Assembly (NCBI GenBank): GCA_033439265.1
Contig: JAVTVX010000034.1
Coordinates: 19,110,501 to 19,174,500 of the forward strand
DNA from: Dillenia suffruticosa
Taxonomy: Eukaryota; Streptophyta; Magnoliopsida; Dilleniales; Dilleniaceae
DNA: 64,000 nt
Reading direction: 5' to 3'
Below, piece by piece: positions 1-64,000 of this stretch. Within the stretch, counting starts at the first letter, position 1. The number at the start of each line of letters is the position of its first letter. The translations under genes and the position numbers were made by a program. The notes beneath the pieces were generated by a model. It did no database searches. It saw only the letters and a list, made by a program, of their open reading frames with translations, and was not told where the DNA came from.

Positions 1-119
1 ACTAATATTATATTATTGCATGCTCAGCACAACCGCCCTTGCCTGCGGCACTGCTGTTTAGGCTTGTGCATGCATTCTTGCATGCTATAATACAATAACG
101 CTTACTACTACAAAATAGT

Positions 120-340
120 AACGTTTACTACTATAAAATAATAACATTTACTATAAATTAGTAATATTTACTATAAAATTGTAACATTTACTATTATATA
201 TGAAATGTAGTAAATTTATTTGTCTCTCATGATAGAAAGATAGTAACTTTTATTTAGACTAGTCACAATAGTCAAATTAACAGATAAGAAGTTGTATGGA
301 ATAATAATATTAAATTATAGTAATATAATGATAATCAAAT
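120..340. repeat. Isolated copy of the ~159-bp AT-rich repeat
   Basis: A stretch with TTTATTTGTCTCTCATGAT at about 214 and several TAGTAACATTTACTA words matches the family tandemly repeated at 2945-3600. Here it lies on the other side of the ~220-bp satellite. The two repeat families are therefore interleaved within what looks like one element. Confidence 0.6.
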
Positions 341-779
341 AATTTTGATAATCATAATTATAATAAATTTATAAATTTATATTATGAAACAATATAATTT
401 ATAATTTATAAATGTATATTATGAAATAATATAATTTATAGTTATATTATATTGGGCAAACAACATATTTATATTTCGCACGCTTGTATTATACCGCCAT
501 TCATATTCAAATATTTCAAGCGAAACTGCGGGAAATGTTGAAAATCTATATGCGCGTTTTTTTCCCTCATTGACAAATTTATTAGGAGGCTTAAATTTTT
601 AATGGGGTTTTTAAAATTTTTACCATATGGTTATAGTTTGGAATTGAATGGTTATAGTGAATACTCTGGGAGTAGTGTTTCATATGTGTTATTTGTTACG
701 CGTGTAATTTTTAACATTACATATTTTCATTAACATTATTTTCCTTTTTTATATAAATTTCAGTTTTAAAAGATATTTA

Positions 780-2415
780 TTACCATACTTGTTACTATTT
801 GTTACAATTTGTACGAAGAGAAAGCAGTAATTCTTACCATTTGTTACCATGCGACCTACTTGTTTAATTGTTACTATTATTACGATATTCTATTATACAA
901 AATTTATATAATTATTGTCTTACCACTTGTTACATTTACATTGGATCAAAATTATTTGTTATCACTTATTATTATTGTTACCGCAATAAAAATTATTATT
1001 ATCAGAATTAAAGTAATTGTTACCATTTGTACAAAGAAAAAGTAGTAATTGTTACCACTTATTACCATGCGACCGGTTTGTTACCAATTGTTACTATTGT
1101 TACGATTTTAAATTATACAAAATTTATATAATTATTATCTTACCACTTGTTACATTGGATCAAAATTACTTGTGACCACTTATTATCATTGTTACCATAA
1201 TAAAAATTGTTGTTATCAGAATTAAAGTAATTATTACCATTTGTTACCATTTGTACGAAAAAAAAGTAGTAATTATTACCACTTGTTATCACGCGATCCG
1301 CTTGTCATCAATTGTTACCATTGTTACGATATTTTATTATATAAAAGTTATATCATTATTGTCTTACCACTTGTCATATTAGACAAAAATCACTTGTCAC
1401 CATTTATTATCATTGTTACAAAAAAAAAATTATTGTTATTAGAATTAAAATAATTGTTACCATTTGTTACCATTTGTATGAAGAGAAAATAGTAATTGTT
1501 ACCACTTGTTACCACGCAACCCACATATTACCAATTGTTACCATTGTTACGATATGCTATTATATAAAATTTATATAATTATTATCTTACCACTTGTTAT
1601 ATTGGACCAATATCACTTGTTACAACTTATTATTATTATTATTATTATAATAAAAATCATTGTTATTGATATTCAATTAATTGTTATCATTTGTACGAAA
1701 AAAAATAGTAATTGTTACAATTTGTTATCATGCGATTTATTTGTTACCAATTGTTACCATTGTTACGATTTTCTATTATACAAAATTTATATAATTATTG
1801 TTTTACCATTAAATTGGACCAATATCACTTGTTACCATTTATTATCATTGTTACCATAATAAAAATCATTGTTACCAGAATTAAAGTAATTGTTACCGTT
1901 TATTACTATTTGTACGAAGAGAAAATAGTAATTGTTAGAACTTGTTACCACGCGACCCGCTTGTTATCAATTGTTATCACGCGACCCGCTTGTTATCAAT
2001 TATTACGATTGTTACGATATTGTATTATACAAAATTTATATAATTATTGTCTTGCCACTTGTTATATTGGACTAAAATCACTTGTTACCACTTATTATTA
2101 TTGTTACCACAATAAAATCATTGTTATTGGAATTAAACTAATTGTTACATTTTGTTACCATTTGTACGAAGAGTAAGTAGGAATTGCTACCATTTGTTAC
2201 CACGTGACCCGTTTGTTACCAATTGTTACTATTGTTATGATATTTTATTATATAAAATTTATATAATTATTGTCTTATCACTTATTATATCAGACTAAGA
2301 TCACTTGTTATCATTTATTATCATTGTTATCACAATAAAAATCATTATTATTAGAATTAAAATAATTGTTACCATTTGTATGGAGAGGAAGTTGTAATTT
2401 TTACTACTTGTTACT
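780..2415. repeat. ~220-bp tandem satellite, about 8 units
   Basis: The phrase TTTGTACGAAGAGAAAGTAG and close variants recur near 809, 1030, 1252, 1475, 1693, 1911, 2162 and 2377. Spacing is 215-223 bases, except for one unit of ~251 that holds an internal duplication of a CACGCGACCCGCTTGTTATC phrase. Within each unit the short word TTGTTACCA recurs many times, so the unit itself grew from a shorter motif. The open frames here are rich in Ile, Tyr and Leu, differ between frames and show no conserved start, so they are not genes. Copies differ at many positions, so this is not a freshly amplified array. Confidence 0.8.
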
Positions 2416-2944
2416 GCATTTTTACACTTTTAGTTTTTGAAATTTTGATTATTATATACTTTTTACCCTTTTTATCATTGTTTTTGTTTTACAATTAACA
2501 GAAAATTTTTACCTCTATTACTATATAATTACGTCAAGTACTAGTAAATATTACTATTATATTACTATTAGTATATTTCTTATTTTATTATTATTACTAC
2601 AAATTCACATAATTTTAATTATATAATTTTATATTTAGATAATTTGATATGATTATATTATTTAAAATAATAATATTAATTATATCATCATGTGGGTTAT
2701 GCGGGGTTCGCAGCATGGGCAGTGCGCCTGCATGGTACAGCTGTGCGGCCCCCACGGTATAGCCGCACAGGCATGAGCACGTATGCTCTCTTGCTTGAGC
2801 GGAAGCACTCGTTATTACTAGTTTTTATCATTTGTTACCATACCACCCACTTGTTACCATTTGTTACCATGTCATATTATAATTATTTACTTACCACTTG
2901 TTACGTTGGACCAATCCATGGTACCATTTATTTTTTGTTAGCTA
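2416..2944. other. AT-rich spacer with a GC-rich island
   Basis: AT-rich sequence of 3-base flavour (ATT, TTA) encloses a short GC-rich island at about 2690-2800 with many GCATG, GCGC and GCAC words. A similar GC-rich patch lies at 20-95. No gene is visible. The two GC islands bracket the satellite and may be internal landmarks of the CACTA element. Confidence 0.4.
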
Positions 2945-3600
2945 TCACTTGTAGAAGATAGTAAATTTATTTGTCTCTCATGATAAAAGAATAGTAACAT
3001 TTACTATTAAGTTAACCATAATAGTAGAATTAACAGATAATAAGATATAGTAACATTTACTATATAATCACAATAAAATATAGTAAGATTTACTATTATA
3101 ATAATTGATGTGAAAAGTAATAAATTTATTTGTCTCTCATGATGAAAGAATAGTAACATTCACTATTAAACTAATCATAATAATCGAATTAATAGATAAT
3201 TAGATATACTAACATTTACTATGTAATCATAATAAAATATAGTAACATTTACTATTATAATAACGGATGTGAAAGATAGTAAATTTATTTGTCTCCTTGA
3301 TAAAAGAATAGTAACATTTACTACTAAACTAATCACAATAGTCAAATTAAAAGATAATCACATATAATAACTATTACTATGTAATCACAGTAAAATATAG
3401 TAACATTTACTAATAAATAGTAATATTTACTATTATAATAATACATGTGAAACGTAGTAAAATTATTTATCTCTCATCATAAAAGATACTAACAATTACT
3501 ATTAAGCTAACCACAATATTCAAATTAATAGATAATAAGATTCAATAATATGTATTATATAATTACAATAATATTTATTACTATAATATAGTAACATTTA
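2945..3600. repeat. ~159-bp tandem repeat, about 4 units
   Basis: The anchor AAATTTATTTGTCTCTCATG starts near 2963, 3122, 3281 and, in altered form, 3459. Each unit continues with TAGTAACATTTACTATTAA and ATAATAAGATATAGTAACAT-type phrases. The first two intervals are 159 bases and the last is longer. It is non-coding and AT-rich, and lies inside the presumed CACTA element. Confidence 0.75.
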
Positions 3601-3779
3601 CGGCAAAATAGTAACACTTACCTTATCATTTCTTACTATATTAACCCATCATCATAACAGTTGAGACACCTTTCAAAATCGTGACTACAAAACCTATATT
3701 TTGCAATCACAACTTATAGTCGTAAGGATAGGGCTATGTAAATTTAGATGTCTTTATATCTGTAAGTATAAAGTGTTGT

Positions 3780-3968
3780 TTATACAGACGGTTTGCTACC
3801 TTTACCCACGGTTTAAATTGTTTTATCGACGACCATTTTAAAACCGTCAAAAAATATATACTACTCTCGACGATTTCACTACAACCGTCTGTATTATTTC
3901 AAAAAATTGTCGGTAATATTTACCGAGAGTAAACATCACCGTCGACATAATACTTTTAGTTTGTAGTG
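3780..3968 (-). repeat. CACTA subterminal repeats and terminal end
   Basis: Short inverted words (ACGGTTT, ACCGTC, CGACGGT on the minus strand, GTCGGTAA) are packed in the last ~190 bases, ending in TTTTAGTTTGTAGTG. This is the arrangement known for En/Spm-type transposon ends, where multiple subterminal motifs flank a terminal CACTA. Confidence 0.65.
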
Positions 3969-4465
3969 CCACTTTATGGTTATCCACCATGTGGCCTTTT
4001 CTTTTTATTGAGAAACTCTTAGGTTGGTCTGCACAATCTTTGTCTTCAAGATTTGCATTAAGTTAGTCTGTTTTCACAACTATTTGCTATAACTCTAAAT
4101 CGTATTAGACTAGCAAGCCATAATTTTTCTTAACAAGTTTTCTTTGAGACCATAAAAAGATCTCTTTATAATTAATACCATTCTTTTAATCATAACCCCT
4201 TGGTATTGTTAAAAAAAAAATGCATATCCTGAAGTCAAAAGTTACTTTCTTTGGAGCCATTCAGCGAACCTGAACCGTGGTATGGTTTAAAAATAGTTGG
4301 AATATGCATGATTCACCTGTGAATCAAATAATCCTTCTAAAATTTTCAATACTTGATAACTTCTATTAAGAGAGGAAAATCCGTTAATGAAACAATGTTT
4401 CTCAAACACTAATAGTCATTAAAAATTTTATCCTTGCATACTCATAATATGGGTCCATTTCCATA
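3969..4465. other. Unannotated spacer
   Basis: About 500 bases of AT-rich DNA lie between the CACTA end and the Copia-1 LTR. I see no long frame, RNA gene or repeat shared with the rest of the window. Confidence 0.4.
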
Positions 4466-5727
4466 CGTTACATTTACTTGACACTAGTGGAAGTCTGATA
4501 ATTTTTCACAAGAATTAAAAGATCCGATTATTTAATTGACGAAGAAAATTTCCTGCTTGAAATTTCCTTAAAACCCTCTATAGTTCTCATTCTAAAGAAT
4601 ATAATCTTCTCTCAACAATGTATGTACTCTCTCAGCAATGTACAATGCTCTATCAATCCCTTCAAACTCAATTGAAGATTAATTAAGGGGATTTGAGATA
4701 AGGGATTAACCACCCATTATCTCTTAATTTAAATTCAAAACTTTTTTACTTTTGTGGCAAAATGCGTCTAGGTGAACATATTTACAAACATCTCTTACTT
4801 GCACATGAGAACATTTTAGGTTTGTCTCAAGATCACAACTTATGCGATCTACTATATCACCCTACTGGACTTTTATACAGAATCGAACATTATGCGACTT
4901 GGAAGTACACCTACAAGCAAAGACTTCTCGATGCACCTATTAAGATGATCAAAGAGCTACCATTAGTACAAAAAAGAACTCGTTATACTCCATACTCAAA
5001 GCAGTATATCTATTGAGCCACTGTACTCATTGAAAGTGATCCTCAATCATTGTTCGACTGTGTATTCACTATTATATTTGAATCCCAATAAGAATAAACA
5101 TAATAGATTAACCGATAAATACTATACAATGATGTAATATCGATTGGTTTTCCTTTTCCCAAACTCAAATTTATCAGTCTCAATTTAGTTGTTTTCTTAT
5201 ATCTATCCCTTAGACCTCATTATCTTTCAGACCATAGATAAATAGAATAAAATAACAAATACTAAACTAAAACTTTTAGAAAAAACCAAAAGTAATAAAG
5301 TACAAAAGATCCTACCCATTGGATCTCGAGTTTTACACAGTGGGACATGAGGATAAAGATCAGAACATTGTCTCATGTAATATAATTCCCACTATCCCTA
5401 GTTATTTTATTACACATGATATGAAACACATGCCATAGTGTTATTCCCCATTTCTCAAAAGGGTATATGTCAGATATCTCTAATATTATATAGGTATGGA
5501 ACTTAGTTTACATATAAAACTTTATTCAGAAACCTCAGAGAAAGTACCTAAAAAACGATATCACTAGCTGCAGGTGATATCTGAGGTCTCAAAGTTGGCT
5601 ACTTACAAACAATATGGATGTGGGTATATTTATATCGGTCATATCACATATGATCTCATTCTAAACACGTATCAGGATGATTTATGTTCTAGCAGGGTTA
5701 TTCTTAAAGCCTCTTATACTTGAAACA
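4466..5727 (-). repeat. Copia-1 3' LTR
   Basis: The left 260 bases align by eye with 11008-11440. Shared phrases include TTGACACTAG-GGAAGT, GAAAATTTCCTG, CAATTCCTTCAAACTCAATT-type text and TCTCTTAATTTAAATTCAAA. The inner edge is set at CTTGAAACA, next to a copia-style polypurine tract. The open frame at 4762-5016 lies inside the LTR and matches no family I know. Confidence 0.65.
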
Positions 5728-5941
5728 ATCTCATCCCACTCACTCAGAACTATAGGTGGTTACTTGCGTGAGAGAGTCGATCTCACCTACTTGATATATT
5801 TTTTTATCACATCACATCATACAATATATGATAAAAAATAAGTGCATTAAATAAAATATAATAACTCATGTGTGACTAAATAATGCATGAAAATCAAATA
5901 TATAAAAGGGATAAGTATTATTAACGTCAATTCAGTATAAA

Positions 5942-6723
5942 ATGAGAAATGTCAAAATATATGCAAATTCAATGACTTTATGTCTTATAAACAAGTCTCT
6001 AGCAATGGATTTGGTGAAGGGATCAACTATCATACTATTTGGTAAAGGGTACTTAGTGGTCACTTCATCATTCTCGATGATGTCTCTCATGAAATTGTAT
6101 ATGGTGTCAATGTGTTTGGATCTACTATGATACTTAGGGTCTTAAGTATAGGCGATAACAGTTTGATCGTTATAATAAATTATCACTGGCCTCTTACTAT
6201 CTGCTATAATCTCTAAGTCATTCAATATTTTTTGAAATCAAATATACTCCTGAACTGCAACTGAGCAAGCTATGATCTCAATTTCTATCGTAAATAAAGT
6301 TACACAGAATTGCTTCTTACTACTCCAAGAAATGGTACCGCCACTGAGCAAGAAAGCAAAACTTGATATCCATTTGCGTCTATCCAGATTACCATCTCAA
6401 TCAACATCTGCATATCCCACAAGATGCAAATCACCTCCTTTGTAATACAAGGAGAGGCTCGTAGTTCCCTTGAGATATCTAAAAATCATTTTCACTATTC
6501 TCCAATGACACCTTCCAGGATTTGATTGATATCTACTCACTAAACTGACTGTATAACAAATATTTGGTTGTATACACAACATCATGTGTATAAAATTTCC
6601 CACCACACTGGAATAAGTGATTTTGCTCATTTTCCTAGCTTTTTCGTGAGTTTTGGGATACATGTCAAGATTCAGGCCATCACATTTGGTGATTGGAGTA
6701 TCTATAGAATTGTATTCGCTCAT
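5942..6723 (-). pseudogene. Copia-1 RNase H region
   Basis: Minus-strand translation gives copia RNase H-like text: ITYSSVVGNFIHMM, then PNICYTVSLVSRYQSNPG, IFRYLKGTTSLSLYYKG and HLVGYADVD. These correspond to the C-terminal part of copia polyproteins (the YLKGT and GYADAD motifs). Further copia-like text follows toward 5942. It belongs to a broken element and is not expected to make protein. Confidence 0.75.
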
Positions 6724-6819
6724 CCCAAAGCATTCGAGAATCTTTCTAATGTAGCTTTCTTGTGAAAGAGCGAATATCCGTCTCGAGCAATCCCTCTGGA
6801 TCTTAACTTCGAGAATAAA

Positions 6820-7770
6820 TTAAAATTTACCCATGTTCTTCATATCGAAACTCGATGATAAGCATGTTTTAACGGTCATCGGATACTCAATGTTACTTCC
6901 AGCTCGCATTATATCGTCCACATATAGTGATAAGATCATGAAAGAGTCATCAGAATATATCAGATAGATACAATGATCCTCCTCAATAATTGTAAAACTA
7001 TAAAATATCATATCGTCATAAAATCTCAGGTACCACCACCTGGATGATTGCTTTAAGTCATATATCGACTTTTGAAGTCGATAGTCTTGTCCTCCTGACC
7101 TTTAGATTGAACCCAGAGAGTCGTTCCATATAGATCTCCTCATCCAAACTTCTGTTAAGGAAAGTAGTCTTTACCTCCATCTAGTGTAACTTCAGATCCG
7201 TGTTTGCAACAATCGCCAAGAGTAAATGGATCCATGTAAATTTGACTACAGGAGAGAAAGTCTCTTCATAGTCAATACCTTTGGTCTGCATGTAACTCTT
7301 GACTACTGAATGAGCCTTGTATCTCTCTATTGATCTGTCAGCATTTCTTTTGATTTTGAGAATCCATTTGTTTCCAATGGCCTTTTTATCCTCATGTAAG
7401 TCAACTAAATCCCAGACTCCATTGACTCTCATGGATTCCATCTCCTCCTATATGGCTTTTCACTACTGGTCCTTCATAGGACCCTCGAGAGTCTCTTGGA
7501 ATGTCTTGAGTTCCTTTTCATTCTCGGGAGTCACGATGAGGATTTTATCCTCAATTGAGAAATGATATCGAGGTACATGTCCCTGACTACTCCTACGAGG
7601 AGGGAGAGCTTCCTCACCTCTAGATAGGCTACTCTTACTAGAATCAAGATCCATAACGAGTTCTTGAATCCCATTACTGGCTTAGCTGAGCTATTAGGTT
7701 TATTCATCTCATAGAAGGTAAAATCGCATTCGATTTTACCTCTTTTAGGGAAATCATTATCAAGGAACAT
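6820..7770 (-). pseudogene. Copia-1 reverse transcriptase region
   Basis: Minus-strand frames carry the classic copia RT landmarks. GNKWILKIKRNADRSIERYK is followed by GIDYEETFSPVVK near 7260, and LYVDDIM near 6920 is the YVDD catalytic box. The order matches copia RT downstream of integrase. The region is broken; it is listed as a fossil part only. Confidence 0.85.
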
Positions 7771-7842
7771 GACATCACGAGACTCAATCTCGTGATAGTG
7801 CTGTCGACATGCTTACTTAGGAACACATGTTTCTTGGAATGT

Positions 7843-8640
7843 TCAGAATACCTTATAAAAATAAACTTCTTTCCTTGTGGGGCCTAACTTGCTATGTGAA
7901 TACGAAAAACCGTGATCATATACGACATAACCCCATAGCCTCAAGTGGCTAAGGTCAAGTTGCCTCCTTGTCCAAAACTCGTAGGGGGCATTGACTACAG
8001 ATTTTGTTGGAACACGGTTGAGTACGGAAGCAACAATCAATAAAGTATTTCTCCAATGTGAGATAAGCAAATTGGCTTGTACCATTATAGACCTTACTAT
8101 CTCCAACAGAGTTCTATTCCTTCTCTCGGCTACTCTATTATGTGGAGTAGCAGGAACAGTTAACTATCTCGTAATACCCTTCTCGAAACAGAGTTTTTTG
8201 AACTGTTCATACAGATACTTGTGCCCTTGATCGATTTTGAGAGTTTTCACTTTCAAGTCTAATTGATTCTCAACCTCGCTAATAAACCTTCTGAAACACT
8301 CCAATGTCTTAGACTTGTGTGAGATCAGATAAATGTAATTGAAATATGTGTAATTGTCTATAAATATAATAAAGTACATAGTTCCATTTTCTATTTTCAC
8401 ATTCAAAGGCTATAAATATCAGAGTGGAGTAACTACAATAGAGTCCCAGCTCTCATTATCTTTCCAAATAGTTTCCTTGTGGTTTCATTGACTAGACAAA
8501 ACTCATATAGGGATAACTCGGTCCTAGTTAATAGGCCTAATAGGCCGTTCACAGCTAACTGGTTTATCCTCTTATGCCCTATGTGGCCAAGTTTACTATG
8601 TCAATTGGTAACATTATCAACTACGTTATCAAATGTAAAA
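7843..8640 (-). pseudogene. Copia-1 integrase region
   Basis: Frames at 8164-8406 and 7843-8106 read as copia integrase core: YFIIFIDNYTYF, LKIDQGHKYLYEQFKKLC and EKGITR, then LPTKSV-like and APYEFWTRRQLDLSHLRLWG text. In copia polyproteins this lies between protease and RT, as here. It is a decayed part of the fossil element. Confidence 0.8.
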
Positions 8641-9980
8641 GCAATAAAAGATAAATAAGAATTAACACTACAAGAAATCACATCCATTGTATATAGTCCA
8701 TTGTGGACTAAACCAATACAAACCAAAGACTTGTCATATAAAACAGAAAAACTAGAGTTTCCCAAAAAAAAAAAAAAAAGAATATCCTAAGAGATATAAA
8801 CAAAGTACAGATACAAGATTCCACTGAATCTCAGGAGTATACAGAATATCATGTAAATATAGGATTTGATTAATTCACAACACCAGTTTGCATGCACCAA
8901 TCTCTTTGAGCCCCACAAATGCTCCGTTCCCTATGTACAACCTCCTCACATAGGGACTCAGTTGGTGGAACTCTACGTACGTGCTCTTGTCATAAACTAC
9001 ATGGTTAGTGGCTTCTGAATCTACAATTCATAAAGGAAAGGAGTCAGTGAACATCACAATTGATGATACAAAGCTCAAATCATGTAAAAAAGAAGGAAAT
9101 AGCTTTCACTTGCCACAATCATGAGTGAAATACCTAAACTTACCACATACGTAGCACTTAACCTTGCTCTTATGGAGCTCATTCTTCTTGCGCTTTTTTC
9201 CTTTGTCATCAATCTTGACAGATGACTTTTTCTTTGTTATGGCATCCAGACTTCTTGTCATGCTTGTGCCATTTACGTTTGGTACTCCGAGAGGCCTTGC
9301 TTGATTCCACTATAAAAGCATGTCCTGAAAAAGACCTAGCCATCTGTTGACGCTTCTCCTCGAGCTCATAACGTTTACTCACATCTATGAAAGTATGAAT
9401 ACTCTTAGTATGTGTGAGGTAGGTCTTAACAACTTCCTAAGAGTCTGGTAAAAACTGGATCACTCCCAGTACCTAAAACTCATCCGATAATGGCTCTCTT
9501 ATATTCTTCAAAAAAGCAATCATACTTGAGATGTGCATGAGATGCTATTTCATGGTTGGATCTTGTCTCTTTTTATAGGTAATAAATCTATAGGTTATCA
9601 TCCTCAATTTAGGAGTTGATTAAGAGCCAAAATGCTCTTTGAGAGCATGCCAAACCAACATCGTAATAGGATACTGCGCATAAAACGAGATTATATCATC
9701 GTGCATGCTACTGAGAATGATTGCCTTAACATGATCATCCTTTCTCTTCCATACACGAAATGCCTTCTGATTCTGTCTCACCTGAGGCATGGTACATTCC
9801 CTGGTGTCCTTCATCTCATGCTGTAGATTCTCTACTAGTTCTTGTTCCTAAAAAACTAACTAAATCTTTCGGTGCCAATTCTTATAGTTGTTACCGTTTA
9901 GTTTGTCTCCCTTCACGAGATCAAGCACGACCGTCTTTGTTACAGTCATTGTCTTTGTTACATAGAAAAGAAAGATATTA
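8641..9980 (-). pseudogene. Copia-1 gag-protease region
   Basis: The frame at 9620-9814 reads QNQKAFRVWKRKDDHVKAII and WHALKEHFGS, typical of the copia gag (UBN2-like) domain. Lys-rich text with a Cys-rich, zinc-knuckle-like stretch lies near 9110-9240. The protease is not clear. Confidence rests on family order and the gag phrase. Confidence 0.65.
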
Positions 9981-11007
9981 GTAACATATAATGTTTATTC
10001 TTACAATTTTGTGCATCTTACGAATCAATAAATTCTAAATGAATCAAGTATAGACTACAAAGCGAGTATATGAGTCAATGTATACCATACATAACTCGAG
10101 ATCGCATCTTACCATCTGGATTTAGATTTGAAGCACAAAAACCTATAAAAAGTCACATTTAATGATATGTGACCCTCAAAATAATTGAAAAAATCAATTA
10201 AGAATGACTTGATGCGTCGCCACGTGTCGGTGGCGTGCTGCACGTGCCTGCACACATCGGTAATAGGGCTAGCATATGCGCCAGACCATAGCGCATCTAG
10301 CACATGCCCTCACGTATGCCCGTGTCGCTTCTCGGGTCGGGATGTAGATTTGGGTCAAATCGAGCCGAATCACTCTCGGGTCTTTACGTGCCTCAATGTG
10401 CATGAAGCCCACATGCTTGCGCTCTTCTCTATCACACGTCTTCATGCACATGATGCGCATGCTCCCGTAGACCCAAGTTGGGTCTTCTTTGCAGTCTACA
10501 GCCGGGTCGGGGTTTGCAACTGGGTCTCGTGACCTGGCTGCCAAAAAATGTGACTTTTCGGCCATTTTTCTTGGAAATTTCAATCAAAATTTGAAAGCGA
10601 ACATGCTCTTATCATCCTCGCCGTGACCCTTTTCGGCCAAATCGGAAAACTCAATTTCCTACAACAGAAACTCGTAAATAATATATCAAAATGTAGATTA
10701 GACCATGAGAAATATTTTTGGACCAACTTAATAGATCAGATCATCCTCTATCTCGACGGATTTAAGATTTTAAAGTCTCAAGTACCATTTGTGGCTGAAA
10801 ACTTCAACTGTGAGTTTTATAGTCTTAGAGTGGTTCAAAAATTAAATAAAATTCACATTCATGAATCTTGGGTCATGGGTAAGGTCATGGTATCATTAGA
10901 TTCTTGAAATTTATTTGTGTTCCGAACCCTAAAATTTTACCCTACATATTTTATATCCACAAAATTTTAATTTTTTTAAAAAATAAATCTAACTAGCTAT
11001 GTACCAA
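9981..11007 (-). other. Copia-1 leader and primer-binding region
   Basis: This lies between the gag start and the right LTR. A GC-rich patch at ~10210-10530 opens frames on both strands, which look like composition effects. A degenerate initiator-Met tRNA primer-binding site (plus strand GCTATGTACCA) lies at ~10996-11006, just inside the LTR edge. Confidence 0.5.
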
Positions 11008-11455
11008 TGTTAGATTTGTTGACACTAGCGGAAGTATGGTAATTTTTTGAAAAAAATAAAGATTGAATTTTCAGGTGTAGCTCAATGAATAGATACCTAA
11101 AATTCGAGAATCACAAAGTCTTTCTTGAACAATCTCATAGTCGGGATGATAACTACGTAAATCGAGTTATCATCACAGTATCATAATACCACAACTCTAA
11201 ACCTGATGATTTAATTAACAAAGAAAATTTCCTGTCTGAAATTTTCTTGAAGCCCTCTATTGTTCTCACTCTAGAGAATATATTCTTCTTTCAACAATAT
11301 ACTTACTCTCTTAGCGATGTACAATACTCTATCAATTCCTTCAAACTCAATTGAAGATTATTAACTCACCTAGGGTGAAAAGAAATTTTTCAGGTGGAGT
11401 TAAGATAATGGGTTAACCACCTCTATCTCTTAATTTAAATTCAAATTTTTTTTTG
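11008..11455 (-). repeat. Copia-1 5' LTR fragment
   Basis: It begins TGTTAGATTTGTTGACACTA, matching the start of the left LTR at 4466, and stays similar to about TTAATTTAAATTCAAA. There it passes into CACTA-type sequence. Confidence 0.65.
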
Positions 11456-11892
11456 GACTGAATATCGACGAATTAGCGATAGATTAGTGACGAAAATATT
11501 TTCGTCACTAAACCCTAAAAAAAATAAATAATTGCAAAATTATTAGCGACGGATTTCCAACGGAATTTTTAGCGACGGAATTTTTCCGTCGCTAATCCGT
11601 TAGTAAATTGGTGAAGGAAAAAAATAAAAAAATATATGTACAGCTATTAGCGACGGATTACCGACGGATTAAGAACGGATTTTTTATTTTTTATTTTTAT
11701 TTTTAAATTTTTAAATTTTTAATTTTTTTTTAAATTTTTACATTTTATTTAATAATTCTTTTTAATTTTATTTTATTTTTCAAAATTTTTATTATTTTAT
11801 TTTAAGCTAAAATATAATTTTATATAATTTTATTATTATTTAAAAATATGAGATAAAGATAATAAATAAAAAAAGAAATATAATTAGGTAAG

Positions 11893-11985
11893 TAATTTGG
11901 TTTAGTGGCTGCCTTGCTTTATCTCTTTTCCTTGTCTTATCTCTTTTCCTTGTCCGTGGGTTCGAGGCTCCTGGGAGACAAATTA
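11893..11985 (+). other. tRNA-like (Pol III box A/B) segment inside the CACTA element
   Basis: TTGGTTTAGTGGCTGCC resembles a Pol III A box and GGGTTCGAGGCTCC, ~60 bases on, resembles a B box. A 21-base TTATCTCTTTTCCTTGTC-type phrase is duplicated between them. A second, weaker pair occurs at 12770-12850. No cloverleaf forms convincingly, so these look like tRNA-derived SINE-type remnants rather than tRNA genes. Confidence 0.4.
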
Positions 11986-12769
11986 GAGGTAATTTTCACA
12001 AATTAAAGGCGGGGTTATTAGCGATAGAAAAAATCCGTCACTAATATTAGCGGGGTCACTGTCAGCGACGGATATGGATTTAGCGACGGAAAATATCTGT
12101 CTAATTTCCGTCGTGAATTGGTGAAGGAAAAAAATTTTTTAAAAAATATGTATAGCTTTTAGAGAAGGATTACCGACGGAAAAATTAGCGACGGATTAGT
12201 GATGGATTTTTTTTATTTTTTATTTTTTTTTTAAATTTTCTAAAATTTTTAAAATTTTAAAATTTTTAAAATTATTTTAAAATTTTAAGATTATTTTAAA
12301 ATTTTAAAATTACTTTAAAATTTTAAGATTATTTAAAATTTTTAAAATTATTTTAAAATTTAAAATTATTTAAAATTTTTTAAAATTTTTAAAATTTATT
12401 TAATATAATTATTTTTATTTTTATTTTATTTTGTAGAAGGATAATATTATTTTATTTTTTACAATTTTTTACTATTTTATTTTAAGCTAAAATAAAATTA
12501 TTTCATTATTTTATAAAAAATTATAATTTTATATTATTTTTAAAATTTTTTTATTAATTCTTTTTATTTTTATTTTTATTTTGTTTTATTTTGTCGAGAA
12601 ATAATATTATTTATTTTTTAAAATTTTTTATTATTTTATTTTAAGCTTAAACCTTATTATTTTATTATTTTATTATTTTATAATAAATTATCAATTTATA
12701 TTATTTTATTATTAATAAAAAATATGAAGTAAAAATAATAAATAAAAAAAGAGTATAAACATAAAGGTG

Positions 12770-12850
12770 AGTTTGGTCTGGTGGTTTTGCTCCTTATTAT
12801 GTTTCACGTGTCCCAGGTTTGATCCAAGACGGAGACATATTGAAGGCATT
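12770..12850 (+). other. Second tRNA-like box A/B segment
   Basis: GAGTTTGGTCTGGTGGTTTTG (A-box-like) is followed ~45 bases later by CCCAGGTTTGATCCAAG (B-box-like). The arrangement mirrors the segment ~870 bases upstream in the same element, with an AT-rich preamble in both (AATAAATAAAAAAAGA). It has no intact tRNA fold. Confidence 0.35.
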
Positions 12851-13303
12851 TTATAGATTAAAGCAAGCGGGCGGGCGGGTCAGGCGCAGGTGGGCCTATG
12901 GGCGGGCTCGTGCGGGCATGTCGGAGGTCGGGTGGGGGTTGGGCACGTGCCGGCGCATGCTCTTTTTTAGGGCTTCAAAAATTAGCGACGGATGAAATAT
13001 CCGTCGCTAATAATTCATTATCAGCGACAGAAAATTTTTTCGTCGCTAATTTTGTTTGAAAAATTAAAATTTTTTTTCAGTGACGGAAATTAGTAACGAA
13101 TATTTTTAGCGATGGAAAATTTCCTTCGCTAATCCGTCGTTTATATCAGCGACAGATTGAATTCTATTGATAAAAATTAGCGTGGTCGTTTTTAACGACG
13201 GATTTTTTTCATCGCTAATTCTGTCGCTAATACCCTTTAGCGACAGATTTTGAACTTTCAGCAATGGAAATTTTCGTCGCTGATGCCGTATTTTCTGGTA
13301 ATG

Positions 13304-13536
13304 ATATCATGCATAGAAATTTTAAATAATATCTTAATAAAGAAAACACATAATTTATTATGATTGAAAAAACGTGATGTAGATCACAATGAGACAAATA
13401 CATATTAAAACCGTAATGAAGCAGAACCATAAATACATGGATAACAAAAACTTTTAGATAAAACGATCATAATAGAACAAGGATAAATACTATAAAATGT
13501 AATTAGTACTGCACAAGCTTAACAAAAAAAAATAAT
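13304..13536. other. AT-rich spacer
   Basis: About 230 AT-rich bases lie between the CACTA end and the tRNA relic module. The short minus-strand frame here (13227-13430) crosses the CACTA edge and has no family resemblance. Confidence 0.4.
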
Positions 13537-13765
13537 ATAATTCTCACAATATTATATACATGATATAGATCACAAAATCATTCTCGACTCCCAATGGTAA
13601 AGTTTTCTTTATAAAGTAAAAATCAATTCTTCTCTGTTGATACTCTTTTCCACTTTATGTTACGGAGGAGACACAAGCATATGTAGTCCAACAGTTAGGA
13701 TAATTGCCTTCCAAGTAACAAATTCGGGTTTGGCTCTCGCACAAAAAATTATGGCTTCGTGGAGG
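13537..13765 (+). repeat. Solitary relic of the tRNA-Gly module
   Basis: ATAATTCTCACAATATTATA, AGTAAAAATCAATTCTTCTC and ACTCTTTTCCACTTTATGTT match the 5' flank of the tRNA copies in the array beginning at 28 kb. The match starts exactly where array monomers change from LTR sequence to tRNA flank. It ends at, or within ~20 bases of, the point where monomers change back to copia tail. So the ~230-bp tRNA module exists here without its copia partner. Confidence 0.75.
13677..13742 (+). pseudogene. tRNA-Gly(UCC) pseudogene
   Basis: GCATATGTAGTCCAACAGTT, then the anticodon arm TTGCCTTCCAAG and a B box altered to GGGTTTGGCTC. The anticodon UCC is kept. The 3' half of the anticodon stem, the T arm and the 3' acceptor strand are degraded and shortened, so it cannot fold as a tRNA. 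Confidence 0.8.
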
Positions 13766-14523
13766 TTTAATTTTTACACAAATGTACAGACATAGTTATT
13801 AAATACGATTCACACGTTGGCCCATGTGTTTTAAAATTTATGGTTCAAGTGATTGAATTATTAGGTTGTTGGGTCGTTGATTCAATCGTTGATTTTTTTT
13901 TTTTTATTTTCAAATTCAAATATATATAATTATATTTTTTAAAATATAAAATATCAATTACAATATTTACAAAAAATAATATAACCATATAATAAAAATT
14001 AAAAACTCAAATTCATATTTTCGTTGTCTCAAAATAGGAAATAAGAAGAAAAAGTAAATAAAATATAAACAATAAATATGAAACAAAATTATCCAACTCC
14101 ACAAAACAATAGATTGTCTACTTAATAGTTTATAATTTCATACAAATATTATTTCTAATTCCGCTTGCGTAAAAAAATCCACCATCAAATGTTTCAAATT
14201 CACTGTGAGGTTCAGTTGTAGATTCATTTTCTTCTATCTCAGCATAATCACTCAATTCCAATTTATCCAAATTAATATCATCCGTAGAAAGTTAACATCA
14301 ATATAAGCTTTCTACACATTTAGATAATTCATTCAAAAATATAATATAATTTAGATATAAAGCAAAAGTTAAGTACCATTTTGTATATTGGGTTGATAGC
14401 TTGTCGTTGTTAGCTGTTGTTTAAGAGTTTCATCTTCATCAACAGTTAATAATAAAGACTCTTCCTCTAATACCGAAATATATGATAAGCTAAAATCTTC
14501 AAAATCAATAGGATCATAATTAC
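13766..14523. other. Unannotated AT-rich spacer
   Basis: About 760 bases contain no supported gene. The sequence is AT-rich and shares nothing obvious with the rest of the window. Confidence 0.4.
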
Positions 14524-16347
14524 TATTGGAAAAATATATTTTGATAATGAGTAAAATTAGACTAAATGATAAGCAAAATTAGGATATTGATGAAAGATCA
14601 ATTTGCAAGAAATTAAAACATGTATGAAAATGTGTAAAGTCATTTATCTAAGTTGCAGAATTGAACAAGTCGACTCACATAAGGACCAAGTCGACTTGCT
14701 AAGTGTAGATCAACCTCTAAGCAAAAAGAGAAGGTTAGTCAAGTTGACTAACTTAGAAATCAAGTCGACTAGGAGAACAAACTATGAGTAAAACCAAGTT
14801 TGAGTCTAAGAACAAGTTGACCTGCCTAAAGCATAAGTCGACCTGTCCAATAGATGTAATAGAGAAGTCACAAATTTAAAGGACCAATGGTCGAAAACTT
14901 AAAAGTCTAATGGTACAAAATCAGAAGAAGTAGACTTATCCAAACTTCAAGTCGACCTGATGAATATACAAGCCGACCTATCACACCACCACTTAGAAAA
15001 ACTGTGGAACTCAAGTTGACTCACCTAGGGCTTAAAATTTTAAAGGAAGCTTTAGCTCAAGTTGACCCATCATGAGTGGAAATTGACGTCCACAAACTAG
15101 ACTTAAAAATTCTAAGAAAGCTCAAGCTCAACTTGACTTGGGCAATATAAGTAGCTGATCTGTACATGCACATCAAAGTGAAAAACTCAAAGGCTATTCA
15201 GCGCAAGTCAACCTAACCATTGTACAAGTCGATCTACACAAAACATAGACATCACAAAATAATTCCATTAGTTGACTACAAGCAATAACAAGTCAACTTG
15301 CATGAACTATAATCTAAAATGCTTAAGTCAAGTAACGAACAAGTTGACTAGACAAGTTAGATAGTCAACCTGCATATATGCATAACATGAAAAGGCTTAA
15401 GCACCATCAAGTACAAGTCAACCTAAAGTTATTACAAGTCAACCTACATGATCTGCAAAGTGAAAATGCTTAAATATCATCAATCCCTAGGTAACCTGAA
15501 GCATATACAAGTCGACCTGCACAAGCAACAAAGTAAAAAATGTTTAAGTAGAATGAAATCTAGGTAGACCTAGAACATGTACAAGGTGACTTCCATAAGT
15601 AGCAAAGTAAAAATACTCAAGCAAAATGAAACACAAGTCTACCCAGAATGCATGGGAAGTCGACCTACACTAGCTGAGACATTACATAATACAAAGCTCA
15701 GTCGACCCAAAAAAAGGAGTCGACACAATGTTAGTAACGACTATCAATGACTATCTTTAGAGCATTAATTGAAACTTAATGACTCTTTTGATCTCATTAC
15801 TTTAAATACAACATTTTGAAGAGAAGAAAACAACTTTTGAACATCATATATGTTTGAGTAACAACGATCCAAGAACTTCTTCTGAGCTTAATTTTTTTCT
15901 GTGTTGTATTATTTTGTGGGCTTTAATGACTCATCGAAAGTTAAAGCTTCATTCATTGTACATTTGTTGTACATCTTGTTTCACTTTTATATCTTTGTAA
16001 AAGACCAGAAGAAAGGCTTCTTTCTAGTTTGGGCTTTAGTGTTTAAGTGAAACACTTTAGGTTTATCTGCCCCTATACAAATCTAGTAGGAAGTGTTTGG
16101 GAGAAACACTTCAAGGTTCGACTAATACCCGTGCAAAATAGTTGGTTGTGCTATTTTGTCAAAAATAGTGAATTTGAAAATCTAAGTGAAGTTTGGGAGT
16201 GGACATATACCGGGGAGGGTACTATAAATCGTGAGTCTTTATTTCTTTTCTCTCTCTCTCATTAATCTTTTCTCAAAAACTAAAAAAACCTAAAAGCACC
16301 GAAAACAACCTATTCACCCCTTTAGTTTGTATAATACTATGTCTTCA
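14524..16347 (+). repeat. Copia-2 5' LTR
   Basis: It starts TATTGGAAAAATATATTTTG, related to the TGTTGGAAAAAATATATTTT in every array monomer, and ends GTCTTCA two bases before a primer site TGCTATCAGAACGG. The last ~840 bases recur at 19287-20127. The middle (14660-15730) holds about 28 copies of an AAGTCGACCTG-like word. Confidence 0.75.
14660..15735. repeat. Interspersed AAGTCGACCTG motif cluster in LTR
   Basis: The word CAAGTCGACCTG and variants (CAAGTTGACT, CAAGTCAACC, AAGCCGACCT) occur about 28 times, usually 20-60 bases apart, without a fixed period. The core GTCGAC is palindromic. They lie in the U3-like part of the Copia-2 LTR, where repeated protein-binding sites are plausible. They could also be drift from an old minisatellite. 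Confidence 0.6.
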
Positions 16348-16349
16348 AT

Positions 16350-17130
16350 TGCTATCAGAACGGAACTCTTGGTAAAGGGTTTAGCAACCTCAAGAGTAAA
16401 GATCTGGAGATGACACTTAATGGTGATAGTATCCTATTCGAACCCTGCTCCACCAATAGAGCACTAGTTTTCAATGACAATAACTATAGCTACTGGAAGT
16501 AGCTAATGAGGAACTTCATCATAGTCCAAGATGAAATAGTCTGGGAAATTACAGAAGAGGGAATCAAATTCCCAACTGCGGAGGTCGAGGGAGTTAGGGT
16601 TCCAGTCAAAAAGCTTATAGAGCAAATTATAATGCAGTTAATCTACTCCATTTTTCTTTGAGTCTAAATGAATATAATAGAATCTCTTCCTACATAATAG
16701 TTGAGGAGATCTAGGAGAGATTTTAGGTCACATATGAGGAACCAATTGGTTTAGTAAGAATAAGATAGGATGCTAAAACAGGAGTATAAGGCTTTTAAAA
16801 TGAGAGATGGTGAGATAGTTGGAGATATAGTCACCGGGTTCAATACCATCACAAATGAACTTAGACTGTTGGGAAAAGGATTAGTGAGGAGCACATTATA
16901 AATAAAGTTTTTAGGTATGCCCAAATCATAGGAAGCAAAAATCAAAACCATAGAGGAGTTTAAGAACTTACAAATTCTGACCATGAATCAACTAGTAGGC
17001 TCAGTAACTACTCACGAGTTGAAGTTGAATTCTGAAGGAGTAAACAATGAAGAAAAAGGAAAAACAATAGCTTTCAAGGCTGAGAGTGGACATGATATCT
17101 CCAGTGATAATAAAAAATTTATGATATGAA
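16350..17130 (+). pseudogene. Copia-2 primer site and gag region
   Basis: TGCTATCAGAACGG matches the TGGTATCAGAGC-type initiator-Met primer site two bases after the LTR. Downstream plus-strand text reads MTLNGDSILFEP, NYSYWK, and later KMRDGEIVGDIVTGFNTI, LRLLGKG and TMNQLVGSVTTHELKL, typical of copia gag (UBN2-like). It is broken and ends at the nested gypsy LTR. Confidence 0.7.
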
Positions 17131-19212
17131 TCAAGACCTTGGCCGGGGTCAAGGATTAGATCCATCAAGAGTTTTTTTTTTTTTTAATTCGAAAATGTCC
17201 TGACCTTGGCGTTGGCTTCAACATCACCATTGATGACTCATGACTGCCCAACCAAAAACTTGGATAGGTAAACCTCCCCACATCACACTACCCTAATCTA
17301 ATATTTAGCTCCACTCATACTGCTCTTACTCCAGCCTGTCATGAGTAAGCAATAACCATAGTAGCTGCATGTGCAATCAGTCACCATAAAACATCATTTT
17401 CGTTCACAATTAAATTCCAAAACCATTTCACAACTCATATTCATCTTGTCTCAAATGAACATCAATCAACCAAACAATGTAAATCATGTGGCATTAACAT
17501 GTCAAATTCACATTTCCAACATTATCGTTTCAAGAGAACATATCACACTCAAACTAAATTACAAAACCATTTTCCAAAAAGAAAAAAAAAGATTTGCAAA
17601 ACATATGAAATCATTTCTCATTAATCAATACATAAAAATCTCACTTACAATTAGGGGAGGGTATGCACTCCCACTAGTCTAGATTCTCGGTTCTATCCTT
17701 GATCGAAGGACATTTACATAAATGTTATATAAATTATAATATAAAATTAAGATTAGAAATTTATTCAATGTAAGTATTAAACTAAATACATGATGGTACA
17801 AATGAAAAATGTGTCTCTATTACTTTGGTATCCATTAACTCTACTTAACACCCAATTCTATTCTAAATTCTATAATTCCAACTAATATTATAAGTTTTCA
17901 ACTCCTACATGCCTAAGAGGAATGATCATACCTTAGAATAAAATTTTTGGATTCCAATTTTTACTTGAAGGCCAGACATGAAACAATAATTTTTATGTTT
18001 ATAATCTAGATCCATCCCAATTGCCCAAAAACATTTAAATCCATAGCAATTACCGTAACTACATAACTCTAATTTGCGCAGTCACGGGAAAATAACCTTA
18101 ATTTTGGCTACACATATCCAAATCAAATGATTCAAGTCTCAAATTAAAAATAAGAGTTAGATCTACAAATTTTGTACTTAGAGTTTGACCTAATTCAGCC
18201 TATTTGTTTTAACCTTTCAAGGATTTGCAAAGAATCAAGGGGTTCATATTTGTTTTAACCTTTCAATATACTTGTAAGTTCAGATCATTAAACATGTTAG
18301 TCACCATGATTTCAAAGATAAATCAAAAGCTAACACCATGAATATAAGCTTACCTTGGACTTAGCTTCCTAAACTCCAAAGTTCATTTGTCATTTTGTTT
18401 CCTCGACATCCCTTGTTATCCCAATGTCTTCAGCTTGATCTAAAGATTTTCACACTATTTTATGCTTCCTAGAGGCTGTGCATAAGGTATACATAGATGG
18501 GGATAGCTTTTTTCAAGTTTAAATATTGATGAAATTTGAGGTGGTTTTGTAGGGGAAGGAAATGGAACTCGTAGATAGGGTTTGGGAAGAAGAGAAGTGC
18601 TCTTCTGTCTCTCTTTCTCTCTCTCTCACACTCTTTTTCTTTCTTTTTCTTTCTTGGTCCCATAAATATAAAGATCTTATAGAAGGCTTAAGAATTCATC
18701 TCTCCCTCTCGTGGTTAATTTACACACACACAACTTTTCTTTTCTTCTTGAAACTGCACCAAACATACATCACACATGTCTTATATTTAATGCAACCCTT
18801 AAATGCTCCTTTGACTTTTCTATACTTTGTTGGCCAATGAAAGAAAAGAGAGCAAAAACAAATGGAAGGAAGGCAAAACATAGGTAGGAAATTTGTATGT
18901 ATTGATTAACTAATTGGATTCCAAAATCAAGTTCAAATATTTGGATTTTTAACTCAAAGATCAGGCTCTATAATGGGTTCAAAGAATTGGTCTCCATTTT
19001 CTTCTTTTGTAAATTTGTTAACTCTAACATTAGATTTCAAAGTGGGTTCAAAGAAGTGGACTCTAAAATTTTTGGGTTTCAACACTAATTCAAGCCAAAC
19101 TCAAATTAAATGTGTTAATCCATCAAATTTTATGGTTTAAATTTACATTATCAAAATTCATTCTGTAACATACAAGTTATTCATATAACTAAACATTGGA
19201 TTCTGGTTTACA
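17131..19212 (-). repeat. Gypsy-1 3' LTR (partial)
   Basis: It is collinear with 25003-27346. Both start with AAGACCTTGGCCGGGGTCAAG, pass through a T-run, ACATCACCATTG and GGTATACATAG-type text, and end near AACTAAACATTGGATTCT. It is shorter than the right copy. Confidence 0.75.
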
Positions 19213-19286
19213 AGTTCTATCCCCTATAAAATGAATTTCATCCTCGAAATTCACTAAATCTCACATTCAAACAAATGGGGATATAG

Positions 19287-20205
19287 GTTGACCTGCACAA
19301 GCAACAAAGTGAAACATGTTTAAGTAGAATGAAATCTAGGTCGACCTGGAACATGTACAAGCCGACTTCCATGAGTAGCAAAGTAAAAATACTCAAGCAA
19401 AATGAAACACAAGTCTACCCGAAATGCATGGGAAGTCGACCTACACTAGCCGAGACATTACATAATACAAAGCTCGGTCGACCCAAAAAAAGAAGTCGAC
19501 ACAATGTGAGTAACGACTATCAATGACTATCTTTAGAGCATTAATTGAAGCTTAATGACTCTTTTGATCTCATTACTTTAAATACAACATTTTGAAGAGA
19601 AGAAAACAACTTTTGAACATCATATATGTTTGAGTAACAATGATCCAAGAACTTCTTCTGAGCTTAATTTTTTTTTTGTGTTATATTATTTTGTGGGCTT
19701 TAATGACTCATGGAAAGTTGAAGCTTTATTCATTGTACATTTGTTGTACATATTGTTTCAATTTTATATCTTTGTAAAAGACCAGAAGAAAGACTTTTTT
19801 CTAGTCTGGGCTTTAGTGTTTAAGTAAACACTTTAGGTTTATCGGCTCCTGTGCAAATCTAGTAGGAAGTGTTTGGGAGAAACACTTCAAGGTTCGACTA
19901 ATATCTGTGCAAAATAGTTGGTTGTGCTATTTTGTGAAAAATAGTGAATTTGAAAATCTAAATGAAATTTGGAAGTGGACATGTATCGGGGAGGGTGGAA
20001 CCACTATAAATCGTGAGTCTTTATTTCTTCTCTCTCTCTCATTAATCTTTTCTCAAAAACTTAAAAAACCTAAAAGCACCGAAAACAACCTATTCACTCC
20101 TCTAGTTTGTATAATACTATGTCTTCAATTGGTATCAAAACGGATCTCTAGGTAAAGGGTTTAGCGACCTCAAGAGTAAAGATCTGGAGATGACACTTAA
20201 GGGGT
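19287..20205 (+). repeat. Second copy of Copia-2 LTR 3' part plus primer site
   Basis: It matches 15511-16425 almost base for base, including the primer-site region (TTGGTATCAAAACGG at ~20129) and GATCTGGAGATGACACTTAA. It lies inside Gypsy-1, so a second copia copy, or rearranged Copia-2 material, entered the gypsy element. The edge at ~20205 is followed by a short direct repeat. Confidence 0.75.
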
Positions 20206-20280
20206 GAATAGAATAAGCTGAATTATTCTCTCTCTCATTTTCGTGCTCCCTGGATACGTAGAATAAGCTGAATTATGAGC
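20206..20280. repeat. Short direct repeat at a rearrangement junction
   Basis: The 17-base word AGAATAAGCTGAATTAT occurs at 20210 and again at 20260, exactly where the copia LTR fragment meets Gypsy-1 coding sequence. Such short local copies are typical filler at end-joining repairs. Confidence 0.6.
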
Positions 20281-22400
20281 TTCCTCTAGTATGCCTTTTT
20301 GAAGATCACTATCTTTCGGAACACAAATTCTATCTTTAAACACCATTATACCATCATCTCAGTTTTTTCAGCCGTTGCATCTTTTCAGGCTTTAATTTCA
20401 ACTCATCATTGGATGCTTGTAGTTCTCGAATTTTATCCATCAAGGTTCGCCTTATCTCAAATCTTGCCACAAAAGCACCATGTCCATCACTAGCTAGCCT
20501 TACTCCAATGGACCAAATGCTAATAAGATAGGAGAGATAACTACTTCTAATGCTTACTAAACTAGTTGATGACTTCTGACTCAAAGCATTTGCCATCACA
20601 TTGGGTTTGCCCGGGTGATAGTCAATAATAAGGTCGTAATCGTTAATAAGTTTCAACCATCATTGTTATCTCAAATTTAACTCCTTTTGAGTAAACAAAT
20701 ACTTTAGACGTTTATGATCTATATAGATTTGCATGTCTCACCATACAAGTAATGTCTCTATATTTTCAAAGCAAACACCACTGTATCTAATTCCAAATCA
20801 TGGGTTGGATAATTTATCTCATACTTCTTTAGTTGTTTAGAGGCATAGGCTATCACTTTGTCTCTTTACATTAACACACACCCCAATCTTTGATTGCTAG
20901 CATCATTATACATAACAAATTTGCGACCACTTGTAAGGAGTGAGAGAATGGAAACAGAAGTCAATTTTTTCTTAAGCTCTTCGAAACTCGCCTCACACTT
21001 GTTATCCGATTCAAATTTGATACCTTTCTGAGTTAACGTTGACAATAGAGCTACTATCAATGAGAACCCCTCGACAAATCTTCGATAGATCTCCTTAGTC
21101 CTTGGAAACTTCGAAGTTCAATAACATTTTTAGGTTGCTCCCACTTAAGGTTTGCTTCTATCTTTTTAGGATTTGCAAAAATTCCTTCACCAGATACAAT
21201 GTAGCCAAGAAAACTAACCTCTCTCAACCAGAACTCACATTTGGAGAGCTTTATGTTTAACTACTTCTCCCGAAATGTCTGAAGTACAGCCTGAAGATGT
21301 TTTGCATGTTTGTCATCACTCTTAGAATATACTAGGATATCATCTATAAAAACAATCATAATCTTATCCAAATACTGGTGGAAGAATCAGTTCACAAGGT
21401 CCACAAAAGCAGCTGGAGCATTGGTTCGGCCAAAAGGTATCACTACGAACTCGACCATACCTAGTCTGAAAAGCAGTCTTATGGATGTCATTCTCCTTGA
21501 TTTTAAGTTGTTGATACCCTAATCGAATATCAATCTTTGAAAATACACATCCTCCTTGCAATTGATCGAAAAGATCATTGATCCTAGGAAGATTGTATTT
21601 GTTCTTAATTGTCAGCCGATTTAACTATCTATAATCAATACAAAGCCTCAAGGTACCATCCTTCTTTTTAACAAATAAAACTGGTGCTTCCACAGTGAAG
21701 AACTCGACCTAATAAATGGTTTATCAAATAATTCTTGCAACTGCATCTTTAGCTCATTTAACTCCATGGGAGTCATTTTATAAGGAGGGATATCGATTGG
21801 TGCTGTTCTTAGGAGTAAATCAATGGCAACATCAAATTCTCGTTCTGGGGGTAACCCTGACAATTCCTCAGGAAAGACATCCGAAAACTCTTTCACCATC
21901 GGAATATTTTCTAAGTTTGGACCCTCTTTCGTTGTATTAATCAATTGAGCTAAATAAGCCTGACATCCTTTTTTAATGATCTTTCGAGCTTCTAAAGTCG
22001 AGACCATACAAGTTGGTAATACTTGGCGTTCCCCAATAAACATCACACTTAGGGTATATGACTTTCTAAACTCAATCCTTTTTATGAAGCTGTCCACAGT
22101 GGCTCTATGCCAAGATAACCAATCCATTCCTAATATTACATCGAAATCATGCATATCTCAATAGTAATCAAGCTTGCCTCCAATGTTATTTCTCCAACCT
22201 TAACTTTACAACCCTTATACACTGAACTTCTCATTAATTGTTCACCGAAAGGAGCCTGTACAAGTAATTCATCCTCAAGAGGAGACAATTCTCTATTGGC
22301 ATACTGTAAAATGTAATACTAACATAGGATCAATCAGCATCAGTGTCAATCAATACGTATGCATTTTGATCGAAAAGAGTCATCATACCTATTCACAAGA
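20281..22400 (-). pseudogene. Gypsy-1 protease, RT and RNase H region
   Basis: Frames read VILGMDWLSWHRATVD (protease to RT linker of Ty3/gypsy), [33 protein letters not shown] (RT), SDNKCEASFEELKKKL (connection) and IIDYHPGKPNVMANALSQK (RNase H end). The phrases match chromovirus-type pol. Several breaks; fossil. Confidence 0.85.
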
Positions 22401-22899
22401 AATTTCTCCAAGATTAGATTCTCAATCATAACATGATTAGACTAATATTCATCGATATCTAATCTTGTATGTTCTTCCTTTAAACATTCTAAAATTATTT
22501 TCACAAATATTTTCACTGCTATAACTGTCTACTTTTTTACAACACTTTGGCTCCGATTACAACCCTTATCTAACATTGGAAACTCCCTATTTGCACAACT
22601 AGACTTTGTTTCCCATTTAGACCTAATACAATGTAATGATTTATCAATTTTGCATCATGCAATCTAAGAGGTCTAAAATATATAAATATCATCATGCAAA
22701 ATATTTGGTATCATTGCTAAAGAAATTTAAGTTCTAAACATATATTGATCATTCATATGTACGATCATCATATTTCAATATATCCTAAGATTTTATGCAT
22801 GCTTTTTGACAATATTAACTATAAAGATTTAAACTTTAAACCCAATACCTGTGATAATATCGAGGTTGGTCTGAGCATCCTCCTTAGTCATTGCATATG

Positions 22900-24280
22900 T
22901 CCTAGTTTGTGCACATGTGTGAGGATAGGAAGGATTCTAAATCATTGTGTTGCTTCCTATCCCAATCTTGGGAGCAGTAATGGAGGAAGGAATGGGAAAA
23001 TTCTCATGATTTCCCTTAGGAACACCCATCCTAGCTTGCAAAGTTTGACTATATTGTCCTTTACCACCTAGTTTGGGGCAATTTCTTTTAAAATGATCAG
23101 TCTTTCCACAATGAAAACATCTTTGAGGCTCTGGACAAGCCCCCGGTATGCACTTTCTTACAACTCTGACATTGGTTATGATTATCCTAGAAAAACCTCG
23201 CACCAAAAGTGGCATTAGCTAGCGAAACACTTGCTTTTGGATAAGATTAGCTCATTGGTGAAGCAAGTAAGCCTACAATTGAAGCACTACCTAGGGAAGT
23301 CGCACTATGACTACTCTTGGATGATTGGCCAGGATTATTTCCAATCTTCATTTTCTTTCTAATGTTCTCTCTGATTCAACCCCTCTCTTGAACTATTTTC
23401 TCAACCCTTAAATCCAACTGTAGTACATCCTTGAAGTTATGGGTATCTGTGACTATCATTTTCTCTCGAATGTTAAGGTTCAACCCTTTGTGGCCACCAT
23501 TTCCGACATATACATGGAAAGCTCCCTCAGCTTCATTTCATATTCAGTCATAGATATTCCCTTACCTATGGTGAAAAACTCCTTCTGCTTCTGATCTCTA
23601 TAAAAATGGGTGTAGTATTTTTCACTGAATTCTTTAGAAATTCCCTCCAAGTAATGGTAATGGAAGAATGCTTCTTTAGGTTCTCCTACCAAGTCCGTGC
23701 TCCTTCATCGAGCAATCTAACAACCACTTTCAGTTATCTTCATCATCCAAACCAATATCTTGTACGGTGTCAAATACTTGGTTAATCCAATCCTTAGCTA
23801 CTATAGCATCACTCACCCCAGTAAAGGTTACACAACCCAACTGCCAAGCTTCCTTGATCAGTTTGGATAAGGTAGTAGTGGGACGAGTAGAGGATGTGGA
23901 AACCGGCATAGAAGGTGTAGCCAGAGGTATGGTAGGGTTTGTAGGGTTTGGTGGTGTTTGGGTTTCGGGTTGATTTTACTTGTGAAACCTAACTCCATAT
24001 TTACTCCACCACTCCAAACATTCTTGGAAGGCTACCATGGGAGGAGGAGGAATCTCCGATGGTTCAAGTGGTATCAAAGCACGAAAAGAAGAAACAACTT
24101 CGTGCTCGGAAAGGAGGGAAGTGACTCCCCTCGTGCGTCTCTTAGGCACCATCAACTACAACAGAAGACAATATTTAGATCATAGAAATGAATTAATCTA
24201 ACTAATCCTACACGAAACCCACCTATCCTAGGATCCATGGTAAGCTTAAAAACACTTTAATAAAATTGTCACCAACCTAG
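22900..24280 (-). pseudogene. Gypsy-1 gag region
   Basis: The frame at 22937-23215 contains CFHCGKTDHFKRNC, a CCHC zinc knuckle (CX2CX4HX4C). 23480-23692 reads FYRDQKQKEFFTIGKG and MTEYEMKLRELSMY, like the gypsy retrotransposon gag domain (F, Q, G-rich segment plus V-E-Y motif). Order and strand agree with the pol pieces to the left. Broken. Confidence 0.75.
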
Positions 24281-24292
24281 ACTCTAAAACCA
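24280..24292 (-). other. Gypsy-1 primer-binding site
   Basis: The minus strand reads TGGTTTTAGAGTC, three bases from the TGGTATCAGAGTC-type initiator-Met site. It lies seven bases inside the LTR edge. Confidence 0.6.
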
Positions 24293-24299
24293 ATGAAAT

Positions 24300-27200
24300 T
24301 GTCACGTTTCGGTCTTTGAACCCAAGCATGCAACAACCATCGTGTTGCCTCAAACTACATGCAACCCCAGGCAATCACTCCGAGACCCCACAAGACTAAT
24401 CTATCATCAACATAATATCAATCCTCGACCAATTCTTTATAATGGTAAATTATTATCCATAAGATCTCTTTCGAAAGGAAGATAAGTAAAGTTCCAATAA
24501 CTTTAACACAAGTGACCAAACAAAATAAAAGTATACGTATACAAATGAAATAAAGGCTCTACAAGCAATCTATTATACAACAAAATTCAGCTTCCATTGA
24601 CCTTTTCCATGAATCCATCTACAAGCTAAGTAAGCGAAAACGGAGCTATCTCACACAAAATAAATGGTTCTGATCAAGATTGATGTCACAAATTGCAAAA
24701 GATAGTTTTCTAACTACATTTACTAGCTACAAAGTTGAAAAGATGAGAGAAAAAGATAAGAGTCAGTACAATCGTACTCAATGAGTGGAAAATCAATGTA
24801 TAAGCCAATGAGTGGGAGTGTAATTATGTCCTAAATCCATTAACAACAAATTTCTTATTTTTTTTTATTTAAAAAATCACAAATTTATAAAAATATTTAC
24901 AAAGTATTGACAACCAATGCATTCAAAATAAAATATTTCTCTTTGCAACAAAATGGGTTGCATTCAATTCAAATCCATGGAACTACCAAAAAAATATCTC
25001 CTAATCCAAGACCTTGGCCGGGGTCAAGGATTGAATCCACCCAGGTTTTTTTTTTTTTATTTATTCGAAAATTTCCCGACCTTGATGTTGGTTTGACATC
25101 ACCATTGGTGAGTCATGGTTACCCAATCGAAAACTTAAGTAGGTACCTGTATCACACTATCCCAATCCAATATTCGGCTCCAGCTCTTACTCTAGCCGAT
25201 TATAAGTGAGCAATAACCACGGTAGCTGCATGTACAATCGTTCACCATAAAACTTCATTTTCATTTGCAATTAAATTTCAAAACCATTTCCCGTCCATAT
25301 TCATATTGTCTCAAATGAACATCAATCAACCAAGCAATCTAAATCATGTGACGTTAACATGTCGAATTCACATCCAACATCATCATTTCAAGAGAACATT
25401 TTACATTCAAACTAAATTACAAAACCATTTAAGAAAAAAGAAAAAATAAGATTTGTAAAACATATAAAATCATTTCTCATTAGACAAGACATAAAAGTCC
25501 CACACATAGTTAGGGGAGGTTATGCACTCCCACTAGCCCAAATTCTCGGCTCTATCCTTGATCAAAGGATCTTCACCTAAATGTTATATAAACCACAATA
25601 TAGAATTAAAATTAGACATTTATTCAATACAATCATGAAACTAAATATATGACGGTATAAATGAAAAATGTATCTCTATTACTTTGGCATCCATTAACTC
25701 TACTTAACATCCATTTCCATTCTAAGTTCTATAATTCCAACCAATATTACAAGTTTCCAACTGTTACATGTCTCAGAGGAATGATCATATCTTAGAATAA
25801 AATTTTTAAATTCCTATTTTTACTTGAAGATCAAACATGAAACAACAATTTTTATATTTCTAACCTAGGTCCATTCCAATCACCCAAAAACATTGAAGTC
25901 CATAATGCAATTACCCTAACTGCATAACTCTAATTTGTGCAGTCACGGAAAAATGGCGATAACTTTCACTACATATATCCAAATCATGTGATTCAAATCT
26001 CAAATTAAAGATAAGATTTAGATCTACAAATTTTGTATACAGAGCTTAGCCTAATTTAGTCTAGAAAGCATTTCAAAGTTAAAGCAAAGTACTAAGTGGA
26101 AACAAGGTAGAATAGAGTATTCCTCTGTAGAGAACATCAATTTGAAAAATCATTAAAAATCCAATTCTTATCAGAATCTTACGAATCATATGTCATTTTC
26201 AGGTATGGAAGTCCAGTTTCACTTCACTTAATTTGTCTATGTGCAGAAAAAGTTATGACTAAAAGTTCATAGCAAGGTCAAACTATTCTGCTTTCAAAAA
26301 ATCAACGGTTTTATATTTGTTCTAACCTTTCAACATATTTCTAAGTTCAGATCATTAAACATGCTATTCACCATGATTTCAAAAATAAATCAAAACCTAA
26401 AACCATGAATTTAAGTTTACCTTGGACTTAGCTTCCTAAACTCTAAAGTTCATTTGTCATTTTGTTTCCTCGATCTCCTTGTTCTCCCAATGTTTTCAGC
26501 TTGATCTAAAGACTTTTCACACCATTTTATGCTTCCTAGAGCCTGTGTATAAGGTATACATAGCTAGGGATAGCTTATTTCAAGTTTAAATGTTGATTTT
26601 GATAAAGTTTGAGGTGGTTTTGTAGGGGAAGAAAATAGAACTCGTGGCTAGGATTTGGGAAGAAGAGAAATGCTCTTCTATATATATATATCTCTCTCAA
26701 TCTTTTTCTTTCTTTTTCTTTCTTGGTCCCACACGCATAAAGATCTTATAGAAGGTTCATGAATTCATCTCTCCCTTTCTTGGTTAATGCACACACAAAT
26801 ACACATCCTATGGAAGATTTAAGAATATGGGCCCCTCGTACTTGTGGTCTCATACACAAGCAACTCTTCTTTTCTTCTTGAAGCTACACCAAACATACCT
26901 TACACATGTCTTATATTTAATGCAACCCTTAAATGCTCTTTTAACTTTTCTACACTTTGTTGGCCATTGAAAGCAAAGAGAGCAAAAACAAATGGAAGGA
27001 AGGCAAAACAACGGTAGGAAACTTGTATGTGTTGATTCACTAATTGGACCAAAAATTGGGTTCAAATATTTAGATTTTTAACTCAAAGATTGGGCTCTAT
27101 AATGGGTTCAAAGAATTTGTCTCCATAATTTTTTTCTTCTTTTGGAAATTTGGTAAGTCTAAATTGGGTTTCAAAGTGGGTTCAACGAAGTGGACTCCAA

Positions 27201-27346
27201 AATTTTGGGTTTTCAATAATAATTCAAACCAAGTTCAAATTACATTTGTTAATCCATAAGATTTTATGGTTTAAATTTACAATATCAAAATTTTTCCTAT
27301 AATATATAAGTCATTTATACAACTAAACATTGGATTCTTGTTTTAT
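24300..27346 (-). repeat. Gypsy-1 5' LTR, ~3.0 kb
   Basis: The left edge TGTCACGTTTCGG corresponds to the minus-strand LTR end ..CGTGACA next to the primer site. The right edge is set where similarity to the left copy stops, near TTGGATTCTTG. A 3-kb LTR fits plant Del/Tekay-type elements. CT-rich microsatellite (26680-26730) explains local low-complexity frames. Confidence 0.7.
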
Positions 27347-28430
27347 AAAGAATTTAAAACATAATCAATTTAGCATTAGTCAAATGTGCGATAGAGGTTA
27401 TGTTGTTGTTTAATTGTGATTGCTATGAGATAATCAACAAACAAATCAAAAAAGTAAAATTCACCAGTATTAAACAAAACAATATCTATATAATTAATCA
27501 AGATAACATAGAAAAAACTGATAAAGCATGCTTAATGGCAGTAAGCCATTAGGATGCTTATCTATGGCATTAAAAATTAGAACATGCAAATATGGATTTA
27601 ATCTCAAAATTTGTAACAAAAGACATAGTTAAAGGTTTATCAAAAATGAAATTTGAAAAAGATAAACTATATGGTACTTGCATGAAAGTGAAACAGGCTA
27701 GAACATCCTTCAAACATAAAAACATGGTTTCAACTAATAGATCTCTAAAATTACTTCACATAGATTTATTTAAACCAACTAGAACCCAGAATCTAGGAGG
27801 TAAAACGTTATGACTTTTTGATAATAGATGACCACTTTAGGTATATCTGGGTGCTATTCTTAGTTAGGAAAGAAAAAAGATACTAGTAATGCTTTTATTA
27901 AATTATATAAGAAAGTCCTAAATGAGAAATCTGTACAATCTTTAGTATAAGAAATGATCATGGAAAAGAATTTGAAAATACATTGATGAGGAATTCTATA
28001 ATGAAAATGGAATTGACTATAATTTCTTCGTCCCTAGGACTCTACATTAGATTGGTATTGTAGAAAAGAAGAATAGAATCTTAAAGGAAATGGTTAGAAT
28101 AATGTTATGTGAAAATAACTTAGACAAAAAATTTTTGGGTAGAAACTGTTAATATAGTTAAGTATATATTAAATAGAGTATTAATTCGACCAATATTAAA
28201 GAAAATATCTTATAAACTTTATAAAGGGAGAAAGCCTAACTTAAAATACTTCCATGTATTTGGATGTAAATGTAATGATTGAAATAATGGAAAAGACTCC
28301 CAAGGAAAAATTGATGCTAAGAGTGTTGAGGGTATCTTCTCAAGTTATTCAACCAATAGAAAAACCCATAGAGTTTACAATAAGAGAAATATGACGGTTG
28401 AAGATTCCATCCATGTGGCATAAATGCTAA
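27347..28430 (+). pseudogene. Copia-2 protease-integrase region
   Basis: The plus-strand frame at 27592-27813 reads MDLISKFVTKDIVKGLSKMK and SLKLLHIDLFKPTRT, the GAG-pre-integrase to integrase junction of copia. Further text includes EKKNRILKEMVRIM, KYILNRVLIRP, SYKLYKGRKPNLKYFHVFGC. It resumes the element interrupted by Gypsy-1. Broken. Confidence 0.8.
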
Positions 28431-28732
28431 GTTTTGTAACGATACCTTTGTGAATGCTTAGTTCATATTATATGCCTATACTTATATTTATTTGTATACC
28501 TTATATCCTTTTTGTTGATGATAAAAAGTAAGATAAAATTATGAAAGGGGGAGAGAATGAAATTAGAAAAGTATTACATTGATTAAAGGGGAGTTATGTC
28601 TGAAACCGTCTAAATATTTCACTTAATGCTTTGTCATTATCAAAAAAGGCGAGTTTGTTGGGAAAAATTTATTTTGATGATAAGAAAAACTAGGTTAGAT
28701 GATAAGTAAAAGTAGAACAAATAGATGAAAGA
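28431..28732 (+). repeat. Copia-2 3' tail, polypurine tract and LTR stub: array founder segment
   Basis: From TGTGGCATAAATGCTAAG the sequence matches the downstream flank of every tRNA copy in the array: TATGCCTATACTTATATTTA, TTGATGATAAAAAG, GGGGAGTTATGTCTGAAACC. The polypurine tract AAAAAAGGCGAG follows, then TGTTGGGAAAAATTTATTTT (LTR start). LTR similarity stops after ~75 bases (GATGAAAG), where tRNA flank begins. Here this segment is still attached to copia integrase, which shows where the array monomer came from. Confidence 0.75.
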
Positions 28733-28872
28733 ATAATTCTCACAAGATTATATACGTGATATAGACAACATAACCATAATTGATTCCTAACCATAAAGCT
28801 TTTTTTATAGAGTAATAATCAACTCTGCTCTCTTGACACTCCTTTTCACTTATGCTATGGAGGAGATACAAG

Positions 28873-28944
28873 CATTTGTAATCCAACGGTTAGGATAATT
28901 GTCTTCCAAGCAATAGATCTGGGTTTGACTCCCGGCAAACGTAA
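28873..28944 (+). pseudogene. tRNA-Gly(UCC) copy 1, type A, decayed
   Basis: GCATTTGTAATCCAACGGTT with UCC anticodon. Acceptor and D-stem changes (GCATTTG, AATCC) and a T-loop GTTTGAC weaken folding and the B box. It is probably inactive. Confidence 0.75.
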
Positions 28945-29426
28945 AAAAAATTATATGTTTGTGGAATAAATGTTAAGTTTACTAATATTACCAATGTGAA
29001 TGTTTAGTTCATACTACATCCCTATGCCTACCCTCTTAGTTGATGATAAAAAAGTGGAGAAGATTTATGAAAGGAGGAGAGAAAGAAATTAGAAAAGTAT
29101 TCTATAGATTAAGGGGTAGTTACGCTTGAAACCATCTAAGTATAGACTAAGGGAAAGAAGATTTAGAAATCATTCATTTAATGTTTTGTCATTATCAAAA
29201 AGGGGGAGACTATTAGAAAAACAAATTTTGCAAATAAGCAAAACTATGTTAAATGATGAGTAAAAGTAGGATAAATTGATAAAATATTAATTCTCACAAG
29301 ATTATTTACATGATATAGAAAACATAACCATCCTCAATTCCCAAAGGTAAATCTTTCTTCGTAGATTAAAAATCAATTCTTCTCTTTTGACACTCTTTCA
29401 CACTTTATGTTATCGAATAGACACAA

Positions 29427-29498
29427 GCATTTTAAGTCCAACAGTTAGGATAATTGCCTTCCAATCAATAGACCCGAGTTCGACTCCCATCAAACGCA
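29427..29498 (+). pseudogene. tRNA-Gly(UCC) copy 2, type B, decayed
   Basis: GCATTTTAAGTCCAACAGTT with UCC kept. The 3' anticodon stem reads TCAAT, the T stem is weakened (CCGAG / CCCAT) and acceptor pairs are lost. Confidence 0.8.
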
Positions 29499-29996
29499 CA
29501 AAAAATTATGGGTTTGTGGCACAGAGGCTAAGTTTTCTAACGTTACTTATATGAATATTTTGTTCATATTATATGCCTATGCTTATATTTATTTGCATAC
29601 CTTATAACCTCTTTATTGATGATAAAAAGTGAGGAAGATTTATCAAAGGGGGAGAGAATGAAATTAGAAAAGTATTTCATAGATTAAAGGGGAGTTATGT
29701 CTGAAACCATCTAAGTATTTCACTTAATGTTTTATAATTATCAAAATGGAGGAGGTTTTTGAAAAAAAATATATTTTGATGATGAAAAAAATATATTTTG
29801 ATGATAAGAAAAACTAGATTAGATCATAAGTAAAAGTAGGATATATAGATGGAAGAATAATTCTCATAAGATTATATACATGATATAGACGACATAACCA
29901 TCCTTGAGTTCCAAGGATAAAGCTTTTTTGATAGAGTAAAAATCAATTCTTCTCTCTTAACACTCTTTTTCACGTTGTGTTATGTAGGAGATACAA

Positions 29997-30068
29997 GCGT
30001 TTGTAGTCCAACGGTTAGGATAATTGCCTTCCAAGCAATAGATCCGGGTTCGACTCCCGGCAAACGCA
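29997..30068 (+). tRNA. tRNA-Gly(UCC) copy 3, type A, intact fold
   Basis: A 72-base cloverleaf: acceptor GCGTTTG/CAAACGC (7 bp), D arm GTCC-AACGGTTA-GGAT, anticodon arm ATTGC-CTTCCAA-GCAAT with UCC, variable AGAT, T arm CCGGG-TTCGACT-CCCGG, discriminator A. The B box GGTTCGACTCC fits the Pol III consensus. CAA directly precedes the gene, as is common in plants. No run of four Ts occurs in the next ~100 bases, so termination looks poor. Confidence 0.9.
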
Positions 30069-30573
30069 AAAAACAATTATGTGTTTGTGGTATAAATATT
30101 AAGTTTACTAACATTACCAATGTGAATGTTTAGTTGATATTATATGCCTATGCCTATGTTTTTGAATATACCTTATACCCTCTTTGTTGATGATAAAAAA
30201 TGGGAGAAGATTTATGAAAGGGAGAGAGAAAAAAATTAAAAAAGTAATGTCTAGATTGAGAGGGAGTTATGCTTGAAACCACCTAAGCATAGACTCTGGG
30301 AAAGAAAATTTAGAAAATTTTCATTTAATGTTTTGTCATTATCGAAAAGGGGGAGATTGTTAGAAAAATATTTTTTGCTAATAAGCAAAACTAGATTAAA
30401 TGATGAGTAAAAGTAGGGTAAATTGATAAAATATTAATTCCCACAAGATTATATACGTGATATAGAAGACATAACCGTCCTGAATTCCCAAGGGTAAATC
30501 TTTCTTCGTAGTGTAAAAATCAATTCTTCTCTCTTGACACTCTTTTACACTTTATGTTTTCGAGTAGACACAG

Positions 30574-30645
30574 GCATTTGTAATCCAATGATTAGGATAA
30601 TTGCCTTCCAAACAATAGACTCGTGTTCGTCTCCCAGCAAACGAA
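30574..30645 (+). pseudogene. tRNA-Gly(UCC) copy 4, type B, decayed
   Basis: GCATTTGTAATCCAATGATT keeps UCC, but the 3' anticodon stem is ACAAT, the B box is altered (GTGTTCGTCTCC) and the acceptor end reads CAAACGA. Confidence 0.8.
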
Positions 30646-31121
30646 CAAAAAATTATGGGTTTGTGGCATAAAGGCTAAGTTTTCTAACATTACTTATGTG
30701 AATGTTTTTTTTCATATTATATGCCTATACTTATATTTATTTGTGTACTGTATAACACCTTTGTTGAAGATAAAAAGTGAGAGAAGATTTTTGAAAGTGG
30801 AAGAGAATGAAATTAGAAAATTATTACATAGATTAAAGGGGAGTTATGTCTGAAACCGTCTAAGTATTTCAATTAATGTTTTGTCATTATCAAAAAGGGA
30901 GATGTTGTTGAAAAAATATATTTTGATGATAAGAACAATTTGGCTAGATCATAAGCAAAAGTTGGATAAATAGATGAAAGAATAATTCTCACAAGATTAT
31001 ATACATGATATAGACCACATAACCATCCTTGATTCCCAACGATAAATCTTTCTTCGTAGAGTAAAAATCAATTCTTCTCCCTTGACACGCTTTTCCACTT
31101 TGTGTTATGGAGGAGATAAAA

Positions 31122-31193
31122 GTGTTTGTAGTCCAACGGTTGGGATAATTGCTTTCCAAGCAATAGATCCGGGTTTGACTCCTGGCAAACGCA
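31122..31193 (+). pseudogene. tRNA-Gly(UCC) copy 5, type A, near-intact
   Basis: Most stems pair and UCC is kept (loop TTTCCAA). The acceptor has one mismatch (GTGTTTG), the D loop reads ACGGTTGG, and the T arm is GTTTGACTCCT. Possibly still foldable, but its B box is weakened. Confidence 0.6.
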
Positions 31194-31698
31194 AAGAAGA
31201 ATTATGTGTTTGTGGAATAATGGTTAAGTTTACTAATATTACCTATGTGAATGTTTAGTTCATAATATATGCCTATACCTATGTTTATGAATATACCTTA
31301 TACCCTTTTAGTTGATGATAAAAAAGTGTAGAAGATTTATGAAAGGGGGAGAGAAAGAAATTAGAAAAGTATAATATAGATTAAGGGGGAGTCATGCTTG
31401 AAACCATCTATGTATAGACTAAGGGAAATAAGGTTTAGAAGGCATTCATTTAATGTTTTGTCATTATCAAAAAGAGGAAGACTGTTAGAAAAACAAATTT
31501 TGCTAATAAGCAAGACAAGGTTAAATGATGAGGAAAAGTAGGATAAATTAATGAAATATTAATTCTCACAAGATTATATACATGATATAGAAAACATAAC
31601 CATCCTCAATTTCCAAAGGTAAATCTTTCTTCGTGGAGTAAAAATCAATTCTTCTCTTTTGACACTCTTTTCCCCTTTATGTTATCGAGTAGACACCA

Positions 31699-31771
31699 GT
31701 ATTTGTAGTTCAACGGTTAGGATAATTGCTTTCCAAGTAATAGACCCAGGATCGACTCTCGAGAAAATGTA
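31699..31771 (+). pseudogene. tRNA-Gly(UCC) copy 6, type B, decayed
   Basis: GTATTTGTAGTTCAACGGTT with UCC kept. The T arm (CCAGGATCGACTCTC) and acceptor (GAAAATGT) no longer pair. Confidence 0.8.
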
Positions 31772-32241
31772 CAAAAAATTATGGGTTTGTGGCATAGAGG
31801 CTAAGTTTTCTAACCTTACCTATGTGAATGTTTTGTTCATATCATAAGCCTATGCTTATATTTATTTACATACCTTATAACCTCTTTGTTGATGATAAAA
31901 AGTGAGAGAAGATTTATGAAAGGGGGAGAAAATGAAATTAGAAAAGTTTTGCATAGATTAAAGGGGAGTTATATCTAAAACCGTCTAAGTATTTCACTTA
32001 ATGTTTAATAAAAAAGGGGGAGGTTGTTGGAAAAAATATATTTTGATGATAAGAAAAATTATGTCAGATCATAAGTAAAAACAAGATAAATAGATGGAAG
32101 AATAATTCTCACAAGATTATATACATGATATAGACAACATAACCATCATTGTTTCCCAACGATAAAGCTTTCTTCGTAGAGTAAAAATCAATTGTTCTTT
32201 CTTGACACTCTTTTCCACGTTGTGTTATGGAGGAGATACAG

Positions 32242-32313
32242 GCGTTTGTAATCCAATGGTTAGGATAATTGCCTTTCATGCAATAGATCAAGATTCGACT
32301 CTCGGCAAACGCA
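32242..32313 (+). pseudogene. tRNA-Gly-derived copy 7, type A, anticodon changed
   Basis: The acceptor pairs perfectly (GCGTTTG/CAAACGC), but the anticodon loop reads CTTTCAT, giving UUC in place of UCC. The T stem is disrupted (CAAGATTCGACTCTCGG). The changed anticodon looks like decay, not a new tRNA-Glu. Confidence 0.75.
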
Positions 32314-32800
32314 AAAAATAATTATGTGTTTGTGGAAAAAAGGTTAAGTTTACTAACAATACCAATGTGAATGTTTAGTTTATATTATATGCCTATGCCT
32401 ATGTTTATGAATATACCTTATATCCTCTTTGTTGATAATAAAAAAATGGGAGAAGATTTATGAAAGGGAGAGAGAAAGAAATCAAAAAAGTATTGTATAG
32501 ATTCAGGTGGAGTTATACTTGAAACCATCAAAGTATAGACTAAGGGAAAGAAAATTTAGAAAATTTTCATTTAATGTTTTGTCATAATCAAAAAGGTTAA
32601 GACTATGAGGAAAATATATTTTGCTAACAAGCAAAACTAGGTAACTAGGTTAAATGATGAGTAAAAGTAGGGTAAATTGATGAAACATTAACTCTCACAA
32701 GATTATATACATGACATAGAAGACATAACCATCTTGAATTCCCAAGCGCAAATCTTTGTTCGTAAAGTAAATATCAATTCTTCTCTCTTTACACACATTT

Positions 32801-32805
32801 TCACT
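32801..32805. other. Athila-1 target-site duplication, left
   Basis: TCACT here and CCACT at 59211-59215 flank the element. One base differs. Other array copies read TTTTCCACTTTATG at this place, so CCACT is the original. Confidence 0.6.
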
Positions 32806-34217
32806 TGGTGTGTCGTCAAACAATCAAAAATAAAATTACCTACTTCACTAAAGATGAGTTTAGGGTGAACAGAGTCGAATCCACAGGGAATGGTGGGGGT
32901 ATCTCTTTTAATAAAAATAAAATAAAAATATGAGGGGTTTTTGGTAAAATTATCTAAAATAACAAAGTTAATAAATCAATGAAAATTAATCAAAATAAAA
33001 TAACTAGATAACACCAATTAAAAGAAAAGATGTCAATTAAGGTAAAACCTAGCCAAAGAAGTTATTTCCACCTTGATACATTTGATTAATCATTGATGCA
33101 AAAATTACTCGATATTATGTGAATAAATTGGTTATAACCGTTAAGTACCACGAAACGACCAATCTCTCCTTAATTTTTCTATAATCAAGATACCATCGTT
33201 AATTACTTCCCTAATCAAAAGACAACCCAAGAGACCCTCATTGGATTTAATGTTTTGACAGCATTAAGATCTAGAAAGACCCAATTCTAATCAGTAAATT
33301 TCAATCTGGATTTATTTAAGTTAGATTAGCTAATCTCTTGACATAAATCTTACCGCTTGCGAGGCCATAAAACTATATCAATTATCACTCTATTAAAAAT
33401 ATACAAATCTTGCTGTTTTAAAATGGTTGTAAACTATTCTAAGGTTATTAAATATAGCGCTCTATTTAATAATTCTAAAACAATCATAAACATTCAGCAT
33501 AGAGATTAAATAAGTACCCACATTTATCAAGCAAATAAGATCATTTAGATCTCACAATCATCATTCATTAAGATTTCAATAATTCTTTGACTAGAAAAGA
33601 AACTAGAATGAACTCATAATAAAAGAAAATTCACAATAAATTTTTATTGCTTCCAAGGAATAAAGAATGACAAGCAAAAACTCCTTTCCTGGCTACAGCC
33701 TTGTGTGCTTTCCTGGGTATCTCTCAAAGTCAAAGAGAACAAAGCTCATATACCTATTCTAGTGGGACCCAGCTGCAACCCTAAAGGAGAGGTAAAATCC
33801 TCCTATTTTTACCATAGTAAAATTATTCCAAGTATTTTCTAAAATATTTTCTAAAACTGATTGAAATATCTTAATGAATAAAATCCTAAAAACTTCAAAT
33901 AAAAGAAAATTCTAAATAAAATGTGACATTTACAACTTTCCAAAACTTCACATTCCTAAATATTAGGAATGAAGAAAAGAGTCTTCAAAATTTTTGTATT
34001 TCTCCTTGAATTCAACGTGCCCATATGCTAATGAAAAGTCACTTATTTCTGTTATTCCATCCTTGCATAATTGCTCCAATTAAGCCTATTTTTCTTCATA
34101 TTTTTTCATGTCTTTCTTCTGACTAATCTAACACATCAATCACCACAATTAGTGTAATATTTTCTCAAAATAATACAAAAATCAATTACAAATACTACAC
34201 TTATTTTGATCCTATCA
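32806..34217 (-). repeat. Athila-1 3' LTR
   Basis: On the plus strand it starts TGGTGTGTCGTCAAACAATC and ends TTTTGATCCTATCA, matching 57798-59210 along its full length. Ends are TG..CA. A purine tract (minus strand GTGTGGGGGAATT) abuts its inner edge. Confidence 0.9.
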
Positions 34218-35831
34218 AATTCCCCCACACCTAGATGATGGTTGTCCTCAAGCATTCCAACTCATCTAAAACTAAAACTAACAACCTATTTTTCTTCCAA
34301 GTCCCCAAGTCAATAATCACCATTAAAAAGTTAAGCTGAAAGCATAATCGAAACAGAAAGTACTTCACAGTGTTCCGTACTAAAACAATCACTACATGTC
34401 TTAACAGCTCCTTATGAAATCCAAACAACGAGATCCGACAATTCTCTCCAAAGGGAAATCACTCAAATGCACTCAAATGGGTAAAAAAAATATATATCAT
34501 TCAAATCAAAAACATGGCATGCTATTACTATATATTTGCAAATATATCAAATTTCTGCCACTTTGAATTTTGAATTTTATGCATCAATCTAAAGGTCTTT
34601 CATTTGGTTGTAACGTGGTTAGGGTTAGGGGTAAGATAAAAGGGAATATCAAGGGTAAAATGTACCAAAGAGAATATGCAACTAATCACACGATTATTTT
34701 TACGATAACACATTTGCCCCGCACAAGTAGTACACCAAAAATTCATACTCTTGTCACCCACATGTGCTCAACATAGCCAACATTCCAAATCACATAAAAA
34801 ATTGTCAACCATTTTCTCTACAATCCATGATTGAAATGAAATTCTCAAAAATGCAGCAATTTTTTTTTACTATTGTTTTTTATTTTCTTTTTTCTTCTTT
34901 CTTTGTTTTTTTTTTCAAAGAACATTTCAATACAAAGAGGAACAAAAGAAAACTTTTCTTTTCCTTTTTCATATGTAGCAAATATCATCATCAAAGCTCT
35001 AATCGATACATATTTCGTGAGACAATCATATGACTAATATCGTGCAATTAACTACATATATCCTTGGTACAAGGGTTGAAACGCCAGCCAAAATAGGGTT
35101 ACAGAGTTGTATTGAATGGTTTTGAAGAAAGAAAGGGTCTCTGGTTCACTAAGGGGATTGTAAATCAAGGTAGAGATTTTTACAAAAGCCAAAATGTAGG
35201 TGTCTTTATAATTTTAATACATGAAACCTTGGATGTGATCTTGAAATGCATAACATTGCAAGTTCTAGAATAACCACTCCAAGTGTGATATTCACTCAAG
35301 AAGAAAAGAAACTCCGGGCGAAAAGAATGAATTCGCTCGTTTTAGGCTCAAAACCTTACTATTTAAGTAGGATTTGTGTCAAATCTATCATGTTCATCAT
35401 TCAAAGAAAACTATTAAAGATATGTGCAGCCATCTCAAGCACAAAAACACCATTGATACAAGTCATTTTTCATACATGTCCAGCCACCCAAATAACATAC
35501 ATTAACAAAGGGAACTTAGATTTTATTTTTTATGGAAACAGAACTCAACAATTTCACATGAACGAAACGCCTATAAAGAATGTTCCTATGTATGATCCTA
35601 AAAGAATGGCTAACCTCCTCCACACCTAAACCGTACATTGTCCCCAATGTATGCCTAAGTGAAGAAAGATCAAAAGAAAACAAGAAAACATGCAAAAATG
35701 AAGAAACAAACAAAAAAGCAAGATAGAACAATACTCCCCTAGGGTGGAGATAGAAACGAAGGACGAAAGCCAACGAACTCGAAATATGCCATAAGGTTGT
35801 TTTCCATGCGAGACAAACGTTCGTGGAGAGA
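34218..35831 (-). other. Athila-1 polypurine tract and 3' non-coding region
   Basis: The tract GTGTGGGGGAATT (minus strand, 34218-34230) abuts the LTR. Beyond it lies AT-rich non-coding sequence with a T-run (34860-34920). Part of it (35254-35640) resembles 42810-43170 of Athila-2, including a C(A)CATTGTCC(C/T)CAATGTA phrase. Small frames here are not conserved between the two elements. Confidence 0.6.
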
Positions 35832-36959
35832 CTAAAGTGTTGGTATGGGAGTGGGGACTACAGAGGGAAGAAGGACGGCCTCAGGGATGGGAGAACCTGC
35901 GCGAGGACGAGAAAATTGCTTCAGGCGTGCACCCGGGGGGTTAAAAGTGTAATGCCCACGTGAAACCGATAAAACACCCATACGTACTAAACAATCTAAA
36001 TCCAACAGTTCTATGGGGCATGCTTCATGTAAATCATGAGTAGTCAAGTCCAACACGCCCAAATTCACCGCCAAAAGGGAAATGAGGGAGCCTAAAATTA
36101 ATGGTCGCCTTGGTTTGTTCACACAAGACAGGAATTGAGAGACTAACCAATATCCGAAATTAACCTATTGGTTGGTGTGTGTGCATGCACCATAGAAAAA
36201 AAAGTTCAGGTTTAGTACAAATGGTTGAGTTATCCTTGCGGCCGGAGAAACTAAAGGCAAGGACCCTATGAATGAGTCGCAATGCATTATCCTTCAAATA
36301 ACTACCCTTAGAATGACTAGGGTGTGGTAAGGAACAGGATCTACAGCCATCTTAGACCAGATGCGCATATATGTAGAGTTAAATTGGGAAGGAAATCACA
36401 TAAACTAGTCTGATATGCAGAGAACTGTGTTTGATCCTCACTGAGGAACCCTAAGCCAACGTTAAATTTAGTCAAGAAGAGATTAAATGAGTGATTCATC
36501 AAGCGAAATTGAATTAAGTTAGGGGTGTAGGCAGTGAAATCCGTAGGTGTATGAAAGTGAAAAGTGGTGTAAAATTCATAAGTTAACTCAAGCAATGCAG
36601 GGTAAGTGCAATTCAAGTATTGTTCCCAGCCAATAGCAAAAAGATATCAGGCAATGGAGTCATGCATATTCAGTACTTGCAACGATGCAAAATGAAAAGA
36701 TTTACATGGAATGATAGGTCGAACAGAAATAGCAGAGTACCTTTATATGCAGCAGGGGGAGGACAAACTTCCCTTTCGCCACCCGGGAGTGAACGCGAGG
36801 CCTTTTTGGATGGGAAGAGGAGGGGTCGGGTGCTGTAGCAAGGACAGGGGTGGATTGAGTCAGAGAGGGGTCAATAGGAGATGAATCGGTGGGATGAGGG
36901 CTAGGGTTTGGGCAAGAGGGTAAATGGGGATTAGGGTTTGGACAGGGGGTTGCGACCAC
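35832..36959 (-). pseudogene. Athila-1 env-like (ATHILA ORF1) region
   Basis: The frame at 36341-36616 reads CTYPALLELTYEFYTTFHF and LIQFRLMNHSFNLFLTKFN, parallel to Athila-2 FKELTCEFYTTFWF and LIEFRLMNRAYHFSLTQFN. This is the plant Athila ORF downstream of pol, often called env-like (PF03078-type); membrane or fusion functions are not shown. 35832-36122 resembles the Athila-2 frame at 43389-43604. Broken. Confidence 0.75.
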
Positions 36960-37373
36960 TCGAAAAGGACGAGGAGGGAGGTCTGTGCTGGCCCGTCGGT
37001 GGACTAGGGGTTGAATGTGGACAGGATCAAGAGGTGGAGGCCGGCGGGTTTACGGGAGTCGATGAAGGCGATTCACCGCTATCAGAGGAGAGAGAGATGC
37101 GAGATGCGCCCTGACTTTCGATCCCTTGGGCTAATGTGGTAGGGGGCTAGAGTAGCAGCGGTGGGGGTGTATCTGTTTCTTGTCCATCGGTGGCGGTAAT
37201 GGAGGAGGAAGCAGCCGAGGAAGATGAAATTGGTCGGTGACGGTGACTGCGAAGGCAAAAGGAAGATGAAAACCATAGAAACCAAAGTTCGAAAGGTTAG
37301 AACAGAACAATTGGATTTTGTTTCCTCTTTTCCACCTTTCTTTTTGGAAAAGGTAGAAGTGGTTTAAATTTAA

Positions 37374-37690
37374 GGCGTGGGCACACCTTAAATGAAGTGT
37401 GTCTCTATCTGTCGAACGTTCTCATGGGTAAACATGAATGGGTGTTGGGGCGTGGGCACGCCTTATCGTGTAAGTACGTTTGCCTATATAAGTGATTTGG
37501 ATAGGTGTGAAGAGAGGATAAGGTGTGGGCACGCCGTAAATGAAAAGTATGTCTATCCGTGTAAATAAGTTGGGCAGATGTGAGTAAGAGATAGGGCGTG
37601 GGCATGCCCTGCCGTGAGTGCTAAGCTTAAATATAGCAGACATGGAATGCTGTTAAGGCGTGGGCATGCCCTAACGTGCGACCGCTTCTG
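37374..37690. repeat. GGCGTGGGCACGCC minisatellite in the Athila-1 pol-env spacer
   Basis: Five phrases of the form GGCGTGGGCACGCCTTA occur near 37374, 37449, 37526, 37590 and 37655, spaced 65-80 bases. The core is close to palindromic (GGCGTG..CACGCC). Frames on the minus strand translate the repeat as HARPRP-type text and are not supported as genes. Confidence 0.7.
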
Positions 37691-38028
37691 AATTTTTTTT
37701 AAAAAAATCACTCCTAAATCAAGTTTAAAGAAGGGAAAATAAAGAACAAAATAAAAAAAGAAAATAAATAAAAACAAAATAGGACTATTGGGTTGCTTCC
37801 CAATGAGCGCCTGTGTTTATCGTCTTTAACTCGACATTGTCTTTTCGTCTTACTCCTCCTTGTATGTTGGATGTGCCAATTGAGCTTCCTCCACTGTAGA
37901 GATATCAAATCCGTCAATAAATGGTTTCAATCGTTGTCCATTCACCTTAAAAGTGTTGTTAGTCTTTATATATTTTCAATTTCAATAGCACCATGAGGAG
38001 AGATACTTACTACCGAATATAGTCCTGT

Positions 38029-38994
38029 CTATCGAGATTTTAACTTACCTGGCATAAACTTCAATTTGGAATCGAAAAGGAGCACTTTCTGAAGTTCAAA
38101 GAATTGTTTTTGTCGACAAAGGTTATCGTGTGCAAGTTTGGTTCTTTCCTTGTAAAGTCTTGCATTGTCATAAGCTTCCAGACGAATCTCTTCTAACTCT
38201 TGGAGTTGTAGTTTCCTTTCCCTCCCAACGTCTTTGGCATCTAAATTGCATTGCTTAACTACCCAAAAAACATGATGCTCAATTTCAATCGGCAAATGAC
38301 ATAACTTACCAAAGACTAATCGGTACAGTGACATTCCAATTGATGTTTTGAATACAGTTCGATACACCCAGAGTGCATCCTCCAATCGTAAACTCCAATC
38401 CTTATGGTTTGGATTTACTATTTTTTCCAAAATGCTCTTGATCTCACGGTTGGAGACTTCCACTTGCCTATTGGTTTGAGGGTGGTATGCTATGGCTACT
38501 TGGTGATTAACTCCGTATTTGCGTATTAAAGCCTCAATCGTGCGGTTGCAAAAATGTGTACCTTGATCACTAATGATTGCCTTCGGTACCTCAAACCTAC
38601 TGAAAATATTAGATTTAAGGAAGTCTACAACAACCTTAGAATCATTAGTACGGGTAGCCTTTGCTTTTACCCATTTTAAAACATAATCAACCGCAAGCAA
38701 AATATATAGAAAGCCACAAGAATCAGGAAAAGGTCCCATAAAATCCATACCCCATACTTCAAAAATTTCACAAAATAAGATTGGGGTTTAAGGCATTTCA
38801 TCCCTAGAAGATATGTTGCCAATCCTTTGACAATTCTCACAACTCTTACAATATTGGTATGCATCCATAAAGAGTGTTTCCCAATAAAAACCACTATCTA
38901 GAATTTTTCTGGCTGTTCTTTTGCTACCAAAATGACCACCACATGCATGACTATGACAATGAGCAAGTATAGAATGAATTTCATCATTAGGCAC
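38029..38994 (-). pseudogene. Athila-1 integrase region
   Basis: Minus-strand text starts with a zinc-finger-type HSHACGG..CKSCENCQR, then the core [50 protein letters not shown], and a C-terminal [20 protein letters not shown]. This matches Ty3/gypsy Athila integrase and is collinear with Athila-2 45847-46515. Fossil. Confidence 0.9.
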
Positions 38995-38999
38995 ACATC

Positions 39000-40614
39000 T
39001 ACGAATGATTTGATCAGATCCTATTTTTTACAAGTAAGGTTCATCCCAAATATAATACTTCAAGTTACTCCTAAGCTTGTTCTTTTGTGCAATGCTTAGA
39101 TCATGTGGGAGGATCCTTGTCACAAGAAAATTTACAATGTCAGCAAACTAAGATTCCTTATCTGTTTTACCTTGTAAGGTAAACAATTGCTCATCCAGAA
39201 ATGTCTTAAATATAGGTAAGGATTCATCTTCTCGCACCAACCGACTCAAGTGATCAGCTACAGATTTTCAAGTCCCTTCCGATCCTTAATCTCCCAATCG
39301 AATTCTTACAAAAGCAGTACCCATCGGCTAAGTCATGGTTTTGACTCTTTCTTCGAAAGCAGATATTTCAAGGCTACATGATCAGAGTAAACGATAACTT
39401 TAGAGCCTAACAAATAAGATCTAAATTTCTCAAAAATAAAGACTATGGAAAGAAGCTCCTTCTCAGTTGTGGTGTAGTTGTATTACATAGGATTGAGTGT
39501 CTTCGATGCACAGTAAATGGCATGAGATTGCTTCCCTTCCTTTTGTCCGAGTACAGCTCCCATAGTGTAGTGACTTGCATCGAACATCAACTCAAATGGT
39601 AGATCCCAATTGGGTGCCTGCAAAATTGAAGCTGAAGTTAGCAAAGTTTTCAATGTATCAAAAGCTTCCTTACACTCATTTCCAAAATCGAATGTAACGT
39701 CATTTTGCAACAATCTCGAGAGTGGTTGAGCTATTTTCAAGAAGTCCCCGATGAATTGTCGATAGAAACCTGCATGGCCAAGAAAACTACGAATTTCTCA
39801 CATATTAGTAGGATATGAGAAGTTAGCAATTAAATCCACCTTGGCTTTGTCAACTTCAATGCCTCTTGAAGAAATTACATAACCTAACATTATTCCCTCC
39901 TTCACCATAAAATGACATTTGTCATAGTTAAGGACTAGATTAGTATCAATGCATCTCTTAGGAACCTTACACAAGTTATCTAAGCATTGATTGAATGAAT
40001 CACCATACACCGTAAAATCATCCATGAAATCTCGATGCACTCTTCAATTAAATCGAAAAATATACTCATCATGCATCTTTGAAATGTTCCCAGTCCAAAG
40101 TGCATTCTACGATATGCAAAAGTTCCAAATGGGCAAGTAAAGGTGGTCTTTTCTTGATCTTCTGGAGCTACAACTATTTGGTAATAGCCCGAATACCCAT
40201 CCAAGAAATAAAAAAATAATTTGCCCGCCAATCCTTCTAGCATTTGATCAATGAAGGGTAAAGGAAAGTGATCCTTCTGGGTGGCGGTATTCAATTTTCT
40301 AAAGTCAATGCACATTCGCTACCCGATTTGAAATCTCATTGGCACCAACTCATTATTCTCATTTTTTACCAATGAAATCTACTCTTTTTGGGAACAACAT
40401 GAATCGGACTCACCCATTGACTATCAGAAATAGGATATATAATTCCTAACTCTAATAGTGTCAAAATTTCCTTCAAAACAATCTCTTTCATGGTGGGATT
40501 GAGTTTTCGTTGAAATTCCCTTACCGGTTTGGAATCAGGTTCGAGCAAAATGTGATGCATACACATAGAAGGGCTGATACCTTTTATATCTGCCAAGGTC
40601 CATCCACTAACCAT
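39000..40614 (-). pseudogene. Athila-1 RT and RNase H region
   Basis: Frames include LDGYSGYYQIVVAPEDQEKT and TCPFGTFAYRRMHFGL (RT core), FMDDFTVYGDS (catalytic box in Athila form), CHFMVKEGIMLGYVISSRGI and LMFDASHYTMGAVLGQ (RNase H). The order matches Athila-2. Several breaks. Confidence 0.9.
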
Positions 40615-40617
40615 CTT

Positions 40618-41173
40618 CTACTCTCTCAATACCCACATCAAGCTCTCTTCTTGATTTTTGGTCAAGTCCTTGGCTATGGTCACTGGTAGGGTTTCGTCGT
40701 CACCCAGGTATGTGTACTTGAGATGTTCAGGTAAGGGTTTCAACTCGAGCTTTGGGGCCTGCATTGTAGAAGGAAGAATTCTCTCGTTTGAAAGAGGTAG
40801 TGGCAGAAAATTACTTACTTGCCTGAGGGGCAACTCTGGTGTGGACTGCAAAGTCATGATAGCTTCCTCTGTTTCTTCGTCTTGAGTTACCTCGATTTGT
40901 TTTTCTATCCATCCCTTTTTCAACACAAGATCAAGCTTATCAAGAACCAAATGTTATTCAACATTCTCATGCACAATAGAATCAATAATGCAAACATAAA
41001 AAATGGATTCCGAGTCATTTGGATGTTGCATGGCATGAAAAATATTAAATGTGACAATCTCTCCATCAAATTCAAACGACAAGGTTCCTTTATCAATATC
41101 AATCTTAGTTTTTGTTGTTTTCATAAAGGGCCTACCAAGCAATATGAGAGTAGGGTTTGGTAAACAAGTATCA
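40618..41173 (-). pseudogene. Athila-1 protease C-terminal part
   Basis: LGRPFMKTTKTKIDIDKGTL and EFDGEIVTFNIFHAMQHPND correspond to Athila-2 LGRPFMKTAKTKIDVDDGTL. The reading stops where Athila-2 begins at 41174. The N-terminal part resumes beyond 52309, which proves the nesting. Confidence 0.85.
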
Positions 41174-42539
41174 TGGTCGAGTTGTCGAAACCTTCAAATC
41201 AATACTGATTTCCCCAATACAACAAACTGTAGCAATAGTAGTTACCAGGTCGAATCCCAAGGGAACTATGTTAACTTAACTTCTTAGTAAATGCCAAAAT
41301 AAAATGGGGGGTTTATAAAATAAATTCCTAAATCAAAAATTAAATAGCTAAAATTAAAAGACAAATCAAATATGCAAAAATACTAAAATTTAAAGAAGAA
41401 ATTCAATTTACCAAACTCCGATCCAAGGGTTCATATATTCGATTGTCTTATTGATCATTGGTTGAAAATATTATTCTTGCAATTCAAACATTTAAACTTA
41501 GATCTATTAGGATAACCATAATAAATCTTGTGTTTTCCTAAAATAATTGACCAAACCCAGCATCCAATTAACACTTATCATTAATCGACTGGGCACGATA
41601 GCGTTCCATATTAAATAATGACAGCATTAAGTTCTGTGAAAACAGTTAAACCAAAATACAAATAATCAGGATAGTTGTACAATTATTCGATTTTGTTCCA
41701 TCGATTCCTTAGGTTAACATGAATATCGGCAACGACCCATAAACATAAATAACCTATTTGCTACTTGTACCATTCATTCATGACAATTACGGATCACTGA
41801 ATTCTTGGATAGCAATAGGAAAACTAATATTGAATTAAATTGTCAGATTAACCAATATTAGGTTTCCCTAAAAGTAAATCAAGAATCAACGAATATTTGA
41901 ATAAAAGGGCAAGAAAGTAAATTAAGAACATAGTCTCACAATGAAGAACAATCGATTAAAATTCCCCTTGAATCAGAATAAAGAAACTAGCCACTCATAG
42001 TGGTAAGTATCAACAAAAAAAATTAAAGAAAACTAAATGTTTCTAAGAAAGAAATAAAAACCTAATGGAGAAAATGAGTCATTGGCTTATGTGACTTCTC
42101 TCTCTTCCAGAAAAATGCAGCCGCCTCCTTGGAGTATATATTAATTGTATGCAACCCTTTTGTGTTTAAATAAGCAAGGGCAGCCAGCCCTCTTGGAATG
42201 AGAGAATATGCTCTTTCTTTCCATGTAGACTTCTAAATCAACTAGGAGATCTAAAATTAGGTAAATTACAAAACTTTTCTCCCACTAAAACATTTTTACT
42301 AAAAGTAAAAATATTACTAAAATGTTGAAATTAGAATTCAAGCTCCACTTCTTCAAAGCCCAATAAGATGTCTTGACCCAATTAGTTCCAAAATTGCCTC
42401 ATTAAGCCCAATTTGCTCCAAGTTTTCAATTTTAATCTCCTAAAAATAAAATTCAATAAACACAACCATTAGAGTATTAAACAATCCAAATTCAAACCAT
42501 AATATTAACAATAAAAATGACAATTTGTGCATTATCACA
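41174..42539 (-). repeat. Athila-2 3' LTR
   Basis: It runs from TGGTCGAGTTGTCGAAACC to TTGTGCATTATCACA on the plus strand and is nearly identical to 50918-52309. The right copy carries an extra ~29-base tandem duplication of TTACCAGATCGAATCCCAAG text at ~50987-51044. Confidence 0.9.
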
Positions 42540-42781
42540 TCATCCATGTCAATGATATAAAAATCAATCAGAAAAATCAATTCATTGACCTTGACTAAGA
42601 CATCTTCAACAATTCTCACAGGATATGATGTGAACCTATCAGCTAATTGTATGATCACATTAGTCTTCTTCAAAGGTCCTAAATTCAAGTACCTAAAAAC
42701 AGTTAAAGGCATAAATTGATTGATGCTCCTAGGTCAAGCATTGCCTTCTTTATTCTTCTGATCCCTATGATGATTGGTATG
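42540..42781 (-). repeat. Duplicated Athila-1 protease fragment beside the Athila-2 3' LTR
   Basis: These 242 bases match 52310-52551, which is Athila-1 protease lying outside Athila-2. Both read NVIIQLADR and VLVKVNELIF on the minus strand. The match breaks off after TGATGATTGGTATG. The inner side of a 3' LTR should carry the polypurine tract of its own element, so this fragment is out of place. Confidence 0.85.
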
Positions 42782-43388
42782 ATGTGGTCTCAAAAAGTAT
42801 AGTAAAGCAAGTTCTAGAATAAGCATACTAGATTGATAAACACTCATGAAGAAAGATTAGAGCAAATTTGATGACATGCTCTTAAGGCTCAAATTCTCAC
42901 AAAATGTGTTTAATTTGTATAAAATCTATCACATTTTCATTTGATTCAATCATCAAGATCAATGGGACGCTTTAAAACAATTTTATCCAAAAATAACTAA
43001 TTACACTTGTCTCTTTCATGCATTTCAAACTCAAATCAACAATGTATACTAACTCAAAATCATTATCCGACAAAATCCAGAGAGTACGAAGGTCCAAAGA
43101 AAAATAGAAGAAATGACATTAGCATGAAAATCCTCCCCTGCACCGAAATACTACATTGTCCTCAATGTAAGCAAAATATGAGAATTTTAGACACAATGCT
43201 AAAGAAATGAACAGCTAGCACAATTGAAAACTAATCTCAGAAATGAAAGATGCTAGGTAATGAAAGAGAACTATGACAAGGAAGATAAAAACGAGAGAAC
43301 TCCCCTAAGGAGATGGCGGGAATGGGAGTTGAAATCCCACAAAAGTCGCGAGCGCTTGGATGTTTTGCTCCAACTGAGAGATGTGTTT
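42782..43388 (-). other. Athila-2 3' non-coding region
   Basis: AT-rich, with CAAGTTCTAGAATAA and CTACATTGTCCTCAATGTA phrases shared with 35254-35650 of Athila-1. No gene is supported. Confidence 0.6.
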
Positions 43389-44452
43389 CTACAAGTCGTC
43401 GACCATTTGAGCTAAGGAAGGAGAGTGAGACAAACGTGCAGCATCGGAGGGACCTACAAAAGAAGAGGGAACTATCGACCGAATATCATCCGACGAGGTG
43501 AAATGATAAACACCTTCCTTCATAGAAACAATACCCATTCGCATCAAGCATCCAAAATCTAAAGGTTCGGCAGAACAAGCAATATTCAATGTGTGATGTG
43601 CCAAGTTTTCAAATTGACAGCCAAATGTGTGATTAAAGAGCCAAGAATCAGTGGTCTAGCAGAAGAATTCACAACATTCCGAAATTGAGTAGCAAGCCAA
43701 TAACCAAAATTAACCTTTTGACCTTGAGTCATGGACCATAAGAAAAATAGTTCGGGTTTTGTGCAAACAACAGAACTAGCCTTTCTCCCAGAAAAACTAA
43801 AGGCTAAAAATCATTGTATGACGTGCAATGCATGATCCTTAAGATAATAACTCTTGGAATGGCTTGGATCGAAGCTAATAGTATTAGTTGTCAATTCAGA
43901 CCAAATACTAGAGCAATATGAGTTAAAATGAGACGTGTAATCACAAACAGGAGAACAAGCAGATGTGCTGGAGCTGGAAGTGTCTAGAAACCCTAAAGCT
44001 TCATTAAATTGCGTCAAGGAAAAGTGATATGCTCTGTTCATCAATCGGAATTCAATGAGACTTGGGGTGTCTACTGTCAATTGGGTAGAGGTGTCAAACC
44101 AAAATGTTGTGTAAAATTCACATGTGAGTTCTTTAAATGTAGGGAATGACACATTCATATAGTTGCTCCAGCCAATTGCAGATAAAAAACCTATGATTCT
44201 ATCAAGTAATCCAAGAGATTTAAGTGTGGGAACATGAAAATGTTTGTAGGGAATTATGGCTCTGGTGGAGATGTCAAAATACCTGCGTTTGTGCTCAGCA
44301 GAAGTGAATTTGAGGTAGCCTCCCAACTTCGCAGGTGGTGAGGGGATGATTGCTTTCCCTTTTGCAATTTGAGATCGCGATTTGGACCTTCGGGAAGAAG
44401 AAGGTTGTTGTTGCTCTGTGGAAGTGGGGTGTGCGTGTTGTGCAGGGTCCAT
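43389..44452 (-). pseudogene. Athila-2 env-like (ATHILA ORF1) region
   Basis: The main frame (43811-44452) starts MDPAQHAHPTSTEQQQPSSS, has a basic stretch (SSRRSKSRSQIAKGKAI), then KFTSAEHKRRYFD, GWSNYMNVSFPTFKELTCEF and FRLMNRAYHFSLTQFNEALG. The last two are shared with Athila-1. A second piece, ACSAEPLDFGCLMRMGIVSM, lies at 43389-43604. No clear signal peptide or membrane segment is seen, so env-like is a positional name. Fossil. Confidence 0.75.
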
Positions 44453-45519
44453 CTAAGGGGTAGGTGCTTCAGGGTCTGCAGTGTCAGAGGTGACACTCGA
44501 AAAGGTTGCAGTCGATCGCGGAAGTAGCATGTGAGGCCTTCGCGGTGGAGCCTTCGGTTTGGGCATTCGCACCCGAGGCTCTACAGGTGATGCTGGATGC
44601 TGAGGAGATGCCGCAGGCAATTACAGAGATGATTGTGAGGAAGAAGTTACTGAAGACGACGATTGATTGTCTGAAGAGAGGGAGATCAGGTCGTCACTAG
44701 GGTTTGTGGCTCTTGTGCGTTTGGATGAGGCTTCGCGTGTGGAAGATGCACCCTGGCAATCTCGAAGCCCATATCGATGTTGGGGAGTTCGCTTCTGTCC
44801 CATGATGGAGTGATTATAGTGGTTGGGGTTTTTGGAGGCGAACTGATTGTTGAAGATACACGATACGAAGCCTCGACGACACCCTTTTTGTGCGGCGGTA
44901 GAGTCACAGAATGAAGCGTAGGGTGTGATCGAAGAGATGGTGGTGATCAATTGGTGGACGAACGAAGTGAGCTCTCGGAATGGTGAGGCGTGATGAAGCA
45001 AAGTTCGGGTTTTGGTTTGGGGCCAAATTGGGAATGACTGCGTCTGAAAACCGTATTTTGGGTATTTCTTCAGAACCGTCTCTCCCTTTTTTTTTTTTTA
45101 GGTCGAAAATCGCGTGATCACGCCTTATGAAGATGACTGCTTCTGTCCAGTTTTTGTTTGCACTTCCTTCGGAAAACCGCGTGATCATCTGTTAATGACG
45201 AGAGTGCTTCTGCCCAAAAATTTTATTGGGTTGTGGAAACCACGTGATCACACCCTAATGCCAAGACTGCTTCTATCCGAAAGCTGACTGTCACTCTATT
45301 TGTGTCGTGGCTTGAGAAAATTGCTGAACACATGCAAAAAATTAAGAGAAGGGATAAATAACACTAATAAAACATTTAAAATTGAAAAAAATGAAATAAC
45401 TAAAAATTAAATCAAACTCTAAAAAATTTTGGGTTGCCTCCCAACAAGCGCAAGTATTTAACGTCGTTATGCTCGACGGTTTTCATGTTTGATTCAGCCG
45501 GAGGAATAATTTGGAGACG
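44453..45519 (-). other. Athila-2 pol-env spacer with three-fold repeat
   Basis: Between integrase and the env-like frame lies GC-richer sequence. Around 45100-45270 a phrase ACCGCGTGATCACGCC... GACTGCTTCTGTCC recurs three times (near 45108, 45177, 45238). The core GTGATCAC is palindromic. The frames at 44621-45188 have no family match. Confidence 0.55.
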
Positions 45520-46515
45520 TCAATTAATGTCCAACATTGTAGAAATCTCCATATCATCGTGAAATAACTTCAACCTATGCCCATTCACTTTGAAACTCTT
45601 GTTTGTGTCAAGACTTTTGATTTCCACTGCACCATGAGAAAATACATTAGTGACAACAAATGGACCAACCCAACGAGAACGCAACTTACCCGGCATGAGT
45701 TTGAGTCGAGAATTGTATAGAAGCACTTTCTGTTCGACCGCAAATTGTTTCCTTAAGATCATACCGTTGTGAAACAATTTGGTTTTCTCTTTATAAATTC
45801 TCGAGTTCTCATAGAAGTCCAATCTCAACTCTTCAAGTTCTTGCAATTACAATTTTCTCGACTCACCGGCTTCATCCATATTCATATTGCAATGTTTGAT
45901 CGCCCAATACACCCTATGTTCAACCTCTACTGGTAAATGACAAGATTTTCCAAAGATTAACCTATAAGGAGACATCCCTATTGGTGTTTTGAAAGCTGTC
46001 CGATAAGCCCAAAGTACATCATCTAAACGTAAACTCCAATCCTTTCGTCCCGGGTTGACCGTTTTCTCTAAAATGGATTTAACTTCACGGTTAAAAACTT
46101 TGGCTTGTCTATTTGTCTGAGGATGGTATGCCGTAGCAACCTGGTGATGCACTCCATATTTCTTCATCAATGCTTCGACTGCTTGGTTGCAAAAATGGCT
46201 TCCTTGATCACTTATGATGGCTCTAGGGATCCCAAACCTACTGAAAATGTTAATCTTGATAAAACCTACAACAGACTTAGAATCATCAGTCCTGGTGGCT
46301 TTTGCTTCCACCCATTTCGATACATAATCAACAGCCAAAAGAATGTAAGCATATCCACAAGATAAAGGGAATGGTCCCATAAAATCAATACCCCATATAT
46401 CAAATATTTCACAAACAAGAATGGGAGTTTGGGGCATCTCATTTCTATGGGACAAAGCTCCTATTCTTTGACATCTATCACAGCTTTTACAAAATAAGTA
46501 AGCATCTTTAAACAA
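45520..46515 (-). pseudogene. Athila-2 integrase region
   Basis: CKSCDRCQR (zinc finger Cys pair), [40 protein letters not shown] and [20 protein letters not shown], with the core Asp, Asp and Glu in order. Downstream, [18 protein letters not shown] lies in 45520-45846 and is the conserved gypsy integrase C-terminal segment. Fossil part. Confidence 0.9.
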
Positions 46516-46649
46516 GGTCTCCCAATATAACCCACTATCTAAAACCTTCCTTGCAGTTCTCTTCGGCCTGAAATGTCCCCCACAAGCATAACTATGACAA
46601 AATGCTAAAATGGATTTATGTTCATTTTTTGAGACACATCTCCTAATTA

Positions 46650-47220
46650 TTTGGTCAGAGCAAAATTTTCACAAGTAAAGTTCATCCCACACATAATATT
46701 TCGCCTCACATCGAATTTTTTCCTTTCTTGACTTACTAAGATCACTAGGCAAGATGTGTGTGACCAAATAATTCACAATATCTGCATACCAAGGAGTAAT
46801 ACCTTTCAAGTGAAATAACTACTCATCAGGAAAAGATTCAGAAATAGGTAGTGGATCTTCCTTCTTCACTAACCTGCCTAAATGATCAGCTACCAAGTTC
46901 TCAGCTCCACTTCGATCCTTGATGTTCAAATCAAATTCTTGCAACAAGAGAATCCACCATATCAACCTGGGTTTCGACTCCTTTTTCGCCAATAGATATT
47001 TCAAAACTGCATGATCAGAATACACAATTACTTTAGAACCAAGTAAATATGATCTGAATTTATCTAAAGCAAAAACAATAGCTAAGAGCTCTTTTTCGGT
47101 GGTGGTGTAGTTGCATTGAGCAGCGTTCAATGTCCTTGAAGCGTAGTAAATGACGTGACTCTTCTTATCAATCCGCTGGCCAAGAACTGCTCCCACAGCA
47201 AAATTGCTTGCATCGCACAT
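46650..47220 (-). pseudogene. Athila-2 RNase H region
   Basis: The frame 46819-47220 reads [60 protein letters not shown] and [12 protein letters not shown]. It shows the RNase H Asp-Glu-Asp-Asp pattern (CDAS, EKEL, YSDH, VADH) in order and lies between RT and integrase. Confidence 0.9.
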
Positions 47221-47247
47221 GATCTCAAAAGGTAAATTCCAATCAGG

Positions 47248-48518
47248 TCATTGAATGATTGGTGCAGTAGTTAACAGGTTTTTGAGCTTGTCGAAGGCTT
47301 CATTGCATTTTTCTCCGAACTCGAAAGGTACATCTTTCTTAAGCAACTTGGATAATGGCAAGGCAATTTTTGAGAAGTCTTGAATAAACCTGCGATAAAA
47401 ACATACATGTCCAAGAAAACCACGTATTTCCCTAACATTTGTAGGGTAAGGTAAACTCTTGATCAAATCAACCTTCGCCTTATCTACCTCAATACCCCTA
47501 GGAGAAATCACATGCCCTAACACTATGCCTTCTTTCACCATGAAATAACATTTTTCATAGTTCAAAACCAAGTTTGTTTCCATGCATCTTTTCAAAATTT
47601 TGATCAAATGCCCTAGATAACTATCAAACGAGTCACCGTAAATAGTGAAATCATCCATAAATACCTCAATGCAATTTTCAATATATTCAGAAAAAATGCT
47701 CAGCATGCACCATTGGAATGTACCTGGGGCATTACATAGACCGAAAGGCATCCTTCTATAAGCAAATATTCCAAATAGACATGTGAATGTAGTCTTTTCT
47801 TGATCTTCCTGTGCAATCACGATTTGATAATAGCCTGAAAAACCATCAAGAAAACAAAAGAATGATTTTCTGGCTAATCTCTCTAACATTTGATCAATAA
47901 AGGGTAAAGGGAAGTGGTCCTTTCGAGTAGCTAAATTGAGCTTCCTAAAATCAATGACAATTCGCAAACCATTTTGCACTCGCATAGGTACCAACTCATT
48001 GTCTTGATTTCTTACCACCGTGATCCCTATTTTCTTTGGTACCACATGGATTGGGCTAACCCACTTGCTGTCGGAAATTGGATAAATTATGCCTTCATCC
48101 AAAAGTTTGAGAATCTCCTTCATCACCACTTCTTTCATGATTGGATTCATCTTTCTTTGCGATTCCCTCATTGGCTTAGTGTCCTCTTCCAAAGGATTCG
48201 ATGCATGCAAATTGAGGGACTAATACCCTTTATATTGGCTAAAGTCCAACCAATTGCTATCTTGTGCTCTTTTAGAACTTGGAGTAGCCGATTTTCTTGT
48301 TCTTCCGTCAACTCTCTTGCTATGATAACGGGTAAGGTCTCTTCGTCACCTAAGTATACATATTTGAGATGATCCGACAAAGTCTTCAATTCCAATGTTG
48401 GAGCCTGCAAAACGGAAGGTAACATTTTCTTGTGAGAAACAGGAAATGTGGTGCTCGAATTTAAAGACCTTGATTGTTGTTTCAATATTGATTCTAAAAT
48501 TTCACAAGTTTCGGTCAT
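47248..48518 (-). pseudogene. Athila-2 reverse transcriptase region
   Basis: The frame 47248-48210 holds YPISDSKWVSPIHVVPKK, RIVIDFRKLNLATRKDHFPL, FLDGFSGYYQIVIAQEDQEK, YRRMPFGLCNAPGTFQWCML and EVFMDDFTIYGDS. These are the ordered RT motifs of Ty3/gypsy, with the Athila form FMDDF. The upstream frame to 48518 reads LELKTLSDHLKYVYLGDEE, the usual protease-RT linker. Overlapping frames show it is not a single open frame. Confidence 0.95.
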
Positions 48519-48650
48519 CTCTTCTTTAGTGTTTAATTACGTATCCAATTCAAAACTTGTGTCATTTTTTTCTTCAAAGATTTCCTGCACAATTGAATCA
48601 ATAACATTAGCGGAACAAATCGAATGACACTCATTTGGGTATCTCATGGC

Positions 48651-49580
48651 CTAAAAAATATTGAACTTAACAATCTCGCTGTCGAATTCGACGGAGAGTG
48701 TACCATCATCCACGTCTATTTTAGTTTTTGCCGTTTTCATGAACGGTCTCCCCAATAGTAACGGTGCTGAATTTGTAACGGTGTCTTCATCCATTTTCAA
48801 GATATAAAAATCTGTTGGAAAAATTAACTCATTAACCCGCACCAAAACATCTTCAACAATCCCTTCTGGATACACGACAGAACGGTCAGCCAATTGAATA
48901 ATCACTTTAGTTTCCTTTAGGGGGCCTAGATTTAGAGCAATATAAATAGAATATGGCATGACATTGATTGATGCTCCTAAATCTAGCATAGCACGTTCAA
49001 ATTTCTTCAACCCAATAACACAGGGTAAAGTGAACATACCTGGATCCGAACATTTCTCGGGTAGAGATCTTTTGATAACAGTAGACACGTTCTCGCCGAC
49101 CCTTATTTTCTCATCACCTCTCATCTTTCTCTTGTTTGTGCTCAACTCCTTCAAAAACTTTGCATATTTGGGTATTTTCTTGATGGCGTCTAACAAAGGT
49201 ATGTTTATTTCTACCTTCTTGAAAGTTTCCCAAACCTCATTTTCGTAGTCTTCCTTTTTGGATCTTTCAAACCTGCTAGGAAAAGGTGGTACAACTATGT
49301 TAGGACTCGTAGGTAAAAGAGAATCGAAATTTACCTTGTTTGGATTTTCATTGGCAACTTCGGCTTCTTTCTCTTCATCTTTCTTCTCATTTCTCTTTTT
49401 GGGTGATGGTGGTTTTGATGGCACTTCGTTTCCACTCCTCAATACCATTGCACTAGCATTTTCCTTAGGGTTTATTACCGTTTGTGAAGGTAATTTCCCT
49501 GAATTTTGACGCTTCAAATTGCTAACTGAAGTGGCTAGCTGAGTGATTTGATTTCCCAAGTTTTGAATGCTAGCTTTCAT
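48651..49580 (-). pseudogene. Athila-2 gag C-terminal and protease frame (309 codons)
   Basis: KKVEINIPLLDAIKKIPKYA and KFLKELSTNKRK lead into MLDLGASINVMPYSIY, where DLGAS is the aspartic protease active site (normally D-S/T-G; LGAS is common in Athila). It is followed by LLGRPFMKTAKTKIDVDD. The Lys/Glu-rich stretch near the start is likely the gag-protease linker. It is open through its full length. Confidence 0.9.
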
Positions 49581-49677
49581 TTCCTGTTGAAATTGTTAAG
49601 TGTTAGTCGTGAGAGCTTTCACAATATCTTATAGGGACATACCTGAATTAGACGATTATGTTGGTGTATGTGTTGGT

Positions 49678-50832
49678 CTATTGAATTGCTGAGGAGAATA
49701 TCTTGTTTGTCCTCCTTGATTCCCGTAACTCAGGTTTGGATGCTCTCTCCATCCAGGGGTTATAATGATTAGAGTAGGGGTCGTACTTCTTCTGAGGTTG
49801 GCCAGGAAATCCTCCTACGGCATTTGCTTGATGAGTAGAATCTTCTTGCAGAGACGGACACATATCCATAGGATGTCCGAGTATTGAGCATATACCGTAA
49901 ACTTTAGTTGCATGTATTTGCCCTACAGCCATTTGACGAACCAAAGCAGTCAATTTAGAAATTTGATTTTCAAGATTCGAGTGACTTACCTCATTGACAC
50001 GTTTCATAACTCCATCCGTTCTCAATCCAAATTGTTGAGAATTTTCTACCATGTTGGTGATCAATTGTCTGGCTTCTTCAGGTGTTTTCTTTACCAACGC
50101 TCCTCCGCTGGCCGCATCTACCATACTTCTATCCATGGATAGAAGTCCTTCATAGAAATACTGAATCAAGAGCTGTTCCGGTATTTGATGATGTGGACAG
50201 CTGGCACAGAGTTGTTTGAACCTCTCAAAGTACTCATATGGCGTCTCTCCGCTAATCTGTCTGATCCCACATATCTCCTTTCGAATGTTGGCAGCTCTAG
50301 ATGCAGGGAAAAATTTTTCTAAAAATAATCTTTGCATCCCATTCCATGTATTTATTGAAGCCGGAGGTAGGTAGTACAACCAATCCTTTGCCTTATCTTT
50401 CAGGGAAAAGGAAAAGGCTCTCAGCTTAATCTGTTCCTCAGTCACTCCTTGAGGTTTCATACTCGAACAAACAACATGAAATTCCTTCAAATGTTTATGT
50501 GGATCCTTACCTGGGAGACCACAAAAAGTAGGCAATAAGTGAATCAAACCAGATTTAAGTTCGAATGCTACCTTAAGAGTTGGGTATGCGATGCACAAGG
50601 GTTGTTGATTTAGATTGGGTGCAGCCAATTCCTTCAAGGTTCGCTCACGATCGGCCATCTTTTCCTCTTTTTTTTCAAAAATAGACCTATCATAAATTGT
50701 CAAATCAATGTCAAAAATTGGTTTTCGATGTAACTTACCTTTCATCTGTCTGGCCTCCTTTCTCAATCGGTGAGCAGTTTTCTCAATTTCAGGAATATAT
50801 TCCAATTCACTTCCTTGAGAAGAACGGGTCAT
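49678..50832 (-). pseudogene. Athila-2 gag frame (384 codons)
   Basis: The start context is MTRSSQGSELEYIPEIEK, 86 bases inside the LTR. The middle reads KLRAFSFSLKDKAKDWLYYL, NTWNGMQRLFLEKFFPASRA and ETPYEYFERFKQLCASCPHH, the retrotransposon gag domain. Near the end, YGICSILGHPMDMCPSLQED is a CCHC-like knuckle. The frame is uninterrupted. No protein function in the host is implied. Confidence 0.9.
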
Positions 50833-50894
50833 AAAATAAAAGAGGTCAACAAAACGAATAATAAAGATAACACAACTAAGAAATCAAAATAGTT

Positions 50895-50911
50895 CCCCGG
50901 CAACGGCGCCA
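50895..50911 (-). other. Athila-2 primer-binding site (tRNA-Asp)
   Basis: The minus strand TGGCGCCGTTGCCGGGG is exactly complementary to the 3' end of plant tRNA-Asp, the usual Athila primer. It sits six bases inside the LTR end. Confidence 0.9.
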
Positions 50912-50917
50912 AAATTT

Positions 50918-52309
50918 TGGTCGGGTTGTCGAAACCCTCAAATTAATACTGATTTCCCCAATGCAACAAACTGTAGCAATAGTGGTTACCAGATCGAATC
51001 CCAAGGGAACTATGTTACCAGATCGAATCCCAAGGGAACTATGTTAACTTAACTCCTTAGTAAATGCCAAAATAAAATAGGGGGTTTATAAAATAAATTC
51101 CTAAATCAAAAATTAAATAGCTAAAATTAAAAGACAAATCAAATATGCAAAAATACTAAAATTTAAAGAAGAAATTCAATTTACCAAACTCCGATCCAAG
51201 GGTTCATATATTCGATTGTCTTATTGATCATTGGTTGAAAATATTATTCTTGCAATTCAAGCATTTAACCTTAGATCTATTAGGACAATCATAATAAATC
51301 TTGTGTTTTCCTAAAATAATTGACCAAACCCAGTATTCAATCAAAATTTATCATTAATCGACTGGACACGATAGCATTCTATATCAAATAATGACAGCAT
51401 TAAGTTCTGTGAAAACAGTTAAACCAAAATACAAATAATCAGGATAGCCGTACAATTATTCGATTTTGTTCCATCGATTCCTTAGGTTAACATGAATATC
51501 GGCAACGACCCATAAACATAAATAACCTATTTACTACTTATACCATTCATTCATGACAATTACGGATCACTGAATTCCTGGATAGCAATAGAAAAACTAA
51601 TATTGAATTAAATTGTCAGATTAACCAATATTAGATTTCCCTAAAAATAAATCAAGAATCAACGAATACTTGAATAAAATGGCAAATTAAATTAAGAACA
51701 TAGCCTCACAATGAAGAACAATCGATTAAAATTCCTCTTGAATCAGAATAAAAAAACTAGCCACTCATGGTGGTAAGTATCAACAAAAAAAATTAAAGAA
51801 AACTAAATGTTCCTAAGAAAGAAATAAAAACCTAATGGAGAAAATGAGTCATTGGCTTATGTGACTTCTCTCTCTTCCAGAAAAATGCAGCCGCCTCCTT
51901 GGAGTATATATTAATTGTATGCAACCCTTTTGTGTTTAAATAAGCAAGGGCAGCCGGCCCTCTTGGAATGAGAGAATATGCTCTTTCCTTCCATATAGAC
52001 TTCTAAATCAACTAGGAGATCTAAAATTAGGTAAATTACAAAACTTTTCTCCCACTAAAACATTTTTACTAAAAGTAAAAATATTACTAAAATGTTGAAA
52101 TTAGAATTCAAGCTCCACTTCTTCAAAGCCCAATAAGATGTCTTGACCCAATTAGTTCCAAAATTACCTCATTAAGCCCAATTTGCTTCAAGTCTTCAAT
52201 TTCAATCTCCTAAAAATAAAATTCAATAAACACAACCATTAGGGTATTAAACAATCCAAATTCAAACCATAATATTAACAATAAAAATAACAATTTGTGC
52301 ATTATCACA
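50918..52309 (-). repeat. Athila-2 5' LTR
   Basis: It is the counterpart of 41174-42539, with ends TGGTCGGGTTG..ATTATCACA on the plus strand. It contains a tandem duplication of ~29 bases near 50987-51044 that is absent from the other LTR. Confidence 0.9.
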
Positions 52310-52776
52310 TCATCCATGTCAATGATATAAAAATCAATCGAAAAAATCAATTCATTCACCTTGACTAAGACATCTTCAACAATTCCTGCAGGATATGATG
52401 TGGACCTATCAGCTAATTGTATGATCACATTAGTCTTCTTCAAAGGTTCTAAATTCAAGTACCTAAAAACAGTTAAACGCATAAATTGATTGATGCTCCA
52501 AGGTCAAGCATTGCCTTCTCTATTCTTCTGACCCCTATGATGATTGGTATGGTGAACATACCCGGATCCTTACACTTAGGAGGCAATTTTCTTTGGATGA
52601 TGGCCGAAACATTCTCATTAACGCAAATCTTATCGCTGCCCCCAAGCTTTGTCTTCCTAGTGCATAGTTCTTTGAGAAATTTTGCATACCTTGGCACTTG
52701 TCAGATCGCATCCAAGAGTGGGATGTTGATTTCCACCTTTCGAAAAGTCTCTAAGAAGATTTCCTTCTCCTCATTT
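52310..52776 (-). pseudogene. Athila-1 protease N-terminal part
   Basis: PGMFTIPIIIGVRRIEKAML, DLGASIN and NVIIQLADRSTSYPAGIVED read on the minus strand, the same region as Athila-2 49100-48900. It is interrupted on one side by Athila-2 and on the other by the solo LTR. Confidence 0.85.
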
Positions 52777-55700
52777 TGTCACGCCCCGAACCGGGGTCAC
52801 GAGCAGCCGCCCATTGCCTTGGATGCCGACTTGATTTTCTAGAAAATTGGATAGAATCTCCCCATATTTCGGAGGTCTCCCATATACAAATCAACCTGTA
52901 TATTGAATGATCATCTTGTCACATGAATATATAGGTCAACCCGGCCTTACGACAATCAACCACATTCACATCATATCAATCAATCCGCTTCGTACAAACT
53001 AGGACAACGCAAGTCTATCACAACTACTAGCAGTTCTAACCACAGACCTCTACTGTCAAGCCCCCATCAAAGACATGAACAGTCGCCAATTGGTGGTACC
53101 TAAAGAACCTAGAGGACACTTCTAGAACATGACACATTTCCCAAAGTAAATGTACGCAATAGTACAAATCATGCCTCAACACAATAGAATAGAATTGAGA
53201 GTTTCAATAAGATATACATAAATTTTACATACAGCCATCCCTTTTTATACACAATGGTCTATCTATAATTCTAAATACACAAATATACAATTTCATTAGC
53301 AAATCCTTCCCAATATCATATCGAGTACCTAATTAACCGCCTCGATCTCCAACAAAAGCCTCGTGCACTGGTAAGTCTCAACGCGTCCCACTATAGCTAT
53401 CTCTGTACACTACAAGAAATGAGGGGTGAGTATCAAGGAAGATACCCAATGAGTGAGAGGGTATATATCATGTGTTCAATGTTTTGGTGAAAAATTAAGT
53501 ATCAAAGTTCTCAATAATTCCACATATTGTAAGAAATCGTGCATAATACTAAATTTATCATAAATCATTCTTTTCACATACATTCCAAACATATATGCAT
53601 CAATGTCATCAAGTCATGCTAGAATAGAGGTGCCAAAGTCAGTCTCGGCAAGGGTCGACCGTGACCAATGACAGGCGCATTGGGAGTTTTGTATGCAATA
53701 GGTTAGAAAAGCTCTCTACCCTGACGTTGGCGATAGACCTCATCAGGTGCTAGATTATGGCGCACTATAGCCCTCCCCCTTATGGGTTCAACCTGACTAG
53801 TAACGTATCGAATCACAATATATTTACCATTTTTCGATATCACGTGGGATACCTTCCACAGAAGTGTATCAGATGTAAATATGAATCACCCTACACATGT
53901 AACCTTCGTAACTACGGAATGTGATTTACCCATAACAAAGTTATCATTCATTACATGCCAGGGCCCTTGGCCCATATATAATATAATCATCAAATCAATT
54001 ACGTGCCATGCCATATTTTTTAAGCAATGTCAATCATTTCCACAAGGATGATTTCATAAAACATGTATAAATCAATTGCAATGGCACAGTTTCACATTTT
54101 AGAACTCATTTGGATGCATATATAATCACGTAAAACATATTTGTGGACACTCCATGAATTCACAAAAAAAAACATTTCGTAATTCATTCACAATTTCACA
54201 TCACATATTCATTAAATCATGCTTGCATCAGAAAATATTTTAAAACATGATATTGTGTATCGGATACATAATATAATAAATCTCACTCACAGTATACAGG
54301 AGGGTACGCCGCTCCCGGCATGAATCTCGAGGCCCACATAGAAATATGCTCCCCTTAATATCACCAACGAGACTCTATAAACATAATATAGAATATGAGT
54401 CACTTAAGAGATCATATGATACGTATATAATAATGTAAATGTGATGCAACCTTGGTTATAAACAAACCTAGGGTTTTCAAGTTCTATTCTTGCGCCATTT
54501 TAAGGAATTGATCACAAGTTCCTCAACCGGGGTCAGAATTGGAAAATTCCAATTTCTATGGTTGGCTCACATAAAAACTCACACTTTTCGTGTTGAACGT
54601 ATCTCCAAAATCTTGATGGAAGATTTCTTAAAGTCCACATTTTCAAACCAATCCAACTCTTACTTTCTATTCTGTCCTGTTTTAGCAAATTTCTCATTTC
54701 TCACAATCTATTCATGCAAGAACTCTGATATTTGACTATGCTGGAGTTAGGACACAAGGCTACAACTTCTTAGTTGGGTACTTTCTCAGATTTCTAGTGC
54801 AAGTCCCTGACATAGCACCATTTTGCCCACATTACATTTTAGAAGTTTGTTCTGACCAATTTTTAGCTCAACCGTCACAACTTTTAACACACAACTCCAA
54901 ATTACCTGAGCTTTTCACAGTACCTAGAAGACACGTAACCTTACATTTTTCATGTTTGGGTTTCTTCTAATTATGCCTAGAAGGGATCTAAAATTGACCA
55001 CCAACATCTCTGTTCAGTTTTGGTCGAGAAGCAGAATAGTTTCTGTATAGTTTTCGGAGATTTTGTATAACTCTTGATTCCCTTGGGAAAATTGGCTACT
55101 ATTTTCAAAGTAGGTGGCTAAAAGGTAGATCTACAACTTTTCCTCTTTGAGGTTTTGCAAACAAGGGCTGGAAGGGGGTCGTGTAATGCTACTATTTTTA
55201 GTGTTGGAAAATGGAGGACCCTCTGATGAGTTTCAGACGAATGGCTGTAACGTTTGATACAGGGTCAGATTGAGGTAATCCTTACCTCATTGGAAAGCTA
55301 AGACATGGATCTACAATTCTTTCAACTAGCACAAGACTTGAATCTATCATGAAGGGGCTTGAAAACTTAGGTTAGTGTTGCTGCCAAAATCAGGGCAAAA
55401 TGCAGGATTGAACAGCGAATTAGTGTAGAGCACATAACTTTGAAAAATCATATAAAATCCATCTCTATTCAGAATGCAACGGTTCTTATGTCATTTTAAA
55501 GCTCTGAATGTCTAGTTTTATGTCTAAAAATTTCACTAAATTTGTCGTTGTGCAGAAAATGCTATTGCTAAAACACTATAACCAGTTCAGAATGTTCAGA
55601 TTTCAGAATTTCTGGTTTCCTCCTTGACTTCAAATTTCGGCCAACCCTAGTTCCATAACCAAACCACCTCATTTTTGTCCCAAATTAAGATATGTTATAA

Positions 55701-56687
55701 AAGAGAATGGAGGGAGTTTACCTTATGAACTGTAGGTTGATTGAAGCCTTCGAAGGACAAGTTTTGCTCCTCCCCTTCAATTTTCGGCCCCTCCTATATC
55801 TCCAATGTAGAGTGCTCCTTTTCAGCTGGTTTTGGATATGTTGTAATAGACTTAGAGTAGAGAAAAATCATGTAAAAACATTGAGTAGTTGTTTGGAGAA
55901 AATCACTTCTCCACCTAGGTCTAGGTTTCGGCCAAGAGAAGAGAGGAGAAGAAGATTTTTTTTGTGCTCAAGCCTTTCACATTTCTTTCTCCCTCTCTCC
56001 CACGTTGGCCTCTCTCTAATGTGTTGCCTTTCACAATTCTAAAGGGGCAATCCATGGTTAAGTAAATTTCAAATCATAGTTAGGTTTAATTAATCTAACT
56101 CTAGTTAAATTTAACCATTTTTAATTAACTAGGGTTAGTTTCCTCCAATTATGTAGTTCATTTGTCAAGACCACACAAAATCCAATAAAGTAAATTCACA
56201 CACTTCAAGAGCATTAATTGCTATCCTTTATGCCTATCCACTCCTTAACACGCGATCCGAGTTTGGTTAAAGTTATTATTTACCTTGAAAATCTAAAATT
56301 ACATACTGGACCCAGGTTTTCATACTGATTCCAATGCCGTTGCTTTCGTGTTAATCTGAGGTCGTTTGATAGCCCAAACGTTCTTCGAAGTAAACGAAAT
56401 TCTCAATCGGTCAAAATTTGACCTCGACCTCGAAATGCGTGAAATCTTACTACGAACTACGTTTTACACATGGATTTCAAAAATATAGGTCTTAGCTGGA
56501 AACGAGACCGTTTGCTCGGACAAATTTCAATTCTGCTAAAAATTAGGGTTTCTTAGGCGAAAATTTTAAAGTACCGAGCATTTTTGCGCTACGGCTTAAA
56601 TTTCACTTTCGTCATGAAAACATGATCAATATTATATATACATCGAGAAGAGTACAATATGAAAGATACCAAAGTGTCGGTGTTACA
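52777..56687 (-). mobile_element. Solo LTR of a long-LTR gypsy element, 3.9 kb
   Basis: On the minus strand it begins TGTAACACCGACAC and ends GGGGCGTGACA, the TGTAACACC..CGTGACA ends typical of Del/Tekay-type LTRs. Flanks are CATTT (52772-52776) and CATTC (56688-56692), a near-perfect 5-bp target duplication. Athila-1 protein text continues across it. No coding domains are inside, and no second LTR or internal region is visible. It is probably the product of LTR-LTR recombination. It is related in style, not closely in sequence, to the Gypsy-1 LTR. Confidence 0.85.
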
Positions 56688-57775
56688 CATTCTCTTTCTT
56701 CAATCTTGCTAACCTGCCAGGAAAAAGAGGTGGAATTATATTTTTAGTCTTAGAAGTATCGGTTTCTTTACCTACCTTTGTGGCTGATTCATTCAATATT
56801 GATGCTTTGTTTTGTTTGGCCTCTTTTTATCTTCTTTAGTTGTTGATGAGTTGTCCTGCACTTTCCTTCCATTCTTGACTGCTATAATACTCACGTTTTC
56901 TCTCTGGTTGATCTCTACTTGAGAGGGTAGTTTCCCATTATTTTTCTCCTTTCGACTCATGGTCGTTGCCAACTACGACACTTGATTTTCCAAGTTTTGG
57001 ATGTCGGTTCTTGTCTCTAGCTGAAATCATTGATTGCTGCTAGCCATTCTTTTAGGTTCATACATAGGAACATTCTTTATAGGCATTTTGTTCTTTGAAA
57101 TTGTTGAGTGCTTTTAGCCAAACTTTTAAAAATCTCTTCTAGAGACATATCTTGATTTGAAGAGGGTTGATGTGGTTGAAATTGTGGTCGAGGTTGGTGT
57201 TGAAACCCTTGTTGTCGATTTCCATAACTGAAATTTGGGTGATCCCTCCATCCTGGGTTGTAAGTGTTTGAATAGGGATTTTCGTTGTGGTTGTTTTGGA
57301 AATCCCCCCGCTGCATTGATTTGTTCGTTTGAATCTTCTCGAAGGGTAGGACACAAATCCGTAGGATGACCAAAATCAGAACAAACTCCACATGCCTTGA
57401 TCTGTTGTGTTTGTCCTACAATAAAATTATGCATAAGAGAAGTTAGTTCTTTCAATTCTTGACCAATGGAAAAATTACTTACCTCGTTGAACCTCTTTGG
57501 AACTTCTTGCCTTATTCCAAATTATTGGGCATTGGCTGCCATGTTTGAGATCAAATTTCTCGCTTTATCGGGTGTCTTGTTCACCAATGCTCCTCCACTC
57601 GCAGCATCGATCATGTTCCATTCCATTAGGGATAAACCTCCACTCGCAACAATTGTTTCGGGCTGTTTTCTCATCTCTAGGTCAAACACAAGTTCACCTG
57701 TATGAGCAAAACGAGGTATATACCCAAAAAAAATGAAAGTAAAATTTTAAAAGAAATAAATTTATTAACACAGTT
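56688..57775 (-). pseudogene. Athila-1 gag region
   Basis: Minus-strand text MIDAASGGALVNKTPDKARN (near 57610), CGVCSDFGHPTDLCPTLRED (57340-57400), and AAGGFPKQPQ correspond to Athila-2 gag MVDAASGGALVKKTPEEARQ and CSILGHPMDMCPSLQED. Part of the gag-protease linker lies near 56700-57000. Broken and incomplete. Confidence 0.85.
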
Positions 57776-57792
57776 CCCCGGCAACGGTGCCA
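57776..57792 (-). other. Athila-1 primer-binding site (tRNA-Asp)
   Basis: The minus strand TGGCACCGTTGCCGGGG differs by one base from the tRNA-Asp complement seen in Athila-2. Confidence 0.85.
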
Positions 57793-57797
57793 AAATT

Positions 57798-59210
57798 TGG
57801 TGTGTCGTCAAATAACCAAAAATAAAATTATCTATTTCACTAAAAATGAGTCTAGGGTGAGCAGAGTTGAATACATGGGGAACGGTGGATATCTCTTTTA
57901 ATAAAAACAAAAATAAAAATATGGGGGTTTTTGGTAAAATTATCAAAAATAACCAAGTAAATAAATCAAAGAAAATTAACCAAAGTAAAATAACTAGATA
58001 ACACCAATTAAAAGAAATAATGTCAATTAAGGCAAAACCTAGCCAAAGGAGTTATTTCCACCTTGATATATTTGATTGATCATCGATGCAAAAATTACTC
58101 GATATTATGCGAATAAATTAGTTATAGCCGCTAAGTATCACGAAACGACTAATCTTTCCTTACTTCTTCGGTAATCAAGATACCATCGTTAATTACTTCC
58201 CTAATCGAAAGACAGCCCAAGAGACCCTCGTTAGATTTAATGTCCCGACAGCATTAAGATCTAGAGAGACTCAATTATAATCAGTAAATTCAAATCTGGA
58301 TTTATTTAAATTAGATTATCTAATCTCTTGACATAAATCTTACTGCTTGCAAGGCCATAAAGCTATGTCAATTACCACTCTATTAAAAACATACAAACCT
58401 TGTTGTTTTTAAATAGTTGTAGACTATTCTAGGGTTATTAAACATAGTGCTCTATTTAACAATTCCAAAACAATCATAAACATTTAACATGGAGATTAAA
58501 TAGGTATCCACATATATCAAGCAAATAAGATCATTCAGATCTCACAATCATCATTCATCAAGGTTTCAATAATACTTTGACTATAAAAGAAATTAGAATG
58601 AACTCATAATAAAAGAAAAATCACAATAAATTTTTATTGCTTACAAGGAATAAAGAATGACAAGCAAAAACTCCTTTCCCAGCTGCAGCCTTATGTGCTT
58701 TCCTGGGTGTCCCTCAAAGTCAAGAGAACAAAGCTTATATACCTATTCTAGTGGGAGCCGGTTGCAACCCTAAAGGAGAGGTAAAATCATCCTATTTTTA
58801 CCCTAGTAAAATTATTCCAAATATTTTCTAAAACATTTTCTAAAACTGAATGAAATATCCTAAGGAATAAAATCCTAAAAACTTCAAATAAAAGAAAATT
58901 CTGAATAAAATATTTTTGACATTTACAACTTCCCAAAACTTCACATTCCTAAATATTAGGAATGAAAAAAAGAATCTTCAAAAGTCTTGTATTTCTCTTT
59001 GAATTCAGCGTGCCCACATGCTAATGAAAAGTTATTTTTGTCTATTCTTTCATCCTTACATAATTGCTCCATTTAAGCCTCTTTTTCTTTATATTTATCC
59101 ACGTCTTTCCTCTGACTAATCTAGCACATCAATCACCACAATTAGTGTAATATTTTCTCAAAATAATAGAAAAATCAATTACAAATACTACACTTATTTT
59201 GTTCCTATCA
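57798..59210 (-). repeat. Athila-1 5' LTR
   Basis: It is collinear with 32806-34217 and ends TATCA against CCACT of the array. Scattered substitutions separate the two copies along their length. Confidence 0.9.
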
Positions 59211-59215
59211 CCACT
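59211..59215. other. Athila-1 target-site duplication, right
   Basis: CCACT, matching TCACT at 32801-32805 except for one base. Confidence 0.6.
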
Positions 59216-59237
59216 TTATGTTTTTGAGTAGACACAA

Positions 59238-59309
59238 GCGTTTGTAGTCCAACGGTTAGGATAATTGCCTTCCAAGCAATAGACCTGGGTTCGACTTCCG
59301 GCAAACGCA
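59238..59309 (+). tRNA. tRNA-Gly(UCC) copy 8, type B, near-intact
   Basis: Acceptor, D and anticodon stems are perfect, with UCC. The T stem is CTGGG/TCCGG with two G-U-type pairs, and the B box is GGTTCGACTTC. The gene starts 27 bases after the end of Athila-1, so most of its natural 5' flank is now Athila LTR. Confidence 0.7.
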
Positions 59310-59784
59310 CAAAAAATTATGGGTTTGGGGCATAGAGGCTAAGTTTTCTAACATTACCTATGTGAAGTTTTGTTCATATTATATGCCTATGCTTATATTT
59401 ATTTGTATATTGTATAACCTCTTTGTTGATGATAAAAAGATAGAGAAGATTTTTGAAAGGGGGAGAGAATGAAATTAAAAAATTATTGCATATATTAAAG
59501 GGGTGTTATGTCCAAAACTATTTAAGTATTTAACTTAATGTTTTGTCATTATTAAAAATGGGGAGATTGTTGAAAAAAATATATTTTGATGATAAGAAAA
59601 ACTAGATTAGATCATAAGTAAAAGTAGGATAAATAGATGGAAGAATAATTCTCATAAGATTATATACATGATATAGACGACATAACAATTCTTGTTTCTT
59701 ACCGATAAAGCTTTCTTCGTAGAGTAAAAATCAATTCTTCTCTCTTGACACTCTTTTCCACATTGTGTTAGAGAGGAGATACAA

Positions 59785-59856
59785 GTGTTTATAGTCCAAC
59801 GCTTAGGATAATTGCCTTCCGAGCAATAGATCCGAGTTCGACTCCCAACAAATGTA
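59785..59856 (+). pseudogene. tRNA-Gly(UCC) copy 9, type A, decayed
   Basis: GTGTTTATAGTCCAACGCTT, anticodon arm TTGCCTTCCGAGCAA, T arm CCGAGTTCGACTCCCAA. Acceptor and T stem are weakened. Confidence 0.75.
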
Positions 59857-60350
59857 AAAAAAAAATGTATTTGTGGAATAAATGTTAAGTTTACTAATAT
59901 TACCCACATGAATGTTTGGTTTATATTATATGCGTATACCATTGTTTATGAATATACCGTATACCCTCTTAGTTGATGATAAAAAAAGGGGAGAAGTATA
60001 TGAAAGAAGAAAAGAAAGAAATAAGAAAAGTAATCTACAGATTAAGGGGAAGTTATGCTTTAAGCCATCTAAGTATAGACTAAGGGAAAGAAAATTTAGA
60101 AATCTTTCAAGTAATATTTTTGTCATTATCAAAAAAGGATGAGACTATTAGGAAAATATATTTGCTAAAAAGCAAAACTAGGTTAAATGATGAGTAAAAT
60201 TGATGATATAATAATTCTCACGAGATTATATAGAAGAAATGGAAGACATAACCATCCAGAATTCCCACGGGTAAATCTTTCTTCGTAGAGTAAAAATCAA
60301 TTCTTCTCTCTTGACACTCTTTTACACTTTATGTTTTCAAGTAGACAGAA

Positions 60351-60422
60351 GCGTTTGTAGTCCAACGGTTAGGATAATTGCCTTCCAAGCAATAGACCCG
60401 GGTTCGACTCCCGGCAAACGCA
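60351..60422 (+). tRNA. tRNA-Gly(UCC) copy 10, type B, intact fold
   Basis: All four stems pair perfectly; UCC anticodon, variable AGAC, T arm CCGGG-TTCGACT-CCCGG, discriminator A. The first TTTT lies ~40 bases downstream (AAGTTTTCTAAC), which is distant for a Pol III terminator. Confidence 0.9.
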
Positions 60423-60897
60423 CAAAAAATTATGGGTTTGCGACATAAAGGCTAAGTTTTCTAACATAACCTATGTGAATGTTTTGTTCATATAATATAC
60501 CAATGCTTATATTTATTTGTATACTGTATAACCTCTTTGTTGATGATAACAAGTGAGAGAAGATTTTTGAAAGGGAGAGAGAATGAAATTAGAAAATTAT
60601 TGTATAAATTAAAGGGGAGTTATGTCTGAAACCGTCTAAGTATTTAACTTAATGTTTTGTCATTATCAAAAAGAGGGAGGTTGTTGGAAAAAAATATTTT
60701 GATGATAAGAAAAACGAGGCTAGATCATAAGTAAAAGCAGAATAAATAGATACAAGAATAATTCTCACAAGATTATATACATGATATAGATGACATAACC
60801 ATCCTTCTCTCCCACTGATAAACCTTTCTTCGTAGAGTAAAAATCTATTCTTCTCTCTTGACACTCTTTTCCACGTTGTGTTATGGATGAGATACAA

Positions 60898-60969
60898 ACG
60901 TTTGTAGTCCAACGGTTAGGGTAATTGCCTTTCAAGCAATAGATCCGTGTTCGACGCCCGACAAACACA
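60898..60969 (+). pseudogene. tRNA-Gly-derived copy 11, type A, anticodon changed
   Basis: ACGTTTGTAGTCCAACGGTT; loop CTTTCAA gives UUC. The T arm is CCGTGTTCGACGCCCG and the acceptor end CAAACAC. Decayed. Confidence 0.75.
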
Positions 60970-61423
60970 AAAAACAATTACGTGTTTGTGGAAAAAAGGT
61001 TAAGTTTACTAACATTACCAATATGAATGTTTGGTTCATATTATATGCCTATGCCTATGTTTAAGAATATACCTTATACCTTATTTGTTGATTATAAAAA
61101 GGGGGAGAAGATTTATTAAAGGGAGAGAGAGAAAATAAAAAAGTATTGTATAGATTCAAGGGAGTTATGCTTGAAGCCATCAAGCCATCTAAGTATAGAC
61201 TAAGCGAAAGAAAATTTAGAAATCTTTCATTTAAGCAAAACTAGGTTAAATGATGAGTAAAAATAGGGTAAATTTATGAAATATTAATTCTCACAAGATT
61301 ATATACATGAAATGGAAGACATAACATTCCTGAATTCCCAAGGGTAAATCATTCTTCGTAGAGTAAAAATCAATTCTTCTCTGTTAACACTCTTTTCTAC
61401 TTTATGTTTTGGAGTAGACACAA

Positions 61424-61495
61424 GCGTTTGTAGTCCAACGATTAGGATAATTGCCTTCCAAGCAATAGACCCGGGTTCGACTCTCGGCAAACGCA
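61424..61495 (+). tRNA. tRNA-Gly(UCC) copy 12, type B, near-intact
   Basis: The acceptor is perfect and UCC kept. The D loop reads AACGATTA. One G-U pair occurs in the T stem (CCGGG/CTCGG), with B box GGTTCGACTCT. It is the first tRNA of the 1.43-kb higher-order repeat. Confidence 0.75.
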
Positions 61496-61969
61496 CATAA
61501 AATTATGAATTTGTGTCATAAAGGCTAAGTTTTCTAATATTACCGATGTGAATGATTTGTTCATATTATATGCCTATACTTATATTTATTTGTATATTGT
61601 ATAACCTCTTTGTTGATGATAAAAAGAAAGAAAGGATTTGTGGAAGGGGGAGAATGAAATTAGAAAATTGTTGCATAGATTAAGGGGGAGTTATATCTGA
61701 AACCGTCTAAATATTTCACTTAATGTTTTGTCATTATCAAAAAGGGAGAGGTTGTTGGAAAAAAATATATTTTGACCATAAGAAAAATTAGGTTAGATCA
61801 TAAGTTAAAGAAAGAAAAATAGATGGAAGATAATTCTCACAAGATTATATACATGATATAGACGGTATAACCATCCATGTTTCCCAACGATAAAGCTTTC
61901 TTCGAAGAGAAAAAATCAATTCTTCTCTCTTGGCACCCTTTTCCAAGTTGTGTTATGGAGGAGATACAA

Positions 61970-62041
61970 GCGTTTGTAGTCCAACGGTTAGGATAATTGC
62001 CTTCCAAGCAATAGATCCGGGTTCGACTCCCGGCAAACGCA
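61970..62041 (+). tRNA. tRNA-Gly(UCC) copy 13, type A, intact fold
   Basis: A perfect cloverleaf identical in stems to copy 3 (GCGTTTG/CAAACGC, CCGGG/CCCGG, UCC). Preceded by CAA. No TTTT nearby downstream. Confidence 0.9.
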
Positions 62042-62280
62042 AAAAATAATTATGTGCTTGTCGAAAAAATGTTAAGTTTATTAACAGTACCAACGTGAAT
62101 GTTTAGTTCATATTATATGTCTATGCCTATGTTTATGAATATACGTTATATGCTCTTTGTTGATGATAAAAAAGGTGGAGAAGATTTATGAAAGGGAGAG
62201 AGAAATAAATTAAAAAAAGTATTGTATAGATTCAAGCGGAGTTATGCTCGAAGCCATCTAAGTATAGACTAAGGGAAAGA

Positions 62281-62352
62281 AAATTTGTAGTCCAACGCTT
62301 AGGACAATTGCCTTCCAAGCAATAGATCCGGGTTTGACTCCCGACAAACGGA
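62281..62352 (+). pseudogene. tRNA-Gly(UCC) copy 14, 5'-truncated at a fusion
   Basis: From TTTGTAGTCC onward it is tRNA, but the preceding bases are copia-tail sequence (GGGAAAGAAAATTTG). The 5' acceptor strand (AAATTTG) only partly pairs with CAAACGG. The T loop is GTTTGACTCCC. A short monomer lost its LTR stub and 5' flank at a short shared TTT. Confidence 0.85.
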
Positions 62353-62854
62353 AAAAAAATTATGTATTTGTGGAATAAATGTTAAGTTTACTAATATTAC
62401 CCACATGAATGTTTAGTTCATATTATATGCCTATACCTTTGTTTATGAATATACCTTATACCCTCTTAGCTAATAATAAAAAAGGGGAGAAGTATAAGAA
62501 AGGAGGGGAGAAAGAAATAAGAAAAGTAATCTATAGATTAAGGGGAAGTTACGCTTCAAGCCATCTAAGTATATACTAAGGGAAAAAAGATATAGAATCA
62601 TACATTTAACGTTTTGTCATTTTCAAAAAGGAAGAGACTGTTTGAAAAATATATTTTGCTAATAAGCCAAACTTGGTTAAATGGTGAGTAAATGTAGGGC
62701 AAATTGATGAAATATTAATTCTCACAAGATTATATACATGATATAGAACACATAACCATCCTGAATTCCAAAGGGTAAATCATTCTTCATAGAGTAAAAA
62801 TCAATTCTTCTGTCTTGACACTCTTTTTCACTTTATGTTTTTGAGTAGACACAA

Positions 62855-62926
62855 GCGTTTGTAGTCCAACGGTTAGGATAATTGCCTTCCAAGCAATAGA
62901 CCCGGGTTCGACTCCCGGCAAACGCA
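62855..62926 (+). tRNA. tRNA-Gly(UCC) copy 15, type B, intact fold
   Basis: Perfect stems, UCC anticodon, variable AGAC, B box GGTTCGACTCC. It is the counterpart of copy 12 but without its changes. Confidence 0.9.
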
Positions 62927-63401
62927 CATAAAATTATGAATTTGTGTCATAAAGGCTAAGTTTTCTAATATTACCGATGTGAATGATTTGTTCATATTAT
63001 ATGCCTATACTTATATTTATTTGTATATTGTATAACCTCTTTGTTGATGATAAAAAGAAAGAAAGGATTTTTGGAAGGGGGGAGAATGAAATTAGAAAAT
63101 TGTTGCATAGATTAAGGGGGAGTTATATCTGAAACCGTCTAAATATTTCACTTAATGTTTTGTCATTATCAAAAAGGGAGAGGTTGTTGGAAAAAAATAT
63201 ATTTTGACCATAAGAAAAATTAGGTTAGATCATATGTTAAAGAAAGAAAAATAGATGGAAGATAATTCTCACAAGATTATATACATGATATAGACGGTAT
63301 AACCATCCATGTTTCCCAACGATAAAGCTTTCTTCGAAGAGAAAAAATCAATTCTTCTCTCTTGGCACCCTTTTCCAAGCTGTGTTATGGAGGAGATACA
63401 A

Positions 63402-63473
63402 GCGTTTGTAGTCCAACGGTTAGGATAATTGTCTTCCAAGCAATAGATCCGGGTTCGACTCCCGGCAAACGCA
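63402..63473 (+). tRNA. tRNA-Gly(UCC) copy 16, type A, near-intact
   Basis: All stems pair, with one G-U in the anticodon stem (ATTGT/GCAAT). UCC and B box are intact. Confidence 0.8.
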
Positions 63474-63712
63474 AAAAATAATTATGTGCTTGTCGAAAAA
63501 ATGTTAAGTTTATTAACAGTACCAACGTGAATGTTTAGTTCATATTATATGCCTATGCCTATGTTTATGAATATACGTTATATGCTCTTTGTTGATGATA
63601 AAAAAGGTGGAGAAGATTTATGAAAGGGAGAGAGAAATAAATTAAAAAAAGTATTGTATAGATTCAAGCGGAGTTATGCTCGAAGCCATCTAAGTATAGA
63701 CTAAGGGAAAGA

Positions 63713-63784
63713 AAATTTGTAGTCCAACGCTTAGGACAATTGCCTTCCAAGCAATAGATCCGGGTTTGACTCCCGACAAACGGA
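63713..63784 (+). pseudogene. tRNA-Gly(UCC) copy 17 (last), 5'-truncated fusion
   Basis: Same fused 5' end (AAATTTGTAGTCC) and same base changes as copy 14, 1432 bases away. The truncation therefore predates the higher-order duplication. Confidence 0.85.
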
Positions 63785-64000
63785 AAAAAAATTATGTATT
63801 TGTGGAATAAATGTTAAGTTTACTAATATTACCCACATGAATGTTTAGTTCATATTATATGCCTATACCTTTGTTTATGAATATACCTTATACCCTCTTA
63901 GCTGATAATAAAAAAGGGGAGAAGTATAAGAAAGGAGGGGAGAAAGAAATAAGAAAAGTAATCTATAGATTAAGGGGAAGTTACGCTTCAAGCCATCTAA

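What the first reader, a model, noticed from the sequence alone, without database searches (positions are those of the whole stretch)
28431..64000. Chimeric satellite: tRNA-Gly(UCC) genes fused to the 3' end of a copia retrotransposon and tandemly amplified
Seen: 18 tRNA-Gly copies on one strand, mostly 526-577 bp apart. Each is followed by the Copia-2 3' tail, a polypurine tract and ~75 bases of LTR start, then a ~140-bp tRNA 5' flank. The founder junction is visible at 28431-28732, where the same tail is still attached to copia integrase. Known: plant genomes hold tandem tRNA clusters (for example Pro and Tyr-Ser in Arabidopsis), but I know of none whose monomer is part retrotransposon end, part tRNA gene. 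Inference: a tRNA locus and a truncated copia 3' end fused and then spread by unequal exchange. Four copies fold perfectly and three nearly so, so the array may supply tRNA-Gly(UCC) or tRNA fragments.
Basis: partly seen in the sequence, partly recalled or inferred. Interest (0 to 1): 0.88.

Follow-up and report, generated by a model that had tools for sequence, protein, structure and literature searches.

The report
tRNA-Gly satellite with copia-derived spacer
In this plant chromosome a glycine tRNA gene was joined to the tail end of a dead jumping gene and the joined piece was copied in tandem dozens of times; many copies have decayed, but others still spell a perfect tRNA, and the same genome carries other tRNA arrays with different spacers.

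Summary
The array is real. The window holds 17 array copies of tRNA-Gly(UCC) (not 18) plus a stray at 13.7 kb, in alternating A/B monomers (526-577 bp), split by a younger 26.4-kb gypsy insertion. The spacer includes a copia 3' UTR, polypurine tract and about 82 bases of LTR: four dispersed loci show these parts in this order. The stray has flank, tRNA and trailer without copia, and its homology stops at both chimeric junctions. So a tRNA locus fused to a copia 3' end and the unit was amplified. The 'founder junction' is not supported: that edge unit groups with A monomers. Past the window the array is compact for 24 kb more, with four scattered decayed copies beyond: 63 copies, 27 perfect, 24 of these in 13 copies of a 1,432-bp three-tRNA repeat. 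Perfect copies of the window differ at 0-1 of 72 tRNA bases but at 5-18 of 60 in adjacent flanks, so some look constrained or locally converted. The genome also has Gly(UCC) arrays with three other spacer classes, and Ile(UAU) and Cys clusters. A new variant of a known kind (plant tDNA clusters; transposon-derived satellites). Expression untested.

The parts
28414..32806 (+). Left part of the array: partial A-type unit (28414-28871) then 7 tRNA units (B A B A B A B)
59212..64000 (+). Right part of the array: 10 tRNA units (A B A B A B' B A B' B), continuing past the window: compact to about C34:19,198,687, scattered decayed copies to about 19,216,700
60351..60422 (+). Perfect tRNA-Gly(UCC), A type (C at base 47 of the gene)
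29997..30068 (+). Perfect tRNA-Gly(UCC), B type (T at base 47 of the gene)
61970..62041 (+). Perfect tRNA-Gly(UCC), B' type, in a truncated 311-bp unit that is part of the 1,432-bp higher-order repeat
62855..62926 (+). Perfect tRNA-Gly(UCC), A type, part of the 1,432-bp higher-order repeat
60443..60679 (+). Example monomer: copia 3' UTR tail ending in polypurine tract (60668-60679); left end uncertain by 10-20 bases
   Evidence: homologous to stretches upstream of the LTR in L013-L016
60682..60763 (+). Example monomer: first ~82 bases of copia LTR (TGTTGG...), leaving the LTR at a shared TAATT
   Evidence: same LTR start at 14526 and in L013-L016
60764..60897 (+). Example monomer: ~134-bp tRNA 5' flank (no copia homology recognised)
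   Evidence: shared with the stray copy at 13534
13534..13768 (+). Stray copy of flank + decayed tRNA + trailer without copia; outside the A and B clades of the tree
14526..16350 (+). LTR of a related copia element (LTR start without the tRNA flank); right end and initiator-tRNA-type primer-binding site read by eye, motif recalled
27342..28420 (+). Decayed copia gag-pre-integrase/integrase fragment joined to the array edge at TGTGGCAT
32807..59211 (-). Gypsy insertion splitting the array; LTRs 32805-34217 and 57797-59210 (K2P 0.097); target duplication CACTT at 32802-32806 and 59212-59216
41174..52554 (-). Younger gypsy nested inside that insertion (LTR pair 96.4% identical); its ORFs match Retrotrans_gag, RVT_1, rve and ATHILA

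Best explanation
A tRNA-Gly(UCC) locus (~134-bp 5' flank, tRNA, ~20-bp trailer) was joined, probably by microhomology-mediated repair, to a truncated copia 3' end (3' UTR, PPT, ~82 bp of LTR). The fused ~550-bp unit duplicated, the copies diverged into A and B, and the A-B dimer and later a 1,432-bp A-B'-B trimer were amplified, presumably by unequal exchange. The dimer array predates a gypsy insertion 3.7-7 million years old (recalled rates); the trimer expansion is recent. Most older tRNA copies decayed, with many cytosine-type transitions as expected of methylated repeats, while a subset stayed perfect and was carried through, most simply because those copies worked at least part of the time. 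Shown: anatomy, parents, relative order of events, 27 perfect of 63 array copies. Inferred: repair mechanism, unequal exchange, methylation, function. The confidence is for origin and amplification; I give the functional clause about 0.55.
For: A/B tandem structure. 3' UTR-PPT-LTR order in L013-L016, with copia pol matched upstream of it in two of the four (L013, L016). The stray's homology ends at both junctions: right extension P 0.57 (A) and 0.76 (B), left P 1.0; the inside controls were reached by 0 of 300 shuffles; it lies outside the A (98/96) and B (86/89) clades. Insertion with TSD CACTT. Trimers: 11 copies (62855-77175) differ pairwise by 0-3 substitutions over ~1,432 bp. tRNA differences per copy are overdispersed (13 copies, chi2 41.2, p 4.6e-5), flanks are not (14 copies, p 0.12). 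The four perfect copies of the window: 0-1 of 72 differences in the tRNA, 5-13 of 60 upstream and 8-18 of 60 downstream. Consensus A vs B: 2 of 72 in the tRNA, 61 of 474 elsewhere. G>A plus C>T are 234 of 620 changes.
Against: Averaged over copies the tRNA is no more conserved than the rest within a type (A 0.121, B 0.149 against 0.076-0.142), so constraint can apply only to a subset. Short gene conversion from dispersed perfect genes (4 of 14 fetched loci are identical to the A type) could keep copies perfect; T47 kept in B copies argues only against full-length conversion. B units have no T4 before +91. Copies share ancestry, so the p values are too small. The LTR of 14526 shows a weak continuation into the flank (P 0.023). 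The B clade is not strongly supported and the tree is midpoint-rooted. The trailer/copia joint is uncertain by 10-20 bases.
Confidence: 0.82

Rival explanations
1. A tandem array of a TRIM-type retrotransposon with a tRNA inside its LTR (Helenus/TRIMp3, the tRNA counterpart of Cassandra), formed by LTR-LTR recombination.
For: PPT followed by an LTR start is present; unit size (~550 bp) and tandem habit resemble Cassandra arrays (PMC7215508) and Helenus lengths (PMC10886601).
Against: The LTR is cut after ~82 bp, whereas LTR homology to 14526 runs on for more than 1 kb in L013-L016. No LTR 3' end and no primer-binding site recognised after the tRNA (by eye). No target duplications per unit seen by eye. 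The tail query matched only the C34 array (42 of 42 matches; capped search). The stray copy starts inside the would-be LTR, not at its end.
Confidence: 0.07
2. The integrase-attached unit at 28414 is the founder: an internally deleted copia next to a tRNA gene gave rise to the whole array in place.
For: Same strand and superfamily; the tail is a copia 3' end; the array begins exactly there.
Against: The edge unit sits on the A side of the A/B split (30 of 35 diagnostic sites A-like, 3 B-like, 2 neither; distances). No copia protein match passes 28420. In L016 pol ends 2.1 kb upstream of the tail. The joint lies in a short word shared by both sides.
Confidence: 0.08
3. The same origin, but a purely neutral satellite: perfect tRNAs are kept only by recent amplification and by gene conversion from dispersed identical genes, with no function.
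For: 24 of the 27 perfect copies lie in the 13 trimers; 4 of 14 dispersed loci fetched are identical to the A type; most older copies are decayed.
Against: The four perfect copies of the window sit in flanks as diverged as those of decayed copies, with no reduced divergence next to the tRNA; B copies keep T47. The fifth lineage (86476) was compared only without gaps (0 of 72 in the tRNA, 6 and 11 of 60 downstream against two A copies).
Confidence: 0.35
4. Assembly artefact: the tandem order or the near-identical trimers were created in assembly.
For: 11 trimers differ by only 0-3 substitutions in ~1,432 bp; reads were not available.
Against: Monomers outside the trimers differ by about 12-15% within a type and about 21% between types, several deletions are copy-specific, and a gypsy insertion with a target duplication sits inside.
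Confidence: 0.04

Closest known systems
Plant nuclear tDNA clusters: Arabidopsis Pro and Tyr-Ser (SYY), maize Ile (PMC11700998, PMC12308677)
   Same: Tandem same-isotype tRNA genes, mixture of major intact copies and pseudogenes, core expanded by tandem duplication.
   Different: Spacer here is a copia 3' end; isotype Gly(UCC); A/B dimers and 1,432-bp trimers. No Gly cluster is named in section 3.4 of PMC11700998 (read); its density rule (3 per kb) would largely miss spacings near 550 bp.
Arabidopsis chromosome 5 tRNA-Cys cluster with Helitron sequence (PMC10701932, abstract and discussion read)
   Same: Tandem ~0.4-kb units in which a tRNA gene lies in transposon-annotated DNA; pseudogene at one edge; the authors suggest an array of short elements with a captured tRNA.
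   Different: Helitron, 4-6 units, Cys; here a copia 3' end, 63 copies, higher-order repeats.
Cassandra TRIM tandem arrays (PMC7215508, abstract and discussion read)
   Same: Tandem arrays pairing a Pol III gene with retrotransposon sequence.
   Different: 5S RNA inside the LTRs of a mobile element; here a tRNA beside a truncated LTR, no sign of mobility.
Helenus / TRIMp3 (PMC10886601, abstract, results part 1, discussion read)
   Same: tRNA sequence together with PPT and LTR sequence.
   Different: Helenus has tRNA-like sequence inside two full LTRs, a PBS, target duplications and dispersal; looked for here and not found.
Retrotransposon-derived satellites (PMC7004042, abstract read; satellites from retrotransposon 3' UTRs recalled)
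   Same: Satellite monomer taken from part of an LTR retrotransposon.
   Different: Those start from short tandem repeats inside the element; here a fusion with a tRNA gene was amplified.

Membership tests
Plant tandem tDNA cluster | Three or more genes of one isotype in tandem on one strand | tested here: met
   17 in the window, 63 in the extended array
[quoted passage not shown]
   Met only where the truncated pseudogene is counted (61970-62926 holds three); ordinary spacing is 526-577
Plant tandem tDNA cluster | Transcriptionally silent or tissue-restricted, methylated | not testable with these tools
   Only an indirect sign: excess C>T and G>A
Retrotransposon-derived satellite | Monomer homologous to part of a dispersed LTR retrotransposon | tested here: met
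   3' UTR-PPT-LTR start in L013-L016, four of the nine copia-only places listed
Helenus / TRIMp3 | tRNA-like sequence inside both complete LTRs | tested here: not met
   LTR homology ends after ~82 bp; the tRNA lies in a flank without recognised LTR homology
Helenus / TRIMp3 | Primer-binding site after the LTR | tested here: not met
   None recognised by eye after the tRNA; copia 3' UTR homology (L013) begins within 10-20 bases of the trailer
Helenus / TRIMp3 | Polypurine tract before the LTR | tested here: met
   AAAAAGGGGGAG in the monomer consensus, before TGTTGG or variants
Helenus / TRIMp3 | Dispersed copies with 4-5 bp target duplications | tested here: not met
   Tail query: 42 of 42 matches in the C34 array (40 of 107 candidates scored); unit query: no copia-plus-tRNA match outside C34:19.1 Mb among 112 (38 of 62 scored). 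Capped searches.
Cassandra | 5S rRNA in the LTR | tested here: not met
   All 14 Rfam matches in the window are tRNA
tRNA-derived SINE | Dispersed retroposons with A-rich or simple tail and target duplications | tested here: not met
   Tandem, no such tail, perfect tRNAs; no target duplication seen by eye around the stray copy

The most novel reading that the evidence does not exclude
In this genome tRNA genes themselves seed satellites: Gly(UCC) sits in arrays of four spacer classes (C34:19.1 Mb; C34:2.75 Mb; C10:14.65 Mb; and C10:0.59 and 31.3 Mb, whose spacers are related to each other), and Ile(UAU) and Cys(GCA) genes are clustered too. Whatever sequence comes to lie beside such a gene, here a copia end, is amplified with it, for instance because Pol III genes stall forks and provoke unequal exchange, while selection or conversion renews a few perfect copies in most arrays.
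Probability: 0.3. Interest if true: 0.78.

Novelty: new variant of a known kind. Interest (0 to 1): 0.52.

Why it matters
Plant tDNA clusters are usually explained by tandem duplication and their function is open. Here a retrotransposon fusion and a datable gypsy insertion give an order of events, and tRNAs that stay identical while the bases next to them diverge make it directly testable which clustered copies are kept by selection. Different spacers around the same tRNA in one genome also make it testable whether tRNA genes start satellites.

Tried and rejected
Rejected: (1) integrase joint as founder. (2) TRIM/Helenus: a PBS-like reading of TGGCATAGAGG was considered and dropped (needs several changes; the copia relative L013 shows 3' UTR close by). 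(3) SINE. (4) tRNA copied from the reverse-transcription primer: orientation is wrong (sense), dropped by reasoning. (5) Copia targeted upstream of a tRNA gene as in yeast Ty1 (PMC5911963, passages read): no LTR terminus or target duplication at the joint; the words plant and Arabidopsis do not occur in that paper's main text. (6) My own idea that the T5-A68 acceptor pair is array-specific: wrong, 8 of 14 fetched dispersed loci carry it with at most one other difference; L028 has C5-G68.

The flank-only genome search did not complete. Paper searches with few or no useful hits. The species was not identified (named relatives of the gypsy gag among the 120 of 1,896 listed are flowering plants, mostly eudicots, apart from one record filed under Candidatus Burkholderia). 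One search holds one hand-entered count that was off by one (30574: 9 for 10); one search replaces it. One search ended with a script error after the tree had printed.


Full report
OBSERVATION. The window (C34:19110501-19174500 of a 596-Mb assembly in 37 contigs) holds a tandem array on the + strand. Seventeen tRNA-Gly(UCC)-like copies lie between 28872 and 63785 and one stray at 13676. ARAGORN reports 12 tRNAs in the window, two of them called Glu, and Rfam 14 above gathering; all are array copies. Two monomer types alternate: A (543-570 bp) and B (526-577 bp when complete), giving ~1,125-bp dimers. Near the window end a B unit is truncated to 311 bp and the order becomes A, B', B. Thirteen of 17 units have all parts.

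INTERRUPTION. The array is split at 32806/59212 by a minus-strand gypsy insertion with target duplication CACTT and LTRs differing by K2P 0.097 (94 transitions, 33 transversions in 1,409 sites; 3.7 to 7.0 My with the recalled rates 1.3e-8 and 7e-9). Inside it sits a younger element whose LTRs are 96.4% identical over 1,608 sites and whose ORFs match Retrotrans_gag, RVT_1, rve and ATHILA.

PARENTS. Copia side: one search listed nine places outside C34 with copia-part matches only; four were fetched (L013-L016). In all four the array's tail homology runs into LTR sequence related to the LTR at 14526. Copia proteins match upstream of the tail in two of the four: L013 (1850-2504, tail from 4509) and L016 (177-2271, tail from 4399, LTR 4614-6616); L014 and L015 gave no protein match, so there the assignment rests on the LTR. 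The alignment shows 3' UTR, PPT and ~82 bases of LTR, with the array leaving the LTR at a shared TAATT. tRNA side: the stray copy carries the 5' flank, a decayed tRNA and the trailer. Extension tests find no homology beyond it (right P 0.57 against A and 0.76 against B; left P 1.0; 300 single-base shuffles each), while inside it 0 of 300 shuffles reach the observed score. A tree of 16 rows puts it outside the A (98/96) and B (86/89) clades (midpoint-rooted; the units 62281 and 63713 left out). Slightly against a clean LTR joint: the LTR of 14526 extends into the flank with P 0.023, which the shared TAATT explains in part.

THE 'FOUNDER'. The first unit is attached to a copia integrase remnant. 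One search found 35 copia relatives; none of their matches passes 28420, the start of the array unit being 28414. In the 26 of 35 relatives where the HVxFDE motif was picked out, it is followed by a variable, often acidic linker that is not seen here. The attached unit is A-like at 30 of 35 diagnostic sites, B-like at 3 and neither at 2; F-A is 0.145, F-B 0.214, A-B 0.215. So it split off after A and B had separated, that is after the fusion, unless it was later converted by A units. The word TGTGGCAT spans the joint; its integrase side is inferred from the protein motif.

EXTENT. Adding 50 kb downstream gives 64 tRNA hits, 63 of them beyond the stray. The compact array ends at about 88,187 of the joined stretch (24 kb past the window, with a gap at 81.2-85.4 kb); four decayed copies are scattered to 106,174. 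Positions 61424-80038 hold 13 copies of a 1,432-bp trimer: 11 (62855-77175) differ pairwise by 0-3 substitutions, the one at 61424 by 10-12 from these, the one at 78607 by 26-28 where it meets older units. Allowing C or T at base 47, 27 of the 64 are perfect, all in the array: 24 in trimers, and 29997, 60351, 86476.

CONSTRAINT. Within types the tRNA is on average as diverged as the rest (A 0.121, B 0.149; other segments 0.076-0.142). But the spread is bimodal: differences per copy are 6, 8, 0, 10, 5, 11, 8, 9, 0, 7, 0, 0, 2 for 13 copies (15 aligned, two near-duplicates 61424 and 63402 dropped; 62281 and 63713, which lack the tRNA 5' end, not aligned); chi2 41.2, p 4.6e-5. Flank differences are not overdispersed (14 copies, p 0.12). 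The six pairs of the four perfect copies differ at 0-1 of 72 tRNA positions, 5-13 of 60 bases upstream and 8-18 of 60 downstream. Flanks of five well-kept copies are about as diverged as those of nine others (0.066 and 0.071). This fits purifying selection on a subset, or very short conversion. B copies keep T47 while the four dispersed perfect genes fetched have C47, so full-length conversion from those is unlikely; some copies of another array also have T47. Transitions at CG and CHG sites run at 0.115-0.141 and at CHH sites 0.062-0.078, against 0.015-0.022 at A/T sites, as expected of methylated repeats (inference). CAA just upstream is present in 10 of 17 copies. All 7 A copies have T4 at +35 or +36, past the trailer; no B copy has one before +91. 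Simple RNA folding gives the cloverleaf as minimum for two of seven copies tried (60351, 61424); the perfect B copy 29997 folds otherwise there although it scores 72.9 bits with Rfam.

GENOME CONTEXT. Other Gly(UCC) arrays in fetched stretches: C10:0.59 Mb (34 copies, 2 perfect), C10:31.3 Mb (26, 1), C10:14.65 Mb (18, 0), C34:2.75-2.77 Mb (two stretches: 8 and 10 copies, 1 and 5 perfect). With tRNAs masked, spacers match between the two C10 arrays at 0.59 and 31.3 Mb, within the C34:2.75 Mb locus, and in one 332-bp 67% match between C10:31.3 Mb and the C34:19.1 Mb stretch (E 2e-12), which I did not follow up. The copia tail gives no convincing match in them (best E 0.007, in L019). Fourteen further places (L019, L020-L032): 4 identical to the A-type tRNA, 4 differing by one base, 6 by more. 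The Rfam search scored only 63 of 49,706 candidates and lists none of the Gly arrays; five small stretches fetched from its clusters hold Ile(UAU) (two) and Cys(GCA) (three, one with a Tyr call). Arrays of tRNA genes are thus repeated in this genome, and the window's array is the one seen with a copia-derived spacer.

LITERATURE. Read: PMC7215508 (abstract, discussion), PMC11700998 (abstract, section 3.4, passages), PMC10701932 (abstract, discussion), PMC12308677 (abstract, one results section), PMC7004042 (abstract), PMC10886601 (abstract, results part 1, discussion), PMC5911963 (passages). No paper describing a copia/tRNA-Gly chimeric array was seen in the listings; most subscription journals are not held. 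The tRNA-Cys/Helitron array and Helenus are the nearest precedents found, so the kind is known and this is a variant.

VERDICT. Real, misread at its edge, larger than the window shows. Interest moderate: partly dated, with a testable signal of kept copies, and pointing to a wider habit of tRNA satellites in this genome.

Noticed in passing
L007-L012, L017, L018 (C10:0.586-0.600, 31.305-31.330, 14.650-14.655 Mb; C34:2.750-2.772 Mb): Other tRNA-Gly(UCC) tandem arrays whose spacers are mostly unrelated to the window's array.
   Followed up: partly
L033 (C1:4326500-4330100), L034 (C13:16709900-16713000): Tandem tRNA-Ile(UAU) arrays; on C1 an 819-bp unit repeated at about 99% identity.
   Followed up: partly
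L035 (C11), L036 (C2), L037 (C8): Small tRNA-Cys(GCA) clusters, one with a Tyr call.
   Followed up: no
61970-62284 and 63402-63716: Truncated B units joined to the next tRNA inside its first bases, giving a tRNA with a replaced 5' end; carried along in the trimers.
   Followed up: yes
17112-19209 and 24989-27343: A ~2-kb repeat pair (about 82-83% identical) in which the copia proteins tried found essentially no match, lying beside copia fragments.
   Followed up: no
15505-16432 and 19281-20214: Two copies (93%) of a copia LTR end with primer-binding region; the second looks like a second 5' end, not a 3' LTR (read by eye).
   Followed up: partly
789-2414: Tandem ~223-bp repeat rich in TTGTTACCA, about five copies.
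   Followed up: no
12980-13290: Palindromic stretch rich in TTAGCGACGGA/TCCGTCGCTAA-like words, possibly a DNA-transposon end (read by eye).
   Followed up: no
C10:31.3 Mb (L009-L011) against the C34:19.1 Mb stretch: One 332-bp, 67% match between masked stretches of two otherwise unrelated arrays.
   Followed up: no
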